A program made the position numbers and the translations under genes. A stretch of 64,000 nucleotides of DNA. It comes from Opitutaceae bacterium. GTDB lineage: Bacteria > Verrucomicrobiota > Verrucomicrobiia > Opitutales > Opitutaceae. Below the pieces are notes generated by a model that had not been told where the DNA came from, did no database searches, and was given only the letters and a program-made list of their open reading frames with translations. The number at the start of each line of letters is the position of its first letter. Within the stretch, counting starts at the first letter, position 1. The stretch spans positions 1 to 64,000 of the forward strand of contig JAUYAK010000107.1 in assembly GCA_030693515.1 (NCBI GenBank), read 5' to 3'. Shown piece after piece: positions 1 through 64,000 of this stretch.

Positions 1-78
1 CACGGCACGCTCGCGCTCCTCCGGTTTCAAATGCGGCCGACGCGGCCGCACGTTCACCACTGTCTTGTCGTCGTTCAT
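1..78 (-). CDS. N-terminal fragment of an unknown protein
   Basis: Reading leftwards from an ATG at 78-76, 26 codons stay open to the window edge. The residues seen are hydrophilic and basic (begins MNDDKTVVNVRPRRPH, then a Lys/Glu/Arg-rich stretch). No domain can be named from so little sequence. It lies 118 bp downstream of the frameshifted membrane gene on the same strand, with a short GTCGGCC/GGCCGAC dyad (96-112) between them. It is the only plausible gene entering from the left edge. Confidence 0.5.
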   Translation of the reverse strand, partial: MNDDKTVVNVRPRRPHLKPEERERAV

Positions 79-196
79 CCCCGCCACTCTATACCGTCGG
101 CCTTCGGCCGACTATGCTGTGGCCGAGTTACCGCTTACGGTTGAGCCGGGTGAAAATGCGCTACTCGATCGCCTGCGAAGAGCTGCGGCTGGGAGC

Positions 197-723
197 CTAA
201 GCGGAAGGCGCGAGGGCCTCGAGTCGCCGGGCCTGGCACAAGGCGATTGCAAGCGGCACGGCGCCCAGCACGCCGCACGAACAGTCGATGAGCTGCCAGT
301 AAAATGGAATCCCGCGCACCGGCCCCGCGATGAGCGCCAGCGGAATCACCAGGGCGCACGCCACGAGGCCCATGTGCAACACGGGCAGGTGGCGGCCCGG
401 CTGGCGCCACGGCGCGATGAAAAACAGCGCGATCACGAGGTGGCCGAAGGCCAGCCAGTCTGTGCCGTAGCCGATGAACGGATAGCGGGCGTAGGTGACC
501 GCAAGGCCCTCCCGCACGAGGAGCAGCCAGTGCGCGAGACCGGTGTGGGCCGCCGGCACGCGTCGGCTGGCAGACTTAGGAGCGCGCACACGGCGTTGAG
601 TTCCGCCAGCAGCGGAAACGCCGTCACGCCGCTCAGCACGAGGCCGGCGATGAAGAGGCCGAGGCTGAGCCGGATGCCCCGGCGCAGGCGGAGAATCTCG
701 GACTCGCGCGCGGGCTCCGTCAC
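197..723 (-). pseudogene. Small multi-pass membrane protein, frameshifted near 556-575
   Basis: Two minus-strand reading frames together make one coherent membrane protein of about 175 residues. The first part (723 to about 565) holds a hydrophobic segment (LGLFIAGLVLSGVTAFPLL) and ends at NAVCALL; the second part (about 560 to 197) continues AAHTGLAHWLLLVREGL with three further hydrophobic segments and ends LEALAPSA. A single-base difference around 556-575 would join them. The GTG start at 723-721 overlaps the TGA of the upstream nuclease gene (GTGA), which supports the start and translational coupling. Family not recognised. Either a genuine inactivating indel or a sequencing/assembly error. 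Confidence 0.6.
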
Positions 724-2078
724 ACGGTGTAGGTCTTCAGCGGCACCGGATCGAGGACGCGGGTGTCGGGCATCTGGGCCCCGAGCTGCGCCGCGAACCA
801 CGCGCGCGCCGCCGGATCGCCGTGGGTGAGCACCACGCACTTCGCGCCGGTCTGGACGGCGAACTCCGCGAGTTCCTCCCGGTCGGCGTGGCCGCTGAGC
901 TCGAAGCGCTCGACGCGCGCCTTCACCTTGGCCTTCACCTCGATGGCCTTGAACTCAAACGTGTCGCCCGGCTGCGTCGCGAGCAGTGCGCCGCCGGGAG
1001 TATCGGGATCGCAGTAGCCGACGAAGCCGATCGCGTTGCGCGCGTGGCCCAGCAGGCCCGAGGCGAGCATGTAGCTCGGGGTGCGCTCGACGAGCATGCC
1101 TGAACTCACGAGGTAGAGTCCGTTTTGGCGGAGGTCCTCGCCGGGTTTCAGTTTCTTCGGCGTGGGCCGGATTTTGAGCTCCTTGATGATACTCTTCGTG
1201 AACTGCGCGTGGCCCGTCTTGCGGGCGATGGCGTCCACGTAATCGGAGATGTCGATGCCGAGACCTGCCGCAAAGATCGGGCACGCCTTGAGCCGGTGGA
1301 ATCTGCGCGCGTCGTGCAGCACGGCCATCATCTCCTGCATGCGGCCGAGGGCAAAAACCGGGAGGAGAAACGAACCCCCGCCCGTGATGGTGTCGTTGAT
1401 CGTGGTGATGAGGCGCGCGATCTCGTGCACGCGCTCCTTGCCGGCGGGGCGCTCGCTGGTGCCGCGGGTGGTTTCGAGGACGACGGTGTCGAAGTGCCCG
1501 GCGGGGAACTTGGCGCCGGCGAGCGTGCGGAGGTTCTCGAAGAGCACGTCGCCCGTGAAGAAGTGCGCCTTGCCCTTGTGTCGGATCTCGACGCCTGCGG
1601 CGCCATAGACGTGGCCCGCCGGGTGGAGGGTGATGTCGATCTGGTCGCGCACGCCGCGGAATTGCTTGGCGTGGCCGAAAGGCAGGCCGGTCATGCGCGC
1701 GCCGCAGCGATCGATTTCCTCGTGCGTGAAAAGGGGATAGTCGGGGATGTGCTCCTCGACCTTCTGCCGCACCATCACGTTGGCGGAATTGTGGAGCATA
1801 CGCTCGATGAGCATGCGGCTCGAAGTCGTCATGATCACCGGTGTCTCCGGGTGATCGCGCATCGCCACCGGCAGGCTGCCGATGTGGTCCAAGTGGCAGT
1901 GCGTGATGATGATGAGGTCCAGGCGTGCGCCGCGCAGGAGCCCCAGATCCGGCGTGGCGGCCCGGCCGACCTTCTTCGGATTGAGCCCGCAGTCGACGAG
2001 GATGTTGAGATCGCCGAGCTGGACGAACAGCGAATTGGCGCCGATGCCGCCATCGCGGTTCAGGTCTGTGAGCTTCAT
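720..2078 (-). CDS. Beta-CASP metallo-beta-lactamase RNase-like protein
   Basis: A 452-residue protein starting [11 protein letters not shown]; upstream codons in the same frame look non-coding, so the internal ATG at 2078 was chosen. The metallo-beta-lactamase motif THCHLDHIG (HxHxDH, about residue 60) binds two zinc ions; a GHVYGAAG His motif, GDV Asp and a late SGHADREEL His complete the site. A beta-CASP insertion lies in the middle ([12 protein letters not shown]). This family (CPSF-100/Ysh1-like, bacterial exonuclease annotations) processes RNA. I infer a cytoplasmic ribonuclease; the substrate cannot be told. It overlaps the frameshifted membrane gene by 4 bp. Confidence 0.85.
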
Positions 2079-2127
2079 TTGGGCCGACACAGTGCAAATT
2101 TGCCCGGTGGTAACGAGAACGAAAACG

Positions 2128-2511
2128 CTACTCCCGCGGCACGCGCAGCTCAAACGGCGGCAAGATCACGTGGATCTTGTTTCCATGCTCATCGACGCCG
2201 TGGAAGCTGCCGTGCGACTCCGCGTCGCCGCCCGTGACATGGTAGCTGTTATAGGAAAACGCTTCGCCGGGCGCGAGATGCGGCGTCTCGCCCACGATTT
2301 TGTCGCCCTCGACGACCAAGCGCGTGCCATCGGCGTGAACCACGACCCATTTGCGGCCGAGGAGCGTGACCGCGCGGTCCGAGCCGTTGCGGATCGTAAT
2401 GAAATAGACGAAGGCGTGGGGCTTGTCCTCAGGCAGGCTCGCGCCGCCGTGGTGGTAGGCGAGCTTGTCGAGGCGCGCCGTGAGGCCGGGGAGGGCGAGG
2501 GAGGAGGACAC
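2128..2511 (-). CDS. apaG: ApaG-domain protein
   Basis: 127 residues, the usual ApaG length. The family signature is present as [19 protein letters not shown] followed by [20 protein letters not shown]. ApaG folds as a fibronectin-III-like beta sandwich and is linked genetically to Ap4A metabolism and cation resistance; the biochemical role is not settled. No ATG is available near the domain, so the GTG at 2511 ([10 protein letters not shown]) is taken as start. It is divergent from purH and ends 50 bp before the start of the beta-CASP gene. Confidence 0.85.
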
Positions 2512-2616
2512 GCCGCAGAAGAGACGGGCGAATCTGCGCGCCGCAAGCGGCGAGTGTGCGGCCGGGCAGGTTTCGCGCTTGCTGCGCCGCGGGGCGCGAA
2601 ACAAAAAGCGCCCTCC

Positions 2617-4164
2617 ATGCCCAAGCTCGCCCTCCTGTCCGTCTCCGACAAACGCGGCCTCGCCGAGTTCGCCGCCGCGCTCGTGCGCGAGCACGGCTAC
2701 ACGCTGCTCTCGACGGGCGGCACCGCGAAGCTGCTCGCCGAGAAAGGCCTGCCCGTGACCGAGGTGGGCCAGCACACGGGCTTTCCCGAGATCATGGAGG
2801 GCCGCGTGAAGACCCTGCACCCGAAGATCCACGGCGGCCTGCTCTGCCGGCGCGACAAGCCCGATCATCTCGCGCAGGCGCGGCAGAACGACATCGCGCT
2901 CATCGACCTCGTGGTGGTAAACCTCTACCCGTTTGAGCAGACCGTGGCCAAGCCCGGCGTGCATTTCGAGGAGGCGATCGAGAACATCGACATCGGCGGC
3001 CCGTCGATGCTGCGCAGCGCGGCCAAGAACCACGAGAGCGTGACCGTGCTTTGCGACCCCGACGACTACTCGCGCACCCTCGCGGCCTTCGCCGACGAGA
3101 CGAAGCTGCCCGAACTGCGCCGCCAGCTCGCGCTCAAGGTCTTCCAGCGCACCGCGACCTACGACGCCGCGATCGCGCGCTACCTTGAGGCGCAGGCGAC
3201 GGAGCCGGACCTGGAGGCGCTCAGTGGCTTCCCCGCGACGCTCTCGCTCTCGTGGAAAAAAGCCCAGGCGCTCCGCTACGGTGAGAATCCCCACCAGAAG
3301 GCGGCGCTCTACGGCACGTTTCACGAGCACTTCGCGCAGCTCCAGGGGAAGGAACTTTCCTACAACAACATCTTGGACATCACCGCCGCGACCTACCTCA
3401 TCGGCGAATTCGAGCGCCCCACCGTCGCGATCCTCAAGCACACGAACCCCTGCGGCGTCGGCAGCGCCGACACCCTGATCGCCGCCTGGGAAAAAGCCTA
3501 CGCGACGGACCGGCAGGCGCCGTTCGGCGGTATCATCGTCGTCAATCAGACACTCGGCGAGGATCTCGCCAAGGCCATCGCCGAGATTTTCACCGAGGTG
3601 ATCATCGCGCCTCGTTTCAGCGACGAGGCGCTGGCGATTTTGGCCAAGAAGAAAAACCTGCGCCTCATGATCGCCAAGGGCGGCATCGGCGCGGATGCGT
3701 TGCAGGAGATCCGCTCCGTCGTGGGCGGCGTGCTCGTGCAGGACCGCGATCGCACGCTGGGCAATGTGCGCGAGTTCAAGGTCGTGACCAAACGCGAGCC
3801 GACGCTGGCAGAGTGGTCCGCGATGATGTTTGGCTGGAAAATCGGCAAGCACGTGAAGTCCAACTCCATCGTCTATTGCCGCGGCGAGCAGACCCTCGGC
3901 GTCGGCGCAGGGCAGATGGCCCGGGTGGACAGCTCGCGCATCGCGGTGTGGAAGGCCGGCGAAGCCCAGCTCGACCTGCGCGGCTCTGTCGTATGCAGCG
4001 AGGCGCTGTTCCCTTTTCCGGACGGCCTGCTCGCGGCCGCCGACGCCGGCGCGACCGCCGCGATCCAGCCGGGCGGCGCGATGCGCGACGCCGAGGTCAT
4101 CGCCGCTGCGGACGCCCGCGGCATGGCGATGGTCTTCACGGGCTCAAGGCACTTTAAACACTGA
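2617..4164 (+). CDS. purH: Bifunctional AICAR transformylase / IMP cyclohydrolase
   Basis: 515 residues, full length for PurH. It catalyses the last two steps of IMP synthesis. The N-terminal MGS-like cyclohydrolase domain (about 1-195) has [19 protein letters not shown] and [13 protein letters not shown]; the C-terminal AICAR transformylase domain shows [34 protein letters not shown] and the terminal [18 protein letters not shown] at 2617 directly precedes [13 protein letters not shown]; there is no purine-rich ribosome-binding site before it. A stand-alone gene here, not in a purine operon. Confidence 0.97.
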
Positions 4165-4187
4165 GTTCGGTCCATTCCTTAACCGCC

Positions 4188-5009
4188 ATGAAACTCCCGC
4201 TCCTCCTCCTTGCCCTTCCGCTCGCTTTGGCGGGCTGCTATACGAATCCTGTCACAGGCCGGACCTCTCTCGCGCTCCTGCCGCAGAGCGAGGAAATCAA
4301 GCTCGGCGCGGCGTCGTTTCAGGAAATCCGCCAGAAGGAAAAAGTCTCGACCAACAGCGGCGACAACGCCCGCGTGACGCGTATCGGCCAGCGGATCGCC
4401 AAGGCGGTGGGCAACGATCTCCCGGATGCGAAGTGGGAGTTTGTCGTCTTCGAATCCGATCAGCTCAACGCCTTTGCGCTGCCCGGCGGCAAGGTCGGCA
4501 TCTACACCGGCCTGCTCAAGCTCGCCGAGAACGATTCCGAACTCGCCATCGTGATGGGTCACGAGATCGGCCACGTGACGGCGCGGCACGGCAACGAGCG
4601 CATGTCCGAGGCGATGGTGATCCAGGGTGTGACCGCGCTCGCGAGCGTGGCGGCCGATGCCAGCACGACGGATCCGCAGACGAGGCAGCTCTACGATCTC
4701 GCCTTCGGCGGTGCGACGGCACTCGTGACCGTGGGCCGCGTGCTCCCGCACTCGCGGGCCAACGAGTCCGAGGCCGACAGGATGGGTGCGATCTACGCGG
4801 CGCGCGCCGGCTACGATCCCCGCGCGGCGATTACGTTTTGGCAGAAGATGGCGGCGCAGAAGCAGGCGGCCGATAACAAGGGCGGCGGGACGCTGAGCCT
4901 GCTGCTTTCGACGCATCCCGCCGACGACAAGCGCATCGCGGACTTGAAGGCGCTGATGCCCTCGGTGGTGCCCATCTATGAGCAGAACCGCGGCAAATTT
5001 CAGGACTGA
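4188..5009 (+). CDS. M48-family zinc metalloprotease lipoprotein
   Basis: 273 residues beginning with a lipoprotein signal: hydrophobic stretch then lipobox LALAGC (Cys16). The M48 catalytic motif MGHEIGHVTARHG carries both His ligands and the Glu; the third ligand region is ANESEADRMGAIYAARAGYD. This is the Oma1/LoiP-type M48 layout without membrane segments, so a lipid-anchored periplasmic protease for envelope protein quality control is inferred. It follows purH by 23 bp and precedes the M20 peptidase. Confidence 0.9.
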   Translation: MKLPLLLLALPLALAGCYTNPVTGRTSLALLPQSEEIKLGAASFQEIRQKEKVSTNSGDNARVTRIGQRIAKAVGNDLPDAKWEFVVFESDQLNAFALPGGKVGIYTGLLKLAENDSELAIVMGHEIGHVTARHGNERMSEAMVIQGVTALASVAADASTTDPQTRQLYDLAFGGATALVTVGRVLPHSRANESEADRMGAIYAARAGYDPRAAITFWQKMAAQKQAADNKGGGTLSLLLSTHPADDKRIADLKALMPSVVPIYEQNRGKFQD

Positions 5010-5069
5010 ACGCGGTGGCGACGGCGTTTTCGCTTGGCGCGGTCGCCGGGTGTGGGCCACGGTCGTAGC

Positions 5070-6443
5070 ATGTTCGATCCCGTTGAAAAACTGAAGGAAT
5101 TCATCCGCCACCCGAGCGTCTCGACCGATCCGGCGTTTCGCGAAGGCATGAAAGGCGCGCAGGGCTTTCTCGCCGGCCTCCTGCGCTCGCTCGGTTTCAC
5201 CGTCGAGGAGGTCGCCACCGACTTACATCCCATCATTTGGGCGCAGCGCGGCGGCGATCCGAAGTGGCCGCATGTCGTGATCTACGGGCACTACGATGTG
5301 CAGCCCGCCGATCCGTTGAACCTGTGGAAGACGCCGGCCTTCGAGCCCACCATCGTCGGCAACCGCATCTACGGCCGCGGCGCGGCCGACAACAAAGGCC
5401 CGCTGATGACCAACATCGCGGCCGTCGCGCAGGCCCTCGAGGCCAACCCGGGCCTGCCGCTCCGCATTACGTTTCTCGTCGAGGGCGAAGAGGAGATGGG
5501 CAGCCCGAGCTTCCCCAAATTCCTCGAACGCTATGCGGCCAAGCTCCGCGAGGCGGACTTCGTCTATCTCTCCGACACCGCGCTCGTGGACGAGCATCAG
5601 GTCGTGATCACCTGCGGCCTGCGCGGCCTCGCGCTGTTTGATGTGCAGGTGACCGGCCCGAAGAGCGACCTGCACTCCGGCCTGCACGGCGGCGTGCTGC
5701 GCAACCCCATCCAGGCGCTCGCCGAGATCCTAGCCACCCTGCACACGCCCGACGGCCGCGTGAATGTGCCCGGCTTCTACGACGACGTGCGCGACGTGCA
5801 TCCGTGGGAGCGCGAGGAACTCAAAAAACTCGGCGGCGACGAGAAGGCCTACGCGAAGTTTCTCGGCATCGACACCTTCTACACCACGCCCGGCTTCACG
5901 CCCTTTGAATCGCTGCGCTTCCAGCCGACGCTCGAGTTCAACGGCATCGGCGGCGGCTACCAGGGCGAGGGGAGCAAGACCGTGATCCCGAGCAAGGCCT
6001 TCGCCAAAATCAGCTGCCGGCTCGTGGCCAGCCAGAATCCCGAGCGCATCAAGAAGCTCGTGATGGACACCATCCGCGCCCGCATGCCCTCCGGCGTGCA
6101 ACTGCACTTCACCGATCAGCACAACGGCGAGCCCTACCTCGTCGTCCCGCCGGACCGCTCCAACACGCCACCCGATCAATCGCCGGTGCTCGCGCGGGCG
6201 TTTCGCGCGACGGAGACCGCGGTCAACGAAGTCTGGGGCCGGCCGCCGCTGTTTCTCCGCGAGGGCGGCAGCATCCCGATCATCGCCTCGATCAAGGCCA
6301 AGACCGGGCTCGATTCCGTGATGTTTGGCCTGTTCCTGCCCGAGGACAATCTCCACGCGCCCAACGAGAGCTTCAACCTCGACGTGATGAAGCGCGGCAT
6401 CGAGACCACGCGGCGGATTCTCACCGCCGTGGCGCGCGGCTAA
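5070..6443 (+). CDS. M20-family dipeptidase
   Basis: 457 residues. M20 metal-site motifs in order: YGHYDVQPAD (His and the following Asp), GRGAADNKGPL (bridging Asp), EGEEEMGSP (catalytic Glu and Glu ligand) and the late GGSIPII; the lid/dimerisation domain lies about 190-330. The carnosinase-type M20 subgroup (dipeptidase, cytosolic nonspecific dipeptidase) matches this length and the YGHYDVQP wording. Likely cytoplasmic cleavage of dipeptides. The ATG at 5070 (MFDPVEKLKEF) is preferred to an upstream in-frame ATG because the extra 12 residues look non-coding. Confidence 0.9.
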   Translation: MFDPVEKLKEFIRHPSVSTDPAFREGMKGAQGFLAGLLRSLGFTVEEVATDLHPIIWAQRGGDPKWPHVVIYGHYDVQPADPLNLWKTPAFEPTIVGNRIYGRGAADNKGPLMTNIAAVAQALEANPGLPLRITFLVEGEEEMGSPSFPKFLERYAAKLREADFVYLSDTALVDEHQVVITCGLRGLALFDVQVTGPKSDLHSGLHGGVLRNPIQALAEILATLHTPDGRVNVPGFYDDVRDVHPWEREELKKLGGDEKAYAKFLGIDTFYTTPGFTPFESLRFQPTLEFNGIGGGYQGEGSKTVIPSKAFAKISCRLVASQNPERIKKLVMDTIRARMPSGVQLHFTDQHNGEPYLVVPPDRSNTPPDQSPVLARAFRATETAVNEVWGRPPLFLREGGSIPIIASIKAKTGLDSVMFGLFLPEDNLHAPNESFNLDVMKRGIETTRRILTAVARG

Positions 6444-6476
6444 CTTTTTGGCCGCCCGATCCGTCTGGCGGGGTTC

Positions 6477-8102
6477 ATGCGCTTTGTGCCTCAGATTCCC
6501 CCGCCGCCGCGCTGGGCCTTCACCCTGGTGGCGCTGGCGGTGTTTGCGTTCCTCCTGAGCGTGTATGTGCGCGTGTGGACGCCGGAGCACGGGGTGACCA
6601 AGTTCCTGCGCGTCGGCCGCGAGTTCAACGAGCGCGGGATCGAGGTGTTCCGCGCGACGCCCAAATACATCGATCCCTTTCCGGCGCACCGGTGGGGTTT
6701 CGATGGCCAGCTCTACGCGCAGATGGCGCTTGATCCCCTCCTGCGCGATCCGCAGCTGCACGTGGCGCTCGACGATCCGCCGTATCGCGGCCAGCGCATT
6801 TTGCCCTCGTGGCTCGCCTGGCTGATCGGGCTCGGCCAGCCGTTCTGGGTCATCAACGCCTACGCCGTGATCAACCTGATCTTCTGGGTGGGCTTTGCGT
6901 GGCTCACCTGGCGGCTGTTTTCCCCGCTCGGCTGGGCCGGACTCGCGGGCTACGCGGTGCTGCTGCCGACCTGCGGCGTGATCGAGTCGATGCACGCCGC
7001 GCTGACCGATTTGCCCAGCTTCACCCTCATCCTCGCCGCGCTCATGACGGGCGGGACCGCAGGCGCGGGCTGGCTGGCGCTCGCGGCGCTCACGCGCACG
7101 ACCTCGCTCATCGGGTTCATCGGGATCGCGGAATTTACCCCGCCGTGGCGCGAGGCGATCCGGAAAAACCTGATCCGCGGGCTCATCGCGGCCGTGCCCG
7201 TCGCGCTCTGGATCGCCTACGTGCTCTGGGTGTTTCGCGGGCGGCAGGTGGGGTTCGACGGGGGCAATCTCGCGCTGCCGTTCCGCGGCATGATGGAAAA
7301 GCTCGGCGAGCTGAGCGTGACTCTCACGCACGGCCCCATCCGCTGGCACCGCTGGTGGCACGAGTTCTACAAGAGCTACGAATTGCACGCGCTGCTGACG
7401 ATCATCGCGGTGGTGACCCAGAGTGTGTATGTCGTGCTTCATCGCGAGTGGCGCAATCCGATCTGGCGGTGGGCGGCGGTCGCGACGCTTTACTTTTCGT
7501 GCATCAGTTTTCTCTCGTGGGAGAGCCACTTCACCATCACGCGGCACGCCTTGCCGATTACACTCGGGTTCAACCTGCTGCTCGCGCTGCGGCCCACCCG
7601 GGCCTGGCTCATCTGGTTTCTCCTCGGCAATTGTTTCGTGCCCTTCGGCGTGCGTTATTTCGATCGCGTGGCCGAGTATCACGCGCCGCCACCGCCGGCC
7701 GAGTTTACCGCCGCCCCGGGCCAGCCCGTCACGCTCGCCTATGGCGAGGGCTGGGCGCCGCAGCAGTGGGACGGCGACAGCACGTGGCGCTGGGCGCGCG
7801 GTGACGCGGCGACGCTCGTGCTCCGGAATCCCACCGCGCTGCCGCGCGCGCTGGAACTGCGATTCCTGGCCGACACCGTCAGGCCCCGCACCCTCACGGT
7901 TGCGTCCGGCGAGCGGATGCTGCTCGAAGTCGAGCTCACAACTGCGCGCCAGGTGCTGCATCTGCCGGTGATCGAGGTGGCGCCGGGCGAGACGCGCCTG
8001 GTTTTCCGCACGACGCAGCCGCCGGACGACTCGGTGGACACGACCTCCGGGCGCGTGACCTTCAAGCTTGAGCGCTTGCGGCTCGTGCCGCCCGCCCGCT
8101 GA
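6477..8102 (+). CDS. Multi-pass membrane protein, glycosyltransferase C-like
   Basis: 541 residues. One N-terminal membrane segment, then a periplasm-like loop with HRWGFDGQLYAQMALDP, a motif seen in a group of predicted membrane glycosyltransferases (YDGQxY), followed by about eight hydrophobic segments to around residue 400 and a soluble C-terminal domain of about 140 residues rich in beta strand. The overall shape suits a lipid-linked-sugar-dependent transferase; substrate unknown. It follows the M20 gene by 33 bp and may share its transcript. Confidence 0.65.
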   Translation: MRFVPQIPPPPRWAFTLVALAVFAFLLSVYVRVWTPEHGVTKFLRVGREFNERGIEVFRATPKYIDPFPAHRWGFDGQLYAQMALDPLLRDPQLHVALDDPPYRGQRILPSWLAWLIGLGQPFWVINAYAVINLIFWVGFAWLTWRLFSPLGWAGLAGYAVLLPTCGVIESMHAALTDLPSFTLILAALMTGGTAGAGWLALAALTRTTSLIGFIGIAEFTPPWREAIRKNLIRGLIAAVPVALWIAYVLWVFRGRQVGFDGGNLALPFRGMMEKLGELSVTLTHGPIRWHRWWHEFYKSYELHALLTIIAVVTQSVYVVLHREWRNPIWRWAAVATLYFSCISFLSWESHFTITRHALPITLGFNLLLALRPTRAWLIWFLLGNCFVPFGVRYFDRVAEYHAPPPPAEFTAAPGQPVTLAYGEGWAPQQWDGDSTWRWARGDAATLVLRNPTALPRALELRFLADTVRPRTLTVASGERMLLEVELTTARQVLHLPVIEVAPGETRLVFRTTQPPDDSVDTTSGRVTFKLERLRLVPPAR

Positions 8103-8174
8103 GGCGCGAAACGTGCGTTTGCGGCCTTGTGCTTTGCGCAAACGTCCGTTCCCTCGGACCCTCCTTTCCGTCCC

Positions 8175-9318
8175 ATGATCTCGCCCGAAACATTCAACCA
8201 CATCGAAGACATCAAGAAGCGCGCGGGGCATCTATGGAGGTTTCTTTGACTGCGATCAAAAACAGCGCGAGATCGAGGCCATGGAGGCCGAGATGGGCTC
8301 GCCGACATTTTGGGACAACTCTGAGCGCGCGCAGAAGCATATCGCCAAGCTCAACGGGTTGAAAAAAGCCGTGTTGCCGGTCGTCGCCTTCCAAAAGAAA
8401 CTCGACGACGTCGCGGTGATGCAGGAACTCATCGATGCCGCCGAGGGCGCCGAGCAGGAAAGCTACGCCAGCGAGCTCACGACCCAGGTGCTCGGCATGG
8501 TCGAGGAACTCGATGCCCTCGAGATCGCGTCGTTCCTCACCGGGCAGTTTGATCGCAACAACGCGATCTTCTCCATCCAGGCCGGCGCCGGCGGCACCGA
8601 GTCGAATGATTGGGCCGACATCCTCTTCCGCATGTATACGCGCTGGGCGGAGCGGCGGAATTTCACCGTCGAGCTGATGGACGTGCAGCCCGGCGACACC
8701 GCGGGCATTTCCAAGGCCACGATCCTGATCAAGGGTGAGAACGCCTATGGCTACGCCAAGGCGGAGCGCGGCGTGCACCGGCTCGTGCGCATCAGCCCCT
8801 TCGACTCCAACAAGCGCCGGCACACCTCGTTTTGCGCCGTCGATGTCGTCGCGGAAATCACCGACGAAATCGAAATCGAGATTCCCGAGGGCGAGATCCG
8901 TGTGGATGTTTATCGCTCTTCCGGCAAGGGCGGCCAGGGCGTCAACACCACCGATTCCGCCGTGCGGCTCACGCACGTCCCCTCGGGCATTGTGGTCGTC
9001 TGCCAAAACGAGCGTTCGCAGATCAAAAACAAGGCCACGGCGATGAACGTCCTCAAGGCGCGCCTCTACGAAAAGAAGCAGGACGAGCAGCGCGCCGAGA
9101 TGGACAAATTCTACGGCGAGAAGGGCGAGATCGGCTTTGGCGCGCAGATCCGCAGCTACGTCCTGCAGCCCTACCAGATGGTGAAGGACCTGCGCACGGG
9201 CATCAGCACGAGCGACACGCAGGGCGTGCTCGACGGCGACCTTGATCGCTTCGTCAACGCCTGGCTCCGCGCCGGATGCCCGCGGCATCGCAACAAGGAT
9301 ATCCAGATGGAGGAATAG
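8175..9318 (+). CDS. prfB: Peptide chain release factor 2, made by programmed +1 frameshift
   Basis: The gene reads 24 codons from ATG 8175 to an in-frame TGA at 8247-8249; skipping T8247 puts translation in the +1 frame from GAC 8248 to the TAG at 9318, giving about 380 residues. RF2 features: SPFDSN (the SPF codon-recognition tripeptide for UAA/UGA) and [10 protein letters not shown] with GGQ at about residue 252 for peptide hydrolysis. The frameshift is autoregulatory in the family: scarce RF2 slows termination at the TGA and favours slippage. Treating it as two ORFs would miss the start. Confidence 0.96.
8236..8250 (+). promoter_or_regulatory. prfB programmed frameshift site
   Basis: GGAGG (8236-8240), a 3-nt spacer TTT, then CTT TGA C (8244-8250). 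This is the standard RF2 slippery site: an internal Shine-Dalgarno-like element three bases from CTT, a TGA stop in the P-proximal frame, and C as the poor-termination context base. It is almost the only strong GGAGG placed to interact with the 16S rRNA that I noticed near a coding start or recoding site in the window. Confidence 0.95.
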
Positions 9319-9396
9319 TCCGCGAGCCGAGGCCAGCGCGCACCATCCTGCTGCCCCGGCTGGCTATTCGCGGTTTTTTGGCTTCCTGCTCCGCCC

Positions 9397-10809
9397 ATGT
9401 CCGTCCTGACCCACGAATCGATCCAGAGCGCGTTGGCGGCGCAGCCGCTCTTCGAGGCCAAGACTTGGCAGCTTTCGCCCGAGGCGTGGCCGATCACGAC
9501 CGAGCAGGTCGCGCAGCTCGAGGCAATTGGCGCGGCCTGCCTCGAATTTCAGCAGGCGCTCGAGACCCTTTATCTGCGCTCGGCGACCGGGAAAAATCTC
9601 CTGCGCAACAAGCCCCTGCTCGCGCCGTGGGTCGCCGACTACCTCGACCGCGGCAAGCCGCCCGCGCTCGTCGCGCATGCGCGCGATCCCAAGAACCGCG
9701 GGGTGTTTCCGCCCGTGCTGCGGCCCGACCTCCTACTGACCGACGAGGGGTTTGTGCTCACGGAACTCGATTCCGTCCCGGGTGGCATCGGGCTGACGGC
9801 GTTCCTCAACCGTCTCTACGCCCCCGGCGGTGTGCTCGGCACCGACGACGCGATGATCCGCAATTTTCACGCGGCGCTCGCCGCATTGCGGCCCGGCCAG
9901 CGCAACCCCGCGATCGCGCTCGTGGTGAGCGACGAGGCCGCGACCTACCGGCCGGAGATGGAGTGGCTCGCGCATCAACTCCAGTTGCAGGGCCGGCGGG
10001 TGTTTTGCGTGAAACCCGAGGATCTGTTTCCGCTGGAGAACGCGCTGTTCGTGGACCTCGGGGGCAACCCCGAGAAGATCGACGTGATCTATCGTTTCTT
10101 CGAGCTGTTCGACCTGGAGAACATCCGCACGCGGAAATTCATCTTCGAGGCCTGGCAGGCCGGCGAGGTGGCGATCACGCCGCCGATGCGGCCGTTTCAG
10201 GAGGAGAAGCTCTCGCTCGCGCTTTTCCATCACCACCTGTTGCAGGATTTCTGGGCCGAGGCGCTGAGCGGCCGGGCGCTCAAACTCCTGCGCGCCCTCA
10301 TCCCGCCCTCGTGGATCGTGGACCCGGCGCCGTTGCCGCCGGGTGCGGTGCTCGACGGCCCCCGCGTGGGCGGCCGCGCCCTCAACGACTGGCGTGATCT
10401 CGCGGGCGCCACGCAGAAGGAACGCGACCTCATCCTCAAGATCAGCGGCTACCACGAGACAGCCTGGGGCGCGCGCAGCGTGGTGCTCGGGAGCGATTGC
10501 TCGCGGGAAGAGTGGCAGGCGGGGGTCGAACGCGCGATCGCGCTGGCGCCGCAAAATCTGCACGTCTTGCAAGCCTACCGGAAACCCCGGCGGCTGGAGC
10601 ACCCGGTCTTCGATACGGTGGCCGGCGCTGCGGGCGCATCACCCGCGGCGGTGGTCAAGCCGGGGCGGCTGCGGCTGTGCCCGTATTATTTTCTCGTCGA
10701 GGGCCAGCCGCGGCTGTCGGGCGCGCTCGCGACGTTCTGCCCGCCCGACAAAAAGATTATCCACGGCATGCAGGATGCGGCGCTGTTGCCGTGCCGGGTC
10801 GTCGGCTAG
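9397..10809 (+). CDS. Conserved protein of unknown function, possibly ATP-grasp-like
   Basis: 470 residues, cytoplasmic, no signal peptide or membrane segment. Visible landmarks: VLTELDSVPGGIGLTAFLNRLY near residue 125, a Rossmann-like AIALVVSDEAATY, FVDLGGNPEKIDVIYRFFELFD, and a C-terminal half with ERDLILKISGYHETAWG, VVKPGRLRLCPYYF and PDKKIIHG. The acidic/GG motif plus late Lys/Glu-rich strands recall glutathionylspermidine-synthase-like or circularly permuted ATP-grasp ligases, but no diagnostic motif is certain. It sits 78 bp after prfB and is convergent with the small gene at 10870. Confidence 0.55.
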   Translation: MSVLTHESIQSALAAQPLFEAKTWQLSPEAWPITTEQVAQLEAIGAACLEFQQALETLYLRSATGKNLLRNKPLLAPWVADYLDRGKPPALVAHARDPKNRGVFPPVLRPDLLLTDEGFVLTELDSVPGGIGLTAFLNRLYAPGGVLGTDDAMIRNFHAALAALRPGQRNPAIALVVSDEAATYRPEMEWLAHQLQLQGRRVFCVKPEDLFPLENALFVDLGGNPEKIDVIYRFFELFDLENIRTRKFIFEAWQAGEVAITPPMRPFQEEKLSLALFHHHLLQDFWAEALSGRALKLLRALIPPSWIVDPAPLPPGAVLDGPRVGGRALNDWRDLAGATQKERDLILKISGYHETAWGARSVVLGSDCSREEWQAGVERAIALAPQNLHVLQAYRKPRRLEHPVFDTVAGAAGASPAAVVKPGRLRLCPYYFLVEGQPRLSGALATFCPPDKKIIHGMQDAALLPCRVVG

Positions 10810-10869
10810 CTTGGGCCGCGAGCTGGGCGAAGGTGGCGAGGGCGGCCCGGCCACGCCGCGTGATTCGGT

Positions 10870-11127
10870 TTACGCTGCGACCGCTTTGCGCAGCCCGGTG
10901 CCGGCGGGCTTGGTCGCCTCCTTGGCCAGCAACTCGAAGAAGGCGTCGCGGCGCTCGCGGGCGACGAGCACATCCTTGGTGCCGAGCGAGCGGCGGATGC
11001 GCTCCTTGGTGAAGGGGGTGGGATGCACGGTGTAGTGCAGGAACCAAGTCCCGTGGTTGTTCCACAGGTGATGGTTCGGGTTCTCTGCGCGGACACGGAT
11101 GCCAGTGAGGGAGCTGAGTGCGTTCAT
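10870..11127 (-). CDS. Small protein resembling a tyrosine-recombinase arm-binding domain
   Basis: 85 residues. The core NHGTWFLHYTVHP - TKERIRRSLGTKD - VLVARERRDAFFELL follows the pattern of the N-terminal DNA-binding part of phage-type tyrosine recombinases (a beta strand with W/Y, then RRSLGT, then AxxRRD). There is no catalytic domain downstream: the frame stops after a short basic tail (GLRKAVAA) and the next gene is convergent. So it is either a stand-alone DNA-binding protein or a recombinase remnant kept intact. Upstream on the same strand lies a structured RNA ending in a terminator, 44 nt before the ATG. Confidence 0.6.
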   Translation of the reverse strand: MNALSSLTGIRVRAENPNHHLWNNHGTWFLHYTVHPTPFTKERIRRSLGTKDVLVARERRDAFFELLAKEATKPAGTGLRKAVAA

Positions 11128-11170
11128 GATGCGTGATGTTCTTTGTGGGAGTTATCGCGCATCAGGCGTG

Positions 11171-11205
11171 AAAACAAAAAACCGACCTGAGGCATCAGAT
11201 CGGTT
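11171..11205 (-). terminator. Intrinsic terminator after the structured RNA
   Basis: On the minus strand an 11-bp stem, AACCGATCTGA with TCAGGTCGGTT (11195-11205 with 11180-11190, one G-U pair), loop TGCC, is followed by TTTTTTGTTTT. Its 5' arm shares CTGATGC with the outer helix of the upstream RNA. Confidence 0.85.
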
Positions 11206-11365
11206 TCGCCTTCGGGAGCGTTCTTGGTTCGCCACCCGAGGAGGGAAGCGCACATCCGGGGTTTCCCCCGATCCACCGTGGCCGCTCCCGGCCCGGTTGG
11301 CGGAGCCGGCTTTTTGAGGGCCGGCTCGTTCCTGATGCATCGCTGACCCTGCGGATCAGTTTTTC
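11171..11365 (-). ncRNA. Candidate structured leader or small RNA
   Basis: A gene-free stretch that folds into nested helices by eye. Outer helix: 11192-11198 with 11332-11338 (GCATCAG/CTGATGC). Inside it: 11214-11220 with 11283-11289 (GGGAGCG/CGCTCCC), extended by 11231-11235 with 11278-11282; a hairpin at 11254-11272 closed by GGGG/CCCC; and a hairpin 11303-11310 with 11320-11327 (8 bp). On the minus strand the 3' half of the outer helix is also the core of the terminator, so the two folds exclude each other, as in riboswitches and attenuators. No known aptamer consensus was recognised; 6S RNA cannot be excluded. Confidence 0.6.
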
Positions 11366-11421
11366 GCCGTCCAGATCTTTTTTCAGAAAGTTTGGGGCGG
11401 CTGTCGCAAGCCCCGTGGGCG

Positions 11422-12474
11422 CTACTTCTTGGTCTTGGCGTGCGCCTTGGCGTAATGGTCGGCGAGGAGATCGTGGCCGAAGTCGCCCTTGAATTCGCGA
11501 TACGTCGTGTGGATGTGGTTTCCGTTGCCCTGCGAGTTGTCGAACTCGATGAGGAAGGTGGGGCCTTGGATGCGATAGTAGGTTTGCTTGCTGCGATCGA
11601 GGCCGCCGGCCCAGGCAAACGTGAGCTTGTCGAGGCCCGCGGCGGAGATTTTGGCAAAGGTCTCTTCGGCGAGCTCAGGCCGGGCGCGCGCGAGGTAGTG
11701 CTTCAGGAGGGCGATGAGCTGTTCGCGCTGCGCGGGCTTGAGCTGGGTGGCGGCGATGCCGACGGGGGCGAGGGGATCGACGCGTTTCTTGTTGGTCGTG
11801 ACGATCTCGGTGAGGGCCTTTTCGGCGAAGATGGCGATTTTGCGCTGGTCGGCGTCGAGGGAGTTGATGAGCGCCAGGCCGAGGTCTTCCTCGGCGGCGA
11901 GGACCCGCTCGCCTTTGCGCGGACCGGAGCGGACTTCGGCGGGGTTGGTGCCCATGAAGGACGGGGCGTAGAAAACGTGTTTCCCATCGACGATGGTGAA
12001 ATTGAACGAGAGATGGTGGCCTTCGAAGCGCCAGCCCCACGATTTGTCCGCCGCGGGCTCGCCGAAGATTGTCACCAGGTAGTTGGCGGGATCGCGGCGG
12101 CCTACGGTGTCCTTCTCGAGTTCCTTCAGGAAGAGCTCAAGCTGCATGATCGCCTGCGCTTGCGCGGTGCCAGTGTGGCTGAGACCGGTGCGGAGCAGGG
12201 CGATGCCCAGTGCCTGGGAAGTGGTGGAGGTGTCGCGAAATGAGACGCCCTTGCGCTCCAAGGGGACGAAATTCCAGTTTTCGCGCTCCGCGTCGGTGAG
12301 CGGATAGATGGCCTGTTTTTTATGCCCGGCGGCGAGGCTGCCGAGGAAGTGTTGTGCGGCGGCCATCATTTCGGCGGGGACTTCGTGGGCACGAAGGGTC
12401 GGCGCGAACAGGCTAATCGAGGTGACGAGGAGCAGGCGGGTTAGGGTAGGGCTCACAGGTCGGTTAAGGGCCAA
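11422..12474 (-). CDS. DUF3500 family secreted protein
   Basis: 350 residues with a signal peptide (hydrophobic RLLLVTSISLFAPTLRA, cleavage near residue 29 before HEVPAEMM). DUF3500 hallmarks: LTDAERENWNFVP early, LRTGLSHTG, WGWRFEGHHLSFNFTIVDG, and the C-terminal QGNGNHIHTTYREFKGDFG. The family is exported and of unknown biochemical function; the His-rich HHLS and NHIH motifs suggest a metal or active site. Stand-alone, divergent from the IscA-type gene, with the structured RNA downstream. Confidence 0.85.
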   Translation of the reverse strand: MALNRPVSPTLTRLLLVTSISLFAPTLRAHEVPAEMMAAAQHFLGSLAAGHKKQAIYPLTDAERENWNFVPLERKGVSFRDTSTTSQALGIALLRTGLSHTGTAQAQAIMQLELFLKELEKDTVGRRDPANYLVTIFGEPAADKSWGWRFEGHHLSFNFTIVDGKHVFYAPSFMGTNPAEVRSGPRKGERVLAAEEDLGLALINSLDADQRKIAIFAEKALTEIVTTNKKRVDPLAPVGIAATQLKPAQREQLIALLKHYLARARPELAEETFAKISAAGLDKLTFAWAGGLDRSKQTYYRIQGPTFLIEFDNSQGNGNHIHTTYREFKGDFGHDLLADHYAKAHAKTKK

Positions 12475-12542
12475 ATGCCCCGCGCATGCAAGGTCGCAGC
12501 GCAGGGTTGCGCCGCGCGCGGAGCCGCATTTGCTGGAGCAGC

Positions 12543-12968
12543 ATGCAATCCACCGCTCCCTTGTCTTTCGCGTCCGCGCCGCCCGCTCCGGTGGTGCCGT
12601 CGGCCGAAGGCGCGCTCCCCGAGGGAGTCCGGGCGGGCAACGAGAACTTGGTCCTCCTCACCCCGGCCGCCGGCGGCAAGGTCGCGGCTCTCGCTGCGCG
12701 TGAGCAGCAAGGGGAATTTCTGCGCGTCGCCATCAGTGGCGGCGGTTGCAACGGCCTCAGTTACAAGCTCAAGTTTGTGCCTGCCCCCAAGCGCGGAGAC
12801 ATCTTGGTGCACACCGCCGGCGCGCGGGTGATCGTCGATAGCAAGAGCGCCCTCTACCTGAAAGGCACGCATCTCGACTACTCCTCCGCGCTGGTCTCGG
12901 GGGGCTTCAAATTCTCCAACCCCAACGCCAAGGCCAGTTGTTCCTGCGGCGAGAGCTTTTCGGTGTAG
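12543..12968 (+). CDS. IscA/ErpA-type iron-sulfur cluster carrier
   Basis: 141 residues: about 35 Ala/Pro-rich N-terminal residues and then an HesB/IscA domain. The three ligand cysteines are present in GGGCNGLSYKL and in the C-terminal KASCSCGESF. A-type carriers receive and pass Fe-S clusters to apoproteins in the cytoplasm. The ATG at 12543 precedes a low-complexity lead of uncertain reality; a start closer to NLVLLTP is possible but no ATG lies there. No isc or suf genes are nearby. Confidence 0.9.
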   Translation: MQSTAPLSFASAPPAPVVPSAEGALPEGVRAGNENLVLLTPAAGGKVAALAAREQQGEFLRVAISGGGCNGLSYKLKFVPAPKRGDILVHTAGARVIVDSKSALYLKGTHLDYSSALVSGGFKFSNPNAKASCSCGESFSV

Positions 12969-13050
12969 GGCAGCCTAGGCCAAATAACCCTTGCCCCCGC
13001 GCGTCCTCCGCGCGAAAACCGGTCCCGACCAGACACGTCCAACTTATTTG

Positions 13051-13752
13051 ATGGCCAATTCGTTTCCCTCCTCCGGTGGCGGCCGCCCCGGTTCTTACCA
13101 GCGTCGCAACGTCGACCCGTTTGCGGCCATCCGCCGCAACCATCGCATCAAGGTCCCGCAGGTGCGGGTCATTTCGCCCGAAGGCAAGCAGCTCGGCATC
13201 CTTGATACGGCCAAGGCTGTAAACCTTGCGCTTGAGAACGGTCTCGACCTCGTCGAGGTCGCGCCCAACGCCACGCCCCCGGTGTGCCGCATCCTCGATT
13301 TCGGCAAGTATGTCTACGAGGAGCAGAAGAAGCAGTCGCACGTGAAATCCGTCGCGAGCAAGATCAAGGAGATCGAGTTCACGGCGCGCATCGCAGATGG
13401 CGACTTCCACACCAAACTGCGGCACGCTGAGGAATTCCTCGATCACGGCAACAAGGTGAAGATGCGGCTCAAGTTCCGCGGGCGCGAAATGGCGCACACC
13501 GAACTCGGCTTCGCTTTGATGAAGCGCGCGGTCGCCGAACTGGCTGACATGGGCCACCCGGACGCCGAGCTCAAGCTCATCGGCCGCAACATCCACGTGA
13601 TGCTCACGCCCCTGCCACCCAACAAGCGCAAGCCGAAGCACATCGTTTCGAGCCAGGGTGCTGACGGCGAAGGCGGCGGCGACGAGGCGTCCGATGGCGA
13701 GGCCCCGGCTGCACCGCCCGCGAGTCCGCCGAGTTCTGGCTCGAATCCTTAG
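13051..13752 (+). CDS. infC: Translation initiation factor IF-3
   Basis: 233 residues. IF3 N-domain (RRNHRIKVPQVRVISPEGKQ, then LGILDTAKAVNLA) and linker, then the C-domain (KEIEFTARIADGDFHTKL, RHAEEFLDHGNKVKMRLKFRGRE, PLPPNKRKP). Extra to most IF3s are a Gly/Ser lead of about 20 residues and an acidic Ala/Pro/Gly/Ser tail of about 35 residues after the usual end. It begins with ATG rather than the rare AUU used for autocontrol in enterobacteria. The expected partners rpmI and rplT are not adjacent. Confidence 0.95.
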   Translation: MANSFPSSGGGRPGSYQRRNVDPFAAIRRNHRIKVPQVRVISPEGKQLGILDTAKAVNLALENGLDLVEVAPNATPPVCRILDFGKYVYEEQKKQSHVKSVASKIKEIEFTARIADGDFHTKLRHAEEFLDHGNKVKMRLKFRGREMAHTELGFALMKRAVAELADMGHPDAELKLIGRNIHVMLTPLPPNKRKPKHIVSSQGADGEGGGDEASDGEAPAAPPASPPSSGSNP

Positions 13753-13780
13753 CGGCGCGGCGCGTAACATCTGCGCCGCC

Positions 13781-14908
13781 ATGCCACCGGCGCTCCTCTG
13801 GCGTCTCGCCCTCGCGCAGTTTTTCGCGGTCGCGTCCCTTGCGGATGCGGCCGATGCCCCTGCGCGTGCCACGCCCTTGCGGCCGGGAGGTGCCCCCGCC
13901 GCCAGTGCGGCCCCTCCCGGGCCCAGCGCCCCCACGGGCGGTTCGCTCGCCACGCGCAAACTGCGCGGGGTCGATTACGTGAGCTTGGCCGACGCCGCTA
14001 CGCGCCTCGGACTGAAACTCACCGTCTCCGATCGCGGCCGCAAAGCGCGCCTCGCCGACGGCCAGGTGCGCGCTGACCTTGAGTTTGATGTCCGCGAGGC
14101 CGCGATCAATGGCCTCCGAGTCGTGCTCGGGGATCCCGTCCAGCAGGCCAGCGGGCAGCTCTACGTCAGCCGGATCGATTTTGAGCGCTGTCTCACGCCG
14201 CTGCTGCGGCCGGGCTTCGGCGTGCCGCCGCGCGCCGCGCCGCGCGTCGTCGTCCTCGATCCGGGGCACGGCGGCCGTGATCCCGGCACCAGCGCCAACG
14301 AAAAGGCCCACGCCCTCGACGTGGCCCGCCGCGCAAAAAAAATCCTCGAAGCCGCCGGCCTGCGCGTCGTCCTCACGCGCGACGCCGATGTCTTCCTCGA
14401 ACTCGCGGAGCGGAGCGCCACGGCGGTCGCGCATCGCGCCGATCTGTTTGTGAGCATTCACTTCAATGCCGTGGCCGGAGATGCCCGCACGTCGGGCGTC
14501 GAGGTTTACGCTTTCGCGCCAAAGAACCAGCACTCGACCGCGTGGTGGAACGCCCCGCGCCGGGCCGATCCGCACCCGGAAACTTCCGAGATGCCCGTCA
14601 ACCGCTACGATCACTGGAGCGCGCTCCTCGCGCAGTCGCTCCAACGCCGCTTGGTGCGCGATCTCGATGCGGCCGACCGCGGGCACAAACTGGCGCGCTG
14701 GGGCATGCTGCGCGGGCTCGACTGCCCCGGTGTCTTGGTCGAGTGCGGGTTTCTTACGAGCACGGCCGAGGCGAAAAAAATCGCGACGCCGGCCTACCGC
14801 CAGAAAATCGCCGAGGCGCTCGCGACGGGCGTCCGGGACTACGTCGCGACCCTCGCGGCGGTGCGCCCGCGGGCCCCCGGGGCCTCGGTCGCGGGCACGG
14901 CCAAGTGA
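13781..14908 (+). CDS. N-acetylmuramoyl-L-alanine amidase (Amidase_3)
   Basis: 375 residues. A hydrophobic export signal (about 1-25), a Pro/Ala linker, a copper-amine-oxidase-N-like or AMIN-like segment (RGVDYVSLADAATRLGL to about 150) and a C-terminal amidase_3 domain. Zinc ligands are visible in VLDPGHGGRDPG (His), the NEKAHALDVA Glu and LFVSIHFNA (His); the catalytic Glu is in CPGVLVECGFLTS. It cleaves the lactyl-amide bond between MurNAc and the stem peptide in the periplasm. It follows infC by 28 bp. Confidence 0.9.
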   Translation: MPPALLWRLALAQFFAVASLADAADAPARATPLRPGGAPAASAAPPGPSAPTGGSLATRKLRGVDYVSLADAATRLGLKLTVSDRGRKARLADGQVRADLEFDVREAAINGLRVVLGDPVQQASGQLYVSRIDFERCLTPLLRPGFGVPPRAAPRVVVLDPGHGGRDPGTSANEKAHALDVARRAKKILEAAGLRVVLTRDADVFLELAERSATAVAHRADLFVSIHFNAVAGDARTSGVEVYAFAPKNQHSTAWWNAPRRADPHPETSEMPVNRYDHWSALLAQSLQRRLVRDLDAADRGHKLARWGMLRGLDCPGVLVECGFLTSTAEAKKIATPAYRQKIAEALATGVRDYVATLAAVRPRAPGASVAGTAK

Positions 14909-14921
14909 TTAAATTTTGCCC

Positions 14922-15974
14922 ATGAAACGCACCGCCCTCCGCCTGCTCCTGCTTGTCGCCGTCGTCGCCGCTCCGCTCCGTGCGTGGGACTACGAGGGCC
15001 ACCGCATCGTCAACACCCTCGCGCTCGCCGCGCTGCCGAAAGACTTCCCGTCGTTTGTCCACGCGGTGGCGCACGCCGAACGCGTGGCGTTTCTCGCCGG
15101 CGAACCCGACCGCTGGCGCAACGTCCCCGATCTGCCGCTCAAGCAATCGGGCGGGAGCTGGACGGATCACTTTCTCGACATCGAATATCTGCCGGAGGCG
15201 GGCATCGATCCGAAGACGGTCACTTCGTTCCGCTACGATTTCATCGTGCAGTTTGCCGCCGGGCGCGCGGCGCATCCGCAGAATTTTGCCCCCATCGATC
15301 CGGCGAAGAACCTCGATCACACGCGCGAGTGGCCCGGCTTTGCGCCGTGGGCGATCACGGAGGCTTTTGGGCGGCTGCGCTCGGGCTTCTCCTATCTGAA
15401 GGTCTATGAGGAGCTCGGCACCGCGGATGAGATCATGAACGCGCAGGCCAATATCCTCTACGTGATGGGCACCATGGGCCACTACGTCGGCGACTGCGCG
15501 CAGCCGCTGCACACGACCAAGCACTTCAATGGCTGGTCCGGCGACAATCCCAAGGGCTACTCCAAGTGGCCCGGTCTGCACTCGTGGGTCGACGGCGGTA
15601 TCATCGGCAAGGCCGTCATTCGGGCGCCGCAGCTTCTGCCGCGCATCACCGAGGCCAAACCGATCTCGCTCGCGGCCCGCGCGGACGGGCGCGACCCGAT
15701 GTTTGTCGCCGTGATGGACTACCTCTTCGCGCAGAATGCGCACGTCGAGCCGCTCTACCAGCTGGAGAAGGAGGGCAAGCTGGGCCATGGCGAACGCGGG
15801 GTGGTCGCCCCGGAGACGAAGGCGTTTATCGAGGCCCGGCTGCTCGACGGCGCGCGCATGCTCTCGGCGATTTGGCTCACGGCGCAGCGCTCCGCGGTGC
15901 CCGACACCTATCTCCGCGCGCAATTGGTCAAGCGGCAGACGATGCCGGCCGCAGCCAAGCCCGCCGCGCCGTGA
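14922..15974 (+). CDS. S1/P1-type nuclease, secreted
   Basis: 350 residues with a signal peptide (LRLLLLVAVVAAPLRA) whose cleavage leaves WDYEGHRIV, matching the S1/P1 family where the mature N-terminal Trp and the following His bind zinc. The second signature YVGDCAQPLHTTKHFNGW (DxxQPLH) is intact, as is the later LHSWVDGGI. The family hydrolyses single-stranded nucleic acids, and bacterial members include phospholipase-C relatives. Periplasmic or extracellular phosphate scavenging is inferred. Its TGA overlaps the GTG of crcB. Confidence 0.8.
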   Translation: MKRTALRLLLLVAVVAAPLRAWDYEGHRIVNTLALAALPKDFPSFVHAVAHAERVAFLAGEPDRWRNVPDLPLKQSGGSWTDHFLDIEYLPEAGIDPKTVTSFRYDFIVQFAAGRAAHPQNFAPIDPAKNLDHTREWPGFAPWAITEAFGRLRSGFSYLKVYEELGTADEIMNAQANILYVMGTMGHYVGDCAQPLHTTKHFNGWSGDNPKGYSKWPGLHSWVDGGIIGKAVIRAPQLLPRITEAKPISLAARADGRDPMFVAVMDYLFAQNAHVEPLYQLEKEGKLGHGERGVVAPETKAFIEARLLDGARMLSAIWLTAQRSAVPDTYLRAQLVKRQTMPAAAKPAAP

Positions 15975-16336
15975 ATCCCGCCACGTTGCTGCTCGTCGCC
16001 CTCGGCGGCGCGCTCGGCTCCGTGCTGCGTGCGCTCGCGAGTGTGGCCGTGCCCGCGGGCCGTCTGCCCTGGGCCACCATCGCGGTCAACGTGGTGGGCT
16101 CATTGGTCATCGGCTGGCTCATGGCGCGTTTTGCGGGCCAAGGCGAAGCGGACCTCCGGACGCAGAGCTTCTGGATCGTGGGAGTGTGCGGCGGTTTCAC
16201 GACCTTCTCCGCGTTCAGCTGGCAGACCTTGGCCCAGTTGCAACGGGGCGCGTGGGGCCTCGCCGCGGCCAACGTGCTGCTTTCCCTCGTGCTCTGCCTG
16301 GGCGCGACGTGGCTCGGTTGGCGGCTCGCCCGCTGA
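15971..16336 (+). CDS. crcB: Fluoride ion channel CrcB/Fluc
   Basis: 121 residues with four hydrophobic segments. Family motifs GGALGSVLRAL, WATIAVNVVGS (pore Asn) and GFTTFSAFSWQ (TTFS with fluoride-coordinating Phe) are present. Fluc dimers export fluoride passively across the inner membrane. The GTG start at 15971 overlaps the upstream nuclease stop (GTGA), so translation is probably coupled. No fluoride riboswitch was recognised before the operon. Confidence 0.93.
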   Translation: MNPATLLLVALGGALGSVLRALASVAVPAGRLPWATIAVNVVGSLVIGWLMARFAGQGEADLRTQSFWIVGVCGGFTTFSAFSWQTLAQLQRGAWGLAAANVLLSLVLCLGATWLGWRLAR

Positions 16337-16341
16337 GGGCG

Positions 16342-16376
16342 AAAAAAAATCCCGCCGCGCATTGCTGCGCGGCGGG
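16342..16376 (-). terminator. Intrinsic terminator of tRNA-Phe
   Basis: An 11-bp perfect stem (16351-16361 with 16366-16376) reads CCCGCCGCGCA/TGCGCGGCGGG and is followed on the minus strand by eight Ts (16350-16342). It ends the tRNA transcript just before the end of crcB on the opposite strand. Confidence 0.9.
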
Positions 16377-16383
16377 ACCAAAG

Positions 16384-16459
<76 letters not shown>

Positions 16460-16558
16460 ACTTGAAGAACGGCGAACAAATGCGTGCGATCGGAGTGCGT
16501 CAACGGGAAATTCCCGCCCGGGCTTGCGCTGCCCGTGCACCTCGGTTCGCCTCGCGCC

Positions 16559-17962
16559 ATGCTTTCCCGCACCCTGCTGATCTCCGCTTTCCTCCTTGCC
16601 GTGTGCATGCTCCGCGCCGCTGCGCCGGCCCGACCCCATCTCGTCGTTTTCCTGACGGACGACCACACGCTCGCTGACTCGGGCGTCTATGGCGCCACCG
16701 ATGTGAAGACGCCGCACATGGATCGCATCGCGCGCGCGGGCCTGGTGTTTGATCGCGCGTTTGTGGTCTCGCCGAGTTGTGCGCCGAGCCGGGCGGCGTT
16801 GCTCACCGGTCTCAACCCCGCCCGCAACGGCGCCGAGGCCAACCACTCCAAGCCGCGCGCCGACATCAAGAAACTGCCCGCCTACCTGAAGGAACTGGGC
16901 TACGAGGTCGTTTCCTTTGGCAAGGTCTCCCACTACCAGCACACCGCCGACTACGGCTTCGATCACTGGGCGCATGACAAGTATCACGAGGACGTAGCCG
17001 TGCCCAATGCCATCGCCTGGCTGCGTGCGCGCCAGAGCGCGAAGCCGCTGGCCTTCTTTGTCGGCACCAACTGGCCGCATGTGCCGTGGCCGCAGACCGG
17101 CGAGGGCTACACGGCGGCGGGCGTGCGCATCCCGCCGCAGGCCGTCGACACGGCGATCACGCGCGAGGCGCGCGCGCAGTATTACGCCGCGGTCGCCCGC
17201 ATGGACGCGGAGATGGGCGCGGTGTTTGACGCCGCCAATGAGGTGCTCGGCGCCAACACCTTTTTCCTCACCACCGCAGACCACGGCGCGCAGTGGCCTT
17301 TCGCCAAGTGGAGTCTCTACGACCACGGTATTCGCACGCCGATGATCGCGGTGTGGCCGGGCAAGATTCGCACCGGCCTGCGCACCGATGCGATGGTGAC
17401 GTGGACCGACATCCTGCCGACCCTGATCGAACTCGGCGGCGGCGCGGCGCCGGCCGGGCTGGACGGGCGTTCCTTCGCCGGCGTGCTGCGCGGCGAGACG
17501 GCGGCGCACCGCGATCGCATCTTCACCACGCACAGCAGCGACGGGCGTTTCAACATCTACCCGATCCGCAGCGTGCGCACGGGCGACTGGAAATACATCC
17601 GCAACCTGCACCCGGAATTCTACTACTCCACCCACGTCGATCTCGTGAAGGCCGCGGACCGCCCGCCCTATTTTGACTCCTGGCGCGAAGCCGCGAAAAG
17701 CGATCCCAAGGCCGCCGCGCTTGTGCGGCGCTACCACGAGCGCCCGGCCGAGGAACTCTATGATCTCCGCGCTGATCCCGAGGAGCTGCACAACCTCGCC
17801 GCCGATCCGCGGCACACGGCCCGTCTCGCGGAGCTGCGCGCGGAGGTGGTGGCTTGGATGAAGGCGCAGGGTGACGCGGGCACCGTCTTCGGCGAGCCGC
17901 GATTGCTCACCGATCCCAAACGGGCCGATCCACGCGATCCGCCGGCGAAGAAGAAAAAATAG
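16559..17962 (+). CDS. Type I sulfatase, iduronate-2-sulfatase-like
   Basis: 467 residues with a signal peptide (about 1-20). FLTDDHTLADSG gives the paired Asp calcium ligands; SPSCAPSRAALLTG carries the C-x-P-x-R core with Cys74 expected to be converted to formylglycine. TADHGAQ, KWSLYDHGIRTPM and GDWKYIRNL are typical of the sulfatase fold. It hydrolyses sulfate esters of polysaccharides in the periplasm. The start at 16559 is chosen because it begins the signal peptide. No maturase or polysaccharide-lyase gene adjoins it. Confidence 0.9.
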   Translation: MLSRTLLISAFLLAVCMLRAAAPARPHLVVFLTDDHTLADSGVYGATDVKTPHMDRIARAGLVFDRAFVVSPSCAPSRAALLTGLNPARNGAEANHSKPRADIKKLPAYLKELGYEVVSFGKVSHYQHTADYGFDHWAHDKYHEDVAVPNAIAWLRARQSAKPLAFFVGTNWPHVPWPQTGEGYTAAGVRIPPQAVDTAITREARAQYYAAVARMDAEMGAVFDAANEVLGANTFFLTTADHGAQWPFAKWSLYDHGIRTPMIAVWPGKIRTGLRTDAMVTWTDILPTLIELGGGAAPAGLDGRSFAGVLRGETAAHRDRIFTTHSSDGRFNIYPIRSVRTGDWKYIRNLHPEFYYSTHVDLVKAADRPPYFDSWREAAKSDPKAAALVRRYHERPAEELYDLRADPEELHNLAADPRHTARLAELRAEVVAWMKAQGDAGTVFGEPRLLTDPKRADPRDPPAKKKK

Positions 17963-17985
17963 TTCCGGTCCGCGCGGGCGTGGTC

Positions 17986-18561
17986 TCAGCTTCCCGGCTT
18001 TTGCACCGGGATGCGCGCCAGCGCCTCCGGCACCGCGTCGGCCGCATACGTGGGAAAGCTCAGCTCAAGCAGCGAGACCGCCGGCACATCGAAGCGCGCT
18101 TTGCCCGCGCTCCGATCAACGAGCATGGCGACGCCCACCGGCGTGCCGCCCGCCTGGCGGATGAGATCGAGGCACTCCAGCACCCGCCCGCCGCGGGTGA
18201 CGACATCCTCGACGATCAGCACGGGCTCGCCCGGGGCGAGGGTGAACCCCCGGCGCAGCACGAGCACATTGTTCTCTTTCTCGGCGAAAATGTAGCGCGC
18301 CTTGGCGCGCCGCGCGACTTCCTGCCCGATTACGAGGCCGCCCATCGCGGGGGCGAGCACGGTCTCGTAGCGCAGGCCCAGGCCACGCACTTTTTCCACG
18401 AGCAGCTCGGCCAGCCGCTCGACGGCGTCCATGCGCTGGCAGACCTGCGCGCACTGGAAGTAGTGCCCGCTGTGCAGGCCGGATCGGAGCACAAAGTGCC
18501 CTTCGAGCAGCGCGCGCGTGCGGGTGAAGATTTGGAGGATTTCCTTTTGATGATCGTCCAT
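17986..18561 (-). CDS. pyrE: Orotate phosphoribosyltransferase
   Basis: 191 residues. The PRPP-binding motif VLIVEDVVTRGGRVLE, RSGLHSGHYFQC, LAPAMGGLVIGQEVARR and IFAEKE define OPRTase, which joins orotate to PRPP to form OMP in pyrimidine synthesis. ATG at 18561 begins MDDHQKEILQIF. It is convergent with the sulfatase (23 bp apart) and divergent from the beta-lactamase-fold gene, so the 78-bp gap at 18562-18639 must hold both promoters. Confidence 0.95.
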   Translation of the reverse strand: MDDHQKEILQIFTRTRALLEGHFVLRSGLHSGHYFQCAQVCQRMDAVERLAELLVEKVRGLGLRYETVLAPAMGGLVIGQEVARRAKARYIFAEKENNVLVLRRGFTLAPGEPVLIVEDVVTRGGRVLECLDLIRQAGGTPVGVAMLVDRSAGKARFDVPAVSLLELSFPTYAADAVPEALARIPVQKPGS

Positions 18562-18639
18562 CCGCGCGACGGTGCGGGCTCGCGGACAAAAGCCAAAATG
18601 AATTTTTGCTTCCGCCCAACCGGGCGGCCACCGTGGCGC

Positions 18640-19488
18640 GTGAACCAAATCCTGCCGCCGGCGCTCGAGGACGAGCTCGGCGACGTGCTCGAAAAGGCCC
18701 TGCGCCTCTCGGGCCTGTCGCCCGAGGTGCTCGCCGCGCGCACGGGCGTGCCGCTCGCCCGCATCAGCGACGCGATCGACTACCGCTCCGATCTCAGCTG
18801 CGCGGAGCTGCAGAAGCTCGCAGTGCCCCTCGCGCTCAATGATGTGGGCCTCTGCGCGCTCGGTAGCGGCGTCTACCCGCAGCCCGAGATCGGTGCGCTG
18901 CCGTTTTGCGTGTGGCCGCTGCGCATGCCCCATGGCATCGGCGTGGCCAACGCCTATCTCGTGGGTGAGTGCGGCTCGCCGCGCGCGATCCTTTTCGACA
19001 CCGGCGCGGGCATTGATGCGCTGGCCGCGGCGTGGCCGGCGTCGGTGCGCGCGCTCGATGCGGTGTTTCTCACGCACGTCGAGCCCGAGCATGCCGGCGG
19101 GCTTTGCGAGGTCGTCGCGCGTTTCGGTGCGCCCGCGGCCTTCATCCCGCCCGGCGCAACCGCCGGCTGCGGCGGACCGATTGCGGATGGCGAGACCAGG
19201 AGCTTCGGCCCGCTCGACGTGACGGCGTTTTTCACTCCTGGCCACGCGGCGGCCCACCATTGCTATCTCATCACGCGTCGCGGATCGTCCGGCGGCGCCG
19301 GGCTGCTGGTGTCGGGCGATCTTGTTTTTGCGGGATCGGTCGGCGGGGCGTATTTTTGCCGCGACCAGCTGCGCGCGAGCCTGCGGCGGATGCTCACAGC
19401 CGTGCCGCCGGCGACCGTGATCGCGCCCGGTCATGGCCCGCTCACGACGGTGGCGAATGAGCTGCGCTACAATCCCTTTGCCCCATGA
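18640..19488 (+). CDS. Metallo-beta-lactamase-fold protein with N-terminal helical/HTH-like domain
   Basis: 282 residues from GTG 18640 (an ATG 42 bp upstream is the alternative). The first 65 residues (LSPEVLAARTGVPLARISDAI) look like a small helix-turn-helix. The rest is an MBL fold: FDTGAGIDAL, FLTHVEPEHAGGL in the HxHxDH place, FFTPGHAAAHHCYL, LLVSGDLVFAG and VIAPGHGPLT. The first motif reads H-x-E-x-E-H, so two of the usual metal ligands differ. Function unknown. It overlaps the next gene by 4 bp (ATGA). Confidence 0.7.
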   Translation: MNQILPPALEDELGDVLEKALRLSGLSPEVLAARTGVPLARISDAIDYRSDLSCAELQKLAVPLALNDVGLCALGSGVYPQPEIGALPFCVWPLRMPHGIGVANAYLVGECGSPRAILFDTGAGIDALAAAWPASVRALDAVFLTHVEPEHAGGLCEVVARFGAPAAFIPPGATAGCGGPIADGETRSFGPLDVTAFFTPGHAAAHHCYLITRRGSSGGAGLLVSGDLVFAGSVGGAYFCRDQLRASLRRMLTAVPPATVIAPGHGPLTTVANELRYNPFAP

Positions 19489-20024
19489 GCGAGGCCCCGG
19501 CGCGCATCGAGGTTCGGCTGATGTCGCTCTCCCAGCTGTTCAACTCGCTCGATCCCTCGCCGTTTCACGAGCGTGATCTCGATCACGATGCGGAGGAGTT
19601 CATTGTTTCCTGGGCGCGGGTGCTCCCGCGGCAGGTGCCGCTCGAACTAATCGTGCATGTGCGCGAAGCCCCCTCGCGTGATCCGGGGGCTACCCTGGAG
19701 GAGGCGGTGCGCCACTATTTTCGGGATCATACGGAGCTCAAGGAGCGTGAATTTCACCTGCTGGTGCGCCGCGGTCGTCTGAACCTCGTAATCGGCATGG
19801 CCTTTCTCGTCGGTTGCTTTGTGGTGGGCACCGCCGTCGGCCGGATGGGCTACGAGACGCTGGGCGACGGCATCAAGGAGAGCCTGATCATCGGCGGGTG
19901 GGTCGCGATGTGGAAGCCGCTCGAGTTTGTGCTCTACGACTGGTGGGCCGCGCGTGACGAGCTGCGCCTGTTGCGCCGCCTCGGTGAAATCCGGGTGCGG
20001 CTCGACGTCGTGCCGTCTCAGTAA
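19485..20024 (+). CDS. Two-segment membrane protein of unknown function
   Basis: 179 residues. The N-terminal half is soluble and charged ([24 protein letters not shown]), followed by two hydrophobic segments at about 100-122 ([21 protein letters not shown]) and 132-150 ([21 protein letters not shown]), and a short basic tail. The layout repeats in a family of uncharacterised bacterial membrane proteins. ATG overlaps the stop of the preceding MBL-fold gene, so the two are probably co-translated; the 3' end overlaps the convergent comM by 7 bp. Confidence 0.7.
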
Positions 20025-21559
20025 AACACCGCGCGATCGAGGCTCCGGTATTGGATCGCCTCGAGTAGGTGAGGGGACTCGATGCGCTCGGCGCCCGCGA
20101 GGTCTGCGATGGTCCGCGTGACTTTGAGGATGCGATCGTAGGCGCGGGCCGAGAGCTGGAGCTGCTCCATCGCCTGCTGCAGGAGATCGCCGAGCGTGCT
20201 GTCGAGGGCGCAATGCTTCCGGATCTGCGCGTGGGTCATGCGGGCGTTGGCCGTGATTTTCGTGCCGGAGAAGCGTGCGTGCTGGCGTGCGCGGGCGGCA
20301 TCGACGCGGATGCGCATCGCGGCGGAGGGCTCGCCGGGTTTTTCCGAACGCAGCTCCGTGAGCGAGAGCGCGGGGGCCTCGATGTGCAGGTCAATGCGAT
20401 CGAGGAGCGGGCCGCTGATGCGCGCGCGGTAGCGCTGCACCTGCACGGGCGAGCAGCGACATTCTCTTTTCGAATCTCCTAGATACCCACAAGGACAGGG
20501 ATTCATCGCGGCGACCAGCATCATTGAGCAGGGCAGGGTGACCTTGCCGGCGCTGCGCGAGATGGACACCTCGCCGTCTTCGAGCGGCTGGCGGAGCGTC
20601 TCAAGCGCGCTGCGCTTGAACTCGGGCAGTTCGTCGAGAAACAGCACGCCGTGGTGCGCGAGCGAGATCTCGCCGGGGCCGGGAATCGTGCCGCCGCCGA
20701 GGAGCGCCACGTCGGACACGGTGTGATGCGGCGAGCGAAATGGGCGCGCGCCCCACGTCATCTCACCGCTGATGGTGCGGCCGGCGGCGGAGTGGATGCC
20801 GAGAATCTCAAGGTGCTCGTCGAGCGTGGGCGCGGGCATCACGGTCGGGATGCGTTTCGCGAGCATCGATTTGCCGGAGCCCGGCGGCCCGATCATGAGG
20901 ATGTTGTGGGATCCGGCGACGGCGACTTCGACGGCCCGACGCAGCGCGTGCTGGCCTTTGATCTCGGAAAAATCGATGGCGCCATCGGCGGCTGGCGTGC
21001 TCGCGCGACGGCGCGCCTCCGCGGGGTCGATGGGCGGGAGTTGCTTTTCCCCGCCGAGGAAGCGCGCGGCCGAAGCGAGGGAATCCACCGCGTAAACCTC
21101 CACGCCATCGACCAACGCCGCCTCTGCGGCCGAGATCGCGGGCAGGAGCAGGCCGCGTTTGCCAAGGGTGCGCGCGAGGCGGGCCATCGCGAGCGCGCCG
21201 CGCACGGGGCGCGTGGCGCCGGAGAGGCTGAGCTCGCCGGCAATCAGCCAGTCACTGAGCCGTTCGCACGTGAGCTGGCCGGTGGCGGCAAGGATGCCGA
21301 GTGCGATCGGCAGATCGTAGAAGGGGCCCTCTTTGCGGAGATTCCCGGGCGCGAGATTGATGGTCGTGCGCGTGCGCGGGGGGCGGAAGCCGCTGTTGTT
21401 GAGGGCCGTGAACACGCGGTCGCTCGACTCCTTCACCGCGGTGTCGGCGAGGCCGACGAGAAACCACCGCGGCTCTCCCGCTTCGCCAGCGTTGACCTCC
21501 ACGTGGACGATTTCGGCGTCGATGCCTTGGAGAGCGGCGGAGCTGATCGTCGCGAGCAT
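20018..21559 (-). CDS. comM: YifB/ComM-type AAA+ Mg-chelatase-like ATPase
   Basis: 513 residues. N-terminal Lon-like ChlI domain ([30 protein letters not shown]), central ATPase with Walker [39 protein letters not shown] (Walker B) and a zinc-type [15 protein letters not shown], then a C-terminal Mg-chelatase domain ([20 protein letters not shown]). ComM is a hexameric helicase that promotes branch migration during natural transformation. Start ATG 21559 begins [14 protein letters not shown]. Confidence 0.93.
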
Positions 21560-21679
21560 GGGCGAGGGGCGCGAATCGAGTGCGAAGCCCGGCGCCGTGG
21601 CGACGCAAATCTCATGGGCATTCTGACGGAAATGCCGTTGCGGGGCCGGGGGCACCCGGCCAAGCGTGTGCTTTCCACC

Positions 21680-22276
21680 ATGAAACTCGGCATCACCGGC
21701 GGCATCGGCTGCGGCAAGTCCACGGTCGCCCGCGCGCTCGAACAGCGCGGCTTCCGGCGGCTCGACTCCGATCGCATCGTGCGCGAGCAGGTGCTGGTCG
21801 AGCCGACGGTGCTCGCGGCGTTGGTGGCCCGCTACGGCGAGGGGGTGGTGGAGCGGACGGGCGCTGGTGGCCAGCCGGTCGTCCGGCGCCCGGTGCTGGC
21901 GGAGCGGGTTTTTGCGGACGATGCGGAGCGCGTCTGGCTGGAAGAGTTGACCCACCCGGGCGTCTTCGCGGCCTGGCAGGCGGCGTTTGCCGCCGAGCCG
22001 GCGGCGCGCTGGGCCGTCGAGGTTCCACTGCTCTTCGAGAAAGGTTTGGAGAAATGGTTTGATTTCACGATCTGCGTCGCGTGTGCTCCGGCGCAACAAC
22101 TAGCCCGACTGGAGCAGCGCGGCCTCCCGCGCGCGCTCGCCGGGCAGCGAATCTCAAAGCAACTGCCGCTGGTGCGAAAAATCGAGCTGTCCGACTTTGT
22201 CTTGTGGAATGAAGGCACGCCTTCCTTCCTTGAGGCGCAGGTGGATCGTTTGACGGACGCCCTGCCGGCCGCCTGA
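21680..22276 (+). CDS. coaE: Dephospho-CoA kinase
   Basis: 198 residues. P-loop [21 protein letters not shown], then [13 protein letters not shown] and [16 protein letters not shown], the CoaE acceptor/lid signature. It phosphorylates the 3'-OH of dephospho-CoA, the last step of CoA synthesis. ATG 21680 follows CTTTCCACC with no Shine-Dalgarno element. It precedes rho by 68 bp. Confidence 0.94.
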
Positions 22277-22344
22277 AACTTAACCGCGCACCTCGCGTCA
22301 CCCGCCGCGCGAGCCCGCCGTTTTCTACCCGTATTTCACCCGAC

Positions 22345-24360
22345 ATGGCCCTGCCTCCCAAAGACGACGACTCGTCCGATTCCGAAAAGAAATCCCGCCG
22401 CCCACGCGCCCGCACCGTCAAACCGGCGGAAGAAAAGCCCGCGAAGGCGTCCAAACCTGCCGCCGGCACCCGCGCCCGGCGCGGCCCGGCCAAGTCCGGA
22501 GCGGGCGCAGATTCCGCCGCGCCCGCACCCGCGCCGGCGGAGTCTCGCGCTTCGGAGCCGACGTTTCGCGCCGAGCCTCCGGCCCCGGCCGAGCGGTCGC
22601 CCGAACCGAGGGAATCGCGGCCATCTGAGCCGGCCCCGGCCCCATCCTCAGCCGAAACTTCCGCAGCGCGGTCTGATGATCGCGGCGACGATCGCCCTGC
22701 TTCGGACTCCTCCGAAGGCCGGGACGAGCGTAGCACGTTCACGCCTGCTCAACCCGAGAATCGCCCGCAGCACCCTCCCCATCCCCAGCAAGGTGGCGGG
22801 GGCGGTGGGGGCGGTCAGTGGCACGGCCAGCAAGGTGGCGGCGGTGGCCAGGAGCGCGGGTTCTGGAAGCACGGCAAACGCAAACGCGGCCGTCACGGTG
22901 GCGGCGGTGGTGGACAGTGGCAGCAGGGTGGCGGTGGCGGCCCAGGCGGCCCAGGCGGCCACGGTGGCCGCGAGCAGCATCCGCCGCAATTGCCCCCGCC
23001 GAGCAACACTCCCGTTTTTGGCGATCTGCCGAATCCGTCGCGCTTCGCCGATCTCGTGGCGCTTGACGCCATCGCGAACGAGCTGGCCGGTGGCTCCGGC
23101 GAGCCGATCCGCCTCGACGACATTTACGCCAAGACGCAGCACGAGCTCGTGGTTTTTGCCCGCGGCCTCGGCCTGACGATTGAGGGCTCGCCGACCAAGC
23201 TTCAGCTCCTCGGCGCCATCCTCAATCATGCCGCCGTCACCAAGCGCCCGATCCGCGACAGCGGCTATATTGATCAAAATGATCGCGGCTGCTTCATCGT
23301 GCACCAGCACGTCAACTACCGCCTTTACCCGGAGGACGCCTATCTGCCCGAGTCTCTCGTCAAGCGTTACGGCCTGAAGCGCGGCCACCGCGTCGAGGTC
23401 GTGATTCAAGCGCCGCTGGAGGGCGAGCGCTGCCCATCCGCGGTGCGCATCGATAGCGTCATGGGGCTGGACCCCGAGAAAATCGCGGCCATCACGCCGT
23501 TCGAGGAATTGGTGCCTTACTATCCTCTGAAACGCATTTTGCTCGAGGATGCGGATATCGTGAAGGACGTGTCGATGCGCGCCGTCGATATCCTGACCCC
23601 GATCGGATTTGGCCAGCGCGGCCTCATCGTCGCCCCGCCGCGCACGGGTAAAACCGTTCTCCTCCAGAACATCGCCAACTCGATCACGGCCAACAGCCCC
23701 GAGGTGAAGCTCATTCTCCTGCTCATCGACGAGCGCCCCGAGGAGGTCACCGACTTTCGACGCCACACCAAGGGCGAGGTCGTCTCGTCCACCTTCGACG
23801 AGACGCCCGAGAGCCACGTCCATTGCGCCGAGATGGTGATCGAGATCGCGCGCCGCCGGATCGAGCAGGGCGAGCACGTCGTCATCCTCCTCGATTCGAT
23901 TACGCGTCTGGCGCGCGCCTACAACGCCCTCACCGGCAACCAGGGCAAGACCATGTCAGGCGGTCTTGAGTCCAACGCGCTCCAAAAGCCCAAGCGCTTC
24001 TTCGGCTCCGCCCGCAACATCGAGGACGGCGGCAGCCTCACGATCATCGCCAGCGCGCTCATCGACACCGGCTCGCGCATGGACGAGATCATCTTCGAGG
24101 AGTTCAAGGGCACCGGCAACAGCGAGCTCCATCTCGACCGCGGCCTGGTTGAGCGCCGCATCTTCCCGGCGATCAATATCGACCGATCCGGCACGCGCAA
24201 AGAGGAGCTGCTCTACCATCCGGACGAACTTCAGCGCATCTTCGCCCTCCGCCGTGCCATGCAGGGCCTCGGCCCCATCGAGTCGATGGAGATGCTCATC
24301 ACGCGTCTGAAAAAGACCAAGACCAACACCGAATTCCTTCTCAGCCTCGCACCGAAGTGA
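22345..24360 (+). CDS. rho: Transcription termination factor Rho with long low-complexity N-terminus
   Basis: 671 residues versus about 420 in E. coli Rho. Residues 1-215 are disordered: a Lys/Ala/Pro/Ser section and then Gly/Gln/His runs ([11 protein letters not shown]-type). The conserved core follows: helical N-domain ([10 protein letters not shown]), RNA-binding cold-shock domain ([20 protein letters not shown]), Walker A APPRTGKT (about 431), [15 protein letters not shown] (Walker B) and the [21 protein letters not shown]-loop region. It is an ATP-driven hexameric RNA translocase. Such inserts occur in Actinobacteria, Bacteroidetes and Verrucomicrobia Rho and can affect RNA binding or phase separation. 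Confidence 0.97.
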
Positions 24361-24379
24361 GCCGGCGCTGCTTTGCCCC

Positions 24380-26146
24380 ATGACCCCCGCCTCCGCCACC
24401 CCCACCTCACCCGCTGCGGATGATTTCATCCTCCAGCTCGCACTCGATCATGGCCTGCTGCAACCGGCCCAGATCGACGCGGCGCGGGCGATCGCGGCGC
24501 GGCAGGCGGAGGGCGCCGGGGCCGCGCCGCGCGTCGTCGACCTGCTCGTGCAGCAAGGCGCGCTGACTTCGCGGCGGGTGGCCGAGCTGCTCGCGGCGGA
24601 ATTTGGCATGCCGATGGCGCCGGACCTCGTGAACGCGCGCATCACGGCCGAGACCCTCGAAATGGTCCCCCGCGCCGTGGCCGCGCGCCACCACCTGCTG
24701 CCGCTCGCCCGCGAAGGCTCCAAGCTCCGCATCGCTCTGGCCGACCCACTCGACACCGACGGGATCGACGCGCTCGGCTACTTGGTGAAAATGCCGATCG
24801 AGCCCTCGGTCGCCACGCCCGAGGATATCGCCGCCGCCATCGACCGGTTCTACGGCAAGGACACCAACTCGATCGATACACTGCTCAACAACCTCTCGAC
24901 GACGACGGGCGACGGCGATGCCGCCGCGGTCACCACCGAGCCCGGCGTCGGCGTGACGCAGACCGACACCGAGGCCGATGCGCCGATCATCAAGCTCGTC
25001 CACAGCATCATCATCGAGGCCATCCAGCGCCGCGCGTCCGACATCCATATCGAGCCCCTCGAGAAACGCTTTCGCGTCCGCTACCGCATCGACGGCGTGC
25101 TCATCGAGGTCGAGAACCCGCCCAAGCGCCTCCAGCTCTCGATCATCTCGCGCTTGAAGATCATGGCGAACATCTCGATCGCCGAGAAGCGCATCCCGCA
25201 GGACGGCCGCATCCAGATCTCGGCCGGCGGCAAGCAGCTCGACCTCCGCGTGTCCTCCCTGCCCACGGCGCACGGCGAGAGCATCGTCATGCGTATCCTC
25301 GACAAGGAGGGGCTCACGCTGGGCCTGCCCGAGCTCGGTTTCCTGAGCGACGATGCGGCGACGTTCGAGCGGCTGATTTCCCTGCCCGACGGCATCCTCC
25401 TTGTCACCGGCCCCACCGGTTCCGGCAAGACCACGACGCTCTACGGCTGCCTCCACTTCATCAACAAGCCCGACCGCAAGATCATCACCGTCGAGGATCC
25501 GGTCGAGTATCAGCTCAACGGCATCAATCAGGTCCCCGTGCGCCACGACGTGGGCATGACGTTTTCCTCCGCGCTCCGTGCGATGCTCCGCCAGGCGCCC
25601 AACATCGTGATGGTCGGCGAAATTCGCGACCTCGAGACCGCCGAGATCGCGATCAACGCGTCGCTCACCGGCCACATGGTCTTCTCCACGCTGCACACCA
25701 ACGATGCGCCCGGTGCCGTCACCCGTCTCATCGACATCGGCGTGAAGCCGTTTCTCGTCTCGACTTCGCTGCGCGGCATCATGGCGCAACGCCTGGTGCG
25801 GAAAATCTGCAAGCACTGCAAGAAGCCCTACCACGCCGACGCGAAGGAGATTCGATCCCTGAACATCAACCCCGCACAGGCCGTCGGTGCGAATTTCGCC
25901 AAGGGCGAGGGCTGCGCGAGCTGCAACGCCACCGGCTACCGCGGCCGCATGGGCATCTTTGAAATTTTCGTCATCAACGAGGAGGTGCAGAAGATGATCT
26001 ACGAGAACGTCGGCACTCAGAAGCTCCGAGAGCGAGCGCGCGCCCTCGGCATGCGCACCATGCGCGAGGATGGCGCCCGCAAGGTCATCGCGGGCCTCAC
26101 CACCATCGAGGAGGTCGTGTCCATCACCGTGGGCGACGCCCTCTGA
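24380..26146 (+). CDS. PilB/GspE-type secretion or pilus assembly ATPase, copy 1
   Basis: 588 residues. An MshEN-like N-terminal domain (about 15-165: LVQQGALTSRRVAELLAAEFG), linker, then the GspE/PilB motor with Arg-finger ASDIHIEPLEKRFRVRYRIDG, Walker [13 protein letters not shown], Asp box ITVEDPVEYQLNG, Walker [14 protein letters not shown], His box STLHTNDAPG and a four-Cys zinc motif (CKHCKK ... CASC). It powers assembly of a pilus or pseudopilus at the inner membrane. It is 19 bp after rho and 78 bp before pilT. Confidence 0.9.
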   Translation: MTPASATPTSPAADDFILQLALDHGLLQPAQIDAARAIAARQAEGAGAAPRVVDLLVQQGALTSRRVAELLAAEFGMPMAPDLVNARITAETLEMVPRAVAARHHLLPLAREGSKLRIALADPLDTDGIDALGYLVKMPIEPSVATPEDIAAAIDRFYGKDTNSIDTLLNNLSTTTGDGDAAAVTTEPGVGVTQTDTEADAPIIKLVHSIIIEAIQRRASDIHIEPLEKRFRVRYRIDGVLIEVENPPKRLQLSIISRLKIMANISIAEKRIPQDGRIQISAGGKQLDLRVSSLPTAHGESIVMRILDKEGLTLGLPELGFLSDDAATFERLISLPDGILLVTGPTGSGKTTTLYGCLHFINKPDRKIITVEDPVEYQLNGINQVPVRHDVGMTFSSALRAMLRQAPNIVMVGEIRDLETAEIAINASLTGHMVFSTLHTNDAPGAVTRLIDIGVKPFLVSTSLRGIMAQRLVRKICKHCKKPYHADAKEIRSLNINPAQAVGANFAKGEGCASCNATGYRGRMGIFEIFVINEEVQKMIYENVGTQKLRERARALGMRTMREDGARKVIAGLTTIEEVVSITVGDAL

Positions 26147-26224
26147 TGAATTCCCGATGAATTTCGCCGCTTCGCCCCACGAGGCTTCGCCACCCCCCGC
26201 CCCCACCGGAGACAACTTCGCCCC

Positions 26225-27307
26225 ATGAGCTACGAAATGAACGATCTCCTCGACCTCGTCGTCGAGCAGGGTGCCTCGGACCTTCACCTTCAGGTGGGCC
26301 AGCCGCCCACCATCCGCCTGCACGGCAGCATGACGCCCATCGACGGCCCGATCCTCACGCCGGCCGACACCGAGAAGCTCATGCTCGCGATCACGCCCGA
26401 TGGCCACGTCGCGCAAGTGAAGCTGAACGGCGGCACAGACTTTGGCTTCGCCTTCGGCGAAAAGGCCCGTTTCCGCGTCTCGGTGCTCAAGGCCAAGACC
26501 AACTACGGCCTCGTCCTGCGCCAGATTCCGGTGCGCATGTTCAGCCTGCGGGACATCGGCCTGCCCGACCGGATCCGCGAACTCCTCTACCGCCCGCGTG
26601 GCCTTATCCTCGTCACCGGCCCGACCGGCTCCGGCAAGTCCACCACGCTCGCCTCGATGGTGAACTACATTAACGAGAATCGCGACGGCCACATCATCAC
26701 CATCGAGGATCCCATCGAGTATTACCACGACCACAAGAAGTGCGTCGTCACGCAGCGTGAAGTCCACGTCGATGTGCCCAGCTTCTCCGAGGCGTTGCGC
26801 CGCGCGCTCCGCCAGGATCCGGACGTTATTCTCGTCGGTGAAATGCGCGACCTCGAGACCATCGAGGCGGCCATCAGCGCGGCCGAGACCGGCCATCTCG
26901 TCTTCGGCACGCTGCACACCAACGGCGCCGCCAAGACCATCGACCGCATCGTCGATGCCTTCCCGGCGAACATGAAGGACATGATTCGCACGCAGCTCTC
27001 CTCATCGCTCGTGGCGGTCGTCTCGCAGGTGCTCTGCAAACGTGTCGGCGGCGGCCGCATCGCCTCCTACGAGATCATGGTCAACACCACCTCGATCGGC
27101 TCGCTCATCCGCGAGAACAAGACCTTCCGCATCACCTCGGACATCCAGACCGGCGCCAACCTCGGCATGATCACGCTCGACACGCATTTGATGAGCCTCG
27201 TGAACCGCGAGCTCGTCTCGCCCGACGAGGCGCTGGAAAAAGCCCAGGATCCGAACGTCATGCGCGAGAAGTTCCTCGAGCTTGGCCTCAAGCTCCGGGA
27301 GCTCTGA
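26225..27307 (+). CDS. pilT: Type IV pilus retraction ATPase PilT
   Basis: 360 residues, the usual PilT length. N-terminal PAS-like part ([19 protein letters not shown]), Walker [37 protein letters not shown], Walker [13 protein letters not shown], His box [14 protein letters not shown] and the retraction signature [13 protein letters not shown] in the AIRNLIRE position. There is no zinc motif, in line with PilT. The hexamer depolymerises pili for twitching and DNA uptake. Confidence 0.95.
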
Positions 27308-27335
27308 GTATTTTTTCCCCTCCGCTCCCTGCCCG

Positions 27336-29036
27336 ATGTTCCCCAGCCACAGCCCCGCCATCTACGAGTTCCTCAAGGAGCACCGCCTCGTCGCGCCGGA
27401 CCAGCTCGACGAACTCAACGAGGAGCACAAAGCCACCGGCAAACCGCTCGCCGATGTCGTGGTCGACCTTGGTATCATGGAGAAGGAGGACCTGCTCCGC
27501 CGGATCGCGGAGCATCTCGGCTACGACTACCTGCGCGAACTCCCCTTGCAGTATTCCGGCGAGGCCATCGCGGCCGTGTCCGGCAAACTGGCGCGCGACT
27601 ACGGCGTGATGCCGCTGCAGGCCGACGATCAGAACATCGACCTCCTCGTCTGCGATCCCTTCAACACCCACGCGGTGGACGATTTGACGTTCGCGCTCGA
27701 CCGCAACGTCCGCCTCTACTTCGCCGATCCCGACAAGATCGAGATCCAGATCAAGCAGCACTACGGCGAGGACGAGGGGAGTCTCGACGATCTCCTCCAG
27801 GAGATAAATACCGACACCAAACTCGCCACCGATCCCGGCAACCGCGAACTCAGCGCGAGCGACCTCGAGTCGATGGCCGAGCAGACGCCCATCATCAAGT
27901 TCGTCAACCTCGTCGTCGGCCAGGCAATCCGGGACAAGGCGAGTGACATCCACTTCGAGCCCTTCGAGCACGAGTTCAAGATCCGCTACCGCATTGACGG
28001 TGCGCTCTACGAGATGGCGCCGCCGCCCAAGCAGCTCGCCGTGCCGATCACCTCGCGCGTCAAGGTGCTCGCCGGCCTCAACATCGCCGAGCGCCGCATC
28101 CCGCAGGACGGCCGCATCAAGATCACCATCAGCGGACGCCAGGTGGACCTGCGCGTGTCCACGTTGCCGACGCAGTTCGGCGAGAGCGTCGTGCTCCGCG
28201 TGCTCGACCAAGCGGCCGTGCGGCTCGACATCACGCAGCTCGGCATGCCCGAGGATGTGTTCAACGGCATCCAGGAAATTGTCCACCGGCCCAACGGCAT
28301 CTTCATCGTCACCGGCCCGACCGGCTCCGGCAAGACGACGACCCTCTACAGCGGCCTCCGCATCGTGAACACCGTCGACCTGAAGATCCTCACCGCCGAG
28401 GATCCGGTCGAATACGAGATCGAGGGCATCATGCAGGTGCCGGTGAATCCGCTCGTGGGCCTCACCTTCGCCGCAGCGCTCCGTTCCTTCCTCCGCCAGG
28501 ATCCGGATGTGATCATGCTCGGGGAAATCCGCGATCTCGAGACGGCGCAAATTGCCATCCAAGCTTCGCTGACCGGCCACTTGGTGCTCTCGACGCTGCA
28601 CACCAACGACTCCGCCGGCGCCGTGACGCGCCTCGTGGACATGGGCGTGGAGCCTTTTCTCATCGCCGCCTCGCTGGAGGCCGTGCTCGCGCAACGGCTC
28701 GTGCGCCGCGTGTGCGTGCAGTGCAAGACCTCCTACCTGCCGCCGGCCGATCTGCTCGCGCCGCTCGGCATCGCGCGGGAGAGCGTGGGGAGCCGGCAGT
28801 TCTTCTACGGCAAGGGCTGCCCGGCCTGCTCGCAAGCCGGCTATAAGGGCCGCCTTGGCATCTACGAGTGGCTGCGCATGAGCGAGGCGATCCGGGATCT
28901 CGTCACGCAGAAGTCGCCGACGCTCGTCATCCGCCAGAAGGCCATCGAGCAGGGCATGCGCACACTGCGCGACGACGGGCTCCGGGCCATCTTCGATGGC
29001 CACACGTCGATTGAGGAAGTGATTAAGTATACCTGA
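27336..29036 (+). CDS. pilB: Type IV pilus extension ATPase PilB, copy 2
   Basis: 566 residues. MshEN domain ([21 protein letters not shown]), acidic linker, then the motor: [22 protein letters not shown], Walker [55 protein letters not shown], and a zinc motif with CVQC and CPAC. It begins at ATG 27336; an upstream in-frame ATG lies inside pilT. With pilT before and pilC 29 bp after, this copy is the likelier true PilB. It is distinct in sequence from the copy at 24380. Confidence 0.93.
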
Positions 29037-29065
29037 GCGCGCGCCGCACGTCCTACCCCATCGCC

Positions 29066-30250
29066 ATGGCCAAACTTTCCGTCCGCACTGACCAGCCCGA
29101 GAAGCCCGCGACGTTTGCCGCCAAGGCCCCTCCGCGCGGACCGAAGCTCACGGCCGCCGATGGTGCGCCGCAGCTGCGGCGTCGCAAGGGCATCTCTTTT
29201 GGCAGCCCGATCAACGCCAAGGGGCAGGCCGTCTTCACCCGGCAAATCGCGACGCTCGTGAAGGCGGGCATGCCGATCATGCGCAGCCTCGAAGTGCTGG
29301 CGCGGCAGGAGAAGCGCCCGGCCTTCAAAGCGGTGGTGGAGGATTGCGCCGACACGATCCGATCCGGCGGGAATTTTTCCGACGGCCTGGCCGCGCACCC
29401 CAAGGCGTTCGATCGCCTCTACGTCAACATGGTCAAGGCGGGCGAGGCCGGTGGTGTGCTCGACAAGGTGCTCGAGCGTCTCGCCGTGTTCACCGAAAAG
29501 TCCGTGAAGATCCGCGGCAAAATCATCTCCGCGATGGTTTATCCCGCGATTATCAGCTGCGTGGCCGGCGGCATCATGGGCGTCCTCATGATCTGGGTGG
29601 TGCCCAAGTTCCAGGAGGTGTTCTTCACGATGCTGAAGGGCAAGCCCCTCCCGGCGCTCACGTCCTTCGTCGTCGGGATCGCCGATGCGCTGCGGCACAA
29701 CATCCTCCTCGTGCTCGGCGGGGTCTTCTGCGCGGCGGTGTTGTTCTTGATGTTCAAAAAATCGAGCATCGGCACGCGCTTCCTGCATTGGCTGCTGCTG
29801 AAGATGCCCGTGCTGGGCGATCTGTTTCTGAAGGCGGGCGTGGCGCGTTTCACGCGCACCTTCGGCACGCTGCTGTCGTCCGGTGTGCCGATCCTTCAGG
29901 CCCTCACCATCACGCGCGACACGAGTGGCAACGTGCATATCGCAAATGCGATCAACGTCGTGCACGACCGGGTGAAGGAGGGTGACAACGTCGCCCAGCC
30001 GCTGGAATCGACGAAGATTTTCCCGGGCATGGTCACCAGCATGATCGAGGTCGGCGAGGAGACGGGCGCGCTGCCCGACATGCTCGTCCGCATCGCCGAC
30101 AACTACGATGAGGAGGTGGACAACGCCGTCGATGCGCTCACCTCGATCATCGAGCCCATCATGATCGTCTTCATGGCGGTGGGCGTGGGCGTCATCGTCA
30201 TCGCGATGTTCCTGCCCATGGTGGAACTGATCAAGAGCTTGGGCGCGTGA
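29066..30250 (+). CDS. pilC: Type IV pilus inner-membrane platform protein PilC
   Basis: 394 residues. Two GspF domains: the first starts near FTRQIATLVKAGMPIMRSLEVLARQE, the second near FTRTFGTLLSSGVPILQALTITRD. Three membrane segments: about 156-178, about 210-228 and the C-terminal IIEPIMIVFMAVGVGVIVIA. PilC couples the PilB and PilT motors to pilin insertion and removal. It ends the pilus block and is convergent with the esterase gene 9 bp away. Confidence 0.94.
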   Translation: MAKLSVRTDQPEKPATFAAKAPPRGPKLTAADGAPQLRRRKGISFGSPINAKGQAVFTRQIATLVKAGMPIMRSLEVLARQEKRPAFKAVVEDCADTIRSGGNFSDGLAAHPKAFDRLYVNMVKAGEAGGVLDKVLERLAVFTEKSVKIRGKIISAMVYPAIISCVAGGIMGVLMIWVVPKFQEVFFTMLKGKPLPALTSFVVGIADALRHNILLVLGGVFCAAVLFLMFKKSSIGTRFLHWLLLKMPVLGDLFLKAGVARFTRTFGTLLSSGVPILQALTITRDTSGNVHIANAINVVHDRVKEGDNVAQPLESTKIFPGMVTSMIEVGEETGALPDMLVRIADNYDEEVDNAVDALTSIIEPIMIVFMAVGVGVIVIAMFLPMVELIKSLGA

Positions 30251-30259
30251 GGCGGGCGC

Positions 30260-31183
30260 TCAGGGCGTGAATTTCCGCTCCTTGAACCAGTAGAGGAGCT
30301 GGCTGGCCCACGGCGGGGCGGGGCGATCAGGCCGGCCGAGGCCGAGGCCGTGGGCGCCTTTTTCGTAGATATGCAGCGAGGCCGGGACCCCGGCCCGGCG
30401 CAGCGCGGCGGCGAAGAGCAGGGAGTTTTCCACGGGCACGGCCTTGTCCTCGACGGTGTGCCAGAGGAAGCACGGCGGCGTGTCCTTGGTCACCTGGAGT
30501 TCGCTGGAGAGAAACTTCACCAGATCGGCGGGCGGGTTCTCGCCGAGCAGGTTTTTGCGCGAACCGCTGTGCGCAAACTCAAGCAACGAGATCACCGGGT
30601 AGCACAGGATGCCGAGATCGGGGCGGGAACTCTCGCGCTCGATCGCATCGCTGGCGTCGGGTTTGCCGGCGTCGAAGTGCGTGACGAGCGTGGAGGTGAG
30701 GTGGCCGCCGGCCGAGGAGCCGATGACGCCGATGCGCGCGGGATCGAGGCCGTCGCGCCGCGCAAAGGCGCGCAGCATGCGGAGCGCCCGCGCGGCATCG
30801 CCGAGCATCACGGGATGGCGGTAGCCGTTGGAGCCGAGGCGATATTTCAGCACGTAGGCCGTGATGCCATGCTGGGCGAAGAACTCCGCGTAGCCCGCGC
30901 CCTCGTGTTCGGCGAGGCTGCCGTAGCCCCCGCCGGGGAGCACGAGCATGGTGGCGCCGTTGGCTTGGCCCGCCGCGGGCCGGTAGGGCGTGAGCGTGGG
31001 GATGTCCTTCGCGGTGTCGCCCAGCGCGCCGGGCGCGGCTCCGTCCCAGAGGCGGATGGGGCCCATGATCAGTGGGTAGGGGGTGGCCTTGGGCGCGGGG
31101 GCCTGGTCGGCGGCAGTCGTGGGAAGCGTGGCAAGCAGTGCGAGCGTGCCGATGGCGAATAGACGGTGGGAGGGAGGACGCAT
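30260..31183 (-). CDS. Secreted alpha/beta-hydrolase, xylan-esterase-like
   Basis: 307 residues with a signal peptide (LFAIGTLALLATLPTTAA). The oxyanion motif VLPGGGYGSLAEHEG, nucleophile elbow GVIGSSAGGHLTS (Ser in GxSxG), Asp in HTVEDKAVPVEN and His in EKGAHGLGLG form the expected triad. The family includes acetyl-xylan and feruloyl esterases and BD-FAE; carbohydrate ester cleavage in the periplasm is inferred. The ATG at 31183 opens the signal peptide. A minus-strand terminator of the upstream noncoding region lies 50 nt before it. Confidence 0.87.
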   Translation of the reverse strand: MRPPSHRLFAIGTLALLATLPTTAADQAPAPKATPYPLIMGPIRLWDGAAPGALGDTAKDIPTLTPYRPAAGQANGATMLVLPGGGYGSLAEHEGAGYAEFFAQHGITAYVLKYRLGSNGYRHPVMLGDAARALRMLRAFARRDGLDPARIGVIGSSAGGHLTSTLVTHFDAGKPDASDAIERESSRPDLGILCYPVISLLEFAHSGSRKNLLGENPPADLVKFLSSELQVTKDTPPCFLWHTVEDKAVPVENSLLFAAALRRAGVPASLHIYEKGAHGLGLGRPDRPAPPWASQLLYWFKERKFTP

Positions 31184-31233
31184 GGGGGAAAAGGTAAGCG
31201 ACGGGCCGAGTGAGGCGGCGCACGCGAAAATTG

Positions 31234-31274
31234 GAAAACAAAAAGGCCCCGGAAGTTTTGAGGCTTCCGAGGCC
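31234..31274 (-). terminator. Intrinsic terminator ending the 1-kb noncoding region
   Basis: On the minus strand GGCCTCGGAAG (31274-31264) pairs with CTTCCGGGGCC (31255-31245), loop CCTCAAAA, followed by TTTTTGTTTTCC. It fixes the transcribed strand as minus and separates the region from the esterase gene. Confidence 0.85.
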
Positions 31275-32208
31275 AATTTGCGGGGGTGGGCGTGCGTCAC
31301 TCGCTCTTTCCCAGTCGCACACGCTTGGACGCGCTCGCTTTCGCGGGCGGTGTGCTTCCCGACGCCACTCTCCGCGGCATGCGGAGACTGCGGTCTCATG
31401 GCGGGACCGTCCTGGCCGTTGCCGGCCGGGAACTTTTGAGTGAGGCCTTTGCGCCCGGTTGGGTCGCTCCTTGCCAGGAGCGGCTCGCCGGACGCAGTGC
31501 TGACACGCCTGCAATTTTCATTGTCTCGCGTCGGCACCTTTACCACGGGGACGGCGCGAGCTTTTGGCTCGCCGTTGGCCCCGCGCTACGGGTCTGACCT
31601 CTTAACTCTCAGGTTGCGTTCGCTTTTGCAGCGGGGTGACCCCGTTTTGCGGGACCGCCCCAGTTGAGGAGGTTGACGGACTTTGCCTAGGTCCGCTCAC
31701 TCCCCGCCGTCGCGATTTCCTTGCGCGCCCCGCTCGTGCAGCGAGCCGGGCCTTTTGGCGGGGTCGTCCCGCCGGAAATCACGACTGCGTTCTGGTCTGC
31801 GCAGTAGCAACCGTAACCCTCTGGGGTGACTGCGTCGGCGCACGGGTCGAAACGTCCCGTGGGCCTGACTCCGCTCAGCGCGGTTTCTGATCGCGCCTTA
31901 CGGCTCAGCTCCTAGTTCGTGCGTGGACTGACCGGACACGACTCCGGCCAGAGGAACTGGTGACATATGCCTCTCAAGCGGCTTTCGCCCTCAGGAGGGG
32001 CGGCCGGCACCAGTTGCCGTCCGCCATTCCCCGGTCGCCCGGGATTATCCCAGCCGTGCCCTCAGCGATGTTTTTCAGGACCGCTGCGCTTGCGACTGTT
32101 CTATCAAGGAACGAGTCAAAAGGTGCGGCCCGCGGAGCGAAACTAAAGCCTAGGTTCTGCACAATCGATTCACCGCGTGAAGCGGTGAATAACTTGAGAG
32201 CAACTTGG
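31236..32208 (-). ncRNA. Candidate large structured noncoding RNA (about 1 kb)
   Basis: Between the esterase and the GT87-like gene, 1087 bp (31184-32270) carry no ORF that reads like protein on either strand. The minus strand is dense in stable hairpins, for example 31465-31482 (7 bp, tetraloop), 31841-31861 (CACGGG/CCCGTG), 32169-32189 (TTCACCGC/GCGGTGAA), plus GNRA-like GTAA and GAAA loops, and ends in an intrinsic terminator. 32201-32208 (CAACTTGG on plus) can pair with 31273-31280 (CCAATTTG) with one mismatch, which would close the whole molecule just before the terminator. RNase P, tmRNA and group II domain V signatures were sought and not seen. The 5' end is not defined. Confidence 0.55.
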
Positions 32209-32232
32209 CTCACCGGTTGTTCACCTTCTGGT

Positions 32233-32261
32233 GGAATAGCGCCACCGTCCGCGGCTCGCAT
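32233..32261 (+). promoter_or_regulatory. ECF-type promoter of the GT87-like gene
   Basis: GGAATA (32233-32238), 17-bp spacer, TCGCAT (32256-32261), ending 9 nt before ATG 32271. It is one of nine sites in the window with the same two elements and spacing. Confidence 0.7.
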
Positions 32262-32270
32262 GGCGTGGGC

Positions 32271-33587
32271 ATGGAGGCATCGAACCGCCACGACGACAAC
32301 GAGGGCGGCCCGCCCGCGTGGCGGCTGCATGGGGCGGGCGCGGTCGCCGCGGGGGCTTGGCTCATCCTCGTGTGGCGATCGCACACCGCGGGCGGCGCGA
32401 CCTTGGGCTGGATGCTCGGGGTCGTCGCCGTGGCGTGGGCGTCGCTCGCGTTCGCGTGGTGCGCGTCCGATTCCGGAGGGCGCGGTGGCCGCGTCGTCGC
32501 AGTCTGGGCGTTGGGCTTTCGCCTTGTGGCATTCTTTGCGCAGCCGGTGCTGGAGGATGATCACCACCGGTTCCTGTGGGATGGGCATCGCTTCGCGGTC
32601 ACCGGGAATCCCTATGCGGAGCCGCCGCAGGCGCGATTCGGCGACGAGAGCATCGCGCCCGAATTCCGCGCGGTGCTTGATCGGATCAATCATCCGGATG
32701 TCGCGACGGTCTATGGGCCTGCGACGCAGTGGGCTTTCCGCGCCGCCCACGCGGTCGCGCCGGCGCAGCTCTGGCCTTGGAAACTGATCCTGCTCGGCGC
32801 GGAGCTGGCGCTCGGTGTGTTGCTGTGGCCGGTATTGGGGGCGCGGGGCCGGCTGCTGCTCGCGTGGTGCCCGCTCGCGATCTTCGAGACGGGCTTCAAC
32901 GCCCATCCCGACGCGCTCGCAATCGCGCTGGCTGTTGTGGCGTGGCGAAACAGGGAGCGTGGGTGGGGTGTGGCGGCGGGAGTGGCGCTGGGTGCGGCAA
33001 TCGCGGCCAAGGTCTTCGCGGTCCTGCTCGCGCCGTTCATCCTCTGGCGGCTGGGCGCGCGGGCCTGGATCGCGGCGGTAGGCGCGGGCTTGGCGTGCTA
33101 CGCGCCGTTTTGGTTGCGCGGGAGCGGCGCGGATCTCGCAGGGCTGCGCGCGATGGCGGGGGAGTGGGAGTTCAACTCGAGCGTTTACGCGCTGGCCGCG
33201 GCGGCGACGTCACCGCCGATCGCGCGCGGGGTGTGCGCGGTGGCGTTTGGCGCGATTTGGGCGGGACTTTTCCTGCGTTGGAGAAGGACGTTCGCGCAGC
33301 CTCCGCCGGGCACCTGGATATACGGGGCGTTTCTCCTGCTCTCGGCGACGGCCAACCCGTGGTATGCGCTTTGGCTCTGGCCCTTTGTCGCATTGCGGCC
33401 CTCGGCCACGGGTGTGGCGGTCCTGGCGGCGGTGAGCCTGAGCTACGCGACGGGCCTCAATCTGGGCGATCCCTCGCTCGGGAATTTCGGCCACCCGGCG
33501 TGGCTGCGGCCGGTGGAGTTTGGCGCGATCATGATCGCGGCGGGGTGGGATTGGCGGAGCGCAAAAAAGGCCGCCCGCGAGATGTGA
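32271..33587 (+). CDS. GT87/DUF2029-like membrane mannosyltransferase
   Basis: 438 residues, about ten hydrophobic segments. The first periplasmic loop carries LEDDHHRFLWDGHRF with the paired Asp typical of polyprenyl-phosphate-sugar-dependent GT-C enzymes, and NPYAEPP, INHPDVATVYGPATQ follow as in DUF2029/GT87 proteins. It would add a sugar from a lipid donor on the outer face of the inner membrane. Two upstream in-frame ATGs exist but 32271 sits 9 nt after the -10 element. Its stop codon lies inside the loop of a terminator serving the opposite strand. Confidence 0.8.
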   Translation: MEASNRHDDNEGGPPAWRLHGAGAVAAGAWLILVWRSHTAGGATLGWMLGVVAVAWASLAFAWCASDSGGRGGRVVAVWALGFRLVAFFAQPVLEDDHHRFLWDGHRFAVTGNPYAEPPQARFGDESIAPEFRAVLDRINHPDVATVYGPATQWAFRAAHAVAPAQLWPWKLILLGAELALGVLLWPVLGARGRLLLAWCPLAIFETGFNAHPDALAIALAVVAWRNRERGWGVAAGVALGAAIAAKVFAVLLAPFILWRLGARAWIAAVGAGLACYAPFWLRGSGADLAGLRAMAGEWEFNSSVYALAAAATSPPIARGVCAVAFGAIWAGLFLRWRRTFAQPPPGTWIYGAFLLLSATANPWYALWLWPFVALRPSATGVAVLAAVSLSYATGLNLGDPSLGNFGHPAWLRPVEFGAIMIAAGWDWRSAKKAAREM

Positions 33588-33602
33588 ACCTCGTGGGCGG
33601 CC
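33563..33602 (-). terminator. Intrinsic terminator of the outer-membrane protein gene
   Basis: Arms 33590-33602 and 33569-33581 (GGCCGCCC plus CGAG, one A-C mismatch on the minus strand) are followed by six Ts (33568-33563). The hairpin lies over the last codons and stop of the opposite-strand glycosyltransferase gene. Confidence 0.8.
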
Positions 33603-33625
33603 TTGGTAACACACAACCGAAAGGC

Positions 33626-34477
33626 TCAGAGCCTCAAGGGCAGGCTGATGCTGAGGGAGACGACCTTGGCGCGGCCGGTGTTGCGCAGATCGCCGATGCA
33701 CTTGGCGGCGGTGAGCTGGTAGCTCCGCCCGCCGGCGTCGGTGAACGACAGGCCGCCCTCGATGAACTGCGTGACCTCCTTCACCTGCGGGAACCCGTAG
33801 CTTGTGCCGAAGCCCGGACCGCCGATGTCGCCGCCGCTCAACCCCTGCGACCGCCGGTAGCCTAGATTCACGGTGAACGCGTCGACCTGCTTCGCGACCC
33901 CCACGCTGCCGAAGAGATCGTCGGGCACGCGGTGGTTGCGGTTGCGGTAACCGATCTCGCCATACGCGGCGAAGCCCTCGCCGAGCGATTTTCCGACGGC
34001 GAGTGCGGACTCGAATCCGCTCGCGCGGTCGCCCGGGTTGATCGGCGGGAGGGTGTTCGGGATGTCGTAGTCGCCGTTGATGATCAGGCCGGTCCGATAG
34101 GTGACGGCCGGGCGGTTGTCGGTCTCGGTGAGCAGCGCGTAGCTCAGGCCGAGGCGCGCATCGTCGCGGCCCTTGCGTTTGAAGTTCGCACCGGGCGGAT
34201 TGAATTTCACGGCCGTGTAGCCGATGGCGGCGTCGAGCGCGAGACGCGGGGCGAGGCCGTAGTCGAAGCGGATCGTCTGCGTGCGCTGGGTGATATCGGC
34301 GGGCAGGCTCATGCGGGTGGTGCCCACGTAAAACTCATCGAAGGACTGGTGCGTGTAGATCGGCGTGACGACGAGAACGCCAGGCTCGGCGAGCCAGACG
34401 TTCTGGGCCGTGGCGTGCGAAGCGAAGCCGAGGGAGGCTGCGACGAGGGCGAGGCGGAGGAGGGGAATTTTCTTCAT
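33626..34477 (-). CDS. Outer-membrane beta-barrel protein
   Basis: 283 residues with a signal peptide (LLRLALVAASLGFASHATAQ). The mature part is made of alternating strands ending in aromatic residues, such as TIRFDYGLAPRLALDAAIGY, GRDDARLGLSYAL and AFTVNLGYRR, and finishes with VVSLSISLPLRL, a C-terminal strand suited to BAM-dependent insertion. Family not recognised beyond a transporter/MetA-pathway-like porin fold. It is the second gene of a minus-strand pair, 35 bp after the small exported protein, driven by the divergent promoter at 34894-34922. Confidence 0.75.
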   Translation of the reverse strand: MKKIPLLRLALVAASLGFASHATAQNVWLAEPGVLVVTPIYTHQSFDEFYVGTTRMSLPADITQRTQTIRFDYGLAPRLALDAAIGYTAVKFNPPGANFKRKGRDDARLGLSYALLTETDNRPAVTYRTGLIINGDYDIPNTLPPINPGDRASGFESALAVGKSLGEGFAAYGEIGYRNRNHRVPDDLFGSVGVAKQVDAFTVNLGYRRSQGLSGGDIGGPGFGTSYGFPQVKEVTQFIEGGLSFTDAGGRSYQLTAAKCIGDLRNTGRAKVVSLSISLPLRL

Positions 34478-34512
34478 GGTGAGAATCGTTGGATGGGGAG
34501 GCGGTGCGCGGT

Positions 34513-34857
34513 TCACTTCTTCATGCCAAAGCGCTGCGCCACGAAATACTCCAGGGCGTCGAGCTGCGTGGCGCTGATCTTCCCGGCGAGCGCGACGAGG
34601 TTCTTCATCTTCGCGGCGTCGGCGGGCAGCTTGGCCTGCAGGGCCGTGAGGCGCGGGGTCTGCGCAGCCGCGTCCCCGCCGCCCGCGGTCATGGCAGAGC
34701 CTTCATAGACTTTCTGGCCGAGCGTGTATTTCTCCTGATCCATCTTGGCCGACGCGGCGGCGGGCGGGCGAGGCGGGCGGTTGGAGTAGCTGCCGGAGGC
34801 GAGCGCGGGCGCGGCCGCGAGCAGCGCAGCGCAGACGAGGAAGGATGCTTTTATCAT
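34513..34857 (-). CDS. Small exported protein, cytochrome-c-like without heme motif
   Basis: 114 residues with a signal peptide (about 1-20, ALASGSYSN at the cleavage). The mature part has YTLGQKVYEG and a C-terminal helix pair (LVALAGKISATQLDALEYFVAQRFG) that resemble the ends of class I cytochrome c domains, but no CxxCH is present and the only Cys is in the signal peptide. So it is a periplasmic protein of unknown function, perhaps a heme-less derivative. It leads the pair with the outer-membrane protein and is transcribed divergently from the sigma-factor operon. Confidence 0.7.
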   Translation of the reverse strand: MIKASFLVCAALLAAAPALASGSYSNRPPRPPAAASAKMDQEKYTLGQKVYEGSAMTAGGGDAAAQTPRLTALQAKLPADAAKMKNLVALAGKISATQLDALEYFVAQRFGMKK

Positions 34858-34893
34858 GGAGGGTGGGTTTGGTTGGAGGTTGCGGTTGCGTCG

Positions 34894-34922
34894 ATTTGAT
34901 GGGCCACGCCCGATCCTATTCC
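34894..34922 (-). promoter_or_regulatory. ECF-type promoter of the exported-protein/outer-membrane pair
   Basis: On the minus strand GGAATA (34922-34917), 17-bp spacer, TCAAAT (34899-34894). The start codon is 36 nt further on, so this is the only one of the nine sites that predicts a normal untranslated leader. It lies back to back with the sigma-gene promoter. Confidence 0.65.
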
Positions 34923-34965
34923 ATCGCATCCCGGGGGAAATTTCCGCTCCATCCCGATCCGTTGC

Positions 34966-34994
34966 GGAATAGAAAAGGTTCTCGGCCTTCTCAC
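34966..34994 (+). promoter_or_regulatory. ECF-type promoter of the sigma/anti-sigma/arsM operon
   Basis: GGAATA (34966-34971), 17-bp spacer, TCTCAC (34989-34994), 4 nt before GTG 34999. It implies that the sigma factor activates its own gene. A palindrome GGAAATTTCC (34936-34945) lies between the two divergent promoters and could bind another regulator. Confidence 0.75.
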
Positions 34995-34998
34995 TGGC

Positions 34999-35562
34999 GT
35001 GGACGAAGTGGACTACGAGCAAGCCGTCGCGCTCTATCACGAGGACCTGCACCGGTTCGCGCTGAGCCTCGCGCGCAATCCCGACGATGCGCGCGACCTC
35101 ACCCAGGAGTCCTACTGCCGACTGCTCACCAAGAGCGGCCAGGTGCGCGATCACACCAAGGTGAAGTCGTGGCTCTTCACGACGCTTTACCGCGTCTTTC
35201 TCGGACGGAAGCGTCATGAGAAACGCTTTCCGCATACGGAACTGTCTCTCACCGAACTGGAGCTGCCGGCGCCGGCGACGGATTTTCTGGATCGGATCGA
35301 CGCCAATACCGTGTGGGCCGCACTTGAGCGAATCGACGAGCATCACCGCACGCCGCTCACGCTGTTCTACCTGCAAAGCCTCTCCTACCGCGAGATCGCC
35401 GTCATGCTCGACGTGCCGATCGGCACGGTGATGTCGCGGCTCTCGCGCGCCAAGGCGCAGCTTCGCGCCCTCCTCAAGGAAAACGTCGCGCAGTCCAGTG
35501 CGGACGATACGGAAAAAATCATCTCGCTGCCACCGACCCCGCGCACGGCGCAATCACTATGA
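34999..35562 (+). CDS. ECF-family RNA polymerase sigma factor
   Basis: 187 residues. Region 2: LYHEDLHRFALSLARNPDDARDLTQESYCRLL with the core-binding helix and KSWLFTTLYRVFLGRKRHEKRF for -10 recognition. Region 4: ALERIDEHHRTPLTLFYL, LSYREIAVMLDVPIGTVMSRLSRAK, the helix-turn-helix for the -35 box. There is no region 1 or 3. It starts with GTG 4 nt after its presumed -10 element, so the transcript is probably leaderless. ATG of the anti-sigma gene overlaps its TGA. By position it should recognise the GGAATA-17-TCNNAC/T promoters listed here. Confidence 0.93.
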   Translation: MDEVDYEQAVALYHEDLHRFALSLARNPDDARDLTQESYCRLLTKSGQVRDHTKVKSWLFTTLYRVFLGRKRHEKRFPHTELSLTELELPAPATDFLDRIDANTVWAALERIDEHHRTPLTLFYLQSLSYREIAVMLDVPIGTVMSRLSRAKAQLRALLKENVAQSSADDTEKIISLPPTPRTAQSL

Positions 35563-36296
35563 ACCGCGAGGAAGCCCAATTTATCCTTGGCGCATGCCGG
35601 CCCGACGGGGAGGACGCGCAGGATCCGCAATACCGAGAGGCGCTGGCGCTCGCCGGCCGCGATCCAGTGCTCGCCCGCTGGCTCGCCGAGGAGCGGGCGT
35701 TTGACCGGGCCCTCAGCGCCAAGCTCCGCGCGCGCGCCGTGCCGCCCGATCTGGCGGGGCAGCTCCTGCTCGCGCGGGCGACGGTGCGGCGCCTCCCGCG
35801 CTGGCGCCAGCCGGTGTGGCTGGCCATGGCGGCCGCGCTCGCGCTGTTGCTTGCGGTCGGGGCGCTCTTCCTGCCGCGGGGCGGGGCCGGCGATGAGTTT
35901 GCGGCGTTTCGCACCGCGATGCTTGCGCCCGGACCCGAGTTTGGCGGTCACGCCGATGTGTGGGGACTCGACAACGCCGGCTACCGCACGTGGCTGGCGA
36001 GCCACCGCGGTGATCCGAACTTTGTCCTGCCGCGTGGACTCGCGGACAAAGGCATCTCCGCCTGCAAGGTCGTCGCGTGGCGCGGCCGGCAGGTAACGAT
36101 GCTCTGCGTCAAGTTCGGCGGCCAGCACGTCGATCTCTTCGTCCTCGATGCCGAGGCCATCCCGGGCCACGCGCTGGGCGCGATGCCGGCGATGTTCGCC
36201 GTCGGCGAGGTGAACGCCGCCGCGTGGCTGCGCGAGGGCAAGCTTTACCTCCTGGCCGGAACTGTGCCCGCAACCGAGCTCCGCGCACTCCTCTGA
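35559..36296 (+). CDS. Anti-sigma factor, single-pass membrane protein
   Basis: 245 residues. A cytoplasmic N-terminal part (about 1-85, RDPVLARWLAEERAFDRAL), one membrane helix (about 88-106, WLAMAAALALLLAVGALFLP) and a periplasmic C-terminal domain of about 135 residues containing two cysteines (GISACKVVAW and VTMLCVKFGG). The topology and the 4-bp overlap with the sigma gene identify it as the cognate anti-sigma factor although no zinc HxxxCxxC motif is present. The periplasmic cysteine pair could sense redox state or bind a metal or arsenical; this is inference. Confidence 0.8.
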   Translation: MNREEAQFILGACRPDGEDAQDPQYREALALAGRDPVLARWLAEERAFDRALSAKLRARAVPPDLAGQLLLARATVRRLPRWRQPVWLAMAAALALLLAVGALFLPRGGAGDEFAAFRTAMLAPGPEFGGHADVWGLDNAGYRTWLASHRGDPNFVLPRGLADKGISACKVVAWRGRQVTMLCVKFGGQHVDLFVLDAEAIPGHALGAMPAMFAVGEVNAAAWLREGKLYLLAGTVPATELRALL

Positions 36297-36304
36297 CTTT
36301 GCCC

Positions 36305-37450
36305 ATGCCTGCCGAAACCTCCGTCAAACAACGCTACGCCGCCGCCGCCCAGGCGCCCGAGGCTGCGCTCTGCTGCCCCGTCGAATATGATCGCCGCTAT
36401 CTCGAGGTCATCCCCACCGAGGTGATCGAGAAGGATTACGGCTGCGGCGATCCCTCGCGCTACGTCAAACCCGGCGAGACTGTGCTCGATCTCGGGAGCG
36501 GCACGGGAAAAATCTGCTTCATCGCGGCGCAAGTTGTCGGGCCGCAGGGCCGCGTCATCGGCGTGGACATGACCGACGAGATGCTCGAAGTCGCCCGCCG
36601 CAACGCGCCCATCGTCGCGGAGCGAATCGGCTTTGCCAACGTCGAGTTCCGCAAGGGCCGCATCCAAGACCTCGCGCTCGACCTAGAAAAACTCGATCAC
36701 GAACTGCAAGCCCGACCCATCGCGGACGCCGCCTCGTTTCTCGCCGCCGAAGAACTGGCCGACGACCTGCGTGTGCGCGCTCCACTGGTCGCGAGCGATG
36801 CGATCGATGTCGTGGTCTCCAACTGCGTGCTGAACCTTGTCGAACCGCGCGCGAAACGGATGCTGTTCGAGGAGATTTTTCGCGTCCTGAAAAAAGGCGG
36901 GCGCGCCGTCATTTCCGACATCGTGGCCGATGAGCCCGTGCCGGAAGCGCTGCAGCAAAACCCCGAGTTGTGGAGCGGCTGCATCAGCGGCGCGCTCACG
37001 GAAGAGGATTTTTTGCGGGCGTTCGCCGACGCGGGGTTTTACGGGATTCAGATCCTCAAGCGCGACGCGACGCCGTGGCGCACCGTCGAAGGCATCGAGT
37101 TTCGCTCGGTCACGGTGCAGGCCTTCAAAGGCAAACAAGGTCCGTGCCTGGAGCGCAATCAGGCCGCCATCTATCTCGGGCCGTTCAAGGAAGTGCTCGA
37201 CGACGACGGCCACCGGCTGCAACGCGGTCGCCGCTACGCCGTGTGCGACAAGACCTATCAGCTCTACAGCCAGGAGCCCTACCGCGCGCATTTCGCCCTC
37301 GTCGAACCGCGGCGCGAGATTCCGCTGGCCGAGGCGAAACCCTTCAATTGCGCGGGCGCGGCGCTGCGGCACCCGAAGGAAACCAAGGGCGACGATTACG
37401 ACGCGACAACTGCCGGGGGTGTCGTGTGCCGGGACGGTGGCTGTTGTTGA
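36305..37450 (+). CDS. arsM: ArsM-like SAM methyltransferase
   Basis: 381 residues. SAM motif I VLDLGSGTGKICFIAAQ (about 60), GVDMTDEMLEVARRNA, VVSNCVLNLVEP and the post-core GGRAVISDI are those of arsenite methyltransferases (ArsM/AS3MT). Cysteines that could bind As(III) occur in ALCCPVEY near the N-terminus, in SNCVLNL and in a terminal CRDGGCC. Family knowledge: stepwise methylation of arsenite, and dimethylarsenite is the substrate of ArsS. It lies 8 bp after the anti-sigma gene. The extra C-terminal domain of about 110 residues is longer than in the minimal enzyme. Confidence 0.85.
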   Translation: MPAETSVKQRYAAAAQAPEAALCCPVEYDRRYLEVIPTEVIEKDYGCGDPSRYVKPGETVLDLGSGTGKICFIAAQVVGPQGRVIGVDMTDEMLEVARRNAPIVAERIGFANVEFRKGRIQDLALDLEKLDHELQARPIADAASFLAAEELADDLRVRAPLVASDAIDVVVSNCVLNLVEPRAKRMLFEEIFRVLKKGGRAVISDIVADEPVPEALQQNPELWSGCISGALTEEDFLRAFADAGFYGIQILKRDATPWRTVEGIEFRSVTVQAFKGKQGPCLERNQAAIYLGPFKEVLDDDGHRLQRGRRYAVCDKTYQLYSQEPYRAHFALVEPRREIPLAEAKPFNCAGAALRHPKETKGDDYDATTAGGVVCRDGGCC

Positions 37451-37555
37451 TGAGATTAGCCAGCAAGTCGCGCGGGCGCTCAAGGGTTCCGCCGACTGTG
37501 CTTTTTCGGTGACGACATCCGGCGTGTGGCTGTGAATGGCGCTATCGCCCTCACG

Positions 37556-38860
37556 ATGCGCGCGCGCCTCATCCTCATGCTCAAGTTTCCGCGCTCCGGC
37601 GCGGTCAAGACCCGGCTGATCCCGGCGCTCGGCGCGGGGCGGGCCTGCGCGCTGCATCGCGCGCTGGTGGCGGCCACGCTCGCGACCGTCAGGGAGTTTG
37701 CGGCCACCGCCGCCGTGGCGGTCGAAGTGCGCATCACGGGCTCGCCCGATGACCAGGCTGCGCGGGACTGGCTGGGCGTCGAGGGGACGATTCGGGAACA
37801 GGGCGAGGGCGATCTCGGCGCGCGGATGGAGCGCGCGATCGCGGAGGCGTTTGCCGAGGGCATGGGGCAGGCCGTGGTCATCGGAGGTGATTGCCCGGAG
37901 ATCCGGCCGCACCATCTCGCGGCGGCGTTTGGCGCGCTCGCTGAACGCGAGGTGGTCTTGGGACCGGCGGCGGATGGCGGTTACTACCTCATCGGCCTCC
38001 GTCGGCCTGTGCCGGCGTTGTTTCGCGGCATCGCATGGGGCGGGGTGGAGGTGCGGGCGCAGACTCTTGCAGCGGCACTGACGCACGGTGTGTCCGTCGC
38101 GCAGTTGGAGGAGTTGCGCGATGTCGATACGCCGGACGACCTCGCGGTGTGGGCGGCGACACCCGCGGCGCGCGAGTTCGGGCAGGGCGGGGTGTCAGTC
38201 GTTATTCCTACGCTCAACGAGGAAGAGGCGCTGCCTGCGACGTTGGCGGCAGTCCGGGCGGGCGGGGCCGCTGAGATCATCGTGGTGGATGGCGGCAGCC
38301 GGGATAGGACACGGGCGGTGGCTCGGGCGCATGATGCCATCGCGCTCAGCGCGGAAGGCGGGCGGGCGGCGCAGTTGAACGCGGGGGCGGCTGCGGCGGT
38401 CGGCGAGTTCCTGTTGTTTCTGCATGCGGACACGCAGCCGCCGCCGGGCTATGCCGAAATCGTGCGCGCCACACTCGCTCGCCCCGGCGTCGCGGCCGGT
38501 GCGTTCGCCTTCGCAATTGAGGGGGAGTTTTCCGGGCGGCGCCTCATTGAGGCCGGCACCAACTGGCGCGCGCGCCACCTGGGCCTGCCTTACGGTGACC
38601 AGGGCTTGTTTCTCCGGCGCGATACGTTCGAGGGCATCGGCGGCTTCCCTGCGTTGCCGATCATGGAGGACTACGCGCTGGTGCGGCGGTTGAAATCCCG
38701 CGGGGACATCGTGGTCACGGCCGAGGCGGCGTGCACCTCGGGCCGCCGCTGGCGCGAGCGGGGCGCGATGCACACGATGGTGGTCAATCAGATGGTGCTC
38801 GCCGGCTATGCGCTCGGGGTTGCGCCCGCGCGGCTCGCGCGGTGGTATCGCGGGGAATAA
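37556..38860 (+). CDS. Fusion of rSAM/selenodomain-associated transferases 1 and 2
   Basis: 434 residues. Residues 1-205 match transferase 1 (TIGR04282-type nucleotidyl/glycosyltransferase: LMLKFPRSGAVKTRL, VVIGGDCPEIRP, LGPAADGGYYLIGL, DVDTPDDL). Residues 215-434 match transferase 2 (TIGR04283-type family 2 glycosyltransferase: VSVVIPTLNEEEALPATLAA, VVDGGSRDRT, FLHADTQPPPGY, GDQGLFLRRDTFE, MEDYALVRRLK). These two families usually are separate genes beside the radical SAM partner. ATG 37556 is preferred over the GTG 30 bp upstream. Presumably it supplies the sugar part of a modified metabolite. Confidence 0.88.
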   Translation: MRARLILMLKFPRSGAVKTRLIPALGAGRACALHRALVAATLATVREFAATAAVAVEVRITGSPDDQAARDWLGVEGTIREQGEGDLGARMERAIAEAFAEGMGQAVVIGGDCPEIRPHHLAAAFGALAEREVVLGPAADGGYYLIGLRRPVPALFRGIAWGGVEVRAQTLAAALTHGVSVAQLEELRDVDTPDDLAVWAATPAAREFGQGGVSVVIPTLNEEEALPATLAAVRAGGAAEIIVVDGGSRDRTRAVARAHDAIALSAEGGRAAQLNAGAAAAVGEFLLFLHADTQPPPGYAEIVRATLARPGVAAGAFAFAIEGEFSGRRLIEAGTNWRARHLGLPYGDQGLFLRRDTFEGIGGFPALPIMEDYALVRRLKSRGDIVVTAEAACTSGRRWRERGAMHTMVVNQMVLAGYALGVAPARLARWYRGE

Positions 38861-38882
38861 TTTCCATGCCCCGAGTTCTTAC
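38854..38882 (+). promoter_or_regulatory. ECF-type promoter of arsS
   Basis: GGAATA (38854-38859) overlaps the TAA stop of the fused transferase gene; a 17-bp spacer and TCTTAC (38877-38882) follow, 8 nt before ATG 38891. So arsS can be made apart from the upstream operon. Confidence 0.7.
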
Positions 38883-38890
38883 CGGCAGCG

Positions 38891-39835
38891 ATGCACGCCT
38901 TTGACCGCCAGCTTTCCGCCCACGGCCTCAGCCTGATGCGCGGGCGCGTGCAGACGCTCCAGATCAACGTCGGGCGCAAATGCAACCAGGCCTGCCGCCA
39001 TTGCCACGTGGATGCCGCGCCGTGGCGCACGGAAATGATGGACGCCGCCGTGGCCGCGCGCGTCTGCGATTGGATTCGCACCCACCGCCCGGAGATCGTG
39101 GACATCACGGGCGGCGCGCCGGAGTTGAGCGAGCACTTCCGCACCTTTGTCGAAGTCGGGCGCGAGTGCGGCTGCCACGTGATTGATCGGAATAACCTCA
39201 CGATCATCGAAACGCCCGCGTTTGCGTGGCTGCCCGAGTATCTCGCGGCGCACGAAGTCGAGGTCGTCGCGTCGTTGCCGTGCTACAGCGCGGAGAATGT
39301 CGATGCGCAGCGTGGCGACGGCGTGTTCGACAAAAGCATCCGCGCGCTGAAAAAATTAAACGCCGTCGGCTACGGCACGCGCCTGCCGCTCAGTCTCGTT
39401 TACAACCCGCTCGGCGCGAAGCTTCCGCCGTCGCAGCCCGAGTTGGAAGCCGATTATAAAACGGAGCTGCGCGCGCGCCATGGCATCGAATTCACGCGGC
39501 TCTTTGCCCTGGCGAACCAGCCCATCGCCCGCTTCGCGCAAGACCTCCGCGAGCATGGCCAGTGGGACGCTTATCTCGAACTGCTCGCGAACAGTTTCAA
39601 CCCCGCGACGATCGAGGGCCTCATGTGCCGCTCGACGCTGAGCGTCGGCTGGCGCGGCGAGGTTTACGACTGCGACTTCAACCAGATGCTCGGGATGCAG
39701 CTCCGCAATGGGAAGCCGCTCCACCTTTGGGACGTGACGCCCGCCGCTCTCGCCGGCCGCGCGATCCTCACCGGCGCGCACTGCCTCGCCTGCACCGCCG
39801 GGGCCGGCAGCAGTTGCACCGGCGCGCTTAACTAG
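38891..39835 (+). CDS. arsS: Radical SAM protein ArsS (rSAM/selenodomain type)
   Basis: 314 residues. The radical SAM cluster motif is CNQACRHC (Cys31, 35, 38), followed by DITGGAPEL, SLPCYSAENVDAQRG and the family's Cys-rich end HCLACTAGAGSSC (Cys298, 301, 309), which in some relatives contains selenocysteine; here codons are TGC, and no in-frame TGA occurs. ArsS transfers a 5'-deoxyadenosyl group to dimethylarsenite, the first committed step of arsenosugar synthesis. It is followed at 15 bp by the peroxiredoxin. Confidence 0.9.
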   Translation: MHAFDRQLSAHGLSLMRGRVQTLQINVGRKCNQACRHCHVDAAPWRTEMMDAAVAARVCDWIRTHRPEIVDITGGAPELSEHFRTFVEVGRECGCHVIDRNNLTIIETPAFAWLPEYLAAHEVEVVASLPCYSAENVDAQRGDGVFDKSIRALKKLNAVGYGTRLPLSLVYNPLGAKLPPSQPELEADYKTELRARHGIEFTRLFALANQPIARFAQDLREHGQWDAYLELLANSFNPATIEGLMCRSTLSVGWRGEVYDCDFNQMLGMQLRNGKPLHLWDVTPAALAGRAILTGAHCLACTAGAGSSCTGALN

Positions 39836-39850
39836 CATTCTTTTTCCCTC

Positions 39851-40396
39851 ATGAAACACGCCCTCGCCCTCCTCGCTTCGCTCGCCGTCGCCACCGCGAC
39901 GTTTGCCGCCTCTCCGACCCTCCCCGGCGTCGCCGTCGGCGCCAAGGCCCCCGACTTCACCCTGAAGAACGCCGCCGGCGCCGATGTCTCCCTCATGTCG
40001 CTGACCAAGCAGGGCCCCGTCGCGCTGGTGTTTTACCGCTCGGCCGATTGGTGCCCGTTCTGCAAAAAGCAGCTGCAGGCCCTGCAGGCCGATCTCGCGA
40101 AGGTCGAGATGAGCGGCGTCCGCGTCGTGGGCATCAGCTACGATGCGCCCGCCACGAGCGCGGCCGCCGCGGCCAAACTTGGCCTCACCTTTCCGCTTCT
40201 CTCCGACACCGGCAGCAAAGTCATCGACGCCTACGGCATCCGCAACGCCGAGGCCAAGGGCAAGGCGGCCGGCGTGGCGCACCCGGTGGTCTTCATCGTC
40301 GATCAGAAAGGCGTGATCCGCGCCAAGCTCGGGCGCGATGGCTACAAGGATCGTCCGGAGAGCGCCGAGATCATCGCGGCGGCGAAGGGCCTCTGA
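39851..40396 (+). CDS. Exported AhpC/Bcp-type peroxiredoxin
   Basis: 181 residues with a signal peptide (LALLASLAVATATFAA). Thioredoxin fold: GAKAPDFTLKNAAGADVSL, then VFYRSADWCPFCKKQL with a CxxC, VVGISYDAP, FPLLSDTGSKVIDAYGI and HPVVFIVDQKGVIR. The YRSADWCPFC wording is found in peroxiredoxin-like proteins near rSAM/selenodomain genes. A periplasmic thiol oxidoreductase is inferred. Probably in one transcript with arsS. Confidence 0.85.
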   Translation: MKHALALLASLAVATATFAASPTLPGVAVGAKAPDFTLKNAAGADVSLMSLTKQGPVALVFYRSADWCPFCKKQLQALQADLAKVEMSGVRVVGISYDAPATSAAAAAKLGLTFPLLSDTGSKVIDAYGIRNAEAKGKAAGVAHPVVFIVDQKGVIRAKLGRDGYKDRPESAEIIAAAKGL

Positions 40397-40427
40397 GAAT
40401 ACGCTGCCCGGTCCCCAAGCTAATTTT

Positions 40428-41348
40428 ATGAAACCTACGGCTCCTCGCTCCCGCGCCACCCTTCTGCGGGTGGCGCTGCTCGCCAATGCGGCGTTCTCCC
40501 TTGTGACCGGCAGCGGGCTGCTCTTTTTCGCCTCTGGCTTGGCGCCGATGATCGGCGCCGAGGTCGCCCCCGTGATCCTCGCGGTCATTGGCGGTCTCTT
40601 GCTTCCGTTTGGGGCGTTTACCGGTTGGCTGGGCACCCGGCCGGCGCCGGACACTTTGCTCGCGCTGCTCATCAGTCTGGCCGATCTTGGCTGGGTGCTT
40701 GGCAGCGGTCTGCTGCTGGTGTTGGCCTCCGGCCAACTCACCTCGCAGGGCATCGCGTTGGTGGTCGTGATCGCTGCGCTGGTGCTCGGGTTTGCGCTCG
40801 GGCAGTTGCGGGGAATTGGGACGGCGTTTGCCGCCGATGCGCGCGATCGTGCGCGTTTCCGGGTGTGCTTCGAATTCACGGGTGGCGGCGACCCACGAGA
40901 AATCTGGGGCAACCTGGCAAACTTCGGGGAAGTGGCGCGATTTGCGCCCACGCTGGCCTCGTCCCGCCTGCGCGACGGAGAGGAACCGGCGGAAGGAGCG
41001 ATTCGGGATTGCGCCGATCTGGCGAACCGCCGCTGGTCGGAGCGTTGCACAGTGCTAAATCATCAAACGCGCGAACTCTCACTGGAGTTCCTCACGCGTG
41101 AACCGGGATTTCCATTTCCGTTTCTGGAGATGACCGGCGGATGGAGTGTCCGCACGGAGTCCGACCGGACGGTGGTGCGCGTTTGGTGGGAGGGCCTGCC
41201 GAAATTTCCCCTGCTCAACCCGGTGATCCTGCCCCTGCTCGCGCATCAGGCGAAAAGCCAGTTTCCTGTCATGGTGCGGCGCATGGGCTTGTCGGGCAGC
41301 CGTTCAGTAGCGGGCGGGCCGGCGCTTTTGGCTCTCGCGCCCTGCTGA
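40428..41348 (+). CDS. Membrane protein with C-terminal SRPBCC-type domain
   Basis: 306 residues. Four hydrophobic segments in the first 130 residues (LLRVALLANAAFSLVTGSG to FALGQLRG) and then a soluble domain of about 150 residues (FRVCFEFTGGGDPREIWGNLANFGEVARFAPTL) like polyketide cyclase/START proteins that hold a hydrophobic ligand. Function unknown. A weak version of the regulon promoter precedes it (AGAATA 40396-40401, 17 bp, GCTAAT, 3 nt from ATG). Confidence 0.7.
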   Translation: MKPTAPRSRATLLRVALLANAAFSLVTGSGLLFFASGLAPMIGAEVAPVILAVIGGLLLPFGAFTGWLGTRPAPDTLLALLISLADLGWVLGSGLLLVLASGQLTSQGIALVVVIAALVLGFALGQLRGIGTAFAADARDRARFRVCFEFTGGGDPREIWGNLANFGEVARFAPTLASSRLRDGEEPAEGAIRDCADLANRRWSERCTVLNHQTRELSLEFLTREPGFPFPFLEMTGGWSVRTESDRTVVRVWWEGLPKFPLLNPVILPLLAHQAKSQFPVMVRRMGLSGSRSVAGGPALLALAPC

Positions 41349-41397
41349 ATGGTCCGGCGGGCTTCGGGGAGTTTTTCCCCGTGGCATTTTCCAAATT

Positions 41398-41850
41398 ATG
41401 AACTCCGACAACCTAAAGCTCCAGGCCAAGAATTTGGCGCAGGAATTTCCCCGCAGCCCGCGCACCACGCTCGCGGGTTACGTCCATGCCGCGCGCATGC
41501 TCGACAAATGCCGTGCCGTCGTCGCCGGCACGGCCGGCGAGTATCACTTCAACTGCCCGCTTGATCGCTACCTCCTCGATTTCACCGGTATCGACGCCGA
41601 GGCGTTCAGGGCCTTTGTCGCCACCGGTGCCGACGACACCGCCGTCGCCGCGTGGATCGCCGCGCACTCGAAAATCAAGGACGACGGCGAAGTCGTCGCA
41701 TGGAACAACAAAATGCGCGACATGCGGCTGAGCGAGATGCCGCTGCCGCTGCAGGTCTTCCTTGAGGGCTATATCCCGAAATTCATTCCGGCGAACCGGC
41801 CTGTGCGCGTGTGGTTCGACGTTTACGATCTCGAGGAAAAGCGGATGTAG
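41398..41850 (+). CDS. DUF5069 protein
   Basis: 150 residues, soluble, no signal. Recognised by LAQEFPRSPRTTLAGYVHAARMLDKCRAV near the N-terminus and FNCPLDRYLLDFTGIDAEAF; the C-terminal part is IPKFIPANRPVRVWFDVYDLEE. DUF5069 is frequent in Verrucomicrobiota and Planctomycetes and has no assigned function. ATG follows TTTTCCAAATT. It is in line with the desaturase-like gene 16 bp downstream. Confidence 0.85.
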   Translation: MNSDNLKLQAKNLAQEFPRSPRTTLAGYVHAARMLDKCRAVVAGTAGEYHFNCPLDRYLLDFTGIDAEAFRAFVATGADDTAVAAWIAAHSKIKDDGEVVAWNNKMRDMRLSEMPLPLQVFLEGYIPKFIPANRPVRVWFDVYDLEEKRM

Positions 41851-41866
41851 TCGGGCCGCACTAGCG

Positions 41867-42613
41867 ATGGAAATCCCGCTCTCCGCGCCCTACGGTCGCC
41901 CAGTCCTCGCGGCGGCCGTGCTCGTCGCGCTGCTCGCCTGGGAGACAGCGCAGCCGTATTTCCCACTCTTCGGCCGCACCCGCGAACGCGCGCGGCACGG
42001 CGTGCTCAATCTGGCGCTGGGCGCGCTCAACGCCGCGGTGGTCGCCTTGGTCTTCGCCGGCCTCTGGCTCGCCGTCACGCAGTGGGCCGCTGTGCATCGT
42101 TTTGGCCTGCTTAACCTCTTGGCCTCTGATCTCGCGCCATGGATGCGGGCCGCGCTCGCCGTGCTGCTGCTCGATGCGTGGACGTATGGGTGGCATTGGC
42201 TGAACCATCGCGTGCCGTTCTTCTGGCGCTTCCACCGCTGGCATCATGCCGACCGCGCGATGGATGTCACGACGGCGAGCCGCTTCCACACCGGAGAAAT
42301 CGTTCTCTCTTCGATCCTGCGCGTGCCGGTGCTGCTCCTCATCGGCTGCGGAATCGGCGAGCTCGCGCTCTACGAACTGATGCTCTTCGCCGTCGTGCAG
42401 TTTCATCACGCCAACCTCGCGCTGCCCGAGCGCCTCGATCGCGTGCTGCGTCTCGTCATTGTCACGCCCGCGCTGCACAAGGTGCATCACTCGATCGTGC
42501 GTGCGGAGAGCGACTCGAACTACAGCTCGCTCTTTTCGTGGTGGGACCGGGTGTTTCGCACGCTCCGGCTCGTGCGCGATCCACGCCGCATTGTCTTCGG
42601 CGTGGAGGAGTGA
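41867..42613 (+). CDS. Sterol desaturase / fatty acid hydroxylase superfamily protein
   Basis: 248 residues, four hydrophobic segments. The eight-histidine di-iron motif set is present: HWLNHR, HRWHHAD, then FHHANL and HKVHHS. Members hydroxylate or desaturate lipids or cleave ether bonds. In this context a role in an arsenic-containing or sugar lipid is possible but unproven. The last 15 codons (RLVRDPRRIVFGVEE) are repeated as a remnant 2.3 kb downstream at 44840-44887. Confidence 0.87.
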   Translation: MEIPLSAPYGRPVLAAAVLVALLAWETAQPYFPLFGRTRERARHGVLNLALGALNAAVVALVFAGLWLAVTQWAAVHRFGLLNLLASDLAPWMRAALAVLLLDAWTYGWHWLNHRVPFFWRFHRWHHADRAMDVTTASRFHTGEIVLSSILRVPVLLLIGCGIGELALYELMLFAVVQFHHANLALPERLDRVLRLVIVTPALHKVHHSIVRAESDSNYSSLFSWWDRVFRTLRLVRDPRRIVFGVEE

Positions 42614-42660
42614 GCGCGCCAAAGCCGTGGGGCTGAGGCGCGCCGGCGATGCCGCACGTA

Positions 42661-43587
42661 TCAGGCCATCTTCCGGGAAGGCGCGTCGTGGACCAAATCC
42701 TCCGCCGGCAGCGGAATCCTGACTTGCCGTCCGGCGGTCGAAACTCTGGGTGGACCGTGGCCGGCCACGCGAGCCAGCAGCTTCGACCACCAGCGCTTGC
42801 GCACGACCAAGGGCAGCAGGATCGGCTCCCGCCTCACCATCGAGACCGCGGAATCGACGTCGAGGCCGAGGGTCAGGATTTGCGCGAGCTGGCGGTCCAT
42901 GGCGACGGCGTAGCCGTCTTTGTTCGCCCAAAAGTGATCCATCCACGGTCGGCCCTGGCGCAGGCGCGCGGTGGCGCCGAAAACGGTGCTGATGGCCAGC
43001 TGCTCGACCAAGTTGTGGCGAACCCCTTCGTCCATCAGGCCGTCGAGGAGAACCAACGCTTGGTCGAGCAGCGCATGGGTTTCCGAACCGACGGCGATCA
43101 GCCCGGCGTTCCACATCGGGCGCGGCGCCGCCATGCGGTAGCCCGCGACCTCACGCCCGGCGATCTGCCGCCACAGCCTCCGCTGACCCCGGCGCCGCGC
43201 GGTGGACAGCTCATACTCGAACTCGTGCATGAACACGTCGCCGGCGCTCAGCGCCGAGCACAGGCCGGAGAGATCCTTTCGCATGAGGACGTCGGAATCA
43301 TGGTAGATGACGTTGGCCGGCCCCAGTGCGGCGGCATGCACCACGCACATCAGCTCGATCCGCCAGAAAAAATCGTGGCGGCCGCGCCAGTCCCACAGGG
43401 TCGCGGCGTCAACCCGCAGGATCCTGATGCGGTCGCCGAACCAGCCGAAGGACTCGGGTTGGTCGGTCACGATGCAAAACTCGCTGTCCGGCGGCGCCCA
43501 GGCCATCGCCGACAGGATGGAGACGTGGGCCCACGCCGTCAGGTCGTGTTGCCCGCCGACGGAGAGGGTGACGAAGCGGTTGAGCAT
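42661..43587 (-). CDS. Probable cytoplasmic glycosyltransferase
   Basis: 308 residues, no signal. Starts MLNRFVTLSVGGQHD; a Rossmann-like sugar-nucleotide region (AWAPPDSEFCIVTDQPESFG) is followed by VIYHDSDVLMRKDL, a DxD metal motif as in GT-A enzymes, and WNAGLIAVG, PWMDHFWANKDGY. Probably transfers a sugar to a surface glycan. It is opposite in direction to the flanking genes, has no regulon promoter, and pairs with the FkbM-type gene as a cassette inside the regulon. Confidence 0.65.
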   Translation of the reverse strand: MLNRFVTLSVGGQHDLTAWAHVSILSAMAWAPPDSEFCIVTDQPESFGWFGDRIRILRVDAATLWDWRGRHDFFWRIELMCVVHAAALGPANVIYHDSDVLMRKDLSGLCSALSAGDVFMHEFEYELSTARRRGQRRLWRQIAGREVAGYRMAAPRPMWNAGLIAVGSETHALLDQALVLLDGLMDEGVRHNLVEQLAISTVFGATARLRQGRPWMDHFWANKDGYAVAMDRQLAQILTLGLDVDSAVSMVRREPILLPLVVRKRWWSKLLARVAGHGPPRVSTAGRQVRIPLPAEDLVHDAPSRKMA

Positions 43588-44065
43588 ACGCGTGGGGGAT
43601 GGGATGCGGTGGATTGGATTTTCGAGTGAAGACGGGCCAGTGGGGAACGCACCAGCGACGAAAAATCCGCTGTAAGCGGGGGGGTGGAGCCGCACAGCCA
43701 ATTTGCCGTTCCTAGCGCAGCGAAGGGGGCGACGCAATTTTTAGCCGACCGATTTTGAGGCTGGCAAGCGCGCAGTTGAAAAAATGCGGGAAAATGAGAG
43801 TGCGCGGCGGCCGCAAGGCGGAGGCGCCAGTAACCAAATAAAAATTACGGAAGAGTTCTCCGCGAATGGCGGAAATCTTGCGCCTTGACCGTGGGCCGGG
43901 CCGGACCTTCGCTGCCCGGGCCATGCAGATCGCGATACACCGACCCAAGCGCTCGCTGCGCCTCCGCCGCTGTCGCCTCGGTCCGAGACGTTTCCGGACC
44001 GCGACCGTGGCAGCGTCCAAGCCATTCCGGCGGAGCGCCGGGACGTGACCGTGCGGTTTTGAACG
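43588..44065. other. 478-bp intergenic region between the divergent cassette genes
   Basis: No ORF here reads like a protein. The middle (about 43730-43860) is more A/T-rich than its surroundings (runs such as CAAATAAAAATTACGG), which suits promoters for the two divergent cassette genes. No GGAATA element, terminator or repeat was found. Confidence 0.5.
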
Positions 44066-44833
44066 ATGCCCTCCCCGCCACAGATGCGCCCGCCGCGCGG
44101 CGCGATCGAGCGCCTTGGGGCGCACTGGCGCGATTTGTTCATCCGTTGTTTTCCGATTCATGCGCGGTCGCGTTCCGGCTTCGTGGTGCCGATCTGGGAT
44201 CGCACGCAGCGCCGCGTCTACGAGCGGATGTTCGTCGAGGACATGTTTCCGCTCGATCGCCACCATGGTCTCGTTGCCGGTGACGCGCCGGTCGTTCTCG
44301 ACGTCGGCGCGCATACCGGTCTTTTCGCCCTTTCGGTGGCCGACCGCTGGCCACAGGCCCGCATTCATCTCTTCGAGCCGGTGCCGCGCCTCGCCCGGCG
44401 CATCGCCGAGCTGGCCCGACTCAACGGCCTCGAGCAGCGATGGCAGATCGAGCAGGCCGCGGTCGACGTCAGCAGCGGCGACACCACGCTGTTCACCACA
44501 CGCAGCGCGCTGGGGGCTTCGTTGCTGCGGGACAAGGCGGTGGAAGTAGGCCTGCGCCGCGCGATCTCGGTTCGCACCGTGAGCCTGGCGGACTATTGCG
44601 CCGCCCATCGGCTCGACGGATTCGACGTCATCAAGCTGGACGCCGAAGGACTCGAATTACCGATCCTCGATGCCGCCCTGCCGATCATTGCCAGAGCCCG
44701 GTTGATCTTTGCGCATGTTTTCCCGCCTCGCTCCACCCGCGCAGCCATCGCGACGCGACTGGCGGCGCACGGTTTCACCGAGGCACTGGAGGAGCAGCGA
44801 GGTGGTGACGAGCACCTGTTCGTGCGGCGCTAA
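44066..44833 (+). CDS. FkbM-family SAM-dependent methyltransferase
   Basis: 255 residues. Motif I VVLDVGAHTGLFALSVADRW, then IHLFEPVPRLARRIAEL, LADYCAAHRLDGFDVIKLDAEGLE and a C-terminal sheet typical of FkbM (Methyltransf_21). These enzymes O-methylate sugars in surface polysaccharides or natural products. Divergent from the glycosyltransferase 479 bp away. No regulon promoter precedes it. Confidence 0.87.
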   Translation: MPSPPQMRPPRGAIERLGAHWRDLFIRCFPIHARSRSGFVVPIWDRTQRRVYERMFVEDMFPLDRHHGLVAGDAPVVLDVGAHTGLFALSVADRWPQARIHLFEPVPRLARRIAELARLNGLEQRWQIEQAAVDVSSGDTTLFTTRSALGASLLRDKAVEVGLRRAISVRTVSLADYCAAHRLDGFDVIKLDAEGLELPILDAALPIIARARLIFAHVFPPRSTRAAIATRLAAHGFTEALEEQRGGDEHLFVRR

Positions 44834-44839
44834 TCCCGG

Positions 44840-44887
44840 CGGCTCGCCCGCGATCCGCGGCGGATTGTATTTGGGCTGGAGGAGTGA
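44840..44887 (+). pseudogene. Remnant tail of a second desaturase gene
   Basis: Sixteen codons including TGA encode RLARDPRRIVFGLEE, matching 13 of the 15 last residues of the desaturase at 41867-42613. Over 49 bp (44839-44887 versus 42565-42613) 39 bases agree, and most differences are at third codon positions, so the copy diverged under protein-level selection before it was truncated. It lies directly upstream of the promoter of the 134-residue gene. Confidence 0.75.
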
Positions 44888-44897
44888 GGTGTGGCGC

Positions 44898-44926
44898 GGA
44901 ATACTGGCGCTGCATAGGACTCCCAT
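44898..44926 (+). promoter_or_regulatory. ECF-type promoter of the 134-residue protein gene
   Basis: GGAATA (44898-44903), 17-bp spacer, TCCCAT (44921-44926), 5 nt before ATG 44932. Confidence 0.7.
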
Positions 44927-44931
44927 CGATC

Positions 44932-45336
44932 ATGTCTTCCACTCCTGCCCAAAGAATCCCCGACCGGCTCATCATGATTTACAACGCTGAGGACGGTCTC
45001 TTCAACGCGATCAACGACTGGGCGCACAAATTTTTCTCGCCTGAGACCTACGACTGCCGGCTCTGCCATTTTACCTATGGCTTGACGGGCATGCTGAAGC
45101 CCTGGAAGGCGTTTTTGGAACGGCAGCCCTTCCCCACGATGTTTTATCACCGTCCTGATTTCCGCCGGGCCTTTCCCGAATTTGCGGAGATGAAACTGCC
45201 GCTGATTCTCGTGGAGCACGGCAAGCGGGCCGAGATCTTGCTGACGGCTGAGGAAATCGCCGAAACGGGCGGACTCGAACCGCTGATAGCGCGCGTGCAG
45301 ACAAGGCTCGACGTGTGGAGCGCCGCGCTGGCCTAG
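44932..45336 (+). CDS. Conserved 134-residue protein of unknown function
   Basis: Soluble, no signal. DRLIMIYNAEDGLFNAINDW, FSPETYDCRLCHFTYG with two cysteines as CxxC, LERQPFPTMFYHRPDFRRAFPE, and LPLILVEHGKRAEILL. The beta-alpha pattern with an early CRLC recalls thiol-disulfide or metal-handling small proteins but no family is certain. It is a member of the proposed sigma regulon. Its TAG shares the bases CTAG with the TAG of the convergent redoxin gene. Confidence 0.7.
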   Translation: MSSTPAQRIPDRLIMIYNAEDGLFNAINDWAHKFFSPETYDCRLCHFTYGLTGMLKPWKAFLERQPFPTMFYHRPDFRRAFPEFAEMKLPLILVEHGKRAEILLTAEEIAETGGLEPLIARVQTRLDVWSAALA

Positions 45337-47003
45337 GGCACCTCGTAGATTTCGACGAGGGCCACGCCAGTAGAGCCGCCCACGCCACTGGCGGAGACCG
45401 TGTAGGCACCGGGTGGCAGCGTCACGAGCAGCGCGGCGTCTTTGCTGCCCTCGGCCAAAGCAAACGCCCCGACGCGCGTCGCGGCTGCGCGGAGCAGGTC
45501 CGCGTTGGTCGCGTCGCCCCAATTGTCGTTGGTCAGCAGCGTTTCCTGACCCGAGAAGAGCACGATGACGGGATCGGGGAGGGCCCCGGCCACGCCGAAG
45601 GCGGTGAGCGCGGGCCCGGCGGCGCGGATGAGCAACGTCTTCGCGGCCGAACCGCTGATGACGTAGCCCGGGATCATTACATTGGCACCGGCGCCGACGA
45701 GGCCGCGGGTCGCGAGATTCACGAAGCTGCCGCGACCTGGTGCGCCGGCGGTGTCGGCATCGTAAATTTCCACCAGTGCCACGCCAGCCGTTGCGTCCGC
45801 CCCGCTGGCGCGCACCGAATAGGCGCCGGGCTGAAGCGTCGCGAGCAGAGCGGCGTCGCGTGAGCCAAGTGCCAAAGCAAACGCCCCGGTTCGGACGCTC
45901 GCGGCCGCGACTTCGGCTGCATTGCCCGCAGCCGACCAGTCGTCATTGGCCGAGACTGCAGTCGCACTGGAAAAAAGCTCGAGGCGGGGATCGGCGAGGG
46001 TGTCCGCCACGCCGAAGGCCGCGAGGGCGGGACCGGCCGCGCGGACGAGCACGGTCTTCGGTCCGCCGGCGATCACGAAGCCCGGGATGAGCGACTCTGC
46101 GCCGGTGCCGGCGAGCGCACGGGTGGCGACGTTAACGAGACGGGACTCGACGCCGGCCTGCACGACGAGAATCGCCGTGGCCGTTGCCATGCCGGCCGAG
46201 TTGGCGAGCGTGACGGTGTAACGGCCTGCGTCGGCCGTGGTGACGTTCTCCAACGCGAGCATTGCGCCGGTGGCATTGGGCAGGAGCGCGCCATCCTTGC
46301 GCCATTCATGGGTCGCGGCGCCCCCGGTGTTGAAGGCGAAGAACTGCGCCAGCTGGCCCGGCCTCACCGTGAGGTCGCGCGGGCTTGCCGCGATCGCGGG
46401 CGCGGCGACAGTCGGGGGTGGTGGAGGCGGCGGCGGGGTGGTGGGCGCGGCTGCGCGGACGCTGTCGATCGCGCGGCGGAAATCCGTGATCGGCGCCTGG
46501 GTCGAGCCGTAGCCGAGCTGAGAGAAGACGAGTTCCCATTGCCGGTGGCTGGCCGAGCCCGCGACGCCGTTGACGATGGCAAAGATGGGCTGGCCCCCGG
46601 TTTGGAAACGGTTGGCGATGGTGCGGCTGAAATCGTTGAGCGTCTGCCCGACGCCGTAGGCGTTGATGAATTGCTGCGTCTGGGCCTCCTGCCCGGCCTG
46701 AAGGTTCAGCGCGACATGCAGCACGGGCACACCGGCGGGGTTGCCGCCGCGCGCGGTGTAGTAGTCCACGATGCCGCTGCGCACCTGCGGCGCGGCCGCC
46801 TGACAGAAGGGGCACCACCACGCGAACCACTCGAGGAAGACGATCTTACCGGAGAAATCGGCGAGGCTCACCGGCCGGCCGGTCGCGCGATCGGTGAGGG
46901 TGAAGTTCTGCACGATGTCGCCCGCGCGGTAGGTTTGGGCGTGTGCGGGCAGCGCGGTTGCGAGGATGGCGCAGCCGAACGCAAAGAGGGATGGGATTTT
47001 CAT
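45333..47003 (-). CDS. Secreted redoxin-Ig-repeat protein
   Basis: 556 residues. Signal peptide (1-22, ALPAHAQ), TlpA-like redoxin domain (about 25-185) with FAWWCPFCQ (Cys64, Cys67), a poly-Pro linker (PPPPPPPP), an immunoglobulin-like domain (about 200-285, VRPGQLAQFFAFNTGG to AGRYTVTLANSAG), then two tandem repeats of about 125 residues sharing LVNVATR, MIPG, VLVRAAGPAL, NDDW and GVALVEIY. Such C-terminal repeats are common in exported Verrucomicrobial proteins. An extracytoplasmic thiol oxidoreductase anchored by beta domains is inferred. Last gene of the DUF4266-DUF3570 operon. Confidence 0.85.
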   Translation of the reverse strand: MKIPSLFAFGCAILATALPAHAQTYRAGDIVQNFTLTDRATGRPVSLADFSGKIVFLEWFAWWCPFCQAAAPQVRSGIVDYYTARGGNPAGVPVLHVALNLQAGQEAQTQQFINAYGVGQTLNDFSRTIANRFQTGGQPIFAIVNGVAGSASHRQWELVFSQLGYGSTQAPITDFRRAIDSVRAAAPTTPPPPPPPPTVAAPAIAASPRDLTVRPGQLAQFFAFNTGGAATHEWRKDGALLPNATGAMLALENVTTADAGRYTVTLANSAGMATATAILVVQAGVESRLVNVATRALAGTGAESLIPGFVIAGGPKTVLVRAAGPALAAFGVADTLADPRLELFSSATAVSANDDWSAAGNAAEVAAASVRTGAFALALGSRDAALLATLQPGAYSVRASGADATAGVALVEIYDADTAGAPGRGSFVNLATRGLVGAGANVMIPGYVISGSAAKTLLIRAAGPALTAFGVAGALPDPVIVLFSGQETLLTNDNWGDATNADLLRAAATRVGAFALAEGSKDAALLVTLPPGAYTVSASGVGGSTGVALVEIYEVP

Positions 47004-47010
47004 GGCGGGC

Positions 47011-48075
47011 CTAGTATTTCCACGAACCGGCGAGGCGCAGGGAGCGCCAGGTTCGATCACGGTAGAGGTTTTGGAAAAAATCCGTCGCGGGATTTGTGGC
47101 CGCGAAATCGCCCCGGGCCACGCCGAGCGAGATGCGCCAACCCAGTCGCTCGCCGTCGTGGCGCGCGCCGAGTTCGGTGCGCCGCGAGCGCAGGGCGGGC
47201 GCGGCGCTCGTGAAGAGAAGCGCGTTCTCGATCTCGCCGGTGTCGCGGTAGCCGTGGGCGCCCGCAAACAGCGCCACGGCCCCGGTCGCGGCAAACTCCA
47301 GCTCGAGCCCGCCGTAGCGGGCGCGAAAATCCGGCCGCTCCAGGCTGCCGCCCACATCCGCACGCACGATCCAACGCTCGCCGATGGCGTGCCGCGCGGA
47401 GGCCTCGGCACTCCAGCGCGGCTTGCGCCCCGAAGTGCCGGCGCCGCGCAGCTCGACGCGGGTGCGCAGGCGCCGTGTGACGATATGCTCGAAGGAGAGT
47501 GTGGCGGCGTCGGTCACCAGCGTCTCGGCTCCGCGGTTCAAGCCATCGAAGTCGATCTCGTAGCCCGGGGCCACCTCGTCCTGAGTGCGGCTGTAGCCAA
47601 ACTGCGCAAAGCCGGAACCGGCTCGGTATTCCCAGCGGGCTCCACCTGAGAACGAGAACCCTCGCGGCGTCGTCCGGCGGTAGCCGGCGAGGCCGGCGAA
47701 GCGCTGGAGGAAATATTCGTCGAGCCACAGCGTGCGGTAGTTGTCGTGGCCGATCCGCAGGCCCGCACCGCCCAGCAACTCCAGCCGGTCGCCCGCCCGG
47801 TGTCGCAATGCGCCTTGCGCAGAAACACTCGACTCCCGCCGTTCGACGAATCGGCCGAGGAAATCGAACGACACGGGCGCGTAGTCGATCGCGACGGTGC
47901 CTAGGCCCACAGTCAGTGCCGTCTCGGTGCGCCCCTGTTGAAACCGTAGGGTGTCGCTGCCCTGGGTGATCATGACGTCAGGCGCGTGCAGCAGCTCGGC
48001 GCCGAATTCAAGGCTGCGTTCGGCCGCGGCCGCACCGCTCGCACTCAACACCCAGGCTAAGGCGCGGCGCATCAT
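47011..48075 (-). CDS. DUF3570 outer-membrane beta-barrel protein
   Basis: 354 residues with a short signal peptide (RRALAWVLSASGAAAA). The mature part begins ERSLEFGAELLHAPDVMITQGSD-like and consists of amphipathic strands ending ...RSLRLAGSWKY, a C-terminal aromatic suited to barrel insertion. DUF3570 proteins are regularly encoded next to DUF4266 lipoproteins and thioredoxin-like proteins, as here. ATG 48075 overlaps the TGA of the DUF4266 gene (ATGA). Confidence 0.8.
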   Translation of the reverse strand: MMRRALAWVLSASGAAAAERSLEFGAELLHAPDVMITQGSDTLRFQQGRTETALTVGLGTVAIDYAPVSFDFLGRFVERRESSVSAQGALRHRAGDRLELLGGAGLRIGHDNYRTLWLDEYFLQRFAGLAGYRRTTPRGFSFSGGARWEYRAGSGFAQFGYSRTQDEVAPGYEIDFDGLNRGAETLVTDAATLSFEHIVTRRLRTRVELRGAGTSGRKPRWSAEASARHAIGERWIVRADVGGSLERPDFRARYGGLELEFAATGAVALFAGAHGYRDTGEIENALLFTSAAPALRSRRTELGARHDGERLGWRISLGVARGDFAATNPATDFFQNLYRDRTWRSLRLAGSWKY

Positions 48076-48290
48076 CGGCAGGCCGTGCAACCCGCCGCCT
48101 GCGCGCCGCCTGCCGCCCGGCCGGGCTCAAGTTGCGCGACCAGTGCGCCGCGGGTGGCGAGCACCGGTGAATCCGAAAATATCATGCCTGGGCGCGAGAC
48201 GAGGCGCTGCTGCACGATCGGCACGCCCGTGCAGCCGGAAATGAGCAGTGCGGCCGCAAGGCCGGAGGCGAGACGGTGAAAGGCAATCAT
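48072..48290 (-). CDS. DUF4266 lipoprotein
   Basis: 72 residues. A lipoprotein signal with lipobox LISGC (Cys20), RLVSRPGMIFSD and a Cys-containing end (AAGGAQAAGCTACR) in place of the Gly/Cys-rich tail of the family. ATG 48290 overlaps the TGA of the upstream glycosyltransferase by 4 bp and is also preceded by its own promoter at 48303-48331. Usually found with DUF3570, perhaps in an outer-membrane redox or export device. Confidence 0.82.
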   Translation of the reverse strand: MIAFHRLASGLAAALLISGCTGVPIVQQRLVSRPGMIFSDSPVLATRGALVAQLEPGRAAGGAQAAGCTACR

Positions 48291-49078
48291 GGGCGACACC
48301 CCGTGAGAGGATCGGCCGGCGCGGGTATTCCCCGTGGCGTGGCGTCTTCCCGCTGCCGCCGGGCGCGCTCGAGTTGGAGCCGGCCGACCATTGCAAGGAT
48401 GCCCCAGCCTGCGCGCGCGATGCCACGGAGGTTGCCCGAGATTTTCGATTCGCCCGCGCGGCGCGGATGAAACTGAACCGGCACTTCCGCGATCCGCACG
48501 CCGCGCTCCACCGCGCGCACCTGCATCTCGACGTTCCAGCCGAACGCCCGGTCCGCGAGCCGAAGCTCCTCGAATGTGCTCCGCCGAATCGCCCGCAATG
48601 AGGCCATGTCGCGAAACCTGCGCCCCCAGCCGAGCGCGATCAACGCGCAGGCGAGGGCGTTGCCGAAACGTTGCGTCGGTGTCAGCCGCGCCCGCGAGGC
48701 CACCAGCGTCACCCGTTCCCCGAGGATGAGTTCCGCCCCGTCGTCGATGGCGCGCTGGAACGCCTCCGCCGCGCCATCGTCGAGCCGATCACTGCCATCG
48801 GCCGAGCTGAAGATGATCCACTCGATCCGATCCGGCAGGCTTTGCGTGCCGCTCCATGCGGCCGCGCCGTAGCCGCGCAGCGGCTCGAGCACGACCTCGG
48901 CTCCGGCGGCTGCTGCGATCGCACCGGTGGCGTCGGTGCTGCCGTTGTCCACGACGCGGACGAGCCCGGCGCCGTGCGCGCGCCATTCGCCCACCGTCGA
49001 GGCGACGCACGCCTGCTCGTTCAGTGCGGGGATGACGACCACACTTCGTCCGAGGAAAGGTGCAAGGGAAGGGTTCAC
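48287..49078 (-). CDS. Family 2 glycosyltransferase, DPM1-like
   Basis: 263 residues. GT-A signature VVVIPALNEQACVASTV, RVVDNGSTDATGAIA, EPLRGYGAAAWSG, IIFSSADGSDRL (DxD-like), FRDMASLRAIRRSTFEEL and VPVQFHPRRAGESKISG, as in dolichol/polyprenyl-phosphate sugar transferases. It may make the lipid-linked sugar used by the GT87-like protein. GTG 49078 lies 4 nt after its -10 element. Its stop overlaps the DUF4266 start, so it heads the operon. Confidence 0.87.
   Translation of the reverse strand: MNPSLAPFLGRSVVVIPALNEQACVASTVGEWRAHGAGLVRVVDNGSTDATGAIAAAAGAEVVLEPLRGYGAAAWSGTQSLPDRIEWIIFSSADGSDRLDDGAAEAFQRAIDDGAELILGERVTLVASRARLTPTQRFGNALACALIALGWGRRFRDMASLRAIRRSTFEELRLADRAFGWNVEMQVRAVERGVRIAEVPVQFHPRRAGESKISGNLRGIARAGWGILAMVGRLQLERARRQREDATPRGIPAPADPLTGCRP
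48303..48331 (-). promoter_or_regulatory. ECF-type promoter of the DUF4266-DUF3570-redoxin genes
   Basis: On the minus strand GGAATA (48331-48326), 17-bp spacer, TCTCAC (48308-48303), 12 nt before ATG 48290. It lies inside the 3' end of the glycosyltransferase gene. Confidence 0.65.
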
Positions 49079-49082
49079 GCTT

Positions 49083-49111
49083 GTCCGATGCGCGGTCGCG
49101 GACGTTATTCC
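49083..49111 (-). promoter_or_regulatory. ECF-type promoter of the GT2-DUF4266-DUF3570-redoxin operon
   Basis: On the minus strand GGAATA (49111-49106), 17-bp spacer, TCGGAC (49088-49083), 4 nt before GTG 49078. Its -35 box is separated by only 3 bp from that of the divergent DUF547 operon. Confidence 0.72.
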
Positions 49112-49114
49112 GTT

Positions 49115-49143
49115 GGAATAATACGCGCGCGTCGCGCTCCTAC
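49115..49143 (+). promoter_or_regulatory. ECF-type promoter of the DUF547-TVP38-reductase operon
   Basis: GGAATA (49115-49120), 17-bp spacer, TCCTAC (49138-49143), 7 nt before ATG 49151. The two -35 boxes form the dyad TTATTCC-GTT-GGAATAA. Confidence 0.72.
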
Positions 49144-49150
49144 TCCCTGC

Positions 49151-49921
49151 ATGACCTCGATGCTTTCCACCGGCCTCCGCGCGGCGCTCTATCTTGGCTT
49201 GGCCGCCACGCTCAGCGCCTTTGACCACTCGCACGCGGCGTTCGACGGCGTCCTCAAGCGGGACGTGCGCGACGGGCTGGTGGACTACTCCGCCCTGAAG
49301 GCCGCCCCCCGCGCGCTCGACGACTATCTGGCCACGCTCGCCGCGGTGCCTGAGGCGGAGTTCAAAGCGTGGAGTGAACCGCAGCGTTTCGCCTTTCTCA
49401 TCAATCTCTACAACGCCGCCACGCTCCGCCTTATCCTGGATCATTACCCGTTGAAGAGTATTCGCAGCATCGGCTGGCTGCCGGGCGCCGCGTGGAAGAA
49501 GGAGGGCGTCGCGCTCTTCGGCAGCAAAGTCTCCCTCGACCACGTCGAGCATGGCATCATCCGCAAGGAGTATCCCGATGCCCGCGCCCACTTCGCGCTC
49601 GTCTGCGCCGCGCTCGGCTGCCCGCCGCTGCGCAGCGAGGCCTTTGTGGCTGAACGCCTCGACGCGCAGCTCACTGATCAAGGCCGCGTGTTTCTCGGCG
49701 ATCCGGCCAAGAATCGCGTCGAGGCCGCGACGCGCACGGTGCATCTCTCCGCCATCTTCAAGTGGTTCGCCGGCGACTTCGAGGCCTCGGCCGGCACGGT
49801 GGTGAAATTCGCCACGCCGTTTTTCCCGGAGGCGGCGCGCGCGGCGCTGGCGGCCGGCGGGGATTTCAAGATCGCCTACACCGACTACGACTGGTCCCTC
49901 AACGAGCAGGCGAAACGATGA
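49151..49921 (+). CDS. DUF547 exported protein
   Basis: 256 residues with a signal-like N-terminus (about 1-25). DUF547 motifs: FLINLYNAATLRLILDHYP, HVEHGIIRKEYPDARAHFALVCAALGCPPL and GRVFLGDPAKNRV, then HLSAIFKWFAGDF. The Cys-Cys-less fold with conserved His/Glu recalls cysteine-protease-like domains but has no proven activity. It is translationally coupled (ATGA) to the TVP38 gene. DUF547, TVP38 and mercuric-reductase-like genes often travel together with the rSAM/selenodomain genes. Confidence 0.85.
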   Translation: MTSMLSTGLRAALYLGLAATLSAFDHSHAAFDGVLKRDVRDGLVDYSALKAAPRALDDYLATLAAVPEAEFKAWSEPQRFAFLINLYNAATLRLILDHYPLKSIRSIGWLPGAAWKKEGVALFGSKVSLDHVEHGIIRKEYPDARAHFALVCAALGCPPLRSEAFVAERLDAQLTDQGRVFLGDPAKNRVEAATRTVHLSAIFKWFAGDFEASAGTVVKFATPFFPEAARAALAAGGDFKIAYTDYDWSLNEQAKR

Positions 49922-50601
49922 GCCGCACCCGCATCGTGCTGCTCGTGCTGGCGGTCGCGGCCTTGGCCACGGTGCTCTTTGTTTTCGATGCGCGCGCGCT
50001 CCTGCGCTCGGCGCTCGATTTCATCCAGGGACTCGGGGTGTGGGGTCCGGTGATTTTCGTGGCGCTCTATATCGTGGCCACGGTGCTGTTCGTGCCGGGC
50101 TCGGCGCTCACGCTGGGCGCGGGGGCGCTCTTTGGCGTGACGCTCGGATCGGTGCTGGTCTCGATCGGTGCGACCCTCGGCGCCACCGCGGCGTTTCTCG
50201 TCGGACGTTATCTCGCGCGGGATTGGGTGGGCGCAAAAATCGAGGGCAACGCATCCTTCGCCGCCATCGACCGCGCGGTCGCCGCCGAGGGCTGGAAGAT
50301 CGTCGGGCTCACGCGGCTTTCGCCGGTGTTTCCGTTTTCGCTGCTGAACTATGCCTTTGGCCTCACGCGCGTCTCGTTGCGCGACTACGTGCTCGCCTCG
50401 TGGATCGGCATGATGCCGGGCACGGTGATGTATGTTTACCTCGGCTCCCTCGCGCGGGTGGCCGGCGAACGCACCCGCACCCCGGGTGAGTGGGCGCTCT
50501 ATGGCGTAGGACTGCTGGCCACGATTGTGGTCACCGTCTTTGTCACCCGCCTCGCGCGCGCCGCGCTCGCCAAGCGCGCGCCAACCAACCCCGCCGCATG
50601 A
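49918..50601 (+). CDS. TVP38/TMEM64-family (DedA-superfamily) membrane protein
   Basis: 227 residues, five to six hydrophobic segments. Family signature VPGSALTLGAGALFG, then GLTRLSPVFPFSLLNYAFGLTRVSL and GTVMYVYLGS. DedA/VTT proteins move lipids between membrane leaflets. ATG overlaps the DUF547 stop and its own TGA overlaps the reductase ATG, so the three are tightly coupled. Confidence 0.9.
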   Translation: MSRTRIVLLVLAVAALATVLFVFDARALLRSALDFIQGLGVWGPVIFVALYIVATVLFVPGSALTLGAGALFGVTLGSVLVSIGATLGATAAFLVGRYLARDWVGAKIEGNASFAAIDRAVAAEGWKIVGLTRLSPVFPFSLLNYAFGLTRVSLRDYVLASWIGMMPGTVMYVYLGSLARVAGERTRTPGEWALYGVGLLATIVVTVFVTRLARAALAKRAPTNPAA

Positions 50602-52124
50602 CCGCCGATTCCGCTCCGCTCCAGCCTTGGGACACGCACAACCGCCGGTTGCATGCGCACGTCGCGCCGGGTGACTGGAAAAACCCAGTGCCCGCCGGGC
50701 GCTACAATCTCGTCGTCATCGGCGGCGGCACGGCCGGTCTGGTGTCCGCGGCCGGGGCGGCCGGTCTCGGGGCCAAGGTGGCGCTCATTGAGCGTCACCT
50801 GCTCGGCGGCGACTGCCTGAACGTCGGCTGCGTGCCGTCCAAGGCGCTCATCCGCGCGGCGCGGGCCGCGGCCGAGGCGCGGCACGCGGGGACGTTTGGC
50901 GTCCGCCTATCGGGTGAGATCACCGTGGATTTTCCGGCGGTCATGGAGCGGATGCGCCGGCTTCGCGCCGACTTGAGCCCGCACGATTCGGCGGCGCGGT
51001 TTCGCGAGTTGGGGGTCGATGTTTTTCTGGGTGGAGGCAAGTTTACTGGCGGCGACACCGTCGAGGTCGGCGGGCAGACGCTGCGGTTTTCCCGGGCCGT
51101 CATCGCCACGGGTGCACGCGCCTCGGCCCCGCCCATCACCGGGCTGGCGGACGTGCCGTATCTGACCAACGAGACGCTCTTCTCGCTGACGACGCTGCCG
51201 CGCCGGCTGCTCGTGGTCGGGGCCGGCCCCATCGGCTGTGAGATGGCGCAGACCTTCGCCCGCTTCGGATCGGAGGTGACGCTCGTCGAATCGGCGGCTG
51301 GTATTCTGCCGCGGGAGGACCGCGAGGCGGCGGGCATCCTGCGCGCCGCGCTCGAGCGCGACGGGGTGCGCCTGCTCTGCGATGGCAAGGATCTGGCGGT
51401 GGCGCCCGCTCCCGGAGGTGGTGTGCGCTGGACGCTCGCCGCCAGCGCGCGACACTACGAGGAGACGGCCGATCAGCTTTTGATCGCGGTGGGCCGTGCG
51501 CCCAACGTCGAGGCTCTCGGTCTCGATGTGGCGGGAGTCGCGTTTGGCAAGAAGGGCGTGGAAGTGAACGATCGTCTGCAGACCACGAACTCGCGGATCT
51601 TTGCATGCGGCGACGTGTGCTCGCGTTTCCAATTCACCCATGCGGCGGACTTCATGGCGCGCATCGTGATTCAAAACGCACTCTTCTTTGGCCGTAAACG
51701 CGCCAGCGCGCTCACGATTCCGTGGGCCACCTACACTTCGCCCGAGGTGGCGCACGTCGGTCTCACGCCCGCCGAGGCGGAGAAACAAGGGGTGGCCATC
51801 GACACCTTCACCCAGCCGCTCTCCACAGTGGACCGGGCGATGCTCGACGGCGAGGACGAGGGCTTCGTGCGCGTCCACGTGCGCCAAGGCACGGACCGCA
51901 TTGTCGGCGCCACCATCGTCGCCACCCACGCGGGCGACATGATCGGCGAAGTTTCGCTGGCGATGACGAGCGGGCTTGGCCTCGGCGCGATCGGCGCGGC
52001 CATCCATCCCTATCCGACGCAGGCCGAGGCCATCCGCAAAGTCGGCGACCTCTACAACCGCACGCGGCTCACGCCGATAGTGAAGCGTCTCTTCGCGAAG
52101 TGGCTCGCGTGGCAGCGGCGGTAA
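50598..52124 (+). CDS. Mercuric-reductase-like FAD disulfide oxidoreductase
   Basis: 508 residues. FAD site VVIGGGTAGLVSAAGAAGLG, redox pair GGDCLNVGCVPSK (Cys73, Cys78), NAD(P) site LLVVGAGPIGCEMAQTFARFG, FACGDVCSRFQFTHAADFMA and the dimerisation domain with HPYPTQAEA, the active-site His-Glu-like segment. There is no N-terminal HMA domain and no C-terminal Cys pair, so it is not a true MerA. It may reduce a thiol carrier or an arsenical. Its last 56 bp overlap the convergent transferase gene. Confidence 0.88.
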   Translation: MTADSAPLQPWDTHNRRLHAHVAPGDWKNPVPAGRYNLVVIGGGTAGLVSAAGAAGLGAKVALIERHLLGGDCLNVGCVPSKALIRAARAAAEARHAGTFGVRLSGEITVDFPAVMERMRRLRADLSPHDSAARFRELGVDVFLGGGKFTGGDTVEVGGQTLRFSRAVIATGARASAPPITGLADVPYLTNETLFSLTTLPRRLLVVGAGPIGCEMAQTFARFGSEVTLVESAAGILPREDREAAGILRAALERDGVRLLCDGKDLAVAPAPGGGVRWTLAASARHYEETADQLLIAVGRAPNVEALGLDVAGVAFGKKGVEVNDRLQTTNSRIFACGDVCSRFQFTHAADFMARIVIQNALFFGRKRASALTIPWATYTSPEVAHVGLTPAEAEKQGVAIDTFTQPLSTVDRAMLDGEDEGFVRVHVRQGTDRIVGATIVATHAGDMIGEVSLAMTSGLGLGAIGAAIHPYPTQAEAIRKVGDLYNRTRLTPIVKRLFAKWLAWQRR

Positions 52125-52791
52125 CGCCGGCACGATACTCCGCCGCCAGCACATGGGGCGGAGTGCCACGGAGAAACCGCAGCAGCAGCCGGGCGTTGAG
52201 CCATTGCTGGCGCAGCGCGCCGTGGCGGCGAAAGCGCCGCGCCGACGTCGTGACGCACGCGGGAAAGGACCACACGCGAGTGACGCGGCGCGCGCGCCGC
52301 AGCAGCTCCACATCCTCGAAGAGGGGCCAGGCGGGAAACCCGCCGAGCTCGGTGTAGCAATCGCGCCGCACCACGATCGCTTGATCGCCGAAGCGGGTGA
52401 ACACGGAATCAATCCGGGTGAGCCACGCGCAAGCGCCGAGGAACGGTCCGGCCTGATCGAAGGCGAGACGGAAGGTTCCGATGCGCACCTCGGGCCGTGC
52501 GAAGGCCCGCGCCAGGATGGGACCGGCGTTGGGCGGCAGCCAGGTGTCGGCGTGCAGGAACACCAGCGGATCGCCGCGGGCCACGGCGGCGCCGGCGGCG
52601 AGTTGCAGGCCGCGGCCACGCGGTGCGGCCACGACGACGGCTCCGGCGATCGTGGCGGCGGTGGCCGTGCGGTCGTCGCTGCCGCCGTCGGCGACGATGA
52701 TTTCCGCCTCGGGCAGGGCGGCGCGCACGCGACCAATCGTCTCCGCGATGGCGGCCGCTTCGTTCAGCGTGGGGATGATGACCGAGATCAC
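52069..52791 (-). CDS. rSAM/selenodomain-associated transferase 2 (GT2), second copy
   Basis: 240 residues. VISVIIPTLNEAAAIAETIG, VADGGSDDRTAT, AAPRGRGLQLAAGAAVA, FLHADTWLPP, FGDQAIVVRRDCYTELGGFP and LFEDVELLRRARR match TIGR04283-type enzymes, the same family as the C-terminal half of the fusion at 37556. GTG 52791 overlaps the TGA of the DUF3047 gene. The 3' end overlaps the opposite reductase gene by 56 bp. Confidence 0.87.
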   Translation of the reverse strand: MISVIIPTLNEAAAIAETIGRVRAALPEAEIIVADGGSDDRTATAATIAGAVVVAAPRGRGLQLAAGAAVARGDPLVFLHADTWLPPNAGPILARAFARPEVRIGTFRLAFDQAGPFLGACAWLTRIDSVFTRFGDQAIVVRRDCYTELGGFPAWPLFEDVELLRRARRVTRVWSFPACVTTSARRFRRHGALRQQWLNARLLLRFLRGTPPHVLAAEYRAGVTAAATRATSRRDASLSA

Positions 52792-53456
52792 GGCTTCGAT
52801 GGCGCAGGCCCCGCCGTGAGCTGGAGATCGGCGAACCAAGCCTCGGCTTCGCGACCGGTATTGTCGGTGTCCACCAGCACCGCGACTGCGGTGATCCGAG
52901 TCGGAGCCTCGCCGAAGCAGCGCCGGTAATCGGCAATCACATCGCGCTCCTCGCGTTGCCACCGGCCGGCTTCGTCCGTGCCCGAGCGCGCGACGATCAT
53001 CATGACGTTTTTCGTGTAGGGGTTGGGAAACTCCGCTCCGATCGGCTCGTGCGCCGCCCACACGTAGTTGATCGCGCGGGTGCGCAGCGGAATGATGGAT
53101 TGTTCGAAGACCACGAACACCCGCGCGGCGAAATCATCCCCGGCGCGTTCCCGCTCGCGGGTGTTGCCGGTGAGCGGAGCGGCGACCTTCCAGCGCCACG
53201 AGAGTCGCGCAGCCTCCGGTGCGATGATCGTCTGGGTCCGATGCAGGCCGGCGTTGGCATCGCGGGCGGTCGCATGCAGCACGGGCACTCCGCCCTCGCG
53301 CACGACCTCGTAGCGCGTGGGTTTGGTGAGAAAACTCTGTTCGCGCCATTGGAGGCGCCAGCCCTCCGCAAAACCGTCGAAGAGATCACCGCCACGCACG
53401 CCACCGGCGGCCGCCGCGGCGCAGCAAAGCAAAAGCAGGTGGGTATGGCGGGGCAT
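52788..53456 (-). CDS. DUF3047 exported protein
   Basis: 222 residues with a signal peptide (LLLLCCAAAAAGGVRG). DUF3047 marks: LSWRWKVAAPL, DDFAARVFVVFE, INYVWAAHEPIGAEFPNPYT and VAVLVDTDNTGREAEAWFADL, a jelly-roll-like carbohydrate-binding appearance. Function unknown; it recurs near the rSAM/selenodomain cluster. It leads the two-gene operon with transferase 2. Confidence 0.87.
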   Translation of the reverse strand: MPRHTHLLLLCCAAAAAGGVRGGDLFDGFAEGWRLQWREQSFLTKPTRYEVVREGGVPVLHATARDANAGLHRTQTIIAPEAARLSWRWKVAAPLTGNTRERERAGDDFAARVFVVFEQSIIPLRTRAINYVWAAHEPIGAEFPNPYTKNVMMIVARSGTDEAGRWQREERDVIADYRRCFGEAPTRITAVAVLVDTDNTGREAEAWFADLQLTAGPAPSKP

Positions 53457-53461
53457 CCGTT

Positions 53462-53491
53462 GTCAGAGTCGCGCGCCCTCCCTCGTATTCC
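53462..53491 (-). promoter_or_regulatory. ECF-type promoter of the DUF3047-transferase 2 operon
   Basis: On the minus strand GGAATA (53491-53486), 18-bp spacer, TCTGAC (53467-53462), 5 nt before ATG 53456. It is the only site with an 18-bp spacer. Confidence 0.68.
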
Positions 53492-53539
53492 GAGAAAGAA
53501 TTGCGCCGTCTCGACCGAGCCGCAGGTTGGCCTGCCCGC

Positions 53540-56086
53540 ATGTCACCGCGCGCCTTGCCCATCTATGAACTGGAGTCCGCTGTCGTCGCATCGCTGCGCG
53601 CGCAGGGGCGGCTGATTGTGCAGGCGCCGACGGGCTCCGGGAAATCGACGCAGATTCCGCAGATGCTCTGGCGGCACGGGCTGCTCGGGGAAAAGGGCGA
53701 GGTTGTCGTCCTCCAGCCGCGGCGGCTGGCCGCGCGCATGCTGGCGAAACGCGTCGCCGAGGAGGCAGGCACCCGGTTGGGCGAGGGTGTGGGTTACCAG
53801 ATCAGACTCGAATCGCGCGTAAGCGAGCGCACGCGGATCCGTTTCGTGACGGAGGGGATTCTGCTGCGCCAGATGTCGTTTGATGCCACGCTCCGCGGCA
53901 TCAGCGCCATCGTGTTTGATGAGTTTCACGAGCGGCATCTCTACGGCGATATCTCGCTGGCGCGCGCGGTCCAAATCCAGCAGAGCACGCGGCCCGACCT
54001 GAAGATTGTGGTGATGTCGGCGACCCTCGACGCCGGGGCGCTGAAAACCTACCTCGCGCCATGCGAGGTGCTGGTGTCGCAAGGCCGCAGTTTTCCGGTG
54101 CGCATCGAGTATCTGCCGAAGGCGGTGAACTTCGAGCACGAGCCGGTCTGGGAAGTGGCCGCGCGCGAATGCGAGCGGGTGGCGGCCGAGACCGGGGGCG
54201 ACTTCCTCGTCTTCATGCCCGGCGCCTACGAAATCAATCGCACGGTGCAGGCGATCCAGGGCGGGCGGGCGCTGCGGGATTTCGTGGTGTTTCCGCTGCA
54301 TGGCGAGCTGCCGCCGGAGCAGCAGGACCGCGCGGTCGAGCGTTATGAGGCTCGCAAGATCATCGTCTCGACGAATGTCGCCGAGACCTCGCTCACGATT
54401 GATGGCGTGACCGCCGTGATCGACGGCGGGCTCGCGCGCGTGGCGCGCTTCGATCCGCACCGCGGCATCAACACACTGCTGGTGGAAAAAATTTCCGCGG
54501 CCAGCGCGGACCAGCGCGCCGGCCGCGCCGGCCGCACCGCGCCGGGCGTGTGCGTGCGGCTGTGGACCGAGCGCGAGCATGGCCTGCGCGCGCCGCAGGA
54601 GCTGCCGGAGGTGAAACGCCTCGATCTCGCGGAGGTGGTGCTGACGCTGAAGGCCAGCGGCATCGACGATGTGTTTGCGTTTCCGTGGCTGGAGAAGCCC
54701 GACCCGGCCGGCTTGGCGCGAGCGGAGAATCTCCTCGTGGATTTGGGCGCGCTCGCCGGTGAAGTGAAGGCCATCACCGAGGTCGGCCGCCGGATGCTGC
54801 GCTTTCCGGTGCATCCGCGCTACGCGCGCATGTTCCTCGCGGCGGAGGAACGCGGGTGCGTGCGCACGGTCGCGCTCATGGCGGCGCTCACCCAGGGCCG
54901 GAGCTTCTTGATCCGCGGAGTGGACAAGCGCACGGAGGAGGCGCGCGAGGAACTGCTCGGCGAAGAAGCCGAGAGCGATTTTTTCCTGCTGATGCGAGCG
55001 TGGCACTATGCCGATCAAGCGAGCTACGGGATCGAAGCGTGCCGGCGGCTTGGCATTCACGCGCAGGGGGCGCGGCAGGTGGGGCCGCTCTTCGCGCAGT
55101 TCCTCGGAATTGCCGAAAAAGAGGGGCTCGACGTCACCGAGAAGCGCATCGACGGCGCGGCGGTGCGTAAGTGCGTGCTCGCGGGCTTCTCCGACCAACT
55201 GGCCCGCCGGCTGGACAACGGCACCCTGCGCTGCGAACTCGTCCACGGCCGCCGCGGTGTGCTCGCCCGCGAGAGCGCGATCCAGCGCGCGCCCCTTTTG
55301 GTCGCCGCCGAGATCAGCGAGATCGGGCGCGGGGACGGCGAGGTGAGCACGCTGCTCTCGCTCGCGACGGCGATCGAAGAATCATGGTTGAAGGAGATTT
55401 TTCCCGACGATTTCCACGAGACGCGCACCGTGGCCTACGACGAGCAGGCGAAGCGCGTGATGACCCGCCGGGAGCGGCGTTTCCGTGATTTGGTCTTGGA
55501 GGCGAAGGCGAGCGCTGACGAGGCGCCACTCGACGCGGCGGCGGCCCTGCTCACGAAGGAAGTGCTGGCCGGCCGCATCAAGCTCGAGGCGTGGGATGAC
55601 ACCGTCGAACAGTGGATCGTGCGGGTGAACCGGCTCGCGGAGTGGTTTCCCGAGCTGGAGGTCAACCCGATCACCGACGGCGATCGGGCGACGCTGGTGG
55701 AGCAGATTTGCTACGGGGAGCTGGGGGCGCGCGCATTGCGCGAAAAGCCCGTGATGCCGGTGCTGCGCGACTGGCTCACCGCCGAGCAACTCGCCGTAAT
55801 CGACGACTATTTGCCGGAGCGGCTCGTGATGGGCAACGGCCGCAAGGCGCGGCTCACTTACGTGAAGGAAGGTCCGCCGGTGTTGAGCGCGCGCATCCAG
55901 GAACTCTTCGGCATTGATGGGAAGTTTTCCGTCGGTCACGGCCGGGTGCCGGTGAAGTTCGAGATCCTCGCGCCCAACCATCGGCCGATTCAGGTGACGG
56001 ACGACCTGACGAACTTCTGGCGCGAGCAATACCCGAAGATTAAGACCGAGCTTTCGCGGCGCTACCCGCGGCACGAGTGGCGGTGA
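53540..56086 (+). CDS. hrpB: ATP-dependent DExH helicase HrpB-like
   Basis: 848 residues. Motif [16 protein letters not shown] (about 30-45), motif Ia VVLQPRRLAARML, motif II VFDEFHERH (DEFH, about 126), motif III VMSATLDA, motif V VSTNVAETSLTIDGV and motif VI DQRAGRAGRTAPG, then HA2 and OB/HrpB C-terminal regions ending near NFWREQYPKIKTELSRRYP. It resembles E. coli HrpB, an RNA helicase of unclear role. ATG 53540 (MSPRALPIYELES) is chosen over one 39 bp upstream. Confidence 0.93.
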   Translation: MSPRALPIYELESAVVASLRAQGRLIVQAPTGSGKSTQIPQMLWRHGLLGEKGEVVVLQPRRLAARMLAKRVAEEAGTRLGEGVGYQIRLESRVSERTRIRFVTEGILLRQMSFDATLRGISAIVFDEFHERHLYGDISLARAVQIQQSTRPDLKIVVMSATLDAGALKTYLAPCEVLVSQGRSFPVRIEYLPKAVNFEHEPVWEVAARECERVAAETGGDFLVFMPGAYEINRTVQAIQGGRALRDFVVFPLHGELPPEQQDRAVERYEARKIIVSTNVAETSLTIDGVTAVIDGGLARVARFDPHRGINTLLVEKISAASADQRAGRAGRTAPGVCVRLWTEREHGLRAPQELPEVKRLDLAEVVLTLKASGIDDVFAFPWLEKPDPAGLARAENLLVDLGALAGEVKAITEVGRRMLRFPVHPRYARMFLAAEERGCVRTVALMAALTQGRSFLIRGVDKRTEEAREELLGEEAESDFFLLMRAWHYADQASYGIEACRRLGIHAQGARQVGPLFAQFLGIAEKEGLDVTEKRIDGAAVRKCVLAGFSDQLARRLDNGTLRCELVHGRRGVLARESAIQRAPLLVAAEISEIGRGDGEVSTLLSLATAIEESWLKEIFPDDFHETRTVAYDEQAKRVMTRRERRFRDLVLEAKASADEAPLDAAAALLTKEVLAGRIKLEAWDDTVEQWIVRVNRLAEWFPELEVNPITDGDRATLVEQICYGELGARALREKPVMPVLRDWLTAEQLAVIDDYLPERLVMGNGRKARLTYVKEGPPVLSARIQELFGIDGKFSVGHGRVPVKFEILAPNHRPIQVTDDLTNFWREQYPKIKTELSRRYPRHEWR

Positions 56087-56114
56087 GCGAAGCCGTGGAG
56101 ATTGCGGGCTTGGC

Positions 56115-56172
56115 TGTGGGAGCGAGCTTGCTCGCGACATCCCGCGCCGTCGCGAGCAAGCTCGCTCCCACA
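56115..56172. repeat. REP-like palindromic element
   Basis: A perfect 24-bp inverted repeat (56115-56138 with 56149-56172) around a 10-bp loop. The arm starts TGTGGGAGCGAGCTTGCTCG and ends CGAC. The wording is very close to the REP sequences dispersed in Pseudomonas genomes. It lies between convergent hrpB and hldD, so it can also act as a bidirectional hairpin. Confidence 0.9.
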
Positions 56173-56186
56173 CCTGAGCGGCCCGT

Positions 56187-57185
56187 TTACTCCCCGAGTT
56201 TTTTTCCGGGCACCAGGTAGTGCTGCACGTAGTCGCGCACGGCCTCGCTAAGCGGCGTCATGGCGCGAGTGTAGCCGGTGGCGCGGAGCTTCGCGATGTC
56301 GGCCTTGGTGTAATACTGGTATTTGCCCCGCAGCACCTCCGGCATGGGAATGAAGTCGATGGCGGGGTCGCGACTGAGGGCGGTGAAGATCGCGCGCGCG
56401 AGGGTGAGCCAGGTGTTGGCCTCGCCGCTGCCGAGATTGTAGAGGCCGCCGGTGGCGGGCGCTTTCTCGGCAAAGTGGATCGTCATCTCCACGGCATCCT
56501 TTACGTAGAGGAAGTCGCGCATCTGCTCGCCGTCCTTGAACTCGGGCTTGTGACTCTTGAAGAGCTGCACTTTTCCCGTCGCGAGGATCTGCTGGTAGGC
56601 TTTGTTCACGAGCGAGCGCATGTCGGCCTTGTGATCCTCATTTGGACCAAAAACGTTGAAATATTTCACGCCCACGATGCGCGACAGCCAGCCGACGCGC
56701 TGGGCGTGGAGATCGAAGAGGTGCTTCGAGTAGCCATACATGTTGAGCGGGCGGAGGCGCGCGAGGTTCTCGTCGCGGTCGTCCATGCCCTGCGCGCCGT
56801 CGCCGTAGGTGGCGGCGGACGAAGCGTAGATGAACCGCGCGCCCTGCGCGAGCGACCACGCGGCGAGTTCCTTGGTGTAGGCGTAGTTGTTGTCGGCGAG
56901 GTAGCCGGCGTCCTTCTCCGTGGTGGCCGAGCAGGCACCGAGATGGAACACGGCGGAGAATTTGCCCAAGCCGGTTGTGCTGGTGGCGACGCGGCGGCGG
57001 AGTTCGGCCGCATCGACGTAGTCGGCGTAGTTGAGCGCGACGAGGTTCTTCCACTTTTCATCGGTGCCGAGAAAGTCGGAGATGACGATGTCGGTGTGGC
57101 CGCGTTGGTTGAGCGCCCAGACGAGGGCGCTGCCAATGAAGCCGGCGCCGCCGGTGACGAGGATGCGGCCGTCGAGGGAACTCAT
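56187..57185 (-). CDS. hldD: ADP-L-glycero-D-manno-heptose 6-epimerase
   Basis: 332 residues. SDR extended fold with ILVTGGAGFIGSALVWALN (NADP-binding), FHLGACSATTEKD, the catalytic MYGYSKHLFD (YxxxK), YFNVFGPNEDHKADMRS and NLGSGEANTWLTLA. HldD makes ADP-heptose for the LPS inner core, so the organism has heptose-containing lipopolysaccharide. Start ATG 57185. Confidence 0.95.
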   Translation of the reverse strand: MSSLDGRILVTGGAGFIGSALVWALNQRGHTDIVISDFLGTDEKWKNLVALNYADYVDAAELRRRVATSTTGLGKFSAVFHLGACSATTEKDAGYLADNNYAYTKELAAWSLAQGARFIYASSAATYGDGAQGMDDRDENLARLRPLNMYGYSKHLFDLHAQRVGWLSRIVGVKYFNVFGPNEDHKADMRSLVNKAYQQILATGKVQLFKSHKPEFKDGEQMRDFLYVKDAVEMTIHFAEKAPATGGLYNLGSGEANTWLTLARAIFTALSRDPAIDFIPMPEVLRGKYQYYTKADIAKLRATGYTRAMTPLSEAVRDYVQHYLVPGKKLGE

Positions 57186-57207
57186 GCGGAGGATTTAATC
57201 GCGGAAG

Positions 57208-57259
57208 CGCGGAAGAGCGGAAGCGTGAAATCAGGATTCTGGGTTTCCGCTCTTCCGCG
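57208..57259. repeat. Inverted repeat between proC and hldD
   Basis: 15-bp perfect arms (57208-57222 and 57245-57259, CGCGGAAGAGCGGAA/TTCCGCTCTTCCGCG) with a 22-bp loop; a further GCGGAAGCG copy flanks it on the left. No T-run follows on either strand, so it is more like a small repeat or attenuating hairpin than a classical terminator. Confidence 0.8.
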
Positions 57260-57264
57260 ATACG

Positions 57265-58071
57265 TCAGGTGTCCTGGGAAAGTTCCTTCGAACGGGCGGT
57301 CGCCGCGAGCACGGTCTCGCGGATAAGGCCGCGGAAATCGCCGGCTTTCATGCGCTGGAGGCCGGCGTAGGTGGTGCCGTTGGGCGAGGTGACCTGGTCG
57401 CGGAGAATCTCGGGATCGATTTGCTTGCGGGCGAGGAGGCGCGCGGCGCCGAGGAGGGTTTCGACGGAGAGTTTCTCGGCGGTGTCGCGGGTCAGGCCCG
57501 CGGCGAGGCCGGCATCGCGGAGGGCGGCGGCGAATTCGAAGACGTAGGCCGGTCCGCTGCCGCTCAAGCCGGTGACGGCATCAAGGTCGGACTCGGGCAC
57601 CTCGACGGCGGCACCGAGCGCGCCGAGGAGCGTCTGCACCGTGGCGTGATCGGTTTCCGCGAGCGGGGCGCGGGCGCACCAGGCGGTGATGCCGGCGCCG
57701 ATCTGGCCGGGGGTGTTGGGCATGGTGCGGACAATGTTGCGCGCCTGCGGGAACGCCCGTGCGAGGCTGGCGAGTCGCTTGCCCGCGAGGATGGAGACGA
57801 TGAGTTTTCCGGCGGTCAGCGCCGCGAGGCGCGGATCGGCGGTGGCGAGGTGCTGGGGCTTGAAAGCGACGACCAGCGTGTCGGCGCCGGCGAGCAGCGC
57901 ATCGAGCGACGTGGCGACCCGGATGCCGGTGCGGGCCTGGAGTTTCGTCGCGGTGTCGTCGTCGCCCCCGAGGCACACGAGATCGGCCGGGGTGGCGGCT
58001 TGTTTGGCGAGGAGACCGTCGACGATGGCACCGGCCATGTTGCCGGAGCCGAGGAAAGCGATGTTGGGCAT
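57265..58071 (-). CDS. proC: Pyrroline-5-carboxylate reductase
   Basis: 268 residues. NAD(P) site IAFLGSGNMAGAIVDGLL, VVAFKPQHL, RTMPNTPGQIGAG, TGLSGSGPAYVFEFAAAL and the C-terminal DQVTSPNGTTYAGL signature. It makes proline from P5C. ATG 58071 opens MPNIAFLGSG. It lies 25 bp after the sensor-hybrid gene. Confidence 0.95.
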   Translation of the reverse strand: MPNIAFLGSGNMAGAIVDGLLAKQAATPADLVCLGGDDDTATKLQARTGIRVATSLDALLAGADTLVVAFKPQHLATADPRLAALTAGKLIVSILAGKRLASLARAFPQARNIVRTMPNTPGQIGAGITAWCARAPLAETDHATVQTLLGALGAAVEVPESDLDAVTGLSGSGPAYVFEFAAALRDAGLAAGLTRDTAEKLSVETLLGAARLLARKQIDPEILRDQVTSPNGTTYAGLQRMKAGDFRGLIRETVLAATARSKELSQDT

Positions 58072-58096
58072 GAGGAGGTCGCGCGTGGGCGCGACC

Positions 58097-59227
58097 TCAT
58101 TGCAGCACGCCCGCCCGGCTGAGATCAAGCGGGTGCGTAAGAATCGTGGTGATGCCGCCGCCGGGAGTGGGCGCGAGCGTGACCTCACCCCCGAGGTTGC
58201 GAAACGCGTGGCGCGCGACCGTGAGCCCCATGCCGACTCCCACGGTGTTCTTGGTGCTGACAAAGGGCTCGAAGGCACTGTCACGCACATCGGGATCGAG
58301 GCCGCGCCCGCGGTCGGTCACGCGCACTTCGACAAATTCCCCCACATCCGGCGTCTCGATGAGCCGGGTCGCGATGTGGATGGGGCGAGCGTCCAAAGGC
58401 GCTTTGGTGCCGTAGGCCTCCCAAGCGTTGGTCAGCACCTTGGCGAGCGCATCCTCGAAGACCTCGTAGTTGGTCTCGAGCTGCAGATCGGGGATTGGGT
58501 TGTCGATCGTGACGGGCGCGTTGTTCTTTTGCTCACTGCGAAAGCGCGTGACGCCACCGTCGAGCAGGCGCTGCAGGCCGGCCTTGATCGAAGGCGGGCG
58601 GGATTTCACGACGAGAGTGCTGAGCTGCTTGATGATCGTGACGATGCGATGCACGGCGTCCTCGACGTGCTGCACGTTCTTTTTCACCTGTTCGGGCTTG
58701 TCGTGGTAGGCCTTGACGAGCTCCAGGTAGCCGATGACGACTCCGAGGAGATTGTTCAGATTGTGCGCGATGCCCTGCGTGACAGCGCCGATGGTGGCGG
58801 CCTTGCGCGACTCCTCGAGCCGGCGGGTGAGCTCGACGACCTGACGGTTGATGGCGACGACGCGCAGTTGGGTCTGCACGCGCGCGAGCGTCTCGTCCAA
58901 ATCGATGGGCTTGGTGATGTAGTCCACGGCCCCGCTGGTGAGGCCCTCGATGCGGTTTTCTTTGCCAGCGCTGGCGGTGATGAAAATCACGGGAATGCCG
59001 CGGGTGGCTTCGTTGGCTTGGAGCCGTTGGCAGACTTCGAGCCCGTCCATGTCGGGCATCATCACGTCGAGGAGGATGACGTCGGGGCGCTCTTGTTTCA
59101 CCGCTTCCAAGGCGGCGGCACCGCTGTTGGCCGCATTGACGCGAATGCCTTCGCGCTCGAGTTTGCGCTTCAGCAGCTGGACGTTGATGGGCTGGTCGTC
59201 GACGACCAAGATGGACGGGGCGGGCAT
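58097..59227 (-). CDS. Soluble receiver-histidine kinase hybrid
   Basis: 376 residues with no membrane segment. Receiver domain first (ILVVDDQPINVQLLKRKL, phospho-Asp in VILLDVMMPDMDG, Lys in YITKPIDLDE), a coiled-coil linker (QVVELTRRLEESRKAATIG), then H-box GIAHNLNNLLGVVIGYLELV and HATPase with N-box KVLTNAWEAYG, DRGRGLDPDVR, FEPFVSTKNTVGVGMGL. The receiver-first order means the kinase is probably itself controlled by phosphorylation from another kinase. Partner unknown. Confidence 0.92.
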   Translation of the reverse strand: MPAPSILVVDDQPINVQLLKRKLEREGIRVNAANSGAAALEAVKQERPDVILLDVMMPDMDGLEVCQRLQANEATRGIPVIFITASAGKENRIEGLTSGAVDYITKPIDLDETLARVQTQLRVVAINRQVVELTRRLEESRKAATIGAVTQGIAHNLNNLLGVVIGYLELVKAYHDKPEQVKKNVQHVEDAVHRIVTIIKQLSTLVVKSRPPSIKAGLQRLLDGGVTRFRSEQKNNAPVTIDNPIPDLQLETNYEVFEDALAKVLTNAWEAYGTKAPLDARPIHIATRLIETPDVGEFVEVRVTDRGRGLDPDVRDSAFEPFVSTKNTVGVGMGLTVARHAFRNLGGEVTLAPTPGGGITTILTHPLDLSRAGVLQ

Positions 59228-59327
59228 GTGGCGGTGGGCGTAAGATAATCCAATCGGGCGCAGGTCGGCCGGACTTTTGTGCGACCGTGTTTCGGGCCGG
59301 GATTCGGCCGCAATTCACAGGACATTC

Positions 59328-59361
59328 AAAAACGCGCCGGCGTCTAAGCGCTAAGCCGGCG
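59328..59361 (-). terminator. Intrinsic terminator of folD
   Basis: On the minus strand CGCCGGC (59361-59355) pairs with GCCGGCG (59341-59335) and CGTTTTTG follows (59332-59328). The folD stop codon lies in the loop. Confidence 0.85.
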
Positions 59362-60213
59362 TGCTTTTACCGTGTTTTTCATGAGCATCGCGACCGTCAT
59401 CGGTCCGACGCCACCGGGCACCGGCGTGATCTTCGAGCAGAGCGGCGCCACGCGATCGAAGGCCACATCTCCGGTGAGGCGGTAGCCGGTCTTCTTGCTG
59501 GCGTCGGCGACCCGGTTGATGCCGACATCAATGACGACCGCGCCGGCTTTCACCATGTCGGGCGTGACGAACTCCGGGCGTCCGATCGCCGCGATGAGCA
59601 CGTCGGCCTGCCGGGTGATCGCGGACAGGTTGGCGGTGGCGGAGTGGCAGATGGTGACGGTGGCGTTGGCGCCGGCTTTTTTCTGGAGGGCGAGGAGCGC
59701 GACGGGTTTGCCCACGATGAGCGAGCGGCCGAGCACGACGACATGCTTGCCCTTTAGATCAACGCCACTGCGAGAGAGCAGCTCCATGATGCCGGCGGGA
59801 GTGCAGGCCACGAACCCCGTCTCGTCTTCCTGTGCGACCTTGCCGAGGTTGATGGTGTTGAAGCCGTCGACGTCCTTTTCCGGCGCGACGCGGCGAAACA
59901 CCGCGACCTCGTCGATGTGCTTCGGCAGCGGTGATTGAACGAGGATGCCATCGACCGTCGGATCGGCGTTGAGCTCGTCGAGCAGGGTGAACAGTTCCGC
60001 CTGCGTGATCGTGATCGGTGGCAATATGATCCGGCTGATGAGGCCGATCTCGGCGGCGGTCTTCTCCTTCTTCCTCACGTAGGAGACCGACGCAGGATCC
60101 TCGCCCACGCGGACGAGGGCGATGCAGGGCTTGCGGCCAGGCAGCGCGGCGACTTCGGCCTTGAGTTCCGCGATGAGCGCGGCGGCGATTTGGTTTCCGT
60201 CGATCAGTTCCAT
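59344..60213 (-). CDS. folD: Methylenetetrahydrofolate dehydrogenase/cyclohydrolase
   Basis: 289 residues. [22 protein letters not shown] carries the catalytic Lys, [26 protein letters not shown], the NADP motif [19 protein letters not shown] and [20 protein letters not shown]. It interconverts 5,10-methylene-, methenyl- and 10-formyl-THF, feeding purine synthesis (PurH here) and fMet-tRNA. ATG 60213 opens [13 protein letters not shown]. Confidence 0.96.
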
Positions 60214-60295
60214 GGGAAGAAGCGCCCACGAAACACACGAACGGGCCGAAAGGAAAAGCGCTTTCGTGCGGCCGGCTGGTTTCCGCGGGGCGGGC

Positions 60296-61072
60296 CTAGC
60301 GTAACTGGATCGTTTCCACCGCGACGACGATCTCCTTGCCGTCGGCGGCGGGCTTGGGTGCACCAAAGAGCAGCACTTCGCGGTCGACGAATTTAGAGAC
60401 GTCCTCGGTGGGCAGCAGGCGGGTGACGTCGAGGTAAGCGTAGCGCACGCCGGTTTCGCTGACGAGGGCGTAGTCGTAGGGCCGGCGCGGCGCGAGCGGG
60501 CGGCGGGTGGAGACGAAGCGGCCCGCAAACTGGCGCGGCAGGGCGGCGCCACCGCCATCGGGCGTGGTGACGGGTTGTCCGGCCATCGCCGGACCGCCGG
60601 GCGCGGCCGGCGCGGATGCCGCTGCCGGAGCGGTCCCGACAGGGAGCGGGGCAGGGGAGGCCGGAGCGGCGAGACTGATGTAGCCGGTCAATTTCTTATC
60701 GAGGCTGATTTGGGTCCATTTGCCGCGCAGGCCGGTGATGGTGGTCTTGTCCTCCTTGGCCGCGACGACGAGCACGCCGGCGTCGGTGCGCGGCGCGAGG
60801 CGGATGCTCGTGCCGGGCTTCACATCGAGGTCCTTGGTGAGGTCCTTGTTTTCCACGTAGCCCTCGAACGGTCCGGGTAAATCGATGGCGAGCCAGCCGT
60901 CCGGCGCGCTGGCATCCGCACTGGGCACGGGCTCGGTGCCAGCCTTGAGGAAGGCGATGGCAGGCGAGGCGGCGTTGGGCTGCGTGTGGACGGCGGTCGT
61001 GACCACGAGCGGCGCGGCTGGTAGCGATCCGGCAAGCGCGGACAGGGCGAGCGTCAGGAGACTAATCTTCAT
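60296..61072 (-). CDS. Exported SH3-domain protein of unknown function
   Basis: 258 residues with a signal peptide ([17 protein letters not shown]). An SH3b-like part (about 25-130: [39 protein letters not shown]), a Pro/Ala linker (about 135-170) and a C-terminal beta domain ([29 protein letters not shown]). A cell-wall-associated periplasmic role is inferred. Start overlaps the stop of the pseudouridine synthase gene by 11 bp. Confidence 0.8.
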
Positions 61073-61880
61073 GGGCGGAAAGGGCGGGGGCGGAGGGACG
61101 TTTGACCGGGCCGGGCGCCTGGTAGCGTGCGCGGGGGGTGCGGGGACTGACAAACAGCGACTCGATGCGTTCCGGACTAAGCACAACCCCGGCGCCGGCC
61201 GGGATGGTCCGCAACTGGACGGAGCCGATCTGATAGCGGCGCAGACGATGCACCTGGAAGCCAAGTGTGAGGAACAGCTGGCGGATCTCGCGCTTCTTGC
61301 CGTGGTGCATGTGCACATCGAGCGTGGTCGAGCTGGCGCTGGCGTCGGCGTTGACCAGCGCGGCGCGCTCGACCTTGAGCTTCTCGCCTTCGACCACGAC
61401 GCCCCGCACGAGGGCCTGGAGCCGTGAGGCCTGGAAAGGAGTCTTGAGCACGACTTGGTAGCGCTTCACGACCACGCTCGACGGGTGCATGAGGCGGTTG
61501 GCGAGATCGCCGTCGGTCGTGAGAACGACGAGTCCCTCGCTATCAAGATCGAGGCGGCCGGCGCAGAAAAAACGCAGCTTGGAAAATTCGCGCGTCAGCA
61601 GATCGAAGACGGTGCGATCATGGTGCGGATCGTCGTTGGAGCAGACGAAGCCGCGGGGCTTATGCACCACGACTGTGACCTTGGGCTGCGAAACGGTGCG
61701 GACGGGCTTGCCGCTCACGGTGACCTTGTCCACGCCGGGTGTAATTTTCTGGCCCAGTGTGGCGGCGGAGCCGTTGACCCAGACCTCACGCAACCCGATC
61801 AGCTCCTCGGCGGCCCGGCGGGAGCAGAGGCCGGAGTCGGCGATGTATTTTTGGATGCGGATGGGCTCGGCGGATGCCAT
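61062..61880 (-). CDS. rluB: RsuA/RluB-family pseudouridine synthase
   Basis: 272 residues. S4 RNA-binding domain (IRIQKYIADSGLCSRRAAEELI), then the synthase with KPRGFVCSNDDPH, catalytic GRLDLDSEGLVVLTTDGDLANRL, and MHHGKKREIRQLFLTLGF. RluB/RsuA-type enzymes modify 23S or 16S rRNA; the two cannot be separated by eye, RluB is more likely. The ATG at 61880 is chosen over one 18 bp upstream. Confidence 0.85.
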   Translation of the reverse strand: MASAEPIRIQKYIADSGLCSRRAAEELIGLREVWVNGSAATLGQKITPGVDKVTVSGKPVRTVSQPKVTVVVHKPRGFVCSNDDPHHDRTVFDLLTREFSKLRFFCAGRLDLDSEGLVVLTTDGDLANRLMHPSSVVVKRYQVVLKTPFQASRLQALVRGVVVEGEKLKVERAALVNADASASSTTLDVHMHHGKKREIRQLFLTLGFQVHRLRRYQIGSVQLRTIPAGAGVVLSPERIESLFVSPRTPRARYQAPGPVKRPSAPALSAHED

Positions 61881-61984
61881 TCGGCCATTGGGCGGCAAAT
61901 CGCGGGTCGCTGCAAGCCTGCCGGCGAGCGCAGGCGAAACTCGGGCTTGCGTGAGCCGTGGGCGCGCCGCTTCATCCGCCTCCC

Positions 61985-63148
61985 ATGAGCGACGCCGTCC
62001 CCGCCTTTTCCAAGGATCGACCGTTCCCCGCCCGGCTCAGTGAGAATCGCCTGTTGAACAAGCCTGGTTCGGCGAAGGAGACGCGACATTTCGTCGTCGA
62101 TTTGCGCGGGAGCGGATTGCACTACAAGGCGGGCGATTCGCTCGGGGTTTTCCCCTCGAACCGGCCGGAGGAGGTGGAGGAAATTCTCCAGCGACTAGGA
62201 GCCACCGGGGAGGAGCTGGTGTCGCCGGCCGCCCTCAAGCTTCCGACGCCCGCGACGCTGCGCAGTGTGTTGACCGAAAAACTCGCGCTCTCGAAGCCCA
62301 CGCGCCGCGCCATCGAGGTCCTCGCCAGCCGTGCGGCCCAGGCCGACGAGCAGGCGAAACTGATCGGTCTGCTTGCGCCCGAATCGAAGGACGTGCTGGG
62401 CTTGTTTCTTGAGCAGCGCGAGTTCGTGGACCTGCTGGCCGATTTTCCGAGTGCCCGGCTGGCGCCGCAGGAGTTCGTGGACCTGCTGAGGAAACTCATG
62501 CCGCGGCTCTACTCGATCGCATCGTCGGGCCGGGCGCACCCGAGCGACGTGCACCTGACCGTCGCGATCGTGCGCTACGAGACCAATGGTCGCGGGCGAG
62601 TCGGCGCGTGCTCGAGCTTTCTCTCGGATCGCGTGCTGCTCGGCGCGACGCCGGTGCCGGTGTTTGTGGCCGACTCGCATTTCGGTCCGCCGGCCGACGG
62701 GGCCAAGGACTGCATCATGGTCGGCCCCGGCACGGGGATCGCGCCGTTTCGCGCGTTTATGCAGGACCGGGTCGCGACCGGTGCGACCGGGCGCAACTGG
62801 CTCTTTTTCGGCGATCAGAAGCGCGGGACGGATTTTCTCTACGAGGAGGAATGGGAGGCGCATCTCGCCGCCGGCCGGCTCACGCGTCTCGACACCGCGT
62901 TTTCCCGCGACCAGCTGCTCAAGATCTACGTGCAGGATCGGATGCGGGAAAACGCGGCCGAGCTGTGGGCTTGGCTCAAGGGCGGTGCGCATTTTTATGT
63001 GTGCGGCGATGCGAAACGCATGGCCAAGGACGTCGACACCGCGCTGCACGAGATCATCGTCGAGCAGGGCGGCATGAGCCTGGAGCAGGCGGTGGCCTAC
63101 GTGAAGCAACTCAAGAAGGAACAGCGCTACCAGCGCGACGTTTACTGA
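61985..63148 (+). CDS. CysJ/CPR-type FAD-NADPH reductase without flavodoxin domain
   Basis: 387 residues. FAD domain with connecting helical insert (HYKAGDSLGVFPSNRPEEVEEIL, LMPRLYSIASSGRAHPSDVHLT (R-x-Y-S), GRVGACSSFLSD) and NADP domain (MVGPGTGIAPFRAFMQDR, NWLFFGDQKRGTDFLY, FYVCGDAKRMAKDV, terminal DVY aromatic). This is the C-terminal two thirds of sulfite reductase alpha subunit; the FMN flavodoxin domain is missing, so it should pass electrons to a separate flavodoxin, ferredoxin or sulfite reductase. Confidence 0.9.
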   Translation: MSDAVPAFSKDRPFPARLSENRLLNKPGSAKETRHFVVDLRGSGLHYKAGDSLGVFPSNRPEEVEEILQRLGATGEELVSPAALKLPTPATLRSVLTEKLALSKPTRRAIEVLASRAAQADEQAKLIGLLAPESKDVLGLFLEQREFVDLLADFPSARLAPQEFVDLLRKLMPRLYSIASSGRAHPSDVHLTVAIVRYETNGRGRVGACSSFLSDRVLLGATPVPVFVADSHFGPPADGAKDCIMVGPGTGIAPFRAFMQDRVATGATGRNWLFFGDQKRGTDFLYEEEWEAHLAAGRLTRLDTAFSRDQLLKIYVQDRMRENAAELWAWLKGGAHFYVCGDAKRMAKDVDTALHEIIVEQGGMSLEQAVAYVKQLKKEQRYQRDVY

Positions 63149-63219
63149 AGATCGATTTCCGATTGCACGCACTTGCCTGTCTCTGTCGGATCAAAAATCC
63201 AAAAAATCGAAACCCACTC

Positions 63220-63969
63220 ATGCTCACCTTCACCAACCGCACCGCCCTCATCACCGGCGCCGGCCGAGGCATCGGCAAGGCCATTGCCGAGACGCTGGCC
63301 AAGCACGGGGTCACAGTCATCTGCGTCTCCAAATCCGCCGAATCCTGCGGTGCCACCGCGGCGGCGATCACGGCCAGCGGGGGCAAGGCCAAGGCGCTCG
63401 CGGTCGATGTCGCGGATGGCGCGGCGGTCGCCCAGGCCTGCGAGGCGCTGCTCAAGGAGTTTCCCGCCATCGATATGCTGGTGAACAACGCCGGCATCAC
63501 TCGCGACGGCCTGCTCTTTCGCATGAGCGAGACCGATTGGAACGACGTCATCGCCACCAACCTCACGAGTTGCTTCCACTGGACCAAACTCATCGGGCGG
63601 CCCATGACACGCGCCCGCTGGGGCCGCATCGTCAACATCACCTCGGTCAGCGGAGTGATGGGTAACGCCGGTCAGGCCAACTACTCGGCCGCCAAGGCCG
63701 GCATGATCGGCTTGACCAAAACCCTCGCACGGGAGTTCGCCGGCCGCAGCGTGACGGTCAACGCTGTGGCCCCGGGGTTCATCAAGACGGATATGACCAC
63801 GGAGTTTGTGAATAATCCGGAGGCCTCGGCGAAAATTCTGGAAGCCGTGCCGCTGCGCCGCTTCGGCGAATCCGCTGACATCGCCAACCTTGTGACGTAT
63901 CTCTGCTCCGAGGAGGCCGGCTACATCACCGGACAAGTTTTTAACGTTGACGGTGGCATGGCGATGTGA
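63220..63969 (+). CDS. fabG: 3-oxoacyl-ACP reductase
   Basis: 249 residues. SDR motifs ALITGAGRGIGKAIAETLA, LVNNAGITRDGLLFRM, INITSVSGVMGNAGQANYSAAKAG (catalytic Ser-Tyr-Lys), VAPGFIKTDMT and GQVFNVDGGMAM. It reduces beta-ketoacyl-ACP in fatty acid synthesis. The wording NNAGITRDGLLFRM is the FabG type. It follows the reductase gene by 71 bp. Confidence 0.95.
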   Translation: MLTFTNRTALITGAGRGIGKAIAETLAKHGVTVICVSKSAESCGATAAAITASGGKAKALAVDVADGAAVAQACEALLKEFPAIDMLVNNAGITRDGLLFRMSETDWNDVIATNLTSCFHWTKLIGRPMTRARWGRIVNITSVSGVMGNAGQANYSAAKAGMIGLTKTLAREFAGRSVTVNAVAPGFIKTDMTTEFVNNPEASAKILEAVPLRRFGESADIANLVTYLCSEEAGYITGQVFNVDGGMAM

Positions 63970-64000
63970 AGCCTCCGCTCGAATTCCGTCCCTACAATTT
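63966..64000 (+). CDS. Start of the next gene, truncated by the window edge
   Basis: A GTG at 63966 overlaps the fabG TGA in the GTGA arrangement used repeatedly in this window, and opens MKPPLEFRPYN to the edge. No family can be named. Confidence 0.4.
   Translation, partial: MKPPLEFRPYN

Follow-up and report, generated by a model that had tools for sequence, protein, structure and literature searches.

Nine copies of the two-part element GGAATA-N17/18-TCNNAY, which lie in the window (the whole stretch of 64,000 nucleotides that was analysed) around an arsenosugar-type gene cluster, were shown by sequence comparison to be non-random and to recur at the sigma gene of most related loci as well as before several of the same targets in a relative. 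It is very probable that these sites are the promoters of the ECF sigma factor encoded at 34999..35562 (+), that a thiol signal on its anti-sigma frees this factor and that most of the resulting transcripts are leaderless. The sequences point to a thiol-sensing stress regulon of a known kind, which appears to have recruited the arsenosugar-type cluster.

The nine promoter sites and their genes

The sites that were proposed in a previous sequence-only reading were confirmed letter by letter, in position and in strand, with a spacer of 17 bp in eight of them and of 18 bp in one. In 100 dinucleotide-shuffled versions of the window, 0.09 sites were expected by chance on average, and none of the shuffles reached nine. 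A scan of the whole genome (6.65 Mb) returned 27 matches compared to five for the reversed pattern, and nine of the 27 lie inside one 21-kb stretch; only about five of the 18 matches outside this stretch precede a plausible start codon. A matrix was derived from 56 promoters that precede the sigma genes of other loci; these promoters had been preselected by GGAAT[AG], so that the −35 part of the matrix was partly preset. It found exactly the same nine sites in the window, with an additional hit at a different spacing for one of them, while the reversed window gave no hit. The GGAATA hexamer occurs 14 times in the window, nine times with a −10 partner; orphan copies thus exist as had been described, but the three that were listed did not include those at 39189 (+) and 38203 (−).

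A start codon follows 4-36 nt downstream of all nine sites, although two of them overlap upstream genes. The site at 32233..32261 (+) is located 9 nt before the ATG of a membrane protein gene (32271..33587, +), the product of which is glycosyltransferase-like by eye, has no match in Pfam or NCBIfam and is 63% identical to its orthologue in the complete relative G003, where a site is also present. Behind the site at 34894..34922 (−), the ATG of a two-gene unit (33626..34857, −) follows after 36 nt (35 nt in the G003 counterpart); by eye, the unit encodes a small secreted protein (34513-34857) and an outer-membrane-like protein (33626-34477) with no family match and 62% and 68% identity to G003. 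The site at 34966..34994 (+), 4 nt from the GTG of the sigma gene, would be its autoregulatory promoter, and the sigma gene is followed by those of the anti-sigma (35559..36296, +), an ArsM-type methyltransferase (36305..37450, +) and a fusion of the TIGR04282 and TIGR04283 'arsenosugar biosynthesis' glycosyltransferases (37556..38860, +). The next site, 38854..38882 (+), overlaps the end of this fusion gene, including its stop codon, and lies 8 nt before the ATG of the radical SAM protein ArsS (38891..39835, +), 3' of which an AhpC/TSA-type redoxin is encoded (39851..40396, +), whose relatives in G043 and G140 have a site of their own. Further downstream, 44898..44926 (+) stands 5 nt before the ATG of a 134-aa protein with a CxxC motif and no family match (44932..45336, +).

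Two sites, 49083..49111 (−) and 49115..49143 (+), are placed back to back, 3 bp apart. The former lies 4 nt from the GTG of a family 2 glycosyltransferase gene (48287..49078, −), while the latter lies 7 nt from the ATG of a three-gene operon (49151..52124, +) that encodes DUF547 (49151-49921), VTT/TVP38 (49918-50601) and FAD-containing oxidoreductase (50598-52124) proteins in an order that is identical in G003. The oxidoreductase had been called mercuric-reductase-like, but it scores 381.5 bits with the MerA model TIGR02053, which is below the cut-off of 454.45, and 812 bits with NF004991 (cut-off 620). Inside the 3' end of the family 2 glycosyltransferase gene, the site at 48303..48331 (−) precedes, 12 nt from an ATG (3 nt from a GTG), the genes of a small lipoprotein-like protein (48072-48290, −) and a beta-barrel-like protein (47011-48090, −), both named by eye and without a family match, relatives of which stand behind a site in G140; the labels DUF4266 and DUF3570 that had been given to this pair found no Pfam match at E<=3. 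The site with the 18-bp spacer, 53462..53491 (−), lies 5 nt from the ATG of the DUF3047 gene (52788-53456, −), the first gene behind it, which forms the unit 52069..53456 with a TIGR04283 glycosyltransferase gene (52069-52791, −).

In seven of the nine sites, the start codon is found 4-9 nt past the −10 element, a distance that is shared by 47 of all 426 TCNNAY hexamers of the window (binomial 6e-6), and the seven mRNAs should therefore be leaderless; 34894 and 48303 are not of this kind. Similarly, the offset was 4-6 nt in 33 of the 56 sigma-gene promoters whose start is at most 25 nt away, while at the MsrP sites of relatives, the gap was often 12-60 nt. The sampled genes of this organism have no Shine-Dalgarno sequences. 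With such a geometry, these stress mRNAs would lend themselves, as a naturally occurring set, to the study of translation without a ribosome-binding site. The sequence-only reading had been silent on this geometry as well as on the anti-sigma and its cysteine pair.

The sigma factor, its anti-sigma and related systems

The observation that a site precedes the sigma gene itself extends to its relatives: among 80 named sigma loci, nearly all of them verrucomicrobial, the sigma gene was preceded by the site in 65 (reversed control, one of 80) and had none under the regular expressions used in 15. The neighbourhoods of all 80 (1.13 Mb) contained 109 sites compared to two in the reversed control. 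In a family set that overlaps with the former by at least four loci, the promoter was present in 24 of the 29 loci that had an ECF open reading frame when the −10 was relaxed. This conservation, along with the same targets in G003, where sites precede several of the same genes and divergent promoters are spaced identically (3 bp and 43 bp apart), supports the proposal of an ECF sigma regulon.

In the phylogenetic tree, the sigma factor was placed in a mostly verrucomicrobial clade of 18 rows with RpoE6 (support 99/98), with E. coli RpoE, FecI and 23 ECF factors of the same genome outside; with the few named references in the tree, a sister group of ECF26 and a member of it are both compatible with this placement. 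Its identity to RpoE6 is 30.5%, and for the two proteins NF009164 ranked first among the NCBIfam models, below the cut-off in each case. The ECF26 sigmas of Sinorhizobium meliloti, RpoE1, RpoE4 and RpoE6, have the −35 GGAATA, with GGAATA..TCTTAT and GGAATA..TCTGAC among the mapped promoters, and these papers describe a transmembrane anti-sigma with a periplasmic domain that is encoded after the sigma gene, autoregulation and the sulfite dehydrogenase SorT as a target (PMC6180224, PMC3511301). The −35, the gene arrangement and the autoregulation are common to the system described here. However, the 'GT' in the cross-species consensus of the ECF26 −10 is matched in its T and not in its G: in the 56 verrucomicrobial promoters, the base before the T (91%) and C (100%) is C in 79%, unlike the G or GT that precedes TC at the rhizobial sites, and we therefore named the sites ECF26-like and the factor ECF26-related rather than ECF26. 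Other differences are the anti-sigma, which is putatively of the DUF3379/RseB-C-like kind, the targets, which include Msr, bufferin-type and ArsM/ArsS proteins, and a start codon at or beside the expected transcription start.

The window sigma is not the only member of this clade in the genome. A second one belongs to the C85 pair, which is itself preceded by a promoter of the form GGAATA-N17-TCCCAC, and the assignment of the nine sites to the window sigma is therefore not unique. It is possible, albeit rather unlikely, that the sites are read mainly or partly by the C85 sigma, which would make the regulon shared rather than self-contained; the targets of RpoE1 and RpoE4 overlap in S. meliloti (PMC3511301). 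On the other hand, the cluster surrounds its own sigma gene, and the orthologous arrangement was kept in G003. We prefer to assign the sites to the window sigma.

Only DUF3379 was found by Pfam in the anti-sigma, just below the cut-off. The AF2 model (pLDDT 91) has one long hydrophobic helix, and from it we read one transmembrane helix (85-104) and a periplasmic domain with C169 and C183. Both cysteines are kept in 30 of 30 family homologues and in 67 of the 79 aligned rows of a wider set, the window included, while the pair is incomplete in 12. When the periplasmic domain was compared using VIA-align, the top six rows were all RseB/MucB, with Z values of 7.9-8.6 and 5.7 for the next, although top values of 7-8 are often reached with this tool; the alignments to the RseB/MucB C-terminal domain covered 88-99 residues (rmsd 2.9-3.9, 9-11% identity). 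The Foldseek match to RseB was weak (E 3e-3, TMq 0.28). The predicted domain may resemble that of RseB and MucB, but in contrast to RseA/RseB and MucA/MucB, it would be a part of the anti-sigma chain itself and has a conserved cysteine pair. A Photobacterium relative (43%) has kept a DUF3379-like anti-sigma with one of the two cysteines only, and no strict site was found in its 24-kb region. A plasmid search for the anti-sigma (E<=0.01) gave no match, and neither DUF3379 nor Verrucomicrobia is mentioned in a paper on class I anti-sigmas.

The anti-sigma would hold the sigma factor at the inner membrane by its cytoplasmic N-terminal helices until a thiol-reactive signal in the periplasm, such as an oxidant (hypochlorous acid, for example) or a thiophilic metal or metalloid (As(III), Cu, Cd), alters the cysteine pair and frees it. 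The holoenzyme would then bind the GGAATA-N17/18-TCNNAY sites and start transcription about 5 nt past the −10, on or beside the start codon. The output would comprise the sigma/anti-sigma/ArsM operon, ArsS, the glycosyltransferases, the DUF547-VTT-FAD-oxidoreductase operon, DUF3047 and envelope proteins and, beyond the window, MsrA and MsrP. This mode would be similar to that of sigma-F and NrsF of Caulobacter, with the difference that the promoter is ECF26-like and the anti-sigma is of another kind. According to the study of that system, two conserved cysteines of the membrane anti-sigma NrsF are needed for normal control, chromium and cadmium are inducers, and the regulon comprises genes for YedY (MsrP family), DUF2282, DUF692, DUF2063 and DoxX, with neither ArsM nor ArsS in the regulon table consulted (PMC3511200). 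In this comparison of regulon and anti-sigma, the two systems have in common a cysteine pair in a membrane anti-sigma and an MsrP-family target. The candidate that the anti-sigma is itself of the NrsF type was not supported, as NrsF is a DUF1109 protein with six transmembrane segments, whereas Pfam gave DUF3379 only and the model has one such segment and a putative RseB-like domain.

Arsenosugar-type genes and targets elsewhere

Among the arsenosugar biosynthesis proteins of NCBIfam, ArsS (TIGR04167, 426.7 bits, cut-off 300), TIGR04282 and TIGR04283 are all above their cut-offs in the window. The window departs from this set in the fusion of the latter two and in its ArsM, which is not the AsSugarArsM equivalog (NF038099, 145.8 bits, cut-off 400) and whose best models, NF040538 and NF008823, were both below cut-off. 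Control of arsenosugar-type genes by an ECF sigma was not found in the literature searched, which omits most subscription papers. The promoter itself resembles the known ECF26 class (PMC6180224). For Cupriavidus, one paper states that arsM is not RpoD-dependent.

The regulon had been described as local, but a purely local one was rejected, since in other parts of the genome the site is present before MsrA, MsrP and the C85 sigma gene; in relatives, it is also present before MsrB and before bufferin-type genes, whose products are copper-binding peptides. In the family genomes, the site was present at 10 of 30 MsrP loci, five of 17 ArsS loci and two of 11 DUF3047 loci (the latter two counts include the window's own), with reversed controls of zero, and at seven of 30 MsrA loci (dnaN control, 0 of 30). 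The remaining 20, 12, nine and 23 loci had none under the regular expressions used, which indicates that membership of the regulon turns over fast. The idea that the site is strictly tied to ArsS was rejected on the same counts, and the ArsS of G003 has no site of its own. MsrP sites and the presence of the sigma, compared by eye, showed no clear association. In G096, the sigma, anti-sigma, ArsM and ArsS genes stand in a row in a 19-kb stretch with no strict site and with a TCAGAA variant before ArsS, while its DUF3047 gene is preceded by a site on a different contig from that of its sigma.

That Msr genes can carry the site would also fit a response primarily to oxidants (reactive chlorine, methionine oxidation), in which the 'arsenosugar' genes make a product without arsenic, e.g., an envelope glycolipid. 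The low score of ArsM with the AsSugarArsM model and the glycosyltransferases, VTT and envelope proteins among the targets favour this reading, but ArsS, TIGR04282 and TIGR04283 score above their cut-offs and ArsM is found close downstream of the anti-sigma in many loci, and we regard it as rather unlikely. Of the 150 family genomes searched, 17 have ArsS, and an anti-sigma match was present within about 8 kb in seven of them, the window's included, which favours the regulon, and absent from the vicinity in 10, three of which have uninformative contigs of <13 kb. Arsenosugar-type genes therefore often exist outside the regulon.

Returning to the regulon of a thiol-sensing sigma, we tentatively propose, as somewhat less than an even chance, an ECF system that is spread across the Verrucomicrobiota, with an RseB-like thiol sensor in the anti-sigma chain and with −10 elements so close to the start codon that the stress mRNAs are leaderless. 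One envelope thiol-stress regulon would then unite the repair of methionine sulfoxide with bufferin metallophores and, in several of the lineages, with the methylation of arsenic and the formation of arsenosugars. The suggested periplasmic sensor may link metal or metalloid stress and oxidant stress. Since the sigma is dedicated to a promoter of defined sequence, it would offer a direct handle: the sites lend themselves to counting, mutation and mapping.

The possibility that the motif is a mobile repeat or an artefact of composition, to which the closeness of the nine copies could point, is ruled out for practical purposes by the shuffles (0.09 expected), the 109 sites against two reversed ones, reversed controls near zero elsewhere, spacers and flanks that differ in each copy and conservation at orthologous places. 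A second dense case was observed in G149, where 11 of the 25 sites in the genome lie within 40 kb.

Distribution and conservation of the promoter motif

The sequence-only reading had placed nine copies of GGAATA-N17/18-TCNNAY at 32233-53491 under a local ECF sigma factor, and it was right in this main point. All nine sites were exact matches in a window with a G+C content of 66.7%, in which chance matches were rare (mean 0.09, maximum one in 100 dinucleotide shuffles). In the whole 6.65-Mb genome, GGAATA-N16-18-TCNNAY was found 27 times (13+14) compared to five times for the reversed pattern, and nine of the 27 matches fell within 32233-53491. About five of the 18 matches elsewhere precede a plausible start codon, i.e., those of MsrP (L005, 12 nt after the site), a DinB-like gene (L018, 10 nt), a second sigma gene (L020, 5 nt), a small secreted protein (L025, 18 nt) and MsrA (L026, 4 nt). 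A possible start within 20 nt of L001, L007, L019 and L021 was judged doubtful, and the remaining nine matches have no start codon within that distance. Moreover, a matrix that was based on 56 of the sigma-gene promoters in the 80 related loci described below recovered exactly the nine window sites.

The sites resemble the promoters of ECF26 in Sinorhizobium meliloti, whose cross-species -35 element is GGAATA and whose mapped promoters include GGAATA..TCTTAT, GGAATA..TCTCAC and GGAATA..TCTGAC (PMC6180224); pSymA was found to contain rpoE6 and two promoters from that printed set. In the four promoters that we counted, transcription appears to start 4-5 nt after the hexamer, which is our own reading of printed sequences that apparently end at the transcription start and have lost their bold type; a lower-case last base in some of them denotes a start that was found by two methods (PMC6180224).

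The sites are also conserved, as is the pair of the sigma (34999-35562, +) and anti-sigma (35559-36296, +) genes. An ECF reading frame ends beside the anti-sigma gene in 29 of the 30 family loci that have the latter, and a site precedes it in 24 of these 29 when a relaxed -10 element and spacers of up to 19 are admitted. When named genomes were scanned with the sigma alignment, at least 504 relatives were obtained, and among the best 80 of these a site (GGAAT[AG]-N16-18-[TC]CNNAN) was present before the sigma gene in 65, with one in the reversed control; the 80-locus and 30-locus sets overlap in at least L185, L214, L252 and L255. All 80 neighbourhoods together held 109 sites vs. two with the reversed pattern. 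The 80 loci are labelled Verrucomicrobiota or Kiritimatiellae, except for two labelled just "bacterium" and two that are apparently mislabelled. The latter, L207 (Klebsiella pneumoniae MAG) and L209 (Blastochloris sp. MAG), have a sigma factor of the verrucomicrobial type. Three related loci, L192 (9911), L197 (8086) and L207 (9911), have a minus-strand site 12 nt ahead of the gene for a conserved 295-aa protein in the neighbourhood of the sigma gene.

In G003, a complete genome from another genus, the orthologous cluster carries sites before a membrane protein that is 63% identical, between the small secreted protein and the sigma gene, and between GT2 and DUF547. In the window ArsS has a site to itself, unlike in G003. 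The gaps of the divergent promoters, 43 bp and 3 bp, are identical in both. Because the 3-bp gap (window 49083-49143) sets two divergent -35 elements back to back, two holoenzymes could probably not bind at once, and these promoters would exclude each other. In G149, which represents a third genus, 11 sites lie within the 40 kb around ArsS, out of 25 in the whole genome vs. two reversed. This stretch (C125:12000-51900; L170, L171) is a second dense local regulon besides that of the window, with partly different neighbours, among them one judged by eye to be CBS-domain-like.

The sigma factor and its anti-sigma partner

TIGR02937 has 78 matches in the genome, 67 of which exceed the cut-off by our count; a few of the matches are pieces of the same gene. 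In a 43-sequence tree, the window sigma factor forms one clade (99/98) with other verrucomicrobial sigma factors and that of Photobacterium, and this clade is nested in one of 18 rows (99/98) that also contains RpoE6, two Ruegeria sigma factors and one from Pantoea; E. coli RpoE, FecI and 23 ECFs from the same genome fall outside. A second pair of the same clade, at C85:13947-15251 (L063), is preceded by a GGAATA-N17-TCCCAC site of its own, and the start codon follows 5 nt further on. The Pantoea plasmid (L081, 4292-7199) has a GGAATA-N17-TCTTAT site that precedes genes for a catalase-family peroxidase, cytochrome b, sigma and anti-sigma, and this sigma factor groups with RpoE6.

The structure model of the anti-sigma factor (50-row alignment, mean pLDDT 91, pTM 0.59) has helices at 3-75, a hydrophobic helix at 85-104, which we read as transmembrane, and then an alpha/beta domain. 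Foldseek placed RseB in nine of the top ten rows and MucB at ranks 11 and 24, with E values of 3e-3 and weaker, and VIA-align gave RseB/MucB Z values of 7.9-8.6 over 88-99 residues, the next being 5.7. Because Z values of 7-8 are commonly reached by a best match, an RseB/MucB fold of the predicted periplasmic domain is likely, not certain. The model places C169 and C183 on two neighbouring strands (166-174 and 177-186), and both cysteines are conserved in 30/30 family homologues and in 67 of the 79 aligned rows of the wider set, window included. The sigma factor is probably sequestered at the membrane, and a thiol-reactive signal would release it.

The nearest working model is sigma-F/NrsF of Caulobacter. 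This system controls YedY, DUF2282/DUF692/DUF2063 and DoxX genes and responds to chromium and cadmium and not to the oxidants tested, and its normal regulation depends on two cysteines of NrsF (PMC3511200). The window system was not assigned to sigma-F/NrsF because its anti-sigma factor is different. This kind of system is known; the clade, the anti-sigma domain, the predicted leaderless geometry and the arsenic branch together distinguish it as a new form.

Position of the start codons

A gene-opening ATG or GTG follows the -10 element by 4-9 nt at seven of the nine window sites, the exceptions being 34894 (36 nt) and 48303 (12 nt, or GTG at 3). Such a start follows 47 of the 426 TCNNAY hexamers in the window (11%), which gives 7/9 a binomial chance of 6e-6. 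Across the wider set, an ATG, GTG or TTG follows within 25 nt at 56 promoters, 33 of which show an offset of 4-6 nt. If transcription starts about 5 nt past the hexamer, leaders of 0-4 nt would result, and initiation may occur on the start codon itself.

A Shine-Dalgarno match of at least four bases in 22 nt was found at none of 16 hand-picked valid starts of other genes (window 29000-59300), two further picks having been excluded as they were not start codons, and the only one among the nine site genes (44932), of four bases, lies inside the promoter. Akkermansia and Verrucomicrobia bacterium IMCC26134 have been classed as SD-scarce (PMC10783764). Leaderless starts are thus compatible with this organism and not necessarily special to the regulon. 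The genome may be largely SD-independent.

Targets beyond the cluster and the arsenic linkage

NCBIfam models identified MsrA and MsrP in the window's genome and MsrA (L084) and MsrB (L100) in G003 as further targets, together with a ResA/TlpA-like protein (L090) and a BufA2-type bufferin (L092) in G003, both under the cut-off, and an HvfX/DoxX-type protein in G004 (L075; NCBIfam under, Pfam DoxX over the cut-off). In the latter locus (9284-13658), which has two sites, a bufferin-type operon is followed immediately by sigma and anti-sigma; the operon encodes a BufA2-like precursor (under the cut-off), MNIO PF05114, a third protein that is DUF2063-like by position and DoxX. According to the available part of the MNIO landscape paper, sigma factors occur in Buf1, not Buf2, clusters (PMC12452194).

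With a pattern that also admits GGAACA, spacers to 19 and A at the last place, sites were found upstream of MsrP in 10 of the 30 loci listed among 48 family matches, MsrA in 7 of the 30 listed among more than 150, ArsS in 5/17 and DUF3047 in 2/11 family loci, the last two including the window's own; the reversed pattern gave none in any of these, and no site was found upstream of dnaN in 30 family loci. The start follows at 4-8 nt in 6/7 MsrA sites and within 9 nt in only 1/10 MsrP sites, the other nine being at 12-60 nt. In G096, the DUF3047 site and the sigma genes are on different contigs.

ArsS is present in 17 of 150 family genomes and in none of the six other genomes of the window's genus; the cluster is therefore patchy. 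In seven of the 17 (G000, the window's genome, G003, G042, G043, G058, G096 and G149), ArsS and an anti-sigma match are no more than about 8 kb apart, and in three of the other ten (G032, G036 and G070) the ArsS contig is shorter than 13 kb. The name "arsenosugar" rests on NCBIfam models, with ArsM under the AsSugarArsM cut-off. ArsM follows closely behind the anti-sigma gene in G003, G043, G096 and G149, which are Opitutaceae as far as one matched contig tells, and in L186, L187, L188, L189, L193 and L247, which are labelled Verrucomicrobiales or just Verrucomicrobiota. Within up to 10 kb each way of the sigma genes in the 80 named loci (the best of at least 504), tblastn detected ArsM in seven and ArsS in six. 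One locus from Kiritimatiellae (L206) holds relatives of sigma, anti-sigma, an ArsM-like protein, the GT fusion, DUF547, VTT, DUF3047 and redoxin together.
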